In this document: positions 1 through 64,000 of the stretch, piece by piece
Layout of the letters: every line of letters starts with the position of its first letter
Numbering within the stretch: position 1 is the stretch's first letter
NCBI RefSeq assembly: GCF_000003815.2
Contig: NC_049991.1
Span: 16,372,971-16,436,970, forward strand
DNA from: Branchiostoma floridae
Taxonomy: Eukaryota; Chordata; Leptocardii; Amphioxiformes; Branchiostomatidae
DNA length: 64,000 bases
Direction of reading: 5' to 3'
Translations under genes and position numbers: made by a program
The notes under the pieces: model-generated
What the model saw: only the letters and a program-made list of their open reading frames with translations
What the model was told of the DNA's origin: nothing
Databases searched by the model: none

Positions 1-1690
1 CCTGGACACTTCAAGGACATCTCAAATGGCCCTGTATTTTGGAGAAACAGTCAGCGGCACTCAAGCAATTAGTTTACATTACTCAGTTGGCACATCTGAA
101 ACACTACATGATTGATTATAGGATACATAGCCTTGTAACCATGAAATAGAAGGATATGGTACATGTTATGCTGTTAGGATTTCCATACAAAAACTTGACC
201 TTACAGACTCAGACTGTACATGTTATTGTTAGCTTTCTGGCACAATGCACCCATCACTGTAAAGCATTCACCTTCCCATTGGAAGGGGGTGTAAAAACAT
301 TGAAATTATAAAAAAAATGAAGCCAATTTCAAATGTGACGTTTAATGAGGAACTTTAACTTTTAGGTAGAAATCTTTCAAATATTTTCTGTACATTGCCT
401 TTGACTCTCAAAGTTGCAAGGAGCAATTAAAGCCCTTATTTCTAGAGTTTAGAAGAGTACTTTTGCAGGTGGATTATAACATATTACGCTAGTTCACCTT
501 TATCCGCAGGGTAACCTTTATCTGTTGTTTTTAAAAATCAAGTTGACGAATGGTGGTTTCAAATTGCAGTATTCAAAACATTGCAGTTTGTAACCACTAT
601 CTCCCGACTTGATATTCCTATGTAGTTTTTTTTTAAAACAACGGATATAGGGTACCCTGGCTGCAGATAATGAACTGACGATAACTATTGAGTTGAGTAC
701 AGTAGATGTGTAGAGTAGATCTGGCAGAGGCCTGTACTATAGAAGTCTGTAGTCCTGAATACTCATGAAGTTATAACTGATACACAGATGAGTGTATAAG
801 CAATTACTTGAAGTATCCCTTTATCCAATTTCAACCTCTCTGCCAAACCTTTTCTATTTTTGTTCTCAAGGGCAGACCATGGGAGGCTAGTAAAAGTAGT
901 ATAACATGTGTAATGATGTTTTGTTGCTAATAAAATCTGCAGCTGCAAAACCCTCCTTTCGCCCTCAGGCAGGTTTTCTTACAATTATGTTACAATTTCA
1001 GGGATTAAAAGTTGTAACACAGGTTAGAAAATACAAACATGTACAATTTCTACCACAGCACTGTGATCTGAGATCATCTCTTACCATATACTGCATAATC
1101 AAATTATCATCAAAATGCTAGTGAACAGTAATTATACTATGTACTAGTATTAACTTGTACCAGTTCATTACCAGAACATTTTGCTGAGTTCAGTTCAGTT
1201 CATCCCCGCAAAGGTGACACCATGACTGAGAAGAATGATGGATCAATGTCACCTAAAATGTCTTGTAGCTGACTCCATAGCTTTCCCAGTTATAGAGATT
1301 AAATTGTCCTTAAATTTTTTTTTTAAAACAGACTGTCTAACCTGCAGCAACCCATCAAGTCTATAATAAACAGAAATTGGCAACAATTACACCCTTTGTC
1401 AGCAATACAATGCAGGCATTGTCATTCCCCTTGAAAGTGAAGATAATCATGCAAACTTGTTTCCTGTCTACCTGATTTAAACAATGGAACTATTGTCTGC
1501 TTGCCTCCATGATTATACAGTAATTTGCATACCTCTCATAGAGTCTCAACTTTTTATGTGAAGAAAATTGATGTCACAGCATGCTTCATTCATCCTGACT
1601 ATGTTTATGCTCAATATACTTTTACTTGCACTTATCTTATTATTGTATCTTATCTAGTTTTTCTTAATTGTTGTCATTATTTACATTTTA
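1..1690. other. Intergenic, no gene recognised
   Basis: AT-rich sequence with no open frame longer than about 105 codons and no recognisable protein motif. Homopolymer A/T runs are frequent. It could hold untranslated sequence of a gene lying to the left, but I see no splice pattern supporting this. Confidence 0.4.
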
Positions 1691-1699
1691 TCACTTGTT

Positions 1700-2785
1700 A
1701 CCTCCATGAAATGTCATGGAGGTTATATTTTACCCCGCGTTTGTGTGTCTGTCTGTCTGTCTGTGTGTTTGTGTGTGTGTGTGTAAACAAGATAACTCAA
1801 GAACGGCTGGGTGGGTTGCTTTCATACTTGGTGTGTTGGTAGTGTGTGATGAAAGCTGGAAATGATTAGATTTTGGGCCCTCTAGCGGCTCCCCTTGGTA
1901 CTGCAGCGCAACTTCCGGTTTTGCTATCTCGGTGTTCTGAACATGCTATGGTCACGATTTTTGAGTGTTAGATAGCTCTTGTGCTCAGGAAGAAATGACA
2001 TAAGTTTTGGCCCCCTAGCGTCTAGTTTTGGGATAGCAGGGGCGTTTTTGTCAAAAACTTCTGAAGAGGATAACTCAAGAAGGGAACAACGGATTTTCAT
2101 GATTTTTGGTATGTAGGTACCTTAGACAATGTTGTACACGATAAAATACTAATTATGCAAAATAGGAGCACATTTGCATAATTAATGAGAATATTATTTC
2201 ATGGCAGTTTTTTCAATGTATCTCTTGTTCCAGACATGCTATGGTCTTGACATTTACGTGGTAGATAGCTTTTAGTGCCATGACCAAGTGGAGCAAGTTT
2301 CAGCCCTCTAACATTTAATTGGGGAACTGCAGGGGCGTTTTTGTCAGACACTCCAAAGCGGATAACTGCAGAAAGGATTGACAGATTGGCATCATATTAG
2401 GCATGCGGGTACCTTAGACAAAGATGTTCATAATGATATACATGTTATGCAAATGAGGACTTAATTTGCATAATTAATGAGGAAATTGTATAATTCCATT
2501 GTTTTCAATAACTGGACTTCAATAAATGTAACACATGTTAATTATGATAGGTGGAGTATAAGCAGATACCAAATATGGTAATGAGGAGCTTATTTGCATA
2601 ATTTATGTAAAATTGCAAAACCGCTTTATGATTAATAATGGGAATTTTATGATTGTGACATGTGTACGTTAGTCAATGATGAACAACACCATGCATTAAT
2701 TATGTCTATGTGTTAGTCAATTTCATTAAATTTAGGAAAGCTCTAAATTTTCATGGAGGTATGAGGTCGCCGAACTCTAGTTTGA
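1700..2785 (+). repeat. ~1-kb dispersed repeat (family 1), forward copy
   Basis: It starts near an ATGTCATGGAGGTTATATTT segment followed by a (TCTG)n/(TGTG)n microsatellite at about 1745-1785, and ends near TCATGGAGGTATGAGG. The motif TTTGCATAATTAATGA or a close variant occurs three times inside (around 2173, 2466 and 2591). The phrases 'ccctctagcgg', 'gacatgctatggtc' and 'ggggcgtttttgtc' recur in other parts of the window: a reverse copy lies at about 12,693-13,345 and a fragment at 47,150-47,395. There is no coding capacity. The ends do not show clear inverted repeats; one end reads CTAG followed by T, which would fit a Helitron-like terminus, but that is only a suggestion. Confidence 0.65.
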
Positions 2786-2921
2786 TCTTATTTGCACATT
2801 TTACAATACTAGTCCTTGTACTCTAGACTAGAGGTACAGCTGTATATATGAACTTACTATGTAACTGTTACTGGCACCTCAAAGATGTCATTCTGAGAGG
2901 CCATATTAATTGAAAAAAATG

Positions 2922-2941
2922 CCCCCCCCCCCCAAAAAAAA
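2922..2941. repeat. Poly-C/poly-A tract
   Basis: A run of C followed directly by a run of A. Low-complexity sequence, prone to length error in assembly. Confidence 0.7.
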
Positions 2942-3536
2942 CCGCCTGTGACATGGCCCATTATGATTGGACAGCGGCACTGGCAGCGAGTCAATAGCCG
3001 CCATTATAACCACACCCACGTTTAACGACCTTGGCAATCCTTTCCTTTTGTTGCTATAATGACTTAATCAATAATTAAAGTTGACAATACAAGACAGCGA
3101 TTATCATATCAATATCTGCCAATCAGTTTGCAATTGCAGATCAGATATATATCAGGGCTCAAATTACTTTTTCTGCATACTTGCACTGGTGAAGGTAACA
3201 TTGAAAATTACCTGCACCACTCTGAGCTTAGGAAGCATGGATCATAATAAAATTGTTCAGAAACCATTGCTAGTTTTTTTTTTTTAATACTTTATAGGTG
3301 GTAACGGTCAATGCAGCTAATAACAATCCATATACAACTGCATCATAAGACATTTATGTACAAAACCCAGTACATGGACCAGTGCAGGTAGACATCAGAA
3401 ATACCTGCACAGCTCTAATTTTACATTGCTTAGAACATTATGGGGGACAGAAATATCTGGAAGGAGAATGTTTTCGTCTTTTGGAAGGGACGTAAAATCG
3501 GGGTCCCAGCCTAAAATGTTAGTGACTGTTACTAAC

Positions 3537-4780
3537 CAGTGTTCTCACCAGGAATTTTTCACAGCGTCGGGAAGGGGTCCGGGGGCCGCCGAAGGCCCCC
3601 GGCGGGGTCCAGGGGCAGAGCCCCTGTGGGGGGACCCAGGGGGGCGAAGCCCCCCGGAAGCTCTTGCATTTTAGGCTATTCAGAAGGCTTATTGTATCAG
3701 TTTTTAGGGGCATATATACGATAATTGTAGCAGTTTGACGTAACGATACTTTGAGTCAAAGCATCAAAGACAACTAAAAACTCATAAACAACATACTTTA
3801 CTCAGCTCAACCGTACTTTAATAAATATTGTCCGGTTTGCCACCAACTTTATCTAGATAAACAACTTTGACAGTCTCTGTTTTCATCGTATTTTTTTTCA
3901 TCGTAAACAGAACAAAACACGCAGAAACATGTGCTCGGCACGGCCCGGGGCATCCCCGGCCGACTTTCAAGTTCGCGATCGGCGGACGAATAATGCGTTC
4001 ACATAAGAGGTGTTGGACGTAAAAACAACAAGAATACCTTTGCTTCCTTTTGATATGAGTTTTGGGCCCGCAAAATCTCCAAAACGGCAGAAATTTTCGG
4101 GGTAAAATACGGTAAAATTTGCTCCAAAAATGGCGGTCGCTGCTGTTGTTTATCCTAAAGTCTTTGCCTAAACCAATGAGATCGCTAGTTTCCCCTGACG
4201 TCACAGAGACGCATCAGATCTCGCGAGAATTTTTTGCGAGATTTTACGATGTTTTCGCCGCCATTACCGCTAGCTGTCTGCATGCATGCAGGCACGATGT
4301 TTTTCGTCATTTCTCAACGCAAATTTCTCGATCTTTGGAAGGTTTTAGATGATTTACAAGTATACTGCAACATAAAAGGGAATATATACAAGTGCTATTT
4401 TTGTGCAAGTCCAAGAAGCGTTTCTTGCCGTTCCGATTTTGACCGGACTTGAACCGAAACTTTTTACAAGTTTTGTGCCGGTTCTCTGTTTACAGTACAG
4501 AGCGCACGCCGCGCAAGGGGCGGTCCTGGGTGGGGGCTGCGAGATAGCGGTACGCGGGGTGCTGTAAAACACCTCCCTTCGAGCTGAAACTTCCTGAAAC
4601 AGCGGAGGCGCGTGCTTGGCACGTGCTTTCGTATTTTTAGAACGGTATTTTTCCAGTTTTCCCCCATTTTTTGGCCGCTACGCTGGGTGAAAATACAGCG
4701 TAGCGGGCTTTTTACAGCGTCATTTTTCCAGCCCACAGCGTATCGGCCCGCTATGCTGAAAAGGCCTGGTGAGAACACTG
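3537..4780. mobile_element. Non-autonomous DNA transposon with 16-bp perfect terminal inverted repeats
   Basis: The left end CAGTGTTCTCACCAGG (3537-3552) is the exact reverse complement of the right end (4765-4780). Similarity continues imperfectly for another ~20 bp inward (TTTTCAnAGCGnCGG-like on both ends). The 5-bp sequence CTAAC flanks both sides (3532-3536 and 4781-4785) and is a candidate target-site duplication. The left interior is a GC-rich run of nested palindromes (about 3569-3665). No transposase frame is visible. The CAGTG start is typical of hAT-like termini, but hAT elements normally duplicate 8 bp, so the superfamily is left open. Confidence 0.8.
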
Positions 4781-7700
4781 CTAACCGTTCCTACTTGGCC
4801 TGACGAACTCTATGAGTTCTCTATGACACAAATGAGAGAGTGGACCTGGTCCTGGCAACTCGCCCTGTGATATACAGGCTTTTTGTTGACGTAATAGTTA
4901 TCATAATTTGAATCCACTGACGACACTGTTGCCAATGTTGGCAAGTAATTGGTTTACAGTCGTACGTTTTTTTACAGTCTTACGCTGTAATCCAACAGAT
5001 GACGTCAAATTAAAAGCCCGTATTATGTACAGGCAGACTTCGGCAACTACAAAATATACTATCATTGGGACTGTATTTAGTTGTTAGTCCACAATAAATC
5101 CACTGCAGACCCAAAGACTGGTTCCGAAAGTAGGTGTTACCATTTTTCTGGGTGCTATTATCCCATAAAAATTGTGATAGGATGAGCGGACATCCTGTGT
5201 AATTGTATGAGAGGTATCCCCGTACCTGGAATGGTTCAGTCTGTATGACATCACGTGACCTTATGATAGGTTGTGGAACTTTTCAGCTCTGCACAACTTT
5301 CGTAATTTTCTCTCGCCCTCCCATCCCAGGGTTTCTTTGTATACAACTAACAACAGCAAACTTTTAAGAACTTGCAACCGCCACCACACAGGCTCCTGTT
5401 TCTTCCTTTCTGAGTAACGAACTAGACAATTATCCTGGCATTAACATAACATAACAACTACTGTTCCAGAGAACCAGAAATTAGCTGTAAAACTGGGCTA
5501 ACACACCTTGCTGGGCAGCCCTAGCTGCCTGATCCAGTACAGCTGAACCGATAAATAATAAATAAAGTGCTCCTACCTCTGACTTTACCACCCTTTTCTG
5601 CATCTTCCTTATCGCTACTGCCGTACTGGTCTTGTGCTCTCAGGATTCAGCTAAAAGGAAAAGATAAGAATACATTCAGTCTTACTTCCTATATCCTTGT
5701 CATTAAACTACTTTAAATCTGGTCTTACCATGAGAGAAGATCTTTGTCATGTGTAGTGAATACAATCGTCCAGCATGTGTATAGTTATGTGAATGCAATA
5801 CCAAAGTACATGTACTATACAGTTAGCAACAAAATAAAGAACAAGATTATAATGTCATTACAAGAAGGCAACCTTCCACAGCATAGACATGCAATGGCAT
5901 ATTTTTTAATGTATTTCAAACTTGATATACTAACCATGCCTGCCTTGAACATACTACATGTAAATACGACATGACATTGTTCAGTAAAGAGAAAGCCATA
6001 GCCACAGTACTAGTCTAATCCATCCAGTTTTCTACCAGGCTCAGACCTTGAGCCATGCAATGAATAGTAGAATACATGAATATAGTAGTATGCATCATTT
6101 GATTACACTGCTGCTGAGTTCCCTGACACAGGGATAGGTAGCAAATCTAGTGTCTACCAGACTCCCGCCTGGCCGAATAGTAATAGGGTACTTTGGCCAA
6201 GTTGGGAATAAAAGCCTAGTAGTGTAGTAGGAGCGAATTAGCCGTCCGGGAGGGGGAGACTATGAATCTAAGCGTGGCCAACTTCCCGATTTTTTTGCCT
6301 AATTCTACGATCCCGGCACCCCCGGAAGAACTTCCGACAGAAGGACTGGTGAAGGCTACAGCAAATCGGCTTGTCTTCAAAACACGCTTCCAAGCGATTT
6401 TATCCAGTGGGTTCGCATGACCCAGCAACACAACAATATAAAGTGCCTAACGGCGCAGTAACGGCACCTGTACATGTAGCTGGTATATCTTCATGTTCAA
6501 TATCAACAACTCTCTTGCACCCACCAGTAACTGCAGCTGATCTATTTTTAGTTCAGCAGCCTGTAGGGTCAACATGCGATAACCTGAACACAGTCATGTA
6601 GCAGACAGAAGAATACTGGCTCTTCCTAGCGTGTAACATTAGTACTTTCCCCGCTAGTAAATCAACCCCTTTTAGTTCTTCCTCACCAGTAAATCCATGT
6701 GTTCTGTTCTAGGAGTGTGATAGGAAAGTCCCTGGGTAGGTCATGCCTGTTCCTGATGCTTGTTGTTCCCCCCCAGTTTTTGCAAGTGACCCAGATGTAA
6801 CCCGATCCACAGGCAGATAACAAGAAACAGTCCTGGCTATCAATCATTTCACATTTCACACATGCAGCCTAAAAAAACTCTAGCCCAGTAACCCCTGGCA
6901 AAATATGCAGCATAGAAACAACATTGAAATTGGCATCCCCAAGAAAGGCATCTTCTTCATTTTACACAACGTAAAAATTGATAAAAACGAAAAATGAAAG
7001 TGAACTTGTAAGAATCAGAATGGCGAGAAACATTGTTTACATGGCAATAATATATAACATTTTTCTGTCAGCAACAAAGCAAAAGCTAGTATAGTTGGTG
7101 GCTGGACATTATTTCAAAGCTTAGTGAACTTGATCTATGCGACTGCAACAAGTATGATATTTTATCACTTATAACCATGCCAGCTATAATCTTATCGCCA
7201 CATAACCATGTGATATGGGAAGACCAGCTGTGTGAAAAGGCAAGGAGGTTGAAACCTCCTTGGATAAGGCAAAGAAATGTATGTTGTTTTTTATCATTCC
7301 AGTTCAGTGACTTGGCTTAAAGCATTTTCATACTCATATTATAACCTGCATCATATTTCATATACCAACTGCGGAAGGTCATTAAACACTACATGTAAAT
7401 TGTAATTGAAATCACCGAAGGTCAGCAATAGTTACATAATGTAGTTATTTCTGGTCGCCTGGTGTAATATCTCATTCAAAATTCATGTCCACAATTACAT
7501 GCTAAACCTGTTGAGTTGTTGCAATTTACAAGGCCACTGAGAAGTAATTGACCTTTGACATGTGGATTGGGCCTTGTGCATTTAAGTCTGTTTACTTACG
7601 TACTAACGTAAATCTATATGCAAAAAAAAGTAATAGTTGAGAGGATTGCATCATTAATAGTAAGTCCAGGGCAAAGTGCACTATTTTCTTCAGACAATGC

Positions 7701-8465
7701 TGAAGAAATACATGTATATTTGTACAACAATGTACACCTTGCTCATGAGTGCACATAGTGCATCAAGGCCAGATATACTAATAATGTCCTTGAGTACATG
7801 TGACAACATGATGATATTCATATACATGAATAACCCAGATACAGATGAAGATCTAAATTCGAATGTAATAAACAGGAGCAAATACTGCATGAGGTATAAG
7901 TTATAACAAATTGATGTCCAGGATGTATTCTGCATTGGTAATTTATTAACTAAAGGTCAATGAAAGACATTAGAGATAACTGTTAAAGTACATCAACTGC
8001 AAACTGTAAAGTTCAGTTGAAATGTCAGGCAACTCAGAGGGGCTGTTCTCTTTATGGCAGAAGCAAACGTGTCTGATTTACAGTATCTGTAACATTGGAC
8101 CTTGCGATAGGTTTCAAAATGTAATTAATGTTGTCCAATAGTAAAAAAAAACAGTATTTTATCCAATTGGGTAGCATCAGTGGCAATAATATTAACGTTT
8201 TAGATCATAAAAACTTTGTTGTTGTTGTTAAAAACTTGTTAAATGACAACATACAAAGCTTCAAATTCACTAGCTACAGAAACACTGTCAAACCTGCATA
8301 CCTGCATACCTGCATACCATCTTCAGTCGAGGGAGGAGTGGACTCAACAATAACATTAACGTATGTATTGCAAAATGGAGAGGAAAGTTAAAAACTTATC
8401 AAATAACAATTCTTAAATAATAACGTTAAGTGATCATCTTTATAGTTTTCTACCCAACTTAGCAC
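4781..8465. other. Intergenic, no confident gene
   Basis: No conserved protein was recognised. A 62-nt minus-strand segment at 5638-5577 sits between AG and GTAGG and is open in two frames; it is a weak exon candidate only. The short minus-strand open frame around 6216-6431 has no recognisable motif. Confidence 0.35.
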
Positions 8466-8469
8466 AAGA

Positions 8470-8952
8470 TGTAACAGTGGTGTTCAAGGACTGCTAAACC
8501 GAAGACGCGTTCAAGGACTGCTAAACCGAAGACGCCTAACGGCTTAAGCCTTTTGGCCGAACGGTTTGCACGTTCGATTTGTGATCCGGCTGCCCGGGTT
8601 CGGCGCGGGTTCGAATCCCGGGAGTCGGGGTGTTGTTTCTTTCTGTTCTTACTCGCCCCTCGTATTTCTACAATGGTTCCCACGCCGGCCCTGTGATTAA
8701 CAGGCTAGTATGTGCCACACAGGGATGTCGATCTCGGAGATTCGAGGACGAATCTTGAAAAGAAAAGGGGGAGTAGTGTAACAGTGGTGTTCAAGGACTG
8801 CTAAACCGAAGACGCCTAACGGCTTAAGCCTTTTGGCCGAACGGTTTGCACGTTCGATTGGTGATCCGGCTGCCCGGGTTTGGCGCGGGTTCAAATCCCG
8901 GGAGTCGGGGTGTTGTTTCTTTCTGTTCTTACTCGCCCCTCTGGTTGTTTCA
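8470..8952 (+). mobile_element. Miniature LTR retrotransposon (TRIM-like) with tRNA-like LTRs
   Basis: Two direct repeats, 8470-8672 (203 bp) and 8777-8952 (176 bp), both begin TGTAACAG and end in CA. They differ in length by exactly one 27-bp tandem duplication (GTTCAAGGACTGCTAAACCG plus 7 nt) present in the left copy. The element is flanked by a 4-bp candidate target duplication AAGA (8466-8469 and 8953-8956). The ~104-bp interior starts with TGGTTCCCACGCC one base after the left repeat, which looks like a tRNA primer-binding site. It ends with a purine-rich tract AAAAGAAAAGGGGGAG just before the right repeat, as expected for Ty3/gypsy-type elements. There is no coding sequence. Each repeat contains TGGCCGAACGG and GGTTCGAATCC (GGTTCAAATCC in the right copy), which resemble the A and B boxes of a class-II tRNA. 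Two tandem tRNA-derived SINEs is the alternative, but the equal ends, PBS and purine tract favour an LTR element. Confidence 0.75.
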
Positions 8953-9737
8953 AAGATAGCAACCACCACCTGTGGCATTAGTAAGTGAGTCACACGTACA
9001 TGTCAGTCTGTAACCATAATTTGGCAGTCTGTTCACACGACTTGTCTAATTTTTCTGTAACTAAAACCAAGGATATAACGTTAAGTTATCGTCCTTGCAA
9101 AAACTTACAGTTCTCTGTCGTTCTTTTGCCCCAATTTTCAACGCACATGGCACACTGCATAACAAAACTCCCATGGGACGGCCGATCAAAATTCAGAGTG
9201 ACTCAGAAGACGAAGTTGCTGCAATGTCTCCAGTTTTAAGTACATGTAGAGACTCTAGACTACGTGAATGTTACGTCAGTAACATCAATATAATGGACCT
9301 TCATCTATTTTGGCCTGGGGGCAACCTACTTTGACCGATGAAACCAGCCAAGCGAAAGATGTCCTCGCCTGTCACACCTATGAAAGGTGTGATGATTTAT
9401 GAAAAACGAATTATTCCGATCACCAACAAAACGTTTAGAAATAGTAACATGACTGGAATAAGCATACAGCAGGCGTCATGTTCCTACAGATTGCATGAGA
9501 GGCAAATTTTGTTGTGAAATAGAAGTGAACCCGCATGCTTCTGACAGCTCGGGGTGGCAACATGCGACACTCCGACATGCTCCACTGAGCAGCAAAATTG
9601 CTGATTTGGACTGGGTTTTGCGTAAAACAAATATGCAGGATCGTTCTGACGTTGTCCCCTCCCTGTACCAACATACGTAAAACAAACATGAACGGTCGTA
9701 ACCTTCCACACCCAAGAGTATTTTAGACATAATATCG

Positions 9738-9757
9738 CCCCCCCCCCCCCCCCCCCC
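9738..9757. repeat. Poly-C tract (20 C)
   Basis: Uninterrupted run of 20 C on the plus strand. Confidence 0.9.
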
Positions 9758-9883
9758 TTCTAACCCACTATTGCTGTGTAAACAAGCGCCAGTCCTTTGT
9801 TTGTTCGGTGATGTTTCACAACTCCGTATCAAAACGACCACAGTGATGGCGAATCTGCCCGATCGGCGGCAAAATACACTTAC

Positions 9884-9950
9884 CCGACGTTAGAAAATCT
9901 TGTCGACAGCGCTGATATCCCACTCTGAAGGTTTGCCGCCAAAAATACAT
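9884..9950 (-). CDS. Possible first coding exon, unidentified gene
   Basis: On the minus strand an ATG at 9950 opens a 22-codon frame that runs into a good donor (G|GTAAGTG after 9884), leaving one extra base. The peptide is basic and aromatic at its start. No following exon could be joined with confidence; the only candidate further along is 5638-5577. This may be chance. Confidence 0.18.
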
Positions 9951-11451
9951 CTCTAAAACCCCAGGAAATCACAGCTTCTTCAGGGGCTGGCGTTCGGGTT
10001 TGGCGCTGGATATCCTGCGGCCCCCGTGACCTGTTGGAAGCCTTGACTCAACTTCTCACCTTTAGGAACAGAAATCTTTCGACTTTTAAATCGAAACTGT
10101 GTCGTCTTTTCAGACTCTATGTATGTACAAAAAAATACAGATCGGCGACCTAATGATACATCGGTACTCTTATTCTTGTGACAAAACGACTTTTTTGTAC
10201 GTTTTGTGTGAGACGGCCCCCACAGAAGTTGCGCAAGGCGGTGGCCCAGTCATTGACCTTTAGAGAGGAACTGACGTAGTCGGAAAAGAATTCCCTCTCC
10301 CAGTCCGACGAATTTTAGACATGCTGTGAAGTGTGACGCCCAAAAGTGTAACAAAACATGTGCGAAGTGTGAAAAGTCGTTATTCGTTTCTCCAAAAGCT
10401 CCTTGGTTTCTCAAAGCTATTCAGACGTGGAAAAAAAGTTGTTCGCGATTCTACTCTAACGTTTAGTTGGCCGGAGTTTGAGGGAGAAAGAGCACATTCT
10501 CTCTTGTTGCTCATAAATGATAATTACTACGGTAACCAGGAAGCGACAAGATTATTAACTTCCGTTGAACACAGACAAATGATATATATACAGACCGATC
10601 AAGCCTGTAAAATTCAGTTAAATTCAGGCAATTTAGCCGGTTTAAATACGGTTCGTATTAAATACGGTTTGTATTATTGTATAATATTAAATGTCCTCAA
10701 AGAAACTACAATCTGAGACAAAATTGCCCCAAAGAATTAGCAATCAGAGACATCAGATTTCACGGTCAGTGCAAGTTCACGCCCTCTGGCAGCACGACCA
10801 GAAACTGCTGTAGAAATGTCTATTATGTACAAACAAGGACAAACAGACACACAGACAGAAGCTCCTGCAAATCTTACTGACTACTCACAGCATTGATCAG
10901 CATCGCTTCAACTCAACCGTAGTCAGGGTGGCCGTGGAAAAGTTACGTGCGGCGAGGAACAGCCTGAGCCAGAGCCTGAGTTGAGCACATCTGGTGTTGA
11001 TTAATAAAGTCAACAACAAGCAGATACAAGTCACGTGATGACAAGTCAACAACAACAGTCCAGAACACAAACCTGCGTGAAGGGCTATTAAAGGTGTTTG
11101 AAACCCAAGCTATTTGCTTATTTTCGCACCAGGGCAGTAAAACCAACCTAGAAAATCGGAGCGTAACCACTGCTTGGAGAGTCCGTGTAGCTAACATAAC
11201 ACATAATTCAGCCCTGCCATTTAGACTGCCATCACTGAATGCCCCACACTGCATTCAATTATCAATAAAATAACGTAATGGTCTAAGTATGGCCTTGTCC
11301 CACAATATAGGGCATATTATTGGATATCGCGCACAACATAAAAACAATTCGTGCCCGTAGACTATAGTCACATAATGATTGTATATTAATAATGCCTATG
11401 TCACAAACCAGGGCCTGGGCAACCGGGCGGCTTTATCAGGAACGACATATA

Positions 11452-11903
11452 CAGTCAAACCTGCCCGAGCGACCACCTCTTCTCAACGACCACCTGGCCA
11501 ACGCGACCGCGACCGGCCCAAATTAGGACCCATAACGACCGCATCATTTTCAAAATTGAGGTTTTCATCGATTTTTTATGATAACTAGCGCGATTTTATG
11601 TCGAAATCGGCCATTTTGCGTCGTATTTTGACTGCCATTACGAAGTTATGTTTAGAATAATATTTTTGAATTTACAGAATAATTTTGAATTTACAATTTA
11701 CAGTGTGCGTGTTGTATTTGACATTAAATACCTCGCTTCTTTGTGTGTGTGCAGTGTGCTCGCTATTTGCCATTAAACACAACGGAAACCATTTATACTT
11801 TACATCGGGCATGTTTTGAGTCGATACTCTTCTCAACGACCACCTGTCCAAATCGACCGATTTTCCCGGTCCCCCGGGTGGTCGTCTTGGGCAGGTTTGA
11901 CTG
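11452..11903. mobile_element. Non-autonomous TIR element, TA-flanked (mariner-like ends)
   Basis: The left end CAGTCAAACCTGCCC is matched by GGGCAGGTTTGACTG at the right end, and both are bordered by TATA. Just inside, the left end has GACCACCTCTTCTCAACGAC and the right end has GGTGGTCGTC; the phrase TTCTCAACGACCACCTG occurs twice in direct orientation (about 11,480 and 11,830). A TA duplication with CAGT ends suggests a Tc1/mariner-type non-autonomous element. No transposase is encoded. Confidence 0.75.
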
Positions 11904-12005
11904 TATATATAAAAGACAACAAAATGCACAACGTAAAAATAAGCGTCATTGGTATAATTCCTGTTTATTTCTAGGTACACATTGTTATTTTCATTTCTTT
12001 TAACA

Positions 12006-12066
12006 TCTCGGCCGTGCCTCGGTTTCGGGTCATCATTTCCAAAGTGAAACCGAGGCACGGCCGAGA
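12006..12066. repeat. Perfect 21-bp inverted repeat (hairpin)
   Basis: Arms 12006-12026 and 12046-12066 are exact reverse complements (TCTCGGCCGTGCCTCGGTTT plus one base) around a 19-nt spacer. It is GC-rich and sits in AT-rich surroundings. Confidence 0.9.
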
Positions 12067-12692
12067 GCATATCAAAGCAAACCAATTATCTAAAGTGCAA
12101 TTCTACAGTGACTACGATCATTTGCCATGCATGATTTTGGCTGGATCACTGCATCACTATTCAACTCAATGAGCTCCATGCATCATTTTCCAATTTGAAG
12201 CATAACGTTATACATGGCATGCGTGAGTACGCAAAGCAAGGGAATAATGTCCGTATTTGTGCAAAGAAATCCATATTGCTGTGTCTAGTACTATTTTGGC
12301 ACGCCAGCTTTGAAATAACATGATTGTGTTGGGCGGCTTTTCCCCCTCTTCTCGGAACTCGAATATTTTTCCACGTACAGTACTCACATTTATGAATAAC
12401 AATGAGCGTTCTCTTTAGTCCCAGTCGGGGCGCTTGAAGCCGTTCGCTAAAACACTATTTCAATCGCGCACAAGGCACCACTGTCATTTAATCATCATTC
12501 TAATTTCTATACATTTCTAAAGACATTTCCGTATGTTCTCGCTCGACACCAAGTCAATCTTCGACTTGAAAAAGCTAACGATGCACAGGTGTTTTATTTG
12601 ATGTCTTAGTATACCTCACAACCGATGTCGGCTGGGAATAAATACAATCTACATGTAGTATTACATTTTCCATCCAACACCGGTATTAACAA

Positions 12693-13345
12693 GAGTTTGG
12701 AGTCCTCATACCTCCGTGACATATGTAAAGCCTTTCTAAATTTTATACAAATGTCTTCTAAGTTATTTGGTGACATAATTCATGCATAGTGAGGCTTACA
12801 TGCTCACGTCTAAACTTTATCCACAGTTTACATGTCACAAGTATGAAATTACTATAAATATAAAGGAAGTATTTTGTGCAAAATTATTTACTTTTTCCTT
12901 TTGCATTATTATTTTCTAGTAATATTGCACCTTACCTAAATTATATATCTCACATGTAGTGAAGCTTTGTTACAGAAACCACTGGAATTATTGGGAATGT
13001 ATTAATTATGCATATTGATCATGGTTTGCATAATCAGCATCTAATCATATCAATCATCATGTAAGCTAGATACCTTAATTAAACATGAAACCATGAAATT
13101 GTTCTTGATTTGACCTATATGTACATTCCATGACAACACCCTGCTGATCGCAGTACATTGTAGATCATGGTACTGGCAGGGCTATAAAGAACACATAAGT
13201 AATGCAATTTGAGTCCATATTTGCATAATTTGTGTACATCTCCACCTCAACATTAAGTATATCACCAAGACCCATATTTCTATTACTCAGTTATCCTACT
13301 TAAAATACGTCCACAAAAACGCTGCTGAAGTTCCAGAGCAAACTG
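12693..13345 (-). repeat. Dispersed repeat family 1, reverse copy
   Basis: Reads in reverse as the family seen at 1700-2785. It contains the reversed CCTCATACCTCC end near 12,708, TGCATAATT motifs, and the reversed 'gggggccc..' and 'acaaaaacgc' phrases near 13,310-13,350. It is shorter and more diverged than the forward copy. Confidence 0.55.
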
Positions 13346-13667
13346 CTAGGGGGCCCAAAGCACCACCAATCTTCCTTACATCACAAGCTATGTGTCACAC
13401 CAACCAAGGTACTAAGTACCAGACACTGCTACAGTGCAGGTTGGCCACCAGGAGGTCCAAAATCGAGGAGGACCAATTAATAATAATTAGGTCATCAAAC
13501 CAACTTACCAAATTTTATCTCAGTCAACCAAAATGTTCTATTCTGCCGGACACCCACGCACTGCAGAGTAAAACTATTCCTCCATGGAGGTAAGAATATG
13601 CTAGGTACATGCTCCTCCTGTGTATTGAGAAGGAATAATGATGGTGATGATGTTTACAGTTACTCAC

Positions 13668-13728
13668 GGAGTAGAGTAATGAAGAATTCTTCGCGGCCAG
13701 GTAGGAGTCCTCTTGTTCCAGATGCCTT
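13668..13728 (-). CDS. Possible internal exon, unidentified minus-strand gene
   Basis: A 61-nt minus-strand segment is bounded by a good acceptor (TTTCTTTCACTCAG) and a good donor (GTGAGTAAC). It is open in two frames, one reading KASGTRGLLPGREEFFITLL. I do not recognise the protein. With no partner exon this remains a splice-signal-only prediction. Confidence 0.22.
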
Positions 13729-14686
13729 CTGAGTGAAAGAAAGAACGCGCTGATTCACTGCTTGTTTTTCTGAGTGGAATATATGAAGCTCTCGATTTGT
13801 ATTGAATATACTGGGATACAAGCAGTAGATCTAGCCCCCTGCCGAGCCACTAATGTATAGTTTGTGACATCGGATTCCTTGTTGCCACACAGAATGATAT
13901 CCCGTCGACATACCCTTTTCTTTCCGAAATCAGAATCTATCTTTGGTTTCGTTTTTTTTTAACACTTCGGTTGCCATGCATTATAAAGGGCATTATAACA
14001 AGGTATCACGCCGGAGAACTTAATTAGTTTACACCACTGGAGCACAACCCCAGGCGCTGTGAACACTACATCATCAAACCGGCATCAAACAGGGCCAATT
14101 CATTCAACTATCAGCAGGGACGTCACAGCTGCAAACCCTATAGCTATTGAAAAACGATTACAATGTGAAAATGTTCGGCCGCCTTCTCGTAAATAAGGGC
14201 CAATACTATATGATAAGTAAAAGGTATTTTTTCCATCAGTTTGCGGCCCCATTTCCTTTAATTGAGATCATAAGGGAGGAGCGTATGATACTCGCGTTGA
14301 GACAAAATACAATAAGACAAGATACAGATACATCATAAAAATCCTAATACATATATGAACATACATCATCACACACTCATGGAAAAGAACACGTAACAGT
14401 CATTTTTATAGGATAGACGTGTATTAAAAAATATTATTGTGTTATGCGGTTTGTTGTTGATGCCTGTAGAAAACAAACTTCATTTATTGCTTCAATATCA
14501 CCGTATGAAGTCAAGGTACAAAACAGCAACACTGCACATTGACATTCGACGCATTCTTCGGGAATCCAAGTATGGCTATGACCGGTAAACGGTGATATAT
14601 AGACAGTAACGGAACTCAGGTAGGTGTCAAAGGTCAAAAGACTTTCCCGTATGTCTTACCAACCTGCTTCCCTAACGACAGCCCGA

Positions 14687-14722
14687 CCAATCAATTCGGC
14701 TACTTCCCACAAACTAACCAAT
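14687..14722 (+). promoter_or_regulatory. Two CCAAT boxes upstream of TTC30
   Basis: ACCAATC occurs at 14686-14692 and again at 14717-14723, 150-180 bp before the start codon. Paired CCAAT boxes (NF-Y sites) are common in TATA-less promoters of broadly expressed genes. I looked for an RFX X-box, expected for a ciliary gene, and saw no convincing match. Confidence 0.4.
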
Positions 14723-14869
14723 CAGAGACAGGTAATTTGAGGAGCATCGGGGTAGTTGGCATTCCTAGAGACGAAAACGGCGGCGGCAGTGTGGAAAAGT
14801 CTGGTTTTGTTGTGAGGTTTTCTTCAATTTTGATAGGCTAATCCGAACGAGTCACCTGAAAGAAACACC

Positions 14870-17800
14870 ATGGACTCACTACTGCAACCGAAGGAAGGGG
14901 AATACACGGCTACAGTGTATCGAATGGTGAGTTGTGGGTATTTTGAAAGTCTGAAACTTTCAAAGGTCTGACTATCGTATATGATTCGTATCTGTCTCAA
15001 CATGACAAACTTTCCAAAATATTATGTTTTATATTAACTTAAATGTACAGTTTTCGTAAAGTATTTGATACAGTGAACATTGCACATTTATAACAAGGGG
15101 TTCAGTTTGATACATTTGAGTGTGTAAGAACGATGATGATTGTGGCGCAAGACGTTTTTTTGTTGTTATCTTTTGTTTCTGGTAGTGCTGTGTATGTCTC
15201 ATGTACAAAATTCGAGCCCTTGAAATTCATGTGGAAGTTCCAAACTATACCTGAGAAGGAATCAAATAGCTGGCCTCAATGAGGTGTGCGAACTTGCGAT
15301 GTTGGCATCAGCATACTTACTAGTACTATTAATAATACAAAAATGATGTACTAGCTACATCATGTACTGCATATACATATTGCCTGCCTACTTTGTATTA
15401 CACTAAGTTATAGTGTTTACGGTTACTAGTGTATTAAGCCAAAGATCAACGTCAAATCATGCTAGATTTGTTTAGGATAACGCTCAAGACCACTAGCTCG
15501 ACATAACAAATTGCTTTATGTTACCACAGATCAAAGAGGGCAAGTTCATCGATGTCGTCCATCTGCTGAATTTGGAGCTGCAGAGTCATCCCAAGGTAAG
15601 AATTGTCATGGTTTCTTTATGTACTGAAATGATGTAACATTATGTAGTACTGTAAATGCAGAAACTTTTGCGGTGGTTTAATGTTCGCGGTTTTCACGGT
15701 GGCCGCTTTACCACTAACTTAAAACCACCGCAAAAATTTTTCAATAGCAGTAAGAGACTACAGTGCATGGTGCTACTGCAATCCACCTAAGTAAAACCAC
15801 CACGAAAAGTCCTTTTCCCGCTAGCGCGAAATTAGATCCCCGCAAACTTAAATGCATTTACAGTAACCAAGGAGGTTAAATATTACATGACATAATTTAT
15901 GTTTTCAGCATTTACCGTTAGTACAGTACATTGTTTTGTATTATGATTTATGTCTTACCTGTGACGCGAAAACGTTCGATACGGGTGTTCCGGACCGGCT
16001 GATAACTTTCCGTGTTGTATTCTATATTTATGAAACAACCCACAATACTGTTGGTATAACCGTCAGATATGATTTTATTTTTTTGCATCTGATGTGTGAC
16101 ATAGAGATTAGAGGCTTTACACTGTCATATTAATTATGATATGAATCTCTGGGCTACCATGTTGTTTGTTTATTTGTTCTACCTCCTTGTAACACACCAG
16201 GTTTGAAGTGAAGAGTACAAGCCTCATATCTGAATGAATTCTGGCTTAAAGTTGAACCCTGGACCTTTGGGATTTGAATCAAGCACGTTACGCTATATGC
16301 GGGTGGGAATGATGTCAGATGAAAAGCCACCTATCTATTGTAACACTGTGCGTTGTTAATCACATCCACTCCATTCTCCCCAGTCCCGTCCTGCCCTGTC
16401 CCTCCTGGGGTACTGCTACTACCAGCTGCAGGACTTTGTGAATGCAGCAGAGTGTTACGAACAACTTTCCCAGCTGCATCCTGAAGTGGACGACTATAAG
16501 CTGTACCATGCCCAGTCCCTGTACAAGGCCTGTATGTACCAGGAGGCCACCAAGGCTACCTTCACTCTGGAGAGTCAAGCTTACCAGGCTAAGGTACGGA
16601 CATAGTCATCATCATCATCATCGTGTCAGTCAGACATTTTCCAGTGCAGAACCTCGCACACAATCTTCATAATATACCTTGAATGGGCTCTGCTAAACTG
16701 AACCGACGACATTTGCATGAAAATAAGTGAGCTGAGCTGTAAAACCCAATGTCAGAAACTAGACATTTATGGTGACACTGTATCATTGGTATGTACGGTT
16801 TTGATACTAAGAGATACTGAGAGCAGGGATTTTCATGTCATGACCACTTAATTCCTGTTTTTTTTAGATCCTGAAGCTTCAAGCAGCCATCAAGTATGGA
16901 GAGGAGGACCTGTCTGGGGCAAAGGTTAGCAACTTGTCTTTAATTTTCATCTGTGAGTAAGCTTCAGTGCTCAGCTTAGCAGCTGGGCTGTCAGTTATTA
17001 CCTTACAAGATGTTATTGTAAAGCAGTTAGGTGAGTGTTAAAAAACTACTACCCAGAAGGGCTGAATGGTAATGGTTTGGAGCAGCGGCGATTTGGCGCG
17101 TACAAGTGTCCTTAATATGACAATCGCCCCAGATTCGGCCATACACTGTAGGACTGTAAGGCATGTTTCACTCACACAGAGAAGGACCCTTGCTCTTTTT
17201 GCAAGTGTGGTCGGTTCTTTGGATCAGATTTTAGATTACTTCAAAATGATAGATCTACAAAATGCACAAAAAGCATGAACCACATCGAGGCATGGAGCAT
17301 TTAAATCAGGAAGATGTACATGTTGATAACTTGTTATGGTATACTTACCTTAAATCTTTGATCCTCCTACTGTGTAGTGTAGTGTCAGTAGTACTTGGGG
17401 AATATTCTGCCCCTTTGTTGTTATCACTGAAGAAAATGTTTGGAATTCTTTCCACAGAGCCTTGTGGAACAAGGTCCATCTGAAGACCCTGACACAGATA
17501 TCAACCTTGGCTGTCTCCTCTACAAGGTGAGCTTACACATACATACACATGTGCATAGAAGTGTCCTGTTGAGGGACTATAAACTGGAAATTCCACCCAA
17601 CATTGGAACCAAGAAGGAACATTGGCATGGACACAAAACTGTCAAAATTAACAAAGTTGTCTGTTTGTAGCCAGTGCTGCTTGTTTGGTCTCCTATTAAA
17701 GGTTAATTGACTAAAACCTGATAACTGCATAAAATCCACTGAAAAATCAGTCATGCAATTAACAGGATTCTACTGTAGTATTGATTGATACACTGGACAA

Positions 17801-20800
17801 AATTGACTGCCCAAAATACAGAAGTACAGTAAACCTTCCTTGACCTTTTAGATATTCTGACATGAATCCCTGTCCCTATTTATGTTATAGGAGGGGCGTT
17901 ATGAGGAGGCGTGTCATAAGTTCACCACTGCCATGCAGATCCTCGGTTACAAAGCTGGTGAGTTTCTTTCTCATATTGCCTTTATTTTCAAATAATGCTC
18001 TATCAGTATCAATCCTGAAGAGGGTGACAGTGATCATTGAAATTTTGATCTGTGTGTACTTTTGTGTTGAAAGAAGGTTTAGCATTCAATGATTAATACC
18101 AACACAGATGAGCTTCCATGATATTGCTGATATTGTAGAGGTGCCTTTATTTTGCTGTCTTGCCTTTGTTTTCAACTATTGCTAATAAAGTAGAAGTGTT
18201 AATATTAAAGAAAAATATCACAATGAATGCATTTGTCCAAATGTCTGCACTAAAACCTCAACCAGAATCTTTCTTAAGTTTGCACAGATAAAAACAAATC
18301 TCAGTTTCAGTATTCTTCTGAGCTCTCATGTTTGTCTCTTCTCTCAGATCTATCCTACAACATAGCCCTGTGCTACTACAGCATGAGACAGTATGCACCA
18401 GCCCTGAAACACATAGCAGACATCATAGAAAGGGGAATTCGAGACCATCCAGGTAGGATATATACATTTTATAGTTACCATTTACGATAACGTACTTGAA
18501 CACATCACAGAGTTGCAGTGAAGCCAAACATACTTACGAGTCATCAGTAAAATTGACGTTTCTGTTGAAGTGACATATTACGTTCTATACTCAACAGTAA
18601 ACATGCAATGCATATACATGAAGGACATTTTAAAAGCCTGTAACTGTATATATGAATAGGAATCATGGTAAACGTATGTACAGGTGTAGTTTGTATGCTC
18701 TAATGAGCATATCTTTGTATCTTTAATAGGAGATGTGAAATACTAGTACCACAGGAAAACCAAAACCAAATTCTGTGAAAAGGATAAATGTTGGTTCCAG
18801 ACGGAAGAGAACTTCTTGTATAAAACAGCTTATATTACCTTAGATACCTGCGGTGTAAAATAGACTCAGATGACATGTACTGTATTCACCCCACAGAGTT
18901 GAGTGTCGGCATGACAACTGAGGGGATTGATGTGAGGAGTGTTGGGAACACACTCATTCTGCATGAGACGGCTCTTATAGAGGCCTTCAACCTCAAGGCA
19001 GCCATAGAACACCAGCTCAAGAACTGTAAGTACTCAACTATCTACTCTACTTCTGACTACCTTGTTTTTGTCTTCTACAAAACATTTACAGTTTTCAAAC
19101 ACAATTCAATCTTTTCTACGATATTAAATTTGGAGATTACTTCCAGACATTTTGAGTGACATCCATCACTTTTCAGTGTCACTAGAGTGAACTGCCAGGA
19201 GTAAATATTGACGTGTGAGATGTATTTGGAAAAAAACGTTATAGTTCAGTTGAACATGATTAGACCACTGACTCATTCTGCCAGTGATGATCAATCACAC
19301 AAACATATTTTACAGTTCTCTTCAAGAGGTAAGTATGTTCATTGATTTTCCCTTTCTGTAGTATTATGGATTGTATGAAGTTAGTTTTGCTTTGCAGCAT
19401 ACTGGATCACACACAACAGATACATTGCACTGAATGGTTAAAAAATGACACCTAGTACAGGTCTGCATTACATGTACAGGAAAATCTACCACTTATGGAA
19501 TGTCCTTCCCATACATCTACTTTATACTTAAGGCATTGCTACATTATTGTCCCCAGTATCAGCCCCAGCAGGAGAGGCAGCCATCAGGATCCATGGTATA
19601 CTACACCTGCACAGCTGTGTCACATGTTATAGTACACAGTAACAGTAACAGGGGATAGGGTGAAGGAATGTGGTAGCTAGAAGAGTGGTGGCCTGAAATC
19701 TATCCTACTCTAGTTTCTGTTTGGTCCAACTGTCACTTCCACACGGAAAAGGAGCAGACTGAGCTAGGATAGCATCAAGAGAAGTGGCACTTCATGGGCA
19801 AAGATTAAGCTTAATGCACAAATGCATGTGCTGTACTTAAATTGAATATTGACAAAACAGCTTTGGACTATTGGAGAATTTGCACTGCAAATTTGTTACC
19901 ACGGCTTACGTAAATTCACATTTCCTTCATTCACAATATGCCAAATGGGATACCAACATAGGGTGCACATGAAAACCACCATCAGTATTGTCAGAATTTA
20001 GGAAATGATATATGTACCACTCAAGACAATGCATGGTTGAAAACATGTACACTGTTGGAGCAAAACTTCCCGATGCACTTCTGCCACTAGCTTCTTTGTT
20101 GTCACATTTCTTAGCATGGCAATCTAAGGGCTGCAGCGGCACACTCTTCTTTCCAGGGTCGGGATAAGGAACACGTTCTTTTACAGTACTTCACACTAGA
20201 CAGTATTCATCCCTGTTTTAGCTGTTGGGTTTATCTAGTCTGCTACTTGTTTGTTTGTTTGTTTGTTTATTTCAATCTCCATTAGACTGTACAAATTGCA
20301 TGTAACTTCTATTATTCCTGGAGTCCATACAAAATTGCAGAAAATCAAAAAAGTCAAATAACATTACATATAAACATAAGTTTGAATCAAGTATAACATG
20401 AAGAACATAATCTGAGATTTGAATCAAATCAGTGAACTTAAAGATAATGAGGAGGGGTCAGAGGTCATCCCAAAGGGACTAAAAGAAACCCAGCAGCTAC
20501 AATAGGAATGAATACACAACTCTACCACAAGTATTGGTACAATAACACCCTTCACCAAATGTCACGAATTCACGTTTTATCTGTTCTGACAGTGGCTACA
20601 GTGGGTCTGACATTGATGCCTGTGGTGCGATAGATGTCAGTTAGCTGAGGAATGAGTCCACCACTCTACTACTGTAAATGCAGAAATTTTCACGGTGGTT
20701 TTATGTTTGCAGTTTTCGCATAGCCAATTCACCACCAACTTAAAACCACCACGAACATTTTTCCATGGCAGTAAGAGACTGCAGTGCATGGTGGTACCGC

Positions 20801-23800
20801 GAACTTAAAACCACTGCAAACATTTTTCCAAGGTAGTAAGAGACTGCAGTGCATGGTGCTACCGCGAACTTAAAACCACTGCGAACAGTCTTTTTCCCAC
20901 TACCACGAAACTTAAGGCATTTACAGTACATGTATAAACTGATAGTGGTTAACGTCACCCTGTATTTTGTACCGTCACACAGACGAGGCAGCCAAGGAGG
21001 CCCTGACGGACATGCCACCCCGAGCAGAGGAGGAGCTTGACCCGGTGACCCTACATAACCAGGCCCTGATGAACATGGACAACAACCCCACGCAGGGCTT
21101 CGAGAAGCTGCAGTTCCTCCTGCAGCAGAACCCCTTCCCTCCGGAGACGTTTGGCAACCTGCTCCTGCTGTATATCAAGTATGAGGTGAGAGGACGTCTT
21201 TCCTTCTCTTTTATAATTTTCTTCTTTGGGCTTGGTTCTCTCATTGTAAGCCCAGGTTCTTGCCCTGATAAACAACACTCTTGATGTCGGACATTTCTTC
21301 TTTTAGCCCTGTAACAGTTGTCCTGTTTGTGTCTGAAGGCAGCCTGGAGATTATGTACCATCCCCTGTAGTGTCATGACTTGTACCGCCAGCGCTTGTTT
21401 CTCCCATTGTAAGCGTAGGTTCTTGCTCTGAAAAAATAGAAGATAACACTCTAGATGTCCGACATTTTCTTCTTTCTCATTCTACAAGTTGTCAAGATGT
21501 ATACTGATTTCTGTGTCCTCCACAGTACTATGATCTTGCAGCAGATGTCCTTGCAGAGAATGCTCACCTCACATACAAGTATCTCAGTCCCGTAAGTACT
21601 CAGTATGATTAATACTAATATTTTGTGTACCAACTTGTCTTTTGAATCTTGTATTGGTTTTCTTTAACCAAAGCATGTTATTCAACATTACATACTGTAA
21701 ATGCAGAATTGTTCGCGGTAGATTTATGTTCGCGGTTTTCGCGGTGGCCACTCCACTGCGAACTTAAAACCACCGCGAACATTTATCCATTATATTATGT
21801 GGCTACAGTCTACTGTGAACTTATAACCACAGAGAAAACTCCATTTTCCTGCTACCGTGAAAGTAAATCCATTTACAGTAAACTGTAATTCTGTATATAC
21901 ATGTATGTGTTATGTTTGACACATCAAGAATGTATGCCAGATAGGTTAAATTCAGTAAGACTTGAATGGATGGGTGTTTTCTTCTCTTTCAGACATTGTA
22001 TGACTTTATGGATGCAGTGATCACGTGTCAGACTGCACCAGAAGAGGCCTACAGAAAGCTGGATGAGATGGCGTCCAAGCAGACTGACCAGCTCAGAAAA
22101 CTCACCAAGCAGGTAGGGCACAGCATCACCAGGAACATACTCATTTAGTCATCCTAGTGTTCCTGTATCAGGTCAAGAAAAAGAATGAGAAAATGTGAAA
22201 GTCAAAACTCATATATGCGGGTATGTAGTTCCGTTTTTCTACATTCAAGCTACATTGAAGCAAAATAGGTAGATGAATGCTTGGAATATCCATATGGTGG
22301 ATTAGTAATGATTTCTTATTCTCCGGAAACCTGCAGGTACAAGAAGCCAGGCAGAACCATGATGATGAGTCTGTCAAGAAAACTGTTAACGAGTATGATG
22401 AGGCATTAGAAAGGTGAGTGTTTCAGTCTCAGTATACAAATTTCCAGGACACAAAGGCATGAAACCTTACCATGAAAGTTCATTTGTGTTGGTAAACAGC
22501 ATCATAAAGGACTAGACTTTTCAAACCAACACTAGACTTAATTGGGACTTCTAAAGAAAAATATGACTGAACTCATCAACCTTCTGGGATTTTGACCTTG
22601 TCTACAGATACAGTGTTCAGGAGACTTTATGTGGATACACTGACAAACCTCTGTGTTAGCAGAGCTCAGACGTACATGTAGGAGGTCAGAGAATCTCATT
22701 TTTAGTACACGTGTCACCAATATATGTCTTTTTTACAAGGAGCAAATGTCCTTAGGCCACACAAAAATTAATCAGTTGGTTCTCGGATTTTAAGAAATAT
22801 TTTTCAAAAAACCCTTTACTGGAAAAACACAATGATAATCAAGACTGAGGACCAGGTATGTGCCTTGGTACACTCAGTTTTATGGGTTGAATACAACGAA
22901 TGTCATATTCAAGTTTTCCTCCCTACCCTCTAGCTTTATGATATCGTCTTGCTATATTTTCACTTAAAAAATACGAGAACCAAGAAATTCAATTGGTATG
23001 GCCTTAGAACCATATTGTATATTCTAAAGTGGCAATGCTTAAACCTTTGCTTGAATCAATCTCCAAGCCAAAGTCAAATATGTAACAGTGTTTTTATCCT
23101 AATGATGATTTACCCCAGGTACATCCCCATCCTGATGGCACAAGCGAAGATCTACTGGGACCTGGAGAACTACTCGCAGGTGGAGAAGATCTTCCGCAAG
23201 TCCGTGGAGTTCTGCAACGAGCACGAGATGTGGCGACTCAACGTGGCGCACGTCCTCTTCATGCAGGAGAGCAAGTTCAAGGAGGCCACAGGGTTCTACG
23301 AACCAATCGTCAAGAAGCACTACGATAATGTAAGAAGCACAGGCCTGGCTGTACCTTGATTCTTGAAATTTTCACAGTGATTTTATGTTTACAGTTTTAA
23401 CAATGACGTCTTCTCCGCAAACATAAAACCACTGGTATTTTCATTTTCATATTCCTTTTGTGAATTATAAACAGTCCATTTATTCAAATATCTGTGGACT
23501 TTGACAAATGAAGGCCAGACATCCAGGCAATAAGATACACAATGAATATTTTCTCAAGCAATTGCAAGTAGACTTGATTCCTAACTTTGAAAAGTTAGTA
23601 CCAATTGCTTGACTGAATTTTGTATTGTGCTACCTGACATGATTTGTGCTGATTTGTGTAATGCATTTGTCAACAATGCATTTTATATTACAAGATTTTC
23701 AAAGAAAAACATAAAATACAATTGCATTGTTGTTGACAAATTTAGATAGACTTTTTACATCATCATTTTGTAAAAGACTAAATCTACCGTGACCACGCTC

Positions 23801-25587
23801 AGCTCACAAGCAGTTCCCTTCTCTCCATCAGATTCTCAATGTCAGTGCTATAGTGCTGGCCAACCTCTGTGTCCTACATTGAGAAAATCCCATGACCACG
23901 CTCGGCTAACAAGCAGTTTTCTTCTCTCCATCAGATTCTCAATGTCAGTGCGATAGTGCTGGCCAACCTCTGTGTGTCCTACATCATGACCAGTCAGAAT
24001 GAGGAGGCAGAGGAACTGATGCGGAAGATTGAGAAGGAGGAGGAGCAGGTGGCTTATGATGACCCAGATAAAAAGATCTACCACCTCTGCATTGTCAACC
24101 TGGTTATTGGGTAAGTATGTGACTTGAAGACAGGGGGAAAATTTTAGACTATGCATGATGACATTTTTTTATAAACTAGTGGACATACCAACTAATAAGT
24201 AATACTAGCTTAATAGGAAAGTACAAAAAAAGTCATGCCTTCAAGTACCAGAGTTATCAACCTAGCATTGATGCTTGAAAAAATTGTGTTTTTCTTGATT
24301 GCATCCTCATAAGATAGCTTTAAACAATGTTTGCAATGAGACGTGCAAAGGTTAGTTGTGACAGGTTGTTCAGTGTGTTGTACAGAAGGGCTGTTGTACT
24401 GCCTATACAGATAAAGACATGTTCAAAGAACAACTCTTGAACAGCAGTGGATTAGTCTGATTTTTTACAAGCTGTAAATGGTGGTACATGTCATCCAAGC
24501 TGCTGCATAATGATCAAATCAAATCATGCTATTGATTAACAGTTTCTTGTTTTCTTTGATTACAGGACACTATATTGTGCCAAAGGAAACTATGAGTTTG
24601 GCATCTCCAGAGTTATCAAAAGCTTGGAACCCTACAATAAGAAGGTAGGTTGCTAAGGTCTCCTGGGTTTGATCTACCACTATAATTTGGTCACTGTACC
24701 ATCTTCAAAATCTTATAATTTTGAGGCCTCATTAAGACCTACCCACATACCAAATATCAAGATAGTCAGCCTGGGCGTTCTAGAGTTGTGGTGTTGACGG
24801 ACAGATAGATAGACACACACAGAACATAACCCTCTGGGTAAAGGTAACTGGTTTCTTTTCCCTTCAGCTTGGTACGGACACCTGGTTCTACGCTAAGCGC
24901 TGCTTCATGTCCCTGCTGGAGAACATGGCCAAACACATGATCATGCTGAGGGACAGCATCGTGCAGGAGTCCATCCAGTTTCTGGAGCACTGCGAAGGTT
25001 GGTCATAGATCTACCTTGATGTAAAAAGTCATCAATCTTTAGAATGGTTTATTCAAACACATACATATTTAGCTATTCTAAAACAACATTGCAGCCTGTT
25101 ATACCTTGCTGTAAAACTAGCCAACTGAAGTTAATTTTAGTCTTAAAATAGCAACCTTAACATATACAACATAACATACTTGTCAACAATCTTTTGCAAG
25201 GTTTTAATTGTAAGTAATTCATGATGATTTTTTTTTCTTTGTAAAATGTCTGGTGGCTTGCTGACAAGAGTCATGCTGCAAATTGCAGTACAATGAACCA
25301 AAATTTCACACAGAAAAATTGGTTGAACATTGCAATACACTTTCTTAGACTTGATTGATAACTGAGCATCAGCTGCTGCTTCTTGCTACATATTCTTGTG
25401 TGTGAAGAGATTTCTCCAACAATAGTAATAACAATGGCGCATGTACACCTGTTCTCCAGCCTATGGCAAGGATGTGGCAGCTGTTGTAGAACAGCCATTA
25501 GAAGAGGAGCCCATGCACGAAGGACGGAACACTGTCACGTTCGAGGCACGGCTTCTCAAGGCGCTGTTTCTCGAGCTTCTGGCATGA
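14870..25587 (+). CDS. TTC30: Tetratricopeptide repeat protein 30 (IFT70), IFT-B ciliary transport subunit
   Basis: 17 coding exons give 649 aa: 14870-14926, 15530-15595, 16384-16593, 16868-16924, 17458-17526, 17891-17957, 18348-18452, 18897-19025, 20983-21185, 21526-21591, 21993-22112, 22337-22413, 23119-23329, 23935-24110, 24566-24644, 24868-24997, 25460-25587. All junctions are GT/AG and every phase agrees. The product matches animal TTC30A/B along its whole length (human ~665 aa): LGYCYY and LYKAC near the start, GMTTEG and RSVGNT (~216-229), MPPRAEEELDPVTLHNQALM (~261-280), FPPETFGNLLLLY (~303-315), MAQAKIYW (~414), NVAHVLFMQE (~450), YIMTSQNEEAEELM (~495), VIKSLEPYNKK (~554) and EQPLEEE in the last exon. 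In known systems IFT70 is a TPR superhelix wrapped around IFT52 in IFT-B and is needed for cilium assembly and tubulin glutamylation. The start has a good context (ACACCATGG) and an in-frame TAG 36 nt upstream. The C-terminus diverges from the human ending. Confidence 0.95.
15648..15865. mobile_element. MITE, TACTGTAAATGCA family, copy A (TTC30 intron 2)
   Basis: Ends TACTGTAAATGCA and TGCATTTACAGTA are inverted repeats. The interior is a second pair of complementary segments (gcggtggttt..gttcgcggttttcacggtgg and cttaaaaccaccgc), so the whole element can fold. 218 bp, no coding capacity. Confidence 0.85.
20245..20270. repeat. (GTTT)n microsatellite
   Basis: About six tandem GTTT units in TTC30 intron 8. 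Confidence 0.9.
20670..20928. mobile_element. MITE, TACTGTAAATGCA family, copy B (TTC30 intron 8)
   Basis: Same ends and interior as copy A, 259 bp. It is longer because a segment containing AGTAAGAGACTGCAGTGCAT is tandemly duplicated. The right end lies only about 55 bp before the acceptor of exon 9 (20983). Confidence 0.85.
21234..21480. repeat. Tandem duplication inside TTC30 intron 9
   Basis: The segment CTCATTGTAAGCCCAGGTTC..GATGTCGGACATTTCTTC (about 21,238-21,300) recurs as CCCATTGTAAGCGTAGGTTC..GATGTCCGACATTTTCTTC (about 21,403-21,473), a period near 165 bp with divergence. Confidence 0.7.
21693..21880. mobile_element. MITE, TACTGTAAATGCA family, copy C (TTC30 intron 10)
   Basis: 188 bp with TACTGTAAATGCAG at the left and ATCCATTTACAGTA at the right, and the shared GTTCGCGG/CCGCGAAC interior. 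Confidence 0.85.
23360..23450. mobile_element. Degenerate MITE fragment, same family (TTC30 intron 13)
   Basis: Contains decayed versions of the family interior (ttttcacagtgattttatgtttacagtttt and cgcaaacataaaaccactg) but has lost both end repeats. Confidence 0.55.
23791..23879 (+). pseudogene. Ghost copy of TTC30 exon 14 (partial tandem duplication)
   Basis: The 3' end of intron 13 plus the first ~45 bases of exon 14 are present twice, offset by 103 bp. The outer copy keeps a usable acceptor (CTCTCCATCAG at 23821-23831) and reads ILNVSAIVLANLCV, but it has lost 2 bp (CTGTGTCC versus CTGTGTGTCC). It then hits a stop after LH and has no donor. The inner copy at 23935 is the intact exon. If the outer acceptor were used, the message would carry an early stop. 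Confidence 0.85.
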
Positions 25588-26069
25588 GATTTTCCCAAGT
25601 GTTATGTCGTCCACAATATAATAATTCACATACTTCTTACACCATCTTACAAAATATATAGAACAGCTGTATTGCATACACCTGAGCAGATGTAAAACTG
25701 ACACATATCAGTCAACTGACGTTAAAAGAATACTTCGACTTGACATTCCTTATTATTTCAGAAAAAGTAGCTTTGCTTGCTTTATTATTACTGTAAAAAT
25801 AGAATGTTTTTAAATCATAAGTTGTGTTGGCCTGGATGTAAATATGAATTGAGTGAGCCAACTCTTATTAGATGTAAATCTATTGCATTAAAAAATTTGA
25901 ATAGAAGCAAGGAACAATACAAATGTATTCATCATACTTAAAAAGGTACAAGATGTCTGTACACCCATTTATCAAAGCACTTCTCCGTCATGTGGTGTAT
26001 CCCATAATGACCCAGGTTCTTGCACTATAACTGTATCTACATTTAGCTATATTTGGATATGTTGGATCA

Positions 26070-26075
26070 AATAAA
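26070..26075 (+). terminator. Poly(A) signal AATAAA for TTC30
   Basis: AATAAA about 480 bp after the stop codon, in the 3' flank. It is the best plus-strand signal before the convergent neighbouring gene begins, so the 3' UTR probably ends near 26,090-26,100. Confidence 0.5.
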
Positions 26076-26508
26076 GGCAGTTTGATCTCATAGATTCTGA
26101 ACACTTGTGCCCGTTTGATTTTTTACCCTGTAAGGAGAACATAGTCATACTATTTCTTATATTTTAGATGGTTTGGTGCTTTGAAGACAAAAAAGCTTAA
26201 ACTAATAGTAAGATGTATTTAGCTTGTTCCGTCTATTACAGCATTTATCTTTTTGGAGCTTTCATTCCTCTCCTTCCACCACCTTTTACCTCCCCATCCA
26301 AAGCAAACTGTGTAGAGTGAGGAAAATTGTGTGTAATGTCTTTCTTAAGGACACAATATCTAGCTGAATGTATTCTCAGTCTCATGTACTCTCAGACATC
26401 CACTAGCCTAACCACTCAGCCATTGGACACCACATAATACATTGTCACTATGATTTACACAGCTTTACATCATCATAACTAGTATGACTATTTACAGTTC
26501 CTATATTG

Positions 26509-29404
26509 TCATTGTCTCTTCAAAAACAATGTCACCATCATGCCATAGTAGGTTGGCGCTTCCCGGGCCAGGAACTTGTGTGCAAAGCTAACACCCCGTT
26601 CAACCTGGGAGTATAGCATGGCATGAAGCACCCAGAAGCCACCTATACCGCACGACAAGGCCTTGGGATGGAGCTCGTTGGCATGCCTCAGCCACTGCTC
26701 TGCAATAACTGGGTCCCACGTCTCCCCTGCATGATTAACAGCCAGTTGTAGGTGTAAAAGTTGTTATCAAACAATTTTTTAACAACGATATTTGCCCCCC
26801 CTCCTCCATATATATATATAATTATTATATAGTAAGTGGAGGAGGGCTTTGTATAAGCCACACAGGCTTCTTCCCTCCTTCACTTTTGATTACTTTTCTT
26901 TGATGTTATTGCTTTTTATATTGCTTTTTATGTGAAAGATAAAGTTAGGTCCATCATCACCTGATGCTGTAACTCCCTCTGCAGCACTTGTCAGTAGGTC
27001 TGTAGGTGCAGACTTGGCCCACCCTTCAGCGCACCTGCCAAACATGCTGGCAGCATCAGGCTCCACAGCCATGTTCCACCTGGGGTTGGGCTGGTACAGG
27101 GGGTTGTCACAGCTGTGAGGGTGGGTGTGGGCCAGGTCTCCGCTGATGGCCACCACCACACGGGTATCAGACAGGCTGTCGATGAACCCCGACAGAGCTC
27201 TCCCCACCAACACCCGCTGTTTCACTGCCTCCTCACCTCTTAATAGGGACTGGCTGATTAAGACAGAATAAAATAGACAAATGTACAGTGTTGGTACCGG
27301 TGGTTGTCACAGCTGTGGGATAGGTCTCCGCTGATGGCCACAACCACACGGTTGTCAGTCATGCTGTCGATAAACCCTGACAGAGCCCTGCCCACTGACA
27401 CCCGCTGTTTGACTGCCTCCTCACCTCTCAACAGGGACTGGCTGAACAGGTCATAATAAAACATATACAGTATTGCCCCTTGTGCTCAGAAAGTGTGGCA
27501 AACATTAACAACTGTAATGGGAATTTAAACTTGTAAAACAAAAATGTAGGATCATCAATGCAAATATACCTAAAAGATTAATATTTTTTAGATTCTGTAC
27601 CACATAGTAATACCAAGGAAAGTTCATAAGTTGTTGGATAGATTATCATTTGAACCAGCCACTGGCCAACAGGACTGCTCTGTTAGAGCAGGAATTGGAG
27701 ATGACAGACTTTTTGGAAATGTTGGTGATAGTGTCTATTGTTCACTGTCAATGTATTGTATAGTCACCACTCACCATAGTGTCAAGGAAGTACAAAATGT
27801 ATTATTTTCTGTATCTTGAATTCTTCTTAAATCTGTAACCCCTTTGAGAAATTTTTTATGCAATAAGAATTAGAAATAATACAGATCATTAAGTCTGCCA
27901 AATGCTGAAAGAGTTCTTTGGTTGAAGTAATTCATTTTATTTCTTACCTCATAATCAAGTATTTGGCTGGGTTCCTCAGGTTCTTCTGAATGAACCACAG
28001 TGGCACTACCTCTCCCCACCGCAAGGGGGCGTCATAGTTGGTGAAACAGCAGATTCCCTGTGCATCTATTCCGCTGTCCCCCAGGTGGGTGAGAAGTTGA
28101 TTGGCCAATGCCTTGTCCATTGGAAGTTGCAGCTGAGGAGATAAAAGTTTTTATAATTGCTGGGTATTTTCTGTACACTGGTGAAAAATGCAGAAAAAAA
28201 GAACAATTGCTGTTGGTTCCTTTTGGGTCATTCACATTTGCTATGAGAGCAAGCAGGTTTTATGAAAATATAAACCTCCTTGGTGAGAGCAAATTAATGA
28301 CATTCTTGAGAAAATAATGAATGTGCTGTTTTCCGAAGGAAAAGATTGTAGTCGTAGATTCTCGTCAACGGTCAGTTCTGCCATAACCTCGCTGAAATTC
28401 ATAACCCTGTTGATACAACAGAAATAACATAGCAGGCCCTTGAGGAACATATGGCAAATGTTTTCATTAGTGCAGCTTTTGCCAGATAAGAGACAGTACC
28501 TATAAATGTTAAGATAAGTATTGCTGAAAAATCTTTCAGTGAATTCGACTCGTCTTAAGGCTTTACCTTGATGTCGTCCCAGCAGTCGTTCCATTCCGCT
28601 GTGCCCTTGGCGGTCGGGTTGACAAACACACCCACAGACTTGGACAGGCTGATGCCGTGTGGGGTGTGCAGGATAACCAGGTCTGGGGACATACGCCTAA
28701 CCTCCTCACCTGCAGTGATGCAAGCTGAGGGTGGCAAGAAAGTTGGATTAAGTGATGATAATTGAGGAACAGTGGGGTATAAATCTCAAACTTGTGTCGT
28801 TGTTGTCTATGACTTTAATATCGCAGACCTTGAATCACTGGCTTCAAATAAACATGTATACGACAGTTTAGTAATAGATAGAAGATGGGCGTGGCTTGAT
28901 TATGTGAAATAGGGGTTGCCCCACCCACAAGGGGGTTCCTTTAACACCCGAGGCGAAGCCGAGGCAAAGTTGTCTCGCTCGTTGAAGACAGAGGATGGGT
29001 CGAATAGTTAAAGCGACAACAATGTATGTCGGCGGTTGGAATTAAATTTCCCGCGAACGGCCAACAGCCCTATGGCTCTGAGAAAATACACTTCCGGGTG
29101 ACAATTTTCGATTCTAGGACATCTAGCTATAACGTTAACGTAACATATAATATTAGATGTGCACAAAAAGGGGCCTCATCGAGTAGGCTACATCGGTATC
29201 TATATGTGTCAGCTGTACCGTTAATGCATTCATTTAGAAAGTTCTATTCAGTTCTGACAAACCTTTGTACAGATTGGAGCACGACGTTTTCATGCCATCG
29301 TCCAGGGCGCCGTTTCGCTGTCGACAAGCTTCGTTCGAGGAATTCGAGTCGCCGTCGAAAATCATCGTGCCGTGCGGCAAGACCACGCTCCCCACCAACA
29401 CCAT
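26509..29404 (-). CDS. LigB-domain protein, class III extradiol dioxygenase family
   Basis: Five minus-strand exons give 331 aa: 29404-29263, 28724-28567, 28132-27948, 27253-26961, 26726-26509. Phases all agree and the stop is TGA. The protein starts MVLVGSVVLPHG. It carries LHTPHG (His70), LRWGEVVPLWF (Glu141), VVVAISGDLAHTHPH (His204, His206) and a C-terminal ALSCGIGGFWVLHAML. These match the LigB fold (PF02900), in which conserved His and Glu residues bind a metal for ring-opening of catechol-type substrates. The residue roles here are inferred from position. Related groups include DODA/YgiD and several uncharacterised LigB proteins; the substrate cannot be told from sequence. The start has a near-perfect context (ACCACCATGG). 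There is no signal peptide, so it is probably intracellular. Exon 2 could also begin at 28709, 15 nt further in, without changing frame. Confidence 0.85.
26794..26847. repeat. Hairpin with AT-rich loop in LigB gene intron 4
   Basis: GCCCCCCCTCCTCCA (26794-26808) is near-complementary to TGGAGGAGGGC (26837-26847) around a (TA)n-rich loop. Confidence 0.7.
27285..27441 (-). pseudogene. Ghost copy of LigB gene exon 4 (partial tandem duplication)
   Basis: On the minus strand a second copy of the start of exon 4 lies just upstream of the real one, with its own acceptor (TGTTCAG|CCAGTCCC). It reads SQSLLRGEEAVKQRVSVGRA and on to AISGDLSHSCDN. Compared with the intact exon it lacks four residues, THPH, so it has lost a likely metal-binding histidine. 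It then runs to a stop (..FILS) without a donor. Confidence 0.85.
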
Positions 29405-30383
29405 GGTGGTAGCGTATGGGGAGGTTTTAGCTCGTGAACAGTTGGCGAGAAAGAGATACAAAGTTCCTGTTTCAGTCGTTCAGTCGGGAAAGGTTTAATG
29501 CTTTCTGACCTCTGGGGTGAAAGGTCGAAATGGGTCGCCTGCTTATCCTGAATCTAAATGTAAAAGTATGTCCGCTTGTAGAGTACTGCAGTCATGCCTT
29601 CCAATGAAGCTTGAAATGGGTATGTTGTGTATGTCATATCGACGTACATACGCAGATACGTGGGTTCCGCTCGTTTTTTTTTTTTTTCATGTGGCAGTAA
29701 TTTACTAAAACGTGCCGCTGAAAAGACGGCTAACGTTATCTGTAATGAGTAGTGTCGACGACAGGTGGCGTTTCTGCGCCAGCATTTTTTGCTCCAGTTT
29801 GTTGGTGTTTTTCATCTCTTCCTGCCTGGTGACGTCAGTTTTCAACCCCCGTGAATATTTCATTCGAACTACCAGTAACGTGAGGGAAATCATCACATGA
29901 TGAATTTTACCAAAACTAGACTTCGTACATAACATCAATTCTCATAATTACACTGGGTGTCATAGTATTAGTAACGTTAGCGCCACATAAAATAAAAATA
30001 AAAATTGTAATGGAAGCCATCTCAAGATTGTCTTGAACACCCAAATATCTTAAGTATACATTCATGAAGATTACTGATGCTGTATTGGTACATCTCTATA
30101 AATCAATCAACGTTCATGATTTTTTCCTCCATGTGGCGGTGTTATGGCATCCGGTGGAATTATGAGAGTTGAAGTTGATTCTTTTTAACCTCCATGAGTT
30201 AATTGGCTCCGCCAAATCCTTGCAATAAGACTTGAAAATTGCCCCTTCCGTCTCTTACACTCCCTGATGACGTCAGCAGTTGAACATAACATGTACAGTT
30301 AGATCATTTCGTGTCGGTATGATACACGATGCTGACATCACTAAGTTCTGACGTCATTGCGTTCTGACGTTACCAATACTTAC
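29405..30383. other. Intergenic, upstream flank of the LigB gene
   Basis: No conserved exon was seen. It includes a T-rich tract near 29,678 and small repeat fragments around 30,120-30,200 with CCTCCATG motifs similar to repeat family 1. Confidence 0.4.
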
Positions 30384-30756
30384 AAGCCGAGGCCGTGCAT
30401 CTGGTTCATCCAGTTGAACCAACGTCTCAGTAACTTCCTTTATAAAGAAGTGATCCACATATTTTCCCATGCAAAAATCTTTAAAAACATCCTGTTTTTG
30501 CAAGTACATGTGTATGTGAGTGCCTGGAACTGCCTGCTGGATTGTCATCTCAGATTTAATTATTTCCGATGAACCCGGCCACCATTTTCGCCCCCGCCCC
30601 TGCTGACATGTAGATTTATTTTCACCAGGACGTTTCCTTGTTTTCAACATCCTGGAATTTCTTGGCTGACCCATGCCATGGTGTTTATGAAGATCTTTCT
30701 CAAAGTCCTGTTTCCCTTTGTTTAAAGGGCACATAGTGTATCTTTGGTCGGCATCT
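30384..30756 (-). CDS. Possible exon of an unidentified minus-strand gene
   Basis: An open frame of about 117-124 codons lies between an acceptor (TTTCCATTTAG) ending at 30757 and a strong donor (CTT|GTAAGTATT) after 30384. It has an internal ATG at 30734. The first part is basic (KTRKRPGENK) and the end reads FIKEVTETLVQLDEPDARPR. The composition looks protein-like, without low complexity, but I do not recognise a family and found no partner exon. It may belong to a gene with a long following intron or be a leading exon of the LigB transcription unit. Confidence 0.35.
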
Positions 30757-33700
30757 AAATGGAAATTTTTAAAAACATGGCCTTGGCAATATCTCCACCT
30801 AATACTGATAAATGATTGAGTTATTCGACACGTCCTTCGATGACGGCGTCAACACTTAGTCTTAACTGTGACCTTCATATTCCTCCGAACAGCTGCAAGG
30901 TCAAGGCGCTGTAATGCCGAATCCGCTGGGAAATTTAAGGTCACGGCAATTAACACGTTGTGTGTCGACACTCGGAACACTCATGGTCTACAGTGGCTTC
31001 TGAGAATACATGTATGAAATTGCGTCATTTGTCCGTCGGAAAAGATCCTTGTTCAAGACTTTCCTGTCATAAAATCGTTGGTGTCAACACAGATTTAACT
31101 CTAAGTTATTAACTAGTGAAGTGAATCAACAAGAACTACTGAATATACATGATACAAATGTGTATATGACTACAGTAAGGGCACCATAAAGCTTGGAGGA
31201 GTGATCAGCCTCGTACATACCATTTTATAGATACTTGACCTGGAGAGGCAAACTACTGAAATCTTACTCAGCACAACTACCAAGTAATGTATCAACGCCT
31301 TGCCATTGAAGTGAACAATTCGATTGTAATAGACGTCGTAGATTTAACAGCATATCTGTACTGAGTGCACACTGGTGACAGAACAATGCCCAAACTCTCC
31401 CTTATGTCCGAGAGTGACACGTACTGAGAGGACCGGGTCTGTTTGACGAATGATCACCTTGTTTGCAGGTAAGTCAGTGGCTGATTGATGACGTTTGCTG
31501 AGCGCCTTGCCACATTCCGGACAGCGAAGGAGAAAGAAAGGCCAGGTCAGCTAGCCTCTTGTCTGCCGTAGGGGGGACATTCGGTCATTCGGTCTTCTGA
31601 TCTGCATGATGTCGGTGTTCTTCCCTACAGTCGTGTTTCTTGTGTCTTATTTTGGTGATCCTTGTGGCATCTATTCTTGAAACGTCCCCGGGGCACGGAA
31701 CTGTTATATATATGCGCCAGATTGAAATGTTCAGAATGCTTTAGTTTCTCCCTGATAGGTCTTTAATAAGTCAACAAGGCCAACAGGTCTGCCCCATCCA
31801 CATCTCGCTTAATCTTAATCCTTTCGCTCTATTTTGTTCGCGATAAAATTCTCCAACGCTACTTCATTAAATTTACAACTGTATTAAGAAGCGAGAAGAA
31901 GTTGAACCTGTACATACTAGCTTGCAGTAGTCTCTGTAGATGTAGAAAGATACCACTTTTCTTATATCAATTTGTACCTTATCGCACTTAGCTTGCTTGT
32001 TTGAGCATAAATGTATAATAAAGGTCCTCCATTCATTCATTAAAATGTTTTCGCAACACGCATCTCTTCGGGCCAAATATGTATTGGCCACCACTACTCA
32101 GCAACAAGGATCACTTACGGAAACGACTGATTGATTTATTGCGTTTGTTATGAAGTGGTTAAGGCTCATTTCTCACAAATGAGCCCCCGACTGCCTGCCA
32201 ACTCACCATGCCGGTGTTTCTTGGCAACGCACGACCATAAACGTGTCATCACTCGCCAACCGTCGTCAGAAATACGACCAGCGAGTGAGTCGGATGTCAA
32301 TGATGACCACTGGCCTCTTCTTATCAGTAAATTACGACCTCACGCGGGCTACTGTGCCGAAAATGTGATCCGTTAGCGGTTTTACAGCGAACTAACGAGC
32401 CAGACTACAAAGGATTTGGTATCAGGAGCATGTTCTTGTAGATAAGGAAAATGGATTGGTCACAAATCCTAGGATAGGCCAGACCACATGGCCAGCGGCT
32501 TGGGCATAGGTCACCGTGAGAGGCCTACTGAGTAGATCAGCCGATTCATGTCGCACACTGATGAATCATAGTCTTATACTTAGAGTTTTATACTTATAAC
32601 TAGTGCTTTTGTAGATGACATGCAAATCACTTATACATTTACATAATTTATGAATGCTGATGTTCATCATGGACCAACGCACACATGTCACAAGTATGAA
32701 ATCCCCATCATGTATCATTAAATGGTTCTGTAATTATACTAAGTTTACACCTCACCTTGTCTTATATCAACATGCCTAAGCTTATGAATCTCTTTACATT
32801 TACTTACATCGAACTTACTCGAATTTCATAAAAGTTTGAATAACTTTGGAACATTGAGAGAAATGGGACTGGTGTCGACAATGAAGAGTCGTGTAATGTT
32901 ACTGTTTCGATAGCAGCTTATATTACGTCTTTGATATTGTGTCTATCCATCATTTCATTGGTATTGTCTTTGAGGAGACCATAGAGAGCATCTTTGTGAA
33001 AAGCAGTAAGTCATGGTTGTTTCATATTAACGGCAGTTCGGAGCCGCCCGCTATGTGTCGCTTGTTTACCGTATAGGTCACTACATGACCTCCTTAATAC
33101 TTAATTATTGTTAGAGGCGTATCCAAGAATATGTGCTGCATGTTTAAGATACGTACTTCTACTGCAAGTTATTCTTCAACTTCCAGCCCGAGTCCGGCAG
33201 CCCAACAGATTATCGTTATTCTGTACTGTACTGAAACAAATGAGAATCCATATTGCGCAGAGAGATTATCTCTGAGATTTGCCGGGCTAATGTCCGTGTA
33301 ATGCGTCCCTAATGACCTGTCACGCTCCATCGCTAATCAGGCCTGCGCTAATCTCATGCTCCGCCCCAGTTTCCAAACAGACCACATGTGTCCTCCATCT
33401 TTTTAATGTGGTCAAAGTTCATCTGTCCCGGCATTCCATCCAGGAGAAGTTGCGCTGGTGCACAAACGGTGTGACACAGTCGCCATCTAAAGTTTTCGCC
33501 TCACCTCAGGGAAGATCGGCAGTGATTGGGTAGGTGTGTAAGTCATCTGTAATTGGTTAGGACGACGTGTGTGTTGTTGTTGTCAGCTCTCTGTGACAGA
33601 CTGGGGATCCAGACGAGCCCTGAAACAGGGTGACATATGACTGAGCGGTAGACGCTGGGCCCCTTGGTTCGGTTTAGCTTCGCTTGTCAGGTTTGCGGAC

Positions 33701-34626
33701 GGCCTGTCTGTTTGGACGTTTGCGCCGACTACTGTTCCTGTCTTCACTGTATGTATGCGCACTTTTATGTAAACGGTGAGTCTTTAAGTGTTTTAGTGCT
33801 GTGGCAGTAATGTGTGAGCTCTCTCGGTTCTAGTGGAATCGGAGCTTGTTTTCTCTGTAACATTGCCCGGTTTGATCCTGTTATGTGCTCTACGCTATAC
33901 ATGATGACAATAGCCCTTTGAAACTCTCCCCTCTCTTCAATTACCAGACACGCATATCTCAGCGGGCCCGACCTCCCGAAAGGGACACAAGGAACGGAGG
34001 TTTGCAACGAAAACATTGCATCAGGCGACAACAATCACATTGTTGACTGGGGTACCCACTGTCTTGACCGCAAAGCAGGCTTGGCACGCAAATACTCTCA
34101 GCACGGGGGCGGACGACCCTGGTGAACCTGAAACAACCCAGGAAAAAAATTCTCCTTCTGCGACAAACAACAAGACGCGCCGTAAATAGGAAGTTCGTCA
34201 CGGCTGCGGAGATTGGTTGGAGCGGCGACTGAAATTTAAACCCGACCATTCGGAGGGTTCATGTTCTCGGGAAAACACGTGGTGACACGCAGGACGACGG
34301 CCTGACCCCGTCTGGCTCAAGGAAACTCCAATCGCCCGATGACAAGTACAATAAATAAATCGCGATCGTGATTTTCTACAGGAGTCATCATCTCGTCGAC
34401 GACGTTCGTTTGTGCACGTGCGTCCTCGGCCTGCCCGGAGCTGCCTTCCGTCGGGACTTTGTCGTGCGCTGTTCGTGAGTTGTCGTCACCCCTGGTCTCC
34501 AGGGGAAGCCTGCTAATTCCTAGCATTTTCTCCTTGCGCCATTCAGCAGTGCCCAAGCGAGGATAATACCCGTCCTTTTCCATCAAAGGTTTGGCCCGCA
34601 GTCTAAAGAGGATCCTCCGAGATGAG
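30757..34626. other. Intergenic, repeat fragments
   Basis: No gene was recognised. Around 32,600-32,720 there are fragments of repeat family 1 (TGACATGCAAAT.., ACATTTACATAATTTATG). A GTGAGA donor-like site at 34627 after GATCCTCCGAGATGAG could end a 5' UTR exon of the downstream galaxin-like gene, but this is weak. Confidence 0.35.
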
Positions 34627-35954
34627 GTGAGATTTACACGTGTTTTTACTACTGTTGGATTACTTTGAACGGTTTAGAGCCATGTTTATCTTCACAACAC
34701 GATGTTGCCCGTATTTCGTTAGATTTTCCTTTATTTGCTCAGTACAGGGGAATATTAAGGAACGCCTTTATGTTTGTCCTGCGGGAGGGTTAGCTGTAAA
34801 GGTCAGTGGGAGATAAATCTTGTTCACGGCCCTGCAGAGTACTTGTAGTGACGTTTCCTGTCCGACCGGAAACCGGCCAACTTCAGGAACGCGCCCTTCG
34901 TTCTAGTAGCTTCCCGTAGCCTTGGGCAAAATTCGTCGAAAGTTTCTGGCCCAGCTTCTCCCGTTTTGGAAGCACATTTTCATTATTTTGTATCAACCCC
35001 GTGTGGACGGTCTTCGAATCCCCTGTCAGTCTATCGGTCTTTAACCTAAAAATGTCCTTGTCGTCTTTCACCGTGGAATATATCAATTGTCCGTCAGGGT
35101 ATCAGCTGGTAGGTTGCGGTGTATTTGGCCGGTTTCCAGACAGCTAACCTATAGACCCGCGGCCCAGCACAAAAGCCTGGACTTCCCCTTCAGCGGGGCG
35201 GAACAAATAAAACATTACGACACAGGCGCGGTTTGATACTCAGTCTTACTGATACTTCTGGTGTAACCTTGGCTTTGGCGTCCCCTCAAAGTAATGTTAA
35301 AATCACAAACATAAGGTTAACACCGCTGAGACAAAGACCTCGCTGACACATTTGACGAACAGACAAACCTCGGCTCACATTTCACATGGTGTAGGAATAC
35401 CCCCGGCTCTGTAGTGGAAGGGATCCTACAAACAGATCAGGTAGAGTTGTATACAAGAGACCACTCCACGGCGCTGACCTCTGACCTCTCATTGGTGGGT
35501 CAGAAGTGCCTCCCGAGGCAAGGGGGACTCGAACTGGCACTAGTACTAGTGGAAGGTCCCGGGAAGTTGTTTCAGTGACTCAACCTACGAGCTCACAGCG
35601 GTCGTAGCGGTTTAGGGTTCGAACCCCAATTGGGACCTGACCGTGACGGAAGGTCGTGGTCATTAGCGGTGTATCCACTTTCCATCAACAGACGTAAAAC
35701 AACCGGATTCCCTACACTCAGCTCAGAACGTTCGCGAGGATTCCCGTTAGAGCGAAGCCAGCCATTTCTCCGGGCTGGTGCCAGACGCGGGTTTAGTGGC
35801 AGGGACTGGCGGACGTATATCCACACCTTGGGATTTTCCTTATCTGACAGCCGGGGTTCAGGAGATCCCACCACACGGGGAGGTTTAAAGTTCAGCCGTG
35901 TAATCTGCAGGGACGGGAAGGAGGAATAATGTGGCCTTTCTCTCCCCTTGATAG
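34627..35954. other. Upstream region / possible 5' UTR intron of galaxin-like gene
   Basis: No coding exon was seen. A GGGTTCGAACCCC motif at 35615-35627 resembles a tRNA B box and may mark a decayed tRNA-derived element. Overlapping open frames on both strands at 35,593-35,929 are shadows of GC-rich sequence. The region ends in an acceptor (CTCTCCCCTTGATAG, to 35954) 10 nt before the start codon, so at least one non-coding exon lies upstream. Confidence 0.4.
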
Positions 35955-35964
35955 GTCCAAGAAG

Positions 35965-36034
35965 ATGCTGCTACTGGTATCGGGACTCTTCCTGGTATTG
36001 TGGAGAAACGTCGAGGCCGCAGCCGCCGATTCAG
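35965..36034 (+). CDS. Galaxin-like gene exon 1: signal peptide
   Basis: 23 codons: MLLLVSGLFLVLW followed by RNVEAAAADS, a short hydrophobic core and an Ala-rich cleavage region, with predicted cleavage after ..VEA or AAA. Ends in phase 1 (TCAG|GTAGGT). The start codon was chosen because it is the first ATG after the acceptor and gives a clean secretory signal. Confidence 0.85.
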
Positions 36035-39000
36035 GTAGGTCCTTGTGATTTGGTGCCTTCGGGGCCCTTTGTGCCGTGTAGTGATTTTAGCCAACAAATC
36101 GTAGCGTTTATGTCTCGGGGCTAGCTCGCCAAGGAAAATTGTTCCTAGGGCGTCGCGGGGTAGCGGGCTTCTGGAGTTGATTTACTTCGATAGCACAAGT
36201 ACCAAGTTATTTGCCATTCCATCTTGGGAGGGCATATTTACATACGTACGAAGAGGCCGGTAGCACAAATACCGGTATGGCACAATGTAGTTCTTGCATG
36301 GTGGGAAAGATACATTGCAATCGCCAGGCAATTAGAACTATAACTTTGTGCAGACATGCATGCCGCCACAGCTAGCGTCGGGGCTGCCCCTTTTCTATTC
36401 TTGAACAGGTGATGCGAAATCAATCAAGGAAATAACCCTTTGTTAGGTACAATTGTTCCGTAGTCTGTGCCTGCAACAGACTTTGGACCCTTCCCATTAC
36501 CGTGAAGTTGGGTTATGTCCTTGATCTAACTAGTTATGGTCCCTTCTTTCCCCACACCCTAACCTGTTCACTTGTGTGTGTCAGCGCCCGTAACATGTGT
36601 CCCCTCAGGGGCAAGCCGACGTGAACCCGGCCACTCCAAGGTCTGGCGGAGTCACAGCCTTAAACGATCTAAACCAAATATGTGTGGTACTTAGGAAAAG
36701 CTGAGGTGCATGTGTGCAGTGTGTATACCCGTGACGTTCCCCCTACTCTGCCCTCCCCACAGCCTTGGATCAGTTTTCAAAAACAGCTGGCAGCGGTCTG
36801 AGCGTGGTGCTAGGTCGGCACCTGTACAAATACCACTCCGGAGTGGCCGCGGAAGAGTGTGCGAGACGGTGCGTGCAGGAGGAAGACTTTGTCTGCCGGT
36901 CCTTCGATATCAATAAAGTTGGGTGCTACGTCATAGCGGAAAACTGGCCGAGTGCGCCCGAGGACAAGTACAAATGCACGTCCCCGGAGTGCGGATGGGA
37001 CCACTACGAGCGACTAGGTACGTGGCGGCAACGTCGTTTCCTGGCCTAGTGCTTCCTCGCGCCTGGCCACCCCTATCACACAGTTCACAGGTCCGTCATA
37101 ACACTGCAACTGTGGTGCCTGACGGTCTGTCGAACTTGTATATAGGGGTGGTCAGGGTGTTGTATGTGTGCTTGCCGGAGTTCGACGGTCTGACGTTCGG
37201 AACACCTTCCACTGCGCCTCACCGTGTGTCGAGACCAGTCCGTGCACTCTCTCAGTCTCTGCCATGCCTTTTCTCTTGCTGTGCTGCTGCATATGCTTTG
37301 CTTTTTATTTTCAGTCTTTTTTTTTTTCATTTCGAAGAGTCCGTGTGCGTGTCTTGTCCAGGACATACATGTAACGGTATTTCAAGGTCACCAACTAGTG
37401 CTCACTTAAGCTGCACACGAGCTCCGCACAAGAATATTTGGTCAAAATTGCCAACACAGCACTTTTTTTCTCATTGAATTAGTTAGTCTTCACTTTACAC
37501 TGCACAGATCTTCCACTGAAACTGATTCATGACTTTTACTTTTAGGCAGAAAACGTCTCGTTTCAGGTTTGTACATTTACCCGTCATGTTGTGCAGTGCA
37601 AAAGGACGGTGTAAACCTGGAAACACTAGTAAAGGGCTTGGGCCATGGGGGAGGGGGATAGGCTAAGGTTGAGACCCGGGACATGTTCGTAGCGTTAGTG
37701 AACAGGCCCTTACCACAGTTCTGGGCGCGAATGTCAGCCTCCACACACCCATTACTTTCACACAGGGGGCAGAGTCGACATTGATTATTTTCACAGACTT
37801 CGAATTCATCCCCAAGGGCAGGTCCAATTATGGGAGAAGTCAGCTCGGAAATCTGTTCGCGGTTTCCGTTTTCACACCAAGAATGTGAGCAGACACAGAC
37901 AGGTTTAAAACGTGATCTGTGGAGTGTGGGTCGGCAGTTTTTTGGTCCCCAGGTTAACCACCATGTTTTCTCTCCATAATCGCCCAGACGTCTTGTTTTC
38001 GCCCTTGTAAGTCGGATTAGAGCCATTGTGGTCTGCCCGGCTGGTCTAAAAACAAGCCACGCTCTGCTTTCTTTATGTACAGTAGGCGTTATGGTTCGGT
38101 CGTCGAGGATCCCCTTATGTGCTCAAGAACGCTATTTCTGGGGCTGAGAAAGGAGGCGTAACTCTAGCACGGGATGGGGGACTTACAGAAAAGATCCTAT
38201 CTCTTTGACATGTCACTTAGGGCAGGTCTGAGGCGCTGCGTGTTTGTGTTTCTACCTGTCATCACATTTAGGGCAGGGTCGCCACAGGTATGTCCTGCCA
38301 AATAACACGTATTCTGCGGAGCCTGTCACATACATTCCGTCATATCATTCGCAAACGAGGTGACATTCCTACTAAAATGACCTCCAAAACAGAACAGTCT
38401 CCAATTATCAACCATGGTGCAGTCGATTTTTAAACTATTTCGATTCGATTTCACGTCTGCTTCTAGTACTGTTCATTCTCGATTTCTTCCCTCTTTACAG
38501 TCAACCCTCCTTAACTTGTGGCAAAATGCCTCGTGCGGCCCTCTGATCATCCCCGCAAGTCTAGTCTCCTCTAACCGCAGAAACCTCAGCCCCCATCCCT
38601 GGCAAATGTGCAGTACTAAACGAGATTAGGCTAAAGCTCTTTAGTAGGGACGGTAGCGGCCAAGAGTGCGTGCAGAGCGTCCCAGTCGGCTTAGGCCCAG
38701 CGTCACACTGGGGACGGTCCGAAATGCCAATAGAACTCGTGGCGTTTGTTCTGTGACAGGACAAGACAGAGTGGGATCTCCGGGGAGACCACCAAAGATG
38801 GCCTGGGTTGCTGATGTTACGCATAGCAGGGCGTGCGATAAATGAGACCCGCCGACAAAAAAAGTTTGACCCGCGGTTCGTCCACACAACAGTACTCCGT
38901 CAGCTGGACTTTCGTGAAGTATATTTTCTCGCCAAATTCGATACGTAAGCTGGTCAAACAATTTACACAACTGTTTCAAAATCTTCAGTAGTGAGATTAG

Positions 39001-42000
39001 TACTTGCCTGTGCACTGCACACTACACAATGTATAGAAATAAACGACGTCCCTCTCACGCCCTTTCTTTAGACAGTGTTTGTCTAGTCATGGAATGTCAG
39101 CATTTATGAGATTATCATACACGAGATACCAAATTCAAAGTAATCCTAAGATAACGTTAGAGTGAAAAATGTGTCCAAACATTTTGCAGACAGATAAAAG
39201 ATTTTGTAGTAGACTGCCGGATACAAATGCTTCATAGAAAAGTAAAACAAAAAACAAAAGATACAGATGAAATTAATTCATCTTCCTGGTGTCAAGGGTA
39301 CCCTGTCGCTATTTGTCGTATTCTCCAAGCAGAGGTTGAGTCGCGGAGATACAGTAGTAGTCGGGAGTTTTAACGCCTCCCTCCTCTCACTACCAGGAGC
39401 GAGTCGGAAAAAATCCCGACTACTGTACTACTAAATCTCCGCGGCTCAACCTCTGCTTGGAGAATATTTTGTCGTGCATGCTGCCGGGCGTTCCCTATGG
39501 GGACTCTAATGATGAAGAAACCAGTTGAGCCAAGGTCGGGGCGCGCGCTGATGGGTGCTCATGAGGCACTGACCTCGTTACTGCCGATGATTTAGAGTTA
39601 GAGTTTGAAAAAGCACGGAGGTACTTCCTAAATGGCTGTGCAACGAACTAGTTTGACGCAATGTCTCTTTCGAACTGGATTTTGCGGACACTGTTTTAGA
39701 ATTCATAACTGTTTGTCAAAGTAGGATGGTAATTAGATAAAACTAGAGCTATTCAACAATTCGATAGGTATTTCCTCTTAACATCAGGGGTTGCTGTCTT
39801 GAGCCTTGTCATGGTTCCAGGGACTTACTCATAATTTTGCAAAACTGATGACGTCTGCCCGGCAGACCCAGATCTACAGCTGAGAGCGAAGGTCGCATCT
39901 GTTCGGTGGTAGTGCCTTTATAGAGGTAAACCCCAGGAAGAATGTCTTGCCCCAGTTACCTTGGCTGACCCGATGTCGACACGGAAGCTTCCAGAGCAAA
40001 CCAATGGGACATGAGCCAAGCAAAACCTGCACAGAAGATTGTAAACATTTGAGCTATTTCCAACACACCACCCTGGCGGTTTCTAGAATCCCCTTCCCTT
40101 CCTCTAGAGGCCACTCGAAACCGAAGTTTCGAGAACATCCAAGAAGGACAACGGACTTCCCTTCTCTCGGTTTCGTTCAAAAGTGGCCTCTGTGGAACGA
40201 TCGAGAAGATATATGATAAAACACATGGTGCTGCCCTGGAGCAGTGTGTGAAATGTTGGGGTTGAATGATCAAGTGTGCCCAAAGCACCTCGCTTGTTCT
40301 CGTGCGGGTGAGAAGAATGTACTGTGTAACGAGCAGACACATGTCACTGACACTAGTTTAGAAGCCTACATACACACGAGTAACTGGCCGGGGGTTCTAA
40401 GATTACATTTGCTATAGTACTTTCATTCAAAGCTACATGTAGAATTTGGCCGACCTTGCAACTGCGGGGGATGTTTGGATTTATTACATGATCAGGATTG
40501 GTTTTGATTGTTTAGACGTACATCGATTGCGCTTTTCCTGTTTCTTGATGTCTGTAAGAGATGAAACAAAACAGACACTCTTTGTGTCTCCTCCGTCGTG
40601 GTTTGCTTATTTTGAGCATCCTGTCCCTGTCACGCACAACAGACGTCTTGTAAGATGTTTATGATAATCGTACTTGATAACAAGGTGATAGCGATACATC
40701 ACGATATGTTCGTCTTGATTTCCAGGCCTAAAACCGACGGAGAAGAACGAGGTGTGTTTTACGAAGGAGGGGAAGATCGCCTACAACCCCGACACGCAGA
40801 CCTGCTGTATCGATGGCGTCAAGGAAGGCGCCGAAAACAAGCACATATGCAAGACGTGCGGCTCGACAATGTTCGCCATGCCGAAGGACGGTCCCACCTG
40901 GAGGTGCTGTGGATCAAAACGCGACGTTCCGTACAATCCCGAATCCCATCACTGCTGCTTCGGCAATGTTCGGGAGGGACCCGAAGAGGAAACGGCCTGC
41001 TTCCGATGCGGAAAGAACGTCGTGTCCATCCCGGAGAAGGAGGCTGACGACTGGATGTGTTGCGGGAAGAAAAACAAGCCTTACAACACCAAGAAAGAAC
41101 ACTGCTGCTTCGGCGAGGTAAAAGAAGGGTCGGACGAGAAATTTGCGTGCCAGAAGTGCGGGAAAAAAGTTTTCAGCAAGCCCCGGTCGGACCCGTCCTG
41201 GAGATGTTGCGGGAAGAAGAACGACATGCCGTACAACCCCGACACTCACCACTGCTGTTTCCACGAGGTGAAGGAAGGGTCCCAGAAAGAGCACATGTGC
41301 CAGAGGTGTGGAGACAATGTCTTCAGCAAGATGATCTCCGAGCCGTCATACAAGTGCTGTGGACCTCAGATGGAGCCTTACAACCCTAACAGTCACCACT
41401 GCTGTTTTAACGAGGTAAGCCTGTTGTACGAGTCTGTTTTGGCTTTTAATGCATCTTTTACAAATACATAGCCTCTTCATTTAACTAGGATTTATGGCGA
41501 CAAATATGTTATTATCATAACCCTTTAAAGCCGGTCTTTCACCGGTATATCTTCCTTATATAGTTTAATGTTTATTCAATGAAGGCAGCAAGCAGAGAAG
41601 CTCCTGAAACCGAAAAAAAAGGCTTTGTACCTATGGACAGCTATTCAGAAGTGAAACAATTTTGCCCTATAAATACATGTTTCATTGTTTCCTAAGGTTC
41701 GGAAAGGCTCTGAGAAGAAGAACGTGTGTCAGCGGTGCGGCGCGAACGTGTTCAGCCGCCCGTCCTCCGACCAGTCCTGGTGGTGCTGCGGCAACAAGGA
41801 CCTGCCCTACAACCCCACCTCTCACACCTGCTGCGGCGGGGACGTGCTGAAGGGACCAGACGACGACAACGTGTGTCAGAAATGCGGCGACGTGTCCTTC
41901 CTGCGGCCCAAAACCGACCCACGCTGGCACTGCTGCGGCGACGACAACACCCCCTACAACCCGAAAACGCACTACTGCTGTTTCGGGCAGCTGAAGGACG

Positions 42001-45000
42001 GGGCGGAGTCGCAGTACACGTGCCTGCGGTGCGACAAGAAGGTGTCCACGGTGCCCGCGAACGGCCCCGTGTGGGGATGCTGTGCAGACCTGGCCTACAA
42101 CACGGAGAAGCAGGTGTGCTGCAAGGACGAGGTCTTCCAGGGGACCAAGTGTAACGCGCCGGGTGTCAAGCCTGCATCTGGTGAGTTGTCATTCATCTCA
42201 GTCAGAATCTGGTTACCTGTGTGAATGGTAACCTTTCGTTTGAAATTGAATTCTCAAATTTCAGAGGAAGTAAACGTCGTGATATTTACGTATAGGAAAA
42301 CTAGACATTCGGGTAAACAATATTCAATATTCCAGGTAAACTATGTTCTGCCAGTTCATTCTAGTGACGCTGAAGAAGAGTGATGGATGTCACTCGAAAC
42401 GTCCGGAAGTACATTTTATCCTGTAGAGATTGAATTGTATTTGAAGAGTTGACATTTAAACCTTTCCAATTAATATTCTTTGAAATGATATTTAAATGAT
42501 CTTTAAACATTCAAGAGATTCGAAACTGTGTATGTTGGCTGATCACCCATCAATGACATCATCATGTGAACACCTACGCTTTTGGCCTTCCTTCACCCTA
42601 ACGTATACTGCCTAGTTCCTTCAGATAAGCAACATAAGTGTAAGTAACATGAACTCTCACTGATTCAACAACACATATAAGACAGGCCCATCAATCTGGC
42701 TACGAAACAGATATGTTCTCAGCCGTCTGTCTGGCAGACCTCACGACACAAGTCACTTCGAGTTGGATCGACAGTCACTTGTCCATTTACTGTGGGTTGT
42801 CTGTCACCTCACTGTGACATCGACTGGCCTTTTCCAGTCCTTATCTCAGCTTTGATTTAATCGGTTAGAGTGGGGCGGAGACCCTGGCCTCGACCCTGCT
42901 GCCCCCTTTCCAATCAAAGAACATTTACAGTTTACCATTCATTTCATACTAAATGGGTTCTAATAAGGCGGGTGAAGCTCCATTTCCGTTGGGAACCTTT
43001 GCGCTGTTAGCTTCTTGTGTCAGACTAACGACTGGTAACGTGTTTTCTGCCCATCTCTTTTCTTGTCCTTGGTAAAGTGTGTTTTCCAATCTTCACTTCG
43101 TCCAGTTCGGACATAAGTCACCACAGGAAGGCCGTTTACTCAGTATTGTGTTGCCATTGTTCTGAGATCTTCTAACTGAAAACGTTTGGCGTCAATGGAT
43201 GCTACAAACATGACATTATCACTTCCAAATCTTCAAACGTTTGACAAGTGAGGTCAATCCATTAACCCTCCTGTCTTTTGGTCTTGTAGCCGTGATGAGA
43301 TGTGTTCAAAGATACAGTCCCTTGTCACAGCACGACCGTTAAGATTATTCCAGTTTCACGACATTGATAGGTGCACTGCGGAGGTCAGTCCACTCCGCTC
43401 GGACCAGCCTGTTCTCCATCCCATCACTAAGATAAGTAAACCGGCTTTAGTACAAATAAATAAATGTGAGCTTTGCTAGGAAAATGTAAACCAACGCGGA
43501 AAAATGTTTGCGGTGACAACACGGAGGTCAACACAAAGCCAGGAGAAATGTTGCAGGGAATGCCTCCAGCTCCCAGCTTGTTTAATTAGGGGACAAGGGA
43601 CACGTAGACCAGCTTTGGGAAAGTGGAATATTTAGGATTTTTTGCCCTGGGTAACGATCCGTTTCCTAGCTGTATTCAACACGGAGAGAACAACTCAATA
43701 CTGATTGTTTACATTATTAGTGGTAATGAGTAGTTTTGTCAGCACAAAAATCTGCTCCGGTCATGAAAAATGCTGTGTGTGGTTCCTTCCCAAATGAACT
43801 CATTAAGAGCATTAATCACTTCTAAATCGGCCATTTTTGGCCACAGGGAGGCTGTCAGTGTTAGCACAGTACATGTCAGTACATGTTATAAAGATGGTAC
43901 GACCCAAAGCTGTGTGCAAGTCGGTCTCCTACTTGCAATGAATCCATTGACCTATATGTAACGCATTATGGTTCAGTCTCAGATTGAAAAGACTGTTAAA
44001 GCCAGTGTGTGTATCTATTAATAAGAAGCTCAATAGGCAGGTCGCTTTCTTTGAGGTAAATGAAGGAGGAGCTAAGGATGGCATAAAATTAATGCAGCAA
44101 AGATATAGATTTCATGATTGAAATTTTTAAAAGCAGTACAATTCAACTCGTTGTGATTCATTCCAGTAGTTACTAGTATCTCTTATATGTCTCCCCAATA
44201 GACAATTAATGACTGTTCCCTCCAGCCGTCGATGATGATACACAGCAAAAAACAACAAGATTTTGTTTTCAAAACACACCTGGAAATTCGTCCTACCACC
44301 CACGATGGCAGACTTCGAAAACTAGAGCCGGTGGTATTCTTTCTAATAAACTGTTTTTCCTTGCCCAGGCGTCTAAAGGATAGCGATGGAGACCAAAGGG
44401 ACTCTCTGTACATAGTACACGTCTGGACAGGCTTATTGGAGTTTCTGATCTAAACTATAGCTACCACAACATTCATGCTATCCTTTTAACTTGATATGAA
44501 CAGACCTACAAGTATAAGCCTAGCATGGGATCCCCTCCCCCCTTTATCTGCCGAGTCTATTTGATCCTCTCAAATATTACGAAGAAGCCGAAAGAGACTC
44601 GGCAGCTATATCAGGAATACATATGCTAGGCTAATACAGGTTGGCTTCTGGCAGCAAAACTCACTTAGTCGTAGGCATACGATTCAGTAAGAACGTGAGC
44701 ATCTGTATCTTCGTTCACGTACGTATCGTATGTTGGGCTACAGCTAAGAAGAAAACCGAAAAATGACAACATTTAGAATAACCGCCCCCCCGCCTCCCCA
44801 ACAGTGTCGTACCAGACCCCCTCTCCCCATTAGAAACCTCTGATTGCTGCCCTCCCTTTTGTCCTGCAGTGGGCCAGCTGGGCTGCTTCAGATGCCCTCC
44901 CTGCCCTCTTCAGTCCTGAAGCTGAACAAACATACCGTTGTCTCTCTGTCCCCATCCATTCACAAACACGAGAATCTGCTGACCTCCATGTCGCACAATC

Positions 45001-48000
45001 GGCCATTGTGCCTGCTGTTTCTGTATTTATGCTATCTTCTAACAACTTCGCGGTCGTCTTTCCACTCTGTCAGTATCTGGGTCAAGTGTCATTGTCGATC
45101 CACCCCATATCTCAGTGGCAGGGGAAGAAAGTATGGCCTTGTACATCGCCAGTGTTTTCCGCCGTCTTTCCATGAATCTTGACTTGATTGAATATTTGGC
45201 CGGGATACAAGAAGCCACGTTTGAACCGTAGAAATCACAGGTCGCCATCTTAGGACTATCCCAAACATTTAATGACACGAGTTGGATAACTATAATAAGT
45301 ACATGCTTCGGCCATCTGGGGAACATGATTTATTTTCTTATCAGACCCGGCTTATTTACATTCTTTTATAGTTGAGATAAGAGTCCCTGAGACTGGCATA
45401 CACGCAGCAATTACCGACGTTGTAGCACAAATCAGTGGTGTTCACCTCACGCGGGCCTTGTGCAATATATCATCTCAAGAGTAAAACTGTAAAAGGGTGC
45501 GGAATGGACACGTTGGTGTGTAAGAGAGGGGTACTTATGAATGCATTTTGAGAAATGACTTAAGATACAAGACTCATTATTTCTAATTTTCTTGAATACT
45601 GGATGTGCTTCTTTTTGATATTTTCCTTCTTAATTTTATTAGTTTTCCCTTGATCTAAATTCAAGTCCATCAAGCTAGACAGTGACTCCGCTAATTTGAT
45701 AATAGGTGTTCCGCGATGACGTCAAAAGTTATAGAGGCCGCCATATTGGTGGGGTCGGTGGATCCAATATGGCGACTGGTCATTCGAGGTACCCATGATT
45801 CTCAGGAAAATGTTACTGTACACGTCGGTACATGCAGTTTGAATCACGGCACGTTACGTTCAGGGAAATAATCTGTCTATAACATATTTGACGTTAATGA
45901 CGTTAACAAGATGACGGACATTGACAATTCGCAATGATTCTAAACACTGTGATTATTTGCATTCCAATGTACGTAGCTATATGTTTCGGGATTTTATCAT
46001 TGGATGGTTGGCTGATTTTTTAACTAGGTTTGAAGTTTCTAGTTAGGTAAATTCGTTTCGTTGGTTAGTTTGACTACGTGATATCTCTATTGAGTCATCG
46101 TTTGATCTATTGACTGATTGATTGACCGATAGATTGATCGATTGTTTAAATTATTGGTTGGTTGGTCGATCGATCGATCAATTGATTGATTGATTGATTA
46201 ATTAATTAATTGGTTGATCTATACACCCATTTCTTCCTGCAGACTTGGCCGAGCAGACGAAACAAGGCGAGGACCCAGGGGCGTACAACTCGAATCCCGA
46301 GGGCTCCGAGGCGCCGAAGGAGCCGGCCTTCAAACCCGAGGGCGAGGAGGCCGGGACGGGCGGCTGCAGCGTCAACACGGGCGGGCGGCAGACAGCCACG
46401 CAGATCTGCTGTGGAAACAGGTCAGGCACCGCCCTTCTCTCACCACCCATTGTACCGCACACTTCCCACAGGATACTGTTGAATAAACGACACTAAACAG
46501 AACAGGACAGGATCACGAAGTGGCCCAGAAAACAGGTCTTGATTTATAAGGACACCCACGTTCTTGTAGCAAAGGCCTAAAAATGATTTCTTTCAACCCA
46601 TCTTTGCTTCACTGTGTGAAAGCTGCATCAAAGCATTCTATTTATATATTGATCTTTAGGGTAGTCCCTTCAGTTAACGTAGTAACTGATTTCCAAGGGA
46701 GCCCTATATACATGTTCGCACATGTTCGTACAACGACGGGTTATACCGCCCCTTACGGGGTGACACACCCGTCCGGGTGAATGATGTAGATCACCATGTG
46801 GCTGATACGAGACAGAGGTCGCCAGGCCTCCATCCGGGTGATTTGAAGTGAATCACCAACTTCCGACAGAAGGATTTGCACCAACGCACACCGCACCATC
46901 GCACGTGTGGGGGTTCTTTAACGTGCATGGGGTATGGCTCTCCCCATACACGGGACCTCCATTTAACGTCCTATCCGAGGGACGACTCATTTTCACTTGA
47001 GTAAAGTGAGGAAAGTCGTGTAAAGTGCCTTTCCCAAGGGCACAAGACCGGCAACACGGCAGGCGGATTCGAACCGGCGACCTCTCGATCACGGGCCGAA
47101 TACACTACCACTGTGCTACGCGGCCCCATTGGTGACTTGAATGAGGGTTCTGGTTATTACCTTCGTCAAGAAGGTTATGTTTTATGGTACTTGTGTCTGT
47201 CCTTGTGTGTGTGTAGGTGGACAGCATAACTTGTCGTGCATGGGCCTTCATGGTATTTAGTATGTTGTTAGAGGCTGGCAGGATGAAGAAACTATTAGAG
47301 CCCCTGGCGGCTTTCCATGGCGGTGCAACAGGGCTTCCGTTTTTTTTATATCTGGACACGCTATGGTCATGATTTTCGGATTGGTAATAGCTCTTAGATA
47401 GATAGATAGATAGATAGATAGATGGTGTTTATTGGGAAATCGCAGTGTCAGAGCTCTTGTTCTATCGCAATGAAATCTCACAGTTTACCTGACTACTCTT
47501 TCCTGGGAAAACGCCTGTTGTTACAGAACACCGAGCCCAGCTTAGGTTTGATACGCGCTGATAAGTGAAGTTAGTGAACCCAGGAAATTCCTTTCCAACG
47601 TTTATTTTTAGAAGCAAAGAACATGAGTACATAGAAACAACAATCGGGATAATGAATATTGAGACTGGGCACTGACACGTGACACTTTAGCCGTCATAAG
47701 TTCTAGCATTTAAGACGAAGAACGTTTTAGATTGATGAAATGTTATACCAAGATACTGTTGTTGAAATTGTCCCTCAGGAAATTAATTCCCCGTTTTCGT
47801 AGCTAAAGACATTGAGTTATTACACTTGCATACCGCAAAACAGGTCAGCTTTACTTTCACAATTTGTATAGGTTGTATGATTAGTATCTTGTAACAGGAG
47901 TCCGCCTATCAAAACCCTAACGATATGCTGTTTCTATCGTCGTACTATAAAAGGGGTGGCTTCATGATCACGGTTTTCGCGGTGACCTCTTGGCACCATG

Positions 48001-51000
48001 AAATTAAAATCATCGCGAACATTTCTCCTTTTACAGTATAACACCCTGCATATCATTTTCAACCGCGAACGTAAAACATTCTCCTACGCAAAGGCGAAAA
48101 AGAGTCGTCAGAGGGACTCCATCTGTTTTCACAGGCTTTGCCGTGATTGTCAACCCTGAGTGTGAGGATGACGTAAAACAACCGCGAATACACCATTTTT
48201 TCCTCCGCTTAATTAAATCCCCGCAAATATTTACCCTTTTATGGTATTTCCTCAAGTCTTCCTTCAACTTTTCTCGACGTTTCTAAAGCCTAAAAGCAGA
48301 CGTGTCTGCTGCATGATAAAAAGAAAATAATTTGGCCAAAGAGTTGCCATGGGATTTCAGTCATTCTTTTGCAGTCCATCCAGCTATACGCCGGCCGGAC
48401 AGTTCACTCCTAGGTCAATTAACTCCTATTAGGATTTTATTCCTAACTTGCCCAAAGTTACTCTCCAAGCAGAGGTTAGGTTTCGGCTGTTTGTTAAAAT
48501 GTTTTAGGCGTTTTATCGGGCCAACGTCCCCTATTACTATTCGGCCAGACCGGAGTCTGATAGAGACTAATGTTTCTAGGCATGAATTTAGGCCAATCAG
48601 CATACCGTGTCCAGATTAAGGTAAGGCCGGGCTGGACAGGTGGAATGTTAGTCGGTTTCCGCTCCGTCTACCCAGGTGAGATCTCCCAGGTGCCATGGAG
48701 GCTTTCACGTCCGGACCGGACACAGAAGTCAATCTCTCTCACCTGTAATTATAGGGTGTGCGGCGTGTTTAATCGCTACTGGCTCATCTACAAACGAACA
48801 CCGGCTCGCGATGGACCTCCTATCAAGAAACACGTTTTTATTCTCATGTAGAAGGACTAAAACCCCATGTTAATTAAGATACAAATTAACATATTTTGCA
48901 GACATTCTCCGCATTCTAGGGTACCAGCAAAGGTCAAATGATTTGATCTATAAGATATTTTGTCCGCTTACGTTACGTTGCGCAGTAAACATATGAAGCA
49001 GTAATTAGACTTTGCCATAACAAATGTAGAGAGCCCGGTGACTGATAACGGTGGGTTATTTATAGCCGAAAATCACACACTTAAAACACCAAGGGAAGAT
49101 GTGATCATGTTTCATGACTACTTAAGTGTAGACACAAGTGCCCTGTAGAACAAACTTCACGTGTCTTATGCTCGGTGATGCCTGCATGATTTATTGGACG
49201 GGACTTAAGAATTTTATCTTCCTCTCTATATCTATACACAACTACTTGGGGCATCGGAAATTTCCGTAATCCGTGGTTTCCTGTTCGCGGCTCGTGAGAC
49301 CGGGAAGGGTTTGAGGACCGGTGGTTTCCTGTCCGCAGCCAGCGGTAGACATGACGGCAGCTCCAGACACGGCGATTCTAGACGTTTCGTCACGTTCCGT
49401 TTGTTCTGCGTTACTCGATTCTGGCGTGAAATGTCCCAGCCCACCTGTGAAGTACTAGTAAACGGACACGCTCCTTCCATGTGTAAACGTTAGCAGTGTA
49501 CCTGAACTGTTCCTTCATTGTCCGATAACCACAACGTCAGAAAGGTTGAACCAAGTCTTTGTGTGAAGTTGTCGACAGTCGAGTGCACCCCCCTGATCCT
49601 CTATCTCAGTGATATGAACACCTTGACTTTCTCAAATGGTCTTATATTATATAGCCCAGCCCAGACACAGAAGCCCAGACACAGGATAAAGATTATTTCT
49701 TGCATTGTTAACGTTATATGAAATTTGAAAATCAGCTAGCTGTGTTTCAAACGACGGATGTTAATATGAAATTCATAATGTCCTTACAATACATATATTG
49801 TACGCAAGGGGCCAGTTCCTGACAATATGCGGTTACTTGTGTCAAGGTGTTCCTTTTCAACCTCTTTGCTTGTTTCAGCCGCAGGCACGTATCATTATTG
49901 AAGTTATCCGGGGTCAACCCTTGTGTCAACTTTGTAAAATGAAATGTCCCCAAGTTGAAATATTGCTGAGTTTGCTTAGTGACACTCGTCGTTTCCTTAT
50001 TCAAAACGCACAGCGCGGGAAGTCCTGACTTGGCGAAAGCTAGCTCAAGTTTCGCCAACAGGGTCATTCATGCGTGGAATGCTTCATTATGGACGAGGCT
50101 GGTTCTTTGTCCTGACAGGCCGCGTCCTTGTGACGTCGTCTGCCTGATCTTTCAGGGCACACGATAGTACAAGTGGGCACGTAGGTGCTTATACTTTAAG
50201 CATGGCTTTTCTGTATCTAGAGATACATGTGTGTATTTATGTGTTAGTGCTCCTATTCTCATCTGATTTTGATTTGATTGATTGATTGATTGATTGATTG
50301 GTTTTATTTATTCGCCCATTAAAACAAAAAAGAACAAGGGTGAGAAAAAAAAGCCATGGGCTTATTCTAGTGACTAGTTGCTCAATCAAAGTTAACAAAT
50401 GACAGTATAGATTCAACTAATCAGAAAATGGTAACTGTATAGATTATAGAATAAGAGTGATAATAACGTAACTTATAATAACAGCAATTGGTAAGATATA
50501 ACTACTTAACCAACTGTAACAACTAAAGTAGCAACCAAGGTGTAGGAAAAGGATGAACATTTGTGGGCACTTGTCATTGAGAACATTCGAGTTTTACTTG
50601 GATATGTTTCAAATTGTCCTAATGCCTAATGTCTTGTGCTGTATATAGATGAAAATCTGAATTGTAGTTAAAAAGATCTGGAAATTGATTTCGTCCTGGC
50701 ATCATATGAGGCAATGTTGTCGTTCAACGTGAACGACAGCATAGATATTTCCAAATATCATATGTCAGGACCCAACACATAGCTCGCCCTGCATCACTTC
50801 CGTATAGATAAGACACTGTTGGCCTTCGCATATTTCGAGTTCGTAGGAAACAATAGGTGCTGGCGCGCGCAGCGGTGTTAGTAATGACAAGATCACAGGA
50901 ACGATTTGTATCATTATCTGAAATTCACCCCAAGGCACAGAGCTAATGTAGTGCTGACATAGACAGAGCCTGTCTTTCCTAGCTTTGTGTCTGGCTTTTC

Positions 51001-54000
51001 CGGTGGAAACTCTGTATACGAATATTCGAACCGGCAGTGAAGGTTGGTTCTAACTTTATGTTTGGTTTTTAGACTGAAAATCTAAGAATATTTGAGCATG
51101 CAGTGAAGGCAATCAAGTTTTAATCGGATTTGAACGGTCTCGAACAGAGCCCCTCTATGTCTGACCGCCTTGGACAGGAAACCGCATGGTATACACCCAT
51201 GTTAGAACCGGAAGCGAGATTTGCTATTTTAGCATGGAATATCCATTTATCATCCCTGGCATCAACTGGTTGCACAGAACAGAAGAGAAGCGATACCAAT
51301 CCGGCTCTGCCGACCCTAGGATGTAGTGAGAAACAAAAGGAATGTGTACGCCCAGGAGGTGTCTTTTGGCGGGAGGCCTATAGATGATGAAATGTTCTAT
51401 TTTGCAAACATTGTCCTCGCTGCAGGCCACCGTGCTTTCTCAACAGATTAGTTTACCGCTGACGGTGCTAAACGATGTCTAGACTCTATTCAAAATGGTC
51501 CCAAAGCCTCACATTATGTCCGAAGGTCAGCCCGGCCGGAAACCGTTGCGGTGGTGGTCTTCTGAGGACTCCTGACATGAACGGGATAAAAGCGGTCTGA
51601 GCTGAGACTAGAAACTCTGAACCTGTCTAATCACTTGAGAGGACACGTACCGTTCGGAAGGATGGAAGTTGACATTTCGTCCTTCAATTAAGACATTGAG
51701 AGTTAATTGCGCGTTAATGACAAAGTGTATGGCGCACGCTGTAGACATAACATCGTACAACAGATGCAGGTGCTTGTACAAAACATGTTAAGGTTCGGTG
51801 GATGTAAACACATATATATCTGGTTCAATGGTAGGAATTTCCAACTGCTATTATTAAGTGAGTGGTCAAAGAGCATGAAAGGAAGGGCAACTAATAATTG
51901 TGCACATGTAAATGGAAGAGGGTGGCGAAATGGTAAACCTAGACACCTCTGTTCTCTCTGATAGGCCCGGGTTCTGTATAGACCTGATGCAAAATCGGCT
52001 CAAATATGTTGTGGTCTGTTCCTATACTGTATACAGACAAGACAACAGTTTATTGTCCTTTACACTCCCAATCTCATATTAGAAATACGGTATTGCAACC
52101 TTATTACATCTTTAATTTTACAACTACTCTACGTCGATGAAGGCTTGACATCCAGGCTAGATAATGATGCAATACAAAAGTGGCTCAAGCAACTTGATAT
52201 ATTGTCAGGTGTTTCAGACAACCGTTGATCTGGAATCTGAAGTTCAACAGGTGTTTAACGAAAATAATCATGTGAACTGATACTTGGAGAAAACAAAGGG
52301 CTCGAATGGTGCGTAAATGTACTAAAATCCGCACCTCCGTCTGCGTGATATTCCTACCAGGACGTTTACAGACTATGGTCTAGAACTAGAACTGACATTA
52401 TTTCTGGTCTCCATGTAGACGGGGTGTTTAAGCCTGTCAGTATGAAAGCAGTTCAAGTTATCTCGAGTAAGATAAAATTCTTATGAAGAACAGATGTCGG
52501 ATACAGCACAGAGTCTAAACTTGGACAGCTTTTAACCGCCAAGGTCAAGGTCGTCATGTCCAAAGGTCTAGCGTGGGGATAGAGTTGACGACCTTAATCA
52601 CAAGTGACACTAAATACTTTGCTGAAGTTGGTTCGAGCACCACTGAAAAGGCTTAAGTTATCGTTAGTGTGGAATCTGCCAAATCGTAAATCACTGTCGG
52701 ACGTTCCAACATCCTTTGCTCGTAAACCAAACATATCAAGCGTTCTAGTTGTACCGTGTATCACGTAGCCGACTGTAACACCATCCAAACATTATCTTAC
52801 AACAGTTCAAGACCTTTCCATCACTGTTGGTGCATTTGAGCTCCCCCTCCCCACTCACGAACTAACTATCGCCAATGGCTGGTATCAATTTAGCAAAGAC
52901 TGTTGGGTTTGCTTTTAAAAGAAACATGACTATAACAGCTTCTCTGTTCCTTGCCTCTTTGACACATGCTGAGAACAGGTTCTTACTGAGAAACAAAATC
53001 AAACCGCATTCGTCAGTCCATTTTTGCCGTGCATACCGGACATGTTTTAGTATATCGCGAGGAAGAGCTATGGCTGTCTGGTTAGGGTTTCTTTCCTTTG
53101 CTGCCATTCTGGCGTTGTCTCAAGCGGTCCTGTTGCCGCCGCATGTTAGGTTGTTGCCGTTACTGTTAGACCCATGTCAGCGGATGTATCTACTAGGCCG
53201 ACACAGTGACGCGGTGGCCTGTCTACTGCGGTAAATCTGATCACCTTGCTACGTCCGCCTGTCCAGGCCTGGAGAACATTTTGCGTCACCGAGGGTTTCT
53301 AAGGGCAACCCATTTTGTTCGGAATTTTGACATCGCGTTAACTGGCACCATTTCTACGATTAATCAGATTGTTGTAATGAAATTTGCTACAAATTGAGAC
53401 TCTTGCACTGAGACTGTCTCTCCAACCTATCATAGAATGGTCTACTGCAGTCTCCAATGCACGATGATGCTCGCCCTTGCACGATATTGAAAGTACCATT
53501 GATTCTAACCGACTGTCTTTCATATTACAGGTTCTATCCCGGGAATGTGGCCATTAACGTGTGCAGGACGTGTGGAGCGCACTTCTTTGTGGACACGTTG
53601 CTGGAGAAGCCGAAGAGATGCTGCGGAGAAGCTCCGATGAACCCGGACACCCAGGTCTGCTGCAGGGGCAAGGTCGTAGACGGGAAGTCATGTGATGGTA
53701 AGATTGTGATCTTCTCCTCTTCTTAATCATTCATGACCTGGTAAAAAGCTTGTACTCAGTGTGCATGTGCATATGTCCAATGGTTATACGGAGTTAGAAT
53801 ACAGTATTGAGAAATCCAAACAACAAGTGTATGGTTTTCAAGTAGATACTGTAACTAAAACATATTTGTGAACACCATTATATTCCTGGACCAATACAAA
53901 GTAAACAAAGAGGCTAAATACTCCTAGCCAAATCGCTTATTATCGTCTAACTTTTATTCGGGAAACAACTTTTTGTTGCAGTTGTGAGAGGTTGTGAATT

Positions 54001-57000
54001 TAACACCTTAGTGTTTTTGCTGAGGTCAGTGTGTTTTACCTTCGGGATGGTAGTGTTTTTATTCTTCGGGAAACAACTTTTTGCAACAGTTGTGTGAGGT
54101 TATGAAAACTTTTTTTTTGCTTATGTTAGTGTGTTTTATTTCCTTTGCTACATAATGTTGTTGTGTCGTTGGTAGCCGACCTAATGTACTAAAAGGCCAG
54201 GATTGAGCCTGAGGTATTGAGGAGGTCAGAGGGTTAGGTTCAGGATTACCCTTGGTATGAAATCTCGTCAAGCACCCTGATTACCATATTGACCTCACGC
54301 GTTCAGTCATATAGCCAGGAAGATCTAAGAAATACCTGGGTTATGCTACCATGCATTTCATCATCCCTGGACCGTCACTTGTCAGTCTACATCTTCATAA
54401 ACTATTTACATGTTAAGTGCTAAAAAAGGAAGAGGCGAAAAAGGAAGAGGAAATTTCCTACATGCATGATGCTCATGGTCAGCCTGATGGGGCCAATGAT
54501 GATCACCGTCCTTGTTTGCGCACCGGAATCGGTCTTCTTATTGTTTATTCCGTGCATTCCAATGCCGTAAGATCGAAATCCGTTAAAACACACACACACA
54601 CACACAAATACCAGATTATGTCGCCCCTTAACATTGGTATGTCAGACTCATAGGTTTAACCAATTGCCAGGGATCCGCTCATCAGACAGGTTACTCAGCA
54701 CAACGACCGGACCGGATCTGTCAGTGGTGCGGCTAGACGGATAGCTAGTTTACTTGACGTGAAGGTGCTTTTTGTCTTTCTTGTCAAGTGCAGGCGGGTT
54801 GTGAACTGACTGACAATCTGTCACATAGCCATCTTGACGACGGAGTATGAACAGCATTCTGTGACACCTGGCAGCTTAAGGCCATGAAAACATGGTACCA
54901 AGTCATGTGGCGGGATGGTGTCACTGCTTGGCACTCTCTTTGACAACTATCTGGCTTGCACTACTGAACAGATGGTACCACTCGAGAATTCAGTTCCCGT
55001 TTTAAAGCTGATATCAACGAGTTTCACTGAACACGTTTCTCGTCGTTATTACAGTTTCAGTACCATATTCCAAAAGCATGGCATGGAGGTGTTTCCTTAC
55101 AAATACCAGATCGATGACGACTTTGAGCGTTTTGTTGGCAGCGTCTGCTCACAAATAAAGTTGTTTGCCGTCTTGTTGAGTACGTATCGCTTCTGGTGAA
55201 GGTCAGGGAGATTGTTGCCATGTTCATTGACTGTTTTGCCTGTCACGTTGGCCTGAGTGTCTAAACAGACAGCCCGTGTTGGCAGTATCACAGTTGTTTT
55301 GAGTACAGACAACTGGAACTCAACTTGAAAGAATGACCCTTCTCAGTTTCAGTGCCATTTCTTGGACGACTTCCAGTCGACTGTTTTACGTGAGGATTTG
55401 ATGGTGTCTTTCATCACTTAGAACATGATGGATGTACGAGCGCTTGATTGGTTCCCGGCCTTCACCGACTGCAACGTCGGGGTGTTTCGCTGGAGGTCAG
55501 GAAAGGGTGGACAACTTAGGTTGACACGGAACAGCCCTATCGCCAATCAGCGATGTCACAATTAGACGTTTGCAAACAGCTAATCGTTTCAGAATTGAGT
55601 ACGAAGAAATGTGTTTGTTTGTTTATTTAAATTATTGATAAGTTTTGGGCATGGTCAAATATTTCATTCCTTATATTTTATTCTATTGATTAGGGACCAT
55701 GCTTCAGGCCGTCCGTTTTTTGTCATACCTGTCCTGTCTTATAGATGTTGAGACACGCCAGTTGCGACTGCCTGTGCCATGTCACCGTAACTTTCAACTA
55801 TGGACTGACATCGCTATGTCCCTAAAACAATATGTGCGTTCGTTTTCATGATGTCAATCTCTGCTTTCTTGATGTTTCTTGATGTCTGCTATTTGCGTGT
55901 CGTCCATAGAATGGAAAGACTATGAATTATTGTGCATGTGCTTTTTCATTCATGCCAAAGCGTTTAGCACAAGATTCATGTATTTTGATTGAAAGGGTGG
56001 GATTTTTGGAATTCGTAGAATGATTTCAGCGAAATATTTTTGTCCTCCTACGCTCATCTCGGGGTGTACCCTCGCCCGTAATGTAAGTCCAGCTGGAAGC
56101 CATCGTTCCCATACCCTGTGAAGTTATACCTAAGCCAGGAGGTCGTTTCATTTTGTCGTTACATTTCACAGTTGTTGGCTCTTGTTACGGGAAATCATTA
56201 AAAACTATAAGACTTCATGGTTTGTCGATAAACAACTGGAACGTCACAACGTTTACGTGTGCCCGTTTCTCAGTAGCCCACTCAAGTACAAATGTATTCG
56301 TATCGTTTTGCACTTGGCCTTGACAGGATAGTCAACATAGACGTGTACATCGCGTTCTAGAGGCCTTAAGGATTACGTAGTACCGAAAAGGTCAAAGTTT
56401 CATAAACAAGCTTTCCTTCGCCAAAGTCATTTATCTGATGAACCGTTCTGTGTTGGAAGGCGTCCACAACCTTTCAATGGCTGTGTATGGTCTGTTTATT
56501 GCTTTCCGCACACATTTAATCATTTGAGCAAACAGTTGATAAAACATTGTGCACTGTGTATTTTTCTTTCCGTGCCCTTTTTAAGACGTGTTTCCTGTGA
56601 AGTTTTGGCTTCCATATGCCTCCAGTTTCAACAGCAACAGCCGCCGGCTTCCATCGGCGTGTTTTTTTGTGATGTCCCCTCTGCTCGTGATTTGTTTACG
56701 CTGCAAGGTAAACATGTCAGGCTTATCGAACTAACTGTTGGTCTCTTCATCACGTACAACATCGCAACCCCAGTCTGGGTCAAGATCAGACGATTGTCTT
56801 CAACAGTTGCGACCCTCAAGGTCCTTTGTTCGCCTCAGCAGCCGTCTTCCGTACGCCCACACGCGGGCAAGAAGTACTCTCCACTGACATGTTTTTGACA
56901 GGCAAAGCTTTGTTTGAGATCAGGAACTGCGACCTAATCATATTTGTTTGCATTCCTGGTGTTCTGTGACTTTTACATGGCTATCCCAGTGTGTCGCTAA

Positions 57001-60000
57001 GTGATTTTCAAGTATTTGGGAACCATGTAGTATCAGCGGAAATGTAGCGCTAAGTATCGCTTGGAAGAAAACGACTGAGTGAAAGTTGGCAGATACTGGA
57101 TATACGACTGGCAATGGGTGCAGCACTAAGTAGAGAACAAACGTAGACATCGCATGTGTATTTGTATTTGGTGGATTGACTTGACTACAGCTGCATGATA
57201 TGAATTGAGGCAGCAGAAGATGAACTTCAACATTTGCCCATCTCTGTTGAGTAAACTGACTGTAGAAGTTCATGTGATTGCCCGAAGTATTGTCACCCAA
57301 TAAAGCATGTATCTTACAGAAGATGTCATTATGCTAGGCCGCTGAACCACAGAAACCTTTGAATCTGTGCCAGTGACAGGGCATACTGAGTGTACCATTC
57401 GTTGTAAATCCCCCCAATGTCTCCAATCAGGTCACTGTTTGCTATCTCAGTGCCATTCAAGTTTTTAGAAAGTCTATCCAGAAAAGAAACAAAAACGTGT
57501 GTCGACCTTTCTCTTTGATCTTCCAACGTTACAGGTACAATGGACGAATGCTGTTCTGTCTTTACCACAGTCTAGGACGAATTCAAACTTGTAGTGTTCA
57601 AGTTTTCTCACATTTCTGTCAGTGCTCTTTACCAGAGTCTGGGACAAATTTGTAGGATCTTGTAGTTTTCCAGTTTTCTCACATTTCTGTCAGTGGTCTT
57701 TACTAGAGTCTAGGACAAACTTGCAGTATTACAGTGTGCTCACATTTCTGTCAGTAGTTTTACCAGAGTCTAGGACAAACTTGCAGTGTTCAAATGTTAC
57801 CACATTTCTATCAGTGCACGTGGTAAGTAACATCTTCTCTCTTCTCAGGTTCACTGCCGGACCTGGGTGCACAGTCCTCCGATCCGGCCATAGACACAGC
57901 TCTGCTGCCCAGTCTGACCGGAGACAGCTCGCAGCAACAGGTCGGTGTGACAACCTCTGACAAACCTCACATTGTTGAGTCTAGCCCTATCGACTGAGAG
58001 GAAGGGTTCTTCAACAGGCGTATATCTCGTTACGGTTGTTTTGTCTCTGTGTACTGTCGAGAGCACGTCTGAATATGAACATGACCTTTTGATGCAACTG
58101 ACCGCTGATGGCTTTGATCAACATTTTAAACTTCTTTTACAAGAAACTAGAGTGAATCGTCTGAGTGAAAAAGTAAACTCCTTGTGTTAGTTTTAATCTC
58201 CTCTGTTTAAGAAGTGGCTGTATGTCCTGTAATAAAAATGTAACGGTAAATATCCCGACCTTGTCACCACAATGGCCTTGAAGCATACTCTTGCTATTCT
58301 TTTTCGAAACAGGTCTGCAATGTCCGTGGCATCGGTCTGCAGAACTACGACCCCAAAAGGGAGACGTGCTGTGGAGACAAACTGTTTGATGGCGCCGAAG
58401 ACGATATTTATTGCCGAAGGTGAGATGCCTGATTTATTATTATAGAGCAAGCCACTTCGTCTTCTTCTTCTTCGAGATTTCATACAAGCTTGACGAAATT
58501 TCAGTTCATGACGAAACACTTGGTTCTCATCTTGTACAACCATCGTTTGTTCTGTGACCTCTGGTAGCCAGATGTAGAGAACATGACTAACGGTTGTGAC
58601 GTGTGTTGTCCAGATGTCGTGACGTGTCGTTCGTGGAGCCGAAGAGCGGGACGGCGCGCCGTTGCTGTGGCAACACGCCCTTCAACCCAGAGTCCAACGC
58701 GTGCTGCGGGGCGGAGGTGTTCAACCCTCTGACGCAGGTGTGCTGCGATAACAGGGTGTATCCTGGGAAAACCTGTCCGGGCTTTGGTAAGTCTGGGGGA
58801 GGCGTCGCAACGTATAGGGCAAGGGGTCGGGTGGTACGACAGCCAAATAATAATGGTATAAAGGAGCCTGAAAAGGACAGTGTGTACATAAGGTGGTTAC
58901 ACAGAATCTTTTTTTGTACAAACAGTTATCTTTTATTAGCTAATGTCGTTTTGGATATAAATTCCTTGACTTCCATAAAGACTTAAGTGTAAGCCATTCA
59001 TTTTGCATAGTTTCTTGGCAAGTGGTTGTTGCGATGCGATGGATACAACCTGTCAGGTAGAGTCATGTTGTAAGATATGGCGTGATCATGAGCGCCTCCT
59101 AGCGCTGTAAAGTGTACTGGCAGCATTCCAACTGACATCGACCTGTTGTTCTGTTGCCCAGCTGCTGCAGTTGGCCGTCTGGACACGGCAAGCTTCCAGA
59201 ACCAGCCACTTGCCAACCGTCTGGGCGGTACGAAGGCTCAAGTGGGGATGTGCAAGGTCAACAACATTAACGTGGCGTTCGACGAGAATAGGCAGCTGTG
59301 CTGTGAGAACCAACTGTTCGATGGAGCCACCAGACGCACACATAACTGCAGGTTAGTTCAGTGGGCCTTTTACAGAGGGGAAACCACCGAGAGACCATGA
59401 AGGGCCAAAGATTGACAGACCTGGCGGTCTTGTGATGATCTTTCAATGATTGTAGATGCCTTTCGATGGTCTTTATGATCTTTCCAAGATGTTTCGACGA
59501 TCTCCAGTGATTCTCCAAAGATCTTTCGACCAAGATCCAATGTTGTCCAAAGGTTTTTCGACTACAGTATCTCCAATGTTTTCCAAAAGTCTTCCAATGG
59601 TCTTTCAATGCTTTCCAATGTCTTTCAATGACTGTTCAATGCTGACGCGGATAACTCCGCCATGTAGAGATGAGTTTTAAACAAGTTGTTGGCACAGGTG
59701 GTACTGTTGTTCCCAGTACTGTTTGTTTCACGCAAACCTTCGCGATCGACAACCATAACAGAACCACATCCTGTATCAAGTAAGAGTCGCCTTGTTGATA
59801 CAAATTAGGTTCTCCATATACAACATACACAACGAAAAGCTAACAGCTGTGTGCCCAATGCAGCATTTGCCAAGTTCGGAACACCGTGAAAAGAATGCGT
59901 TGTGCTCTAATTTACAACCTGGCAAAGTCTCAACACTTTTGGGCTTTGAATAAAGAGACTCTTTTTACACAACCGTTGGTTTATTTTTACCGACGTTTCG

Positions 60001-63000
60001 GTGACCGTCTGTCACCTTCTTCAGGGCAATTCTGACGGGTTCACATTAACGTCGCCACATTATCAAACGTCGGTAAGAATAAACCAATGGTTGTGTGAAA
60101 AGAGTCTCTTTGTTTAGAGACTTACCAACCTGATGAAACTATTCACGGACCTCTGTGTTTTTCTAGGACATGCGGCGGGATCCCATTCGTGGAGATCATT
60201 AATGCGTGATACAAATAAGGTTCGCCATATACAACGTACACAACATACACAATAGTTCGGAAGACCGTGACAAAGAATGTGTTGTGCTCTAATGTTCAAC
60301 CTGGCAAAGTCTCAACACTTCAAAATGTGTTTTCTCCAGGACATGTGGCGGGATCCCCTTCGTGGAGATCATTAACGCCGACCCCGCCCAGCGGTGCTGC
60401 GGAGCCGCGCCCTTTAACCCCGACACGCACACCTGCTGTGACGAGGACAGGGTGGTGCCGGGACAGGACTGCTACCAGGCTGGTGAGGATTCGTTTGTTG
60501 AGTAAAATAGAAGAAATGATAATCTTAAAAATTTGTACTGTCACTTAATATACTATCATTGTCAATCTATGTATTATATTACATACAGATACACATATAT
60601 GAGCACTGGTCACATGTGAACAATCGTATACAAATATGTAAGCACAGGTCACATGTTAACAATCGTATACATATACATACATACATATAAGCATTGGTCA
60701 TATGTTAAAAAACATATGCATAAACTTCTAAACAAAAGAATTGGCAGACAACGATAACCGACAAATGTTAGAACTACTAAATGCGTGTGTTGCACTGTCC
60801 ACTAGTTGATCAGCCGAACGTGGGAGTCCTCCAGCCACCAGGCGGCAGTGTGGGCGGTACCAAGGCGGAGGTAGGGATGTGTAAGGTCGGCAACATCAAC
60901 GTGGCGTATGACGAGAACAGACAACTGTGCTGTGAGAACCAGCTCTTCGATAACGCCAACCGCAGGACACATCAGTGCAGGTGGGTTTAAGATCTGCTGC
61001 CAATAGTAAACATAGTTTCTTAGGTATAGACCTTATTTCCCCTCTCTGCTTTCATCAGGGCAAAGGTATCTTAATCCTCGTCGTATTTGTATTGTGACTC
61101 AGTCCAGGTCGTGATAATCACATGACAATGCAACGAGGATTTAAGTCTCTTTACCCTGACGAAGACAACAGGGCGGCTTCCGAAACGTCGATACAGAAAG
61201 AAAAGGTTGTGAATCTAAGAAAACTATGTTGATTCAATTTAATAACCTGCAGAGCTATTTTCGGATGTTGTCAACCCTATTCAACGCAATTGGTTCAAAA
61301 CCATGTGACCGGAAAGGCGATGTAAACAATTAGGCTTTGTTAAGTTTTGCACTGACGAAATTGTAAGTAAGTGAGGGAGTTTTATAACATTTTGTGTTTA
61401 TGTGATGTCAATGTTGTTGAATGCATGCGTTGCGTCATTAATTCTCGACCAAGTCTTGACTGGTGGTCTGATCTTTTACGGATCAAAGTCAGAAATGCCA
61501 TAGACAGCACAAAAAGGGGGCAAGGAATTGTCCATATTTCATGTCGGTCTTGATCCATCGTTTCCAACAGAACATGTGCAGGAATCCCCTTCGTGGAGCC
61601 CATCGGGATAGACCCCCATAAGAGATGCTGCGGCGCGACCCCGTTCAGCCCCGCCACACAGACCTGCTGCGACGGAGGACAGGTCGTCTTCGGGCAGGAT
61701 TGCTTCGCAGGCTTGCGAGAAGGTATACTGTCACTTCGGGTACTTCGTAAGGATACCATGTTTTTTCATGTTATAGCCGATGATTACTGTTCAGCACCAA
61801 GGACAGGTATCCTACTAGTAGTAGGTAAATCATAAATCTTTATGATGCCCAAAGTTACTAGTTCTCAGAACATTTACACCGTAGCTTGTGGAATGACTTG
61901 ACTTATATATGTAGGCTGTTCAGCACCAAGGACAGACATGTACCGTAGGCAGATCTCGAAATACCTAACGTTCCTTTGTCTTGACTAAACAATGTGCTTC
62001 CCTTTCGCTACCAAAAATGAGGATTATGTGTAGTCCTACGGATGGTAGTTCAGCACTAAGGACAGGCCTTCATAGATAGTAACTGAGGGGATGCTAAAAA
62101 AGATGAAAAGTTCGTAATGTTTGCAAACTTTCACCGTTGCTCGTATAAAGAAGTTTCTGAGTTGTATTGAGTGTTGTGGATGGTTTTCTCGTAGAAGAAT
62201 GTTTCTGAGTGGTATTGAGTGTTGTGGATGGTTTTCTCGTAGAAGAATGTTTCTGAGTGGTATTGAGTGTTGTGGATGGTTTCCAACCACCAAAAAATAC
62301 CAAAAGTTTGATCGTGCAAACTTTCACCATGGCTCGTAGAAAAAACGTTTCTGAGTGATGTTGAGTGTCGTGGATGGTTTTCTCGTAGAAAAATGTTTCT
62401 GAGGGGTATTGACTGTTGTGGATGGTTTCCAGCCACCGGATCCGTGTATGTTGCTGACGTGAACCAGTTAGGAGGCACCAAGGCGAAGGTGGGCATGTGT
62501 AAGGTGGCGAACATCAATGTTGCCTACGACCCGAGGAGACAGATCTGCTGCGAGAACCGCATCTTCGACGGACCTGAAGAACAGACGGACTGCAGGTACG
62601 TGTCTCGTGAAGGCCTGACCAAAAACTTGCATTACTTATATGCTTAAGCAGCTACGGGCATATTTCTACGTTCTATCTATACAAATATTCAACGATACCT
62701 ATGTGCCAAGAGCCACTCATCGTATTTAATGATTGATTTTGCAATCTAGAGTTGGTATTACTGAACTATCTTTTATTGAAAGAAATACATGAATTAATAC
62801 AAATAAAGGCACAAAGACGAAGTGACGGTGGGCTTAAATTCATCATTTCAACATACTTAACTATTTGTCATGGATGAAACGTAATATATCTTAAGTTGAA
62901 ATGCTTTATGCATAACTACGACAGTCTTTTGACACCCCTGGTGCAGTAGCATTTCTATGTATTAACTCGGTCTTACCTATCTAGAACTTGTGGCGGGGAA

Positions 63001-63774
63001 CCGTTCGTGGAGCCGAGGGGAACAGACCCGGCCAGTCGCTGCTGCGGTATCCAGCAGTACCGTCCGAACGAACAGGTCTGCTGCCAGGGCCAGCTCCTGC
63101 CCTTCGGGACAGAGTGTTTCGGTGGCCTGTCGGGAGGTGGTAGCCAGTTCGGATTCGGTGAGTAGTTCCTTTGAATGCGAGTCAGTCTACTACTGATATA
63201 GAGGATAGAGGTCCACGACCATAAATAGTGCCACTTGTCAAAAGTCAATTTGCAGTGATGTGTTGATCCCTATCAATATACTGTTTATACTGTTACATTA
63301 GATTAGATTAGTTGTTAGATATTTGCAATAGTATATAGTTCAACTCCCATGTATATTCAGATTGCCATACATTGTACCTGTTACAATTGTCGCGCAATAA
63401 AGTTCTATTCTATATACTCCAAACCTCCCAAGTCTTTAATTATGTGAAATCTTTTCACTTTATCATTGCCTCCGAATCAAATATAATGGTGTAAGATATC
63501 TAAGTACATTAGGCCTGATCACTTATTTCAACACAATGTTGCAGTATCCGGTCAGGACCCCACCTCTATTAACACCGGAGTTGCCCAGCCGCCCTTCCTC
63601 CCGAGCGGCCCCAACTTTTTCCAGCCTGCGCGACCTGTCCAGCCCGACCACCCCCTCTTCGGGCAGTTCGGAGGGACCAAGGCTGACGTGGGGATGTGTC
63701 GGATCCAGCTGGGCGGAGGGAACGCTGTGAACATTCGCTACGATCCGACCAGACAAATCTGCTGTGAGAGTCAG
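35965..63774 (+). CDS. Secreted PAN/Apple + galaxin-like repeat protein (3' end outside window)
   Basis: 16 exons in the window give 1,147 aa and the gene continues: 35965-36034, 36763-37017, 40726-41414, 41697-42180, 46243-46420, 53531-53697, 57849-57940, 58313-58419, 58614-58786, 59162-59351, 60340-60482, 60806-60980, 61571-61722, 62433-62595, 62985-63157, 63545-63774. All phases agree. Order: signal peptide (1-21), PAN/Apple domain (25-108), seven ~50-residue CC-repeats (128-471), an acidic Pro-rich linker (~500-540), then galaxin-type modules to the edge. The signature is RCCG..P[YF]NP.[TS]..CC repeated throughout, as in galaxins, secreted matrix proteins first described from coral skeleton. 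The double cysteines are expected to form disulfides. A role as an extracellular matrix protein is inferred. The last exon ends in phase 0 at a GTACAT donor, so more coding exons must follow. Confidence 0.9.
36763..37017 (+). CDS. Galaxin-like gene exon 2: PAN/Apple domain
   Basis: The whole domain sits in one phase 1-1 exon, residues 24-109. Cysteines at 56, 60, 68, 78, 95 and 100 follow the PAN pattern C-x3-C-x7-C-x-SFD..-C (EECARRC, FVCRSFD, GCYV). PAN/Apple domains bind proteins or sugars in extracellular proteins; the ligand is unknown. Confidence 0.8.
37018..40725 (+). other. Intron 2 of galaxin-like gene (3.7 kb)
   Basis: Holds the inverted-repeat element at 39,320-39,466 and a minus-strand cysteine-rich open frame at 37,577-38,026, for which no family was recognised. 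Confidence 0.8.
39320..39466. mobile_element. Short inverted-repeat (MITE-like) element
   Basis: TATTCTCCAAGCAGAGGTTG at the left is mirrored by CAACCTCTGCTTGGAGAATA at the right, and complementarity continues for about 50 bp. TTTGTCG occurs directly outside both ends, a likely 7-8 bp target duplication. A related single end (CTCTCCAAGCAGAGGTTAGG) is at about 48,461. Confidence 0.8.
40726..41414 (+). CDS. Galaxin-like gene exon 3: CC-repeat array, units 1-4
   Basis: A 689-bp exon encodes four and a quarter head-to-tail units with no intron inside. Units begin at residues 128, 178, 228, 278 and 327. Each has the frame YNP..HCCF-x-EVKEG..-C-x2-CG-x-VFS..-W-x-CCG. Unit length is 50, 50, 50 and 49 residues. 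Lys and Glu are abundant between the cysteines. Confidence 0.92.
41697..42180 (+). CDS. Galaxin-like gene exon 4: CC-repeat array, units 5-8
   Basis: Continues unit 5 from the previous exon in phase 0 (FNE|VRKGSE), then units starting at 376, 425 and a shortened last unit at 472 that ends TKCNAPG. The acceptor is CCTAAG. Third positions are strongly G/C, unlike the flanking introns. Ends in phase 1. Confidence 0.92.
44517..44632. repeat. Small inverted-repeat element
   Basis: AGCCTAGCAT at the left and ATGCTAGGCT at the right, with a second complementary pair inside (TGCCGAGTCT and AGACTCGGCA). Confidence 0.65.
46083..46218. repeat. Degenerate tetranucleotide repeat (TGAT/CGAT/TTAA)
   Basis: Tandem GATT, CGAT and TTAA units ending about 25 bp before the acceptor of galaxin-like exon 5. 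Confidence 0.85.
46243..46420 (+). CDS. Galaxin-like gene exon 5: acidic linker and start of module 1
   Basis: Phase 1 to phase 2. The first two thirds are an acidic Pro/Gly-rich linker (GSEAPKEPAFKPEGEEAG), followed by GGCSVNTGG..QICCGNR, the first half of a galaxin module. The acceptor lies directly after a degenerate TGAT/TTAA microsatellite. Confidence 0.85.
46738..47127 (-). mobile_element. tRNA-derived SINE
   Basis: Read on the minus strand it begins with a tRNA-like head (TAGCACAGTGGTAGTG as A box, GGTTCGAATCC as B box about 35 nt later). A body containing GGGAAAGGCACTTTACACGA and CCTCACTTTACTC follows, and it ends in short GC-rich palindromes. The body resembles conserved-core SINEs of deuterostomes (Deu-type), but assignment from memory is uncertain. 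About 390 bp. Confidence 0.75.
47150..47395 (+). repeat. Dispersed repeat family 1 fragment
   Basis: Contains GTGTGTCTGT-like runs, GAGCCCCTGGCGGC and ACACGCTATGGTCATGATTT, matching the order of phrases in the copy at 1700-2785. Confidence 0.5.
47395..47423. repeat. (GATA)n microsatellite
   Basis: About seven tandem GATA units. Confidence 0.95.
47943..48246. mobile_element. TIR element related to the TACTGTAAATGCA MITEs
   Basis: Ends TACTATAAAAGGG and CCCTTTTATGGTA are inverted repeats. The interior has GGTTTTCGCGGTG and ATCATCGCGAACATTT, shared with the MITEs of the TTC30 introns, but the terminal sequences differ. Confidence 0.65.
50273..50301. repeat. (GATT)n microsatellite
   Basis: Seven tandem GATT units. 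Confidence 0.95.
53531..53697 (+). CDS. Galaxin-like gene exon 6: second half of module 1
   Basis: Phase 2 to phase 1. Reads VCRTCGAHFFVD..KRCCGEAPMNPDTQVCCRGKVVDGKSC, the galaxin core, after a 7.1-kb intron. Confidence 0.9.
53698..57848 (+). other. Intron 6 of galaxin-like gene (4.2 kb)
   Basis: Contains a diverged ~108-bp tandem duplication around 53,954-54,150 (TTCGGGAAACAACTTTTTG twice), an (AC)n tract at 54,587-54,606 and the minisatellite at 57,560-57,830. No coding signal was recognised. Confidence 0.8.
57560..57830. repeat. 60-71 bp minisatellite, four units
   Basis: The phrase CTCACATTTCTGTCAGT (or a variant) recurs at about 57,607, 57,678, 57,739 and 57,800, alternating with CCAGAGTCTAGGACAAA. 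It ends about 20 bp before the acceptor of galaxin-like exon 7. Confidence 0.85.
57849..58419 (+). CDS. Galaxin-like gene exons 7-8: first half of module 2
   Basis: Exons 57849-57940 (Ser/Asp/Gln linker, phase 1 to 0) and 58313-58419 (phase 0 to 2, VCNVRGIGLQNYD..ETCCGDKLFDG). The half that is one exon in modules 3-5 is here split by an extra phase-0 intron before VCNV. Confidence 0.85.
58614..58786 (+). CDS. Galaxin-like gene exon 9: second half of module 2
   Basis: Phase 2 to 1. Carries three double cysteines: RRCCGNTPFNPESNACC and PLTQVCCDNRVYPGKTC. Confidence 0.9.
59162..60482 (+). CDS. Galaxin-like gene exons 10-11: module 3
   Basis: Exons 59162-59351 (phase 1 to 2; GGTKAQVGMCKVNNINVAFD, QLCCENQLFDG) and 60340-60482 (phase 2 to 1; TCGGIPFVEI, QRCCGAAPFNPDTHTCC, GQDC). 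The ghost copy of exon 11 lies at 60167. Confidence 0.9.
59430..59642. repeat. Degenerate short tandem repeat (TCTTTCAATGGT-like)
   Basis: Roughly 12-20 bp units built on TCTTTCAATG, TCTCCAATG and TTTCCAA phrases fill this part of galaxin-like intron 10. Confidence 0.7.
59953..60111. mobile_element. Hairpin MITE with ~46-bp inverted repeats
   Basis: AAGAGACTCTTTTTACACAA.. (59953 on) and the right arm ..TTGTGTGAAAAGAGTCTCTT (to about 60111) are complementary over about 46 bp with few mismatches. The middle holds a GAAACGTC-type hairpin motif on the minus strand. It lies within a tandemly duplicated part of galaxin-like intron 10. Confidence 0.85.
60167..60209 (+). pseudogene. Ghost copy of galaxin-like exon 11 (partial tandem duplication)
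   Basis: TTTTTCTAG|GACATGCGGCGGGATCCC reads RTCGGIPFVEIINA and then stops (TGA at 60207). It matches the first 40 bases of the real exon at 60340. The flanking intron sequence is also duplicated: GATACAAAT[TA]AGGTTC..CATATACAAC at about 59,797 recurs at about 60,207. Confidence 0.88.
60560..60725. repeat. Short tandem repeat, three units
   Basis: GCACTGGTCACATGTGAACA-type units begin at about 60,603, 60,642 and 60,691, mixed with (CATA)n. Confidence 0.75.
60806..61722 (+). CDS. Galaxin-like gene exons 12-13: module 4
   Basis: Exons 60806-60980 (phase 1 to 2; GGTKAEVGMCKVGNINVAYD) and 61571-61722 (phase 2 to 1; TCAGIPFVEPIGID, KRCCGATPFSPATQTCC). Module 4 is the closest relative of module 3 in sequence. 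Confidence 0.9.
62123..62432. repeat. 48-bp minisatellite abutting a galaxin-like exon
   Basis: GTTTCTGAG starts a unit at 62153, 62201, 62249, 62347 and 62395 (spacing 48, 48, 98, 48). GCAAACTTTCACC[GA]TTGCTCGTA-like leaders precede the first unit (62123) and the fourth (62316), so a larger block was also duplicated. The last unit ends in TTTCCAG, the acceptor used at 62433. Confidence 0.9.
62433..63157 (+). CDS. Galaxin-like gene exons 14-15: module 5
   Basis: Exons 62433-62595 (phase 1 to 2; GGTKAKVGMCKVANINVAYD) and 62985-63157 (phase 2 to 1; TCGGEPFVEPRG, SRCCGIQQYRPNEQVCC). The acceptor of 62433 lies at the edge of a 48-bp minisatellite. Confidence 0.9.
63545..63774 (+). CDS. Galaxin-like gene exon 16: start of module 6
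   Basis: Phase 1 to 0. A Pro/Phe-rich linker (QPPFLPSGPNFFQPARPVQP) precedes GGTKADVGMCRIQLGGGNAV and QICCESQ. The rest of the module lies beyond the window. Confidence 0.88.
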
Positions 63775-64000
63775 GTACATCATTTTTTTTCTATTCGCAT
63801 ACATTTAACGAGCATAGGACAGAAAGCTCAGTAATGAGCTTATAGACGTCTTCTGCTCAAGATACATAAAATGACAATCAAAGTTAACAAAATTAAGAAT
63901 ACAACAAAACATATAACTCAGTATGACATAAACATAAACTAAGTCACTTCGCAACGTAACAATGACGAGAATATAAACAGAGTCAAATAATAATTGTGAA

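Follow-up and report, generated by a model that had tools for sequence, protein, structure and literature searches.

What would a galaxin-like protein do outside a mineral skeleton, and does the locus analysed here encode one that is headed by a PAN/Apple domain? Galaxins were first known from coral skeletons, which leaves the question of their pre-skeleton role. This question can be put to a concrete test in a long protein that has galaxin repeats behind a binding-domain head, through the partner of its PAN domain and the epithelium that secretes it. An earlier note on this DNA had proposed such a fusion, and we followed it up in the window, i.e. the whole stretch of 64,000 nucleotides analysed.

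Gene model and N-terminal exons

The gene model was built from open frames and GT-AG sites on the + strand. It extends from 35929 or 35965 to 63774 on that strand and comprises 15 exons with GT-AG introns in a single frame. Joined together, these in-window exons give 1138 codons with 0 stops and 108 cysteines, so that the PAN domain and the galaxin-like repeats stand in one continuous frame, as had been claimed. The splice sites were picked by eye with the frame considered, and the phase agreement between exons is therefore support and not independent proof. Both coordinates given earlier fit the model. Of the two in-frame ATGs of exon 1, at 35929 and 35965, the second matches the earlier start, and the final in-window exon ends at 63774. 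The signal-peptide-like exon is followed by the PAN exon, a two-exon repeat array and then alternating short A and B exons, with 6 A and 5 B exons within the window. The array leaves the window at its 3' side, and the gene ends beyond the window edge. The exons are as follows:

Exon 1, 35929..36034, + strand: translation start at 35929 or 35965, then a hydrophobic stretch resembling a signal peptide; phase 0 to 1; strong donor
Exon 2, 36763..37017, + strand: PAN/Apple, plasminogen/HGF type; phase 1 to 1; PAN_1 at 23.1 bits
Exon 3, 40726..41414, + strand: half repeat, then full repeats 1-4; phase 1 to 0
Exon 4, 41697..42180, + strand: full repeats 5-7; phase 0 to 1
Exon 5 (A1), 46243..46420, + strand: acidic Gly/Pro/Glu-rich linker and A half-module; phase 1 to 2
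Exon 6 (B1), 53531..53697, + strand: half-module C-x2-C, CC, CC; phase 2 to 1
Exon 7 (A2), 58284..58419, + strand: left edge uncertain
Exon 8 (B2), 58614..58786, + strand: one additional CC
Exon 9 (A3), 59162..59351, + strand: linker, then A half-module
Exon 10 (B3), 60340..60482, + strand
Exon 11 (A4), 60806..60980, + strand: DNA 78% identical to exon 9 over 157 nt
Exon 12 (B4), 61571..61722, + strand
Exon 13 (A5), 62433..62595, + strand
Exon 14 (B5), 62985..63157, + strand
Exon 15 (A6), 63545..63774, + strand: longer Pro/Gln/Gly linker; ends in phase 0

Among these, exon 7 has the least support. To stay in frame it must start at 58284, after an AG that lacks a good pyrimidine tract, and a rival AG just before 58313 looks better and would break the frame unless an additional small exon exists. 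At the 3' end of the model, A6 differs from the other five A exons in ending in phase 0, and hence the gene proceeds differently past the window edge.

The start of the model is signal-peptide-like, as the earlier note had it: exon 1 combines an in-frame ATG, a hydrophobic 12-mer with a mean hydropathy of 2.89 (judged by hydropathy alone) and a strong donor. A PAN/Apple domain is likewise present in exon 2. On this exon alone, PAN_1 (PF00024) scored 23.1 bits, a narrow pass of the Pfam cut-off of 21.4 bits, and the score was 21.8 bits on exons 1 and 2 together; the family went unreported when the 615-residue N-terminal stretch was scanned whole. Shuffling the PAN exon with its cysteines kept in place gave a PAN_1 match in none of ten cases. 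Against the PDB, the best match of the exon was plasminogen, with the four core cysteines aligned and an E-value of 2.7e-4, which calls for caution in cysteine-rich sequence such as this, because one of five cysteine-fixed shuffles of exons 3 and 4 gave an E-value of 6e-4 with an unrelated zinc finger (under that family's cut-off). The match to HGF was weaker (E = 0.11) and ranked behind Est8 (E = 0.041), which was taken as a chance match. A structure model of the PAN exon made without an alignment was poor (pLDDT 48.3) and did not confirm the fold.

Exon 2 shares its four-cysteine core with the N-terminal PAN domain of plasminogen and differs from the PAN domains of plasminogen and HGF in an extra C-x4-C past the core. 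Plasminogen and HGF carry kringles and a protease domain after the PAN domain, whereas here galaxin repeats take their place. PAN domains elsewhere bind sugars or proteins, and blood-clotting proteins are among those that carry such a domain.

The junction between exons 2 and 3 is the point at which the model could be split. Two neighbouring genes might lie here: exons 1-2, with perhaps some unrecognised exons, would encode a small, secreted protein with a PAN domain, and a galaxin-like gene would start from about 40.7 kb. The two exons are indeed separated by a 3.7-kb intron, the one-gene model was read from DNA and not from transcripts, and the acceptor of exon 3 is only moderate. Against such a split, the exon 2 donor is strong and in phase 1, and exon 3 is able to start in phase 1. 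The donors of exons 1 and 2 scored better than 99% of all GTs in the window, and the acceptors of exons 2 and 3 reached the 72nd and 93rd percentiles of all AGs, respectively, under a scoring trained on small sets from the same gene (13 donors and 12 acceptors). Moreover, when the DNA was searched for an ATG accompanied by a hydrophobic stretch and a phase-1 donor, 35000-36762 returned only exon 1, with its two start codons, and 37018-40726 contained, by the same criteria, no candidate signal-peptide exon whose phase-1 donor could be used. The stretch between exons 2 and 3 also yielded no additional PAN or repeat unit. We consider two genes improbable on these grounds; the apparent linkage of PAN and galaxin repeats rests on the frame, the splice sites and the lack of another signal-peptide-like exon in the 3.7-kb intron.

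Galaxin-related repeats and the A/B array

The Galaxin_repeat family (PF24748) matched exons 3 and 4 at 83.5 bits, a wide pass of its cut-off of 28 bits. The 615-residue N-terminal stretch scored 74.9 bits and the exons from A2 to B5 68.6 bits. A1 and B1 alone remained below the cut-off (25.3 bits), and A6 alone gave no Pfam match. The earlier note had set similarity to galaxins beyond generic CC spacing as a test, and this similarity was found: when exons 3 and 4 were shuffled with all cysteines fixed, none of five shuffles reached 28 bits, the best scoring 12.0 bits and the other four having no Galaxin_repeat match. Since the match is lost in such shuffles, the galaxin likeness goes beyond CC spacing. 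The CC dipeptides are themselves abundant, with 32 observed in the 1018-residue repeat part against a mean of 10.1 and a maximum of 20 in 2000 shuffles.

Two repeat grammars can be distinguished. In exons 3 and 4, seven full repeats follow half of one, and every full repeat has the pattern C-x2-C, CC, CC. Six of them are 49-50 residues long and the seventh, taken as far as exon 4 reaches, has 53, in good agreement with the at least seven repeats of about 50 residues described earlier. The six galaxin modules of that description stand in part: five are complete A/B exon pairs, and the sixth is an A exon only. The linker of exon 5 (A1) has a pI of 4.2.

A model of two repeats (89 residues), based on an alignment in which all four rows came from repeats of this window, was predicted at pLDDT 91.6 with ten strands and no helix. 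Five such two-repeat models spanned pLDDT values from 91.6 to 43.8, two of them at 75.2 and 43.8. The predicted strands resemble the published predictions for galaxins and calcarins, which, in the available text, show beta-hairpins linked via di-cysteines (PMC12419799). An RXRR protease motif marks galaxins sensu stricto, according to the accessible part of PMC6824150. No RXRR motif occurs among the 1138 residues of this incomplete gene, and because it is absent from the part in the window, we call the protein galaxin-related and not a galaxin sensu stricto.

The A exons begin in phase 1 (1 to 2, except A6) and the B exons in phase 2 (2 to 1), and hence each of the five A/B pairs is a 1-1 unit. 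A3 and A4 are 84% identical in DNA across 98 nt. Growth of the A/B part through duplication of this phase 1-1 exon pair forms part of our best explanation. The half repeat that opens exon 3 appears A-like by eye; its score of 59.8 bits against the A profile is no test of this, because that profile, made from seven rows, already includes the half repeat. A further copy of B exon sequence lies in the intron between exons 9 and 10:

Relic of the start of exon 10 (B3), 60158..60205, + strand: 90% identity over 48 nt

Its translation stops immediately after INA. Intron pieces near the relic are duplicated at 92-94% identity, and, based on the relic and these duplicates, the array has been both growing and decaying. 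How such repeat rods lengthen and decay can be seen from the relic and from the phase 1-1 unit of one A and one B exon. One duplicated intron piece near the relic measures 67 bp (59873-59938 and 60254-60320, 92.5% identity). A 48-bp tandem array was also observed in the intron before exon 13 (62140-62437, + strand). The acceptor of exon 13 sits inside a copy of a related 97-nt direct repeat, an upstream copy of which has AA instead of AG.

Possible roles and known relatives

We think it reasonably likely that one animal gene here encodes a secreted, modular extracellular matrix protein composed of a signal peptide, a PAN domain of the plasminogen/HGF type and a very long galaxin-related region. 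What was computed for this explanation is an open frame, the matches to both families, the grammar of the repeats and, for two of them, a predicted fold of beta strands. The protein would be secreted, and its di-cysteines would pair and staple one beta-hairpin to the next, giving a stiff rod that resists proteases. The rod would begin with the seven repeats in an unbroken array and continue as A/B beads strung on Gly/Pro-rich linkers. The PAN head may anchor it at an epithelial surface by binding a partner there, either a protein or a glycan. Such a protein probably builds or coats a cuticle, mucus or apical matrix, and not mineral.

The main rival reading is a mucosal defence factor, in which the secreted galaxin repeats would act on bacteria and the PAN domain would bind microbial sugars. 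It draws on the binding of sugars or proteins mentioned above for PAN domains elsewhere, and on the squid protein EsGal1, the galaxin repeats of which reportedly act on bacteria (in a 2014 study). The size of the protein and the number of its repeats look structural, no feature tested in the window suggests immune use and no binding site was demonstrable, so we regard a defence factor as fairly unlikely. A basement-membrane protein of the usherin type, its CC-rich stretch misread as galaxin, is highly improbable. Usherin carries Laminin N, EGF-Lam, laminin G and fibronectin III domains. Scans that jointly covered the 1138-codon in-window model returned no laminin, EGF or fibronectin III domain, and the N-terminus carries a PAN domain instead, even if usherin is, in the available text of PMC4878875, likewise rich in CC motifs.

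A mineralisation matrix protein that works within a calcified structure, as coral galaxin does, would agree with the Galaxin_repeat match and with the presence of galaxins and sponge calcarins in skeletons, as given in the accessible text of PMC12419799. The absence of the RXRR motif from the 1138 residues argues against it, as does the predicted pI of 6.3 for the mature part, compared with about 4.5 for two coral galaxins in the available part of PMC2726143. Despite this latter value, these two are elsewhere called neither acidic nor calcium binding (PMC4878875, available text). We rate a mineralising role as quite improbable.

The idea of a galaxin role apart from mineral, as in the soft-matrix protein that we favour, is not new, since galaxin-related proteins not tied to a mineral skeleton have already been published, in the text available, for Hydra, Nematostella, the Riftia body wall, the Ciona epidermis and a squid (PMC2726143; PMC2175520; PMC5216023). 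With galaxin-related proteins in general (PF24748, PANTHER PTHR34490), the protein shares the signal-peptide-like start, tandem di-cysteine repeats, an above-cut-off score and predicted beta strands. It differs from them in its PAN head and in its two repeat grammars, the array of 49-50-residue repeats in two exons and the A/B exon pairs that follow. It is also larger, with more than 1138 residues against the 338 stated for Amgalaxin in the accessible text of PMC2726143. Galaxin-like repeats are likewise joined to another region or domain in Amgalaxin-like 1 and 2, calcarin 16 and large hexactinellid and homoscleromorph sponge proteins; in the available text, these coral and sponge partners are an acidic region, a Reeler domain, or fibronectin III and laminin EGF, and not PAN (PMC2726143; PMC12419799). 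The Ciona protein 'similar to galaxin' (ci0100148033) and the Riftia body-wall galaxin are galaxin-related and expressed in epidermis or body wall, and the accessible parts of their sources mention no PAN domain (PMC2726143; PMC2175520).

The PAN-galaxin fusion was not found in the literature searched, which left most subscription journals outside. The sequence comparison covered prokaryote and virus collections, where no relative was confirmed, so that the fusion may already be annotated elsewhere. What is new here is the PAN head and the exon layout; galaxin-related proteins of non-calcifying animals and fusions to other domains were already known. A bolder extension, which we hold to be unlikely, is that the protein stands for a galaxin-related branch not described before. 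Its plasminogen-type PAN head would bring a giant di-cysteine rod to a glycan, of host or microbial origin, on the surface of an epithelium. Such proteins would then form a barrier in soft-bodied animals, and loss of the head from one of this kind could have yielded the repeat-only skeletal galaxins.

Several other elements were observed in the window. Within the intron between exons 5 and 6, a tRNA-like match at 47054-47125 (- strand) scored 32.9 bits against a cut-off of 29; it received no ARAGORN call and is perhaps a SINE. An IFT70/TTC30 gene lies upstream at 20946-23356 (+ strand), where part of the ORF at 22934-23356 matches solved IFT70 (E = 8e-30). The ORF at 20946-21281, which gave no Pfam match, we take to be part of the same gene. 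The IFT70 match, together with the introns of the PAN-galaxin gene, marks the window as eukaryotic. A direct duplication of 153 bp with 98% identity was seen at 8509-8661 and 8789-8941, and a dispersed repeat family is present near the IFT70 gene at 15645-15839, 20667-20928 and 21693-21880, with 71-83% identity.
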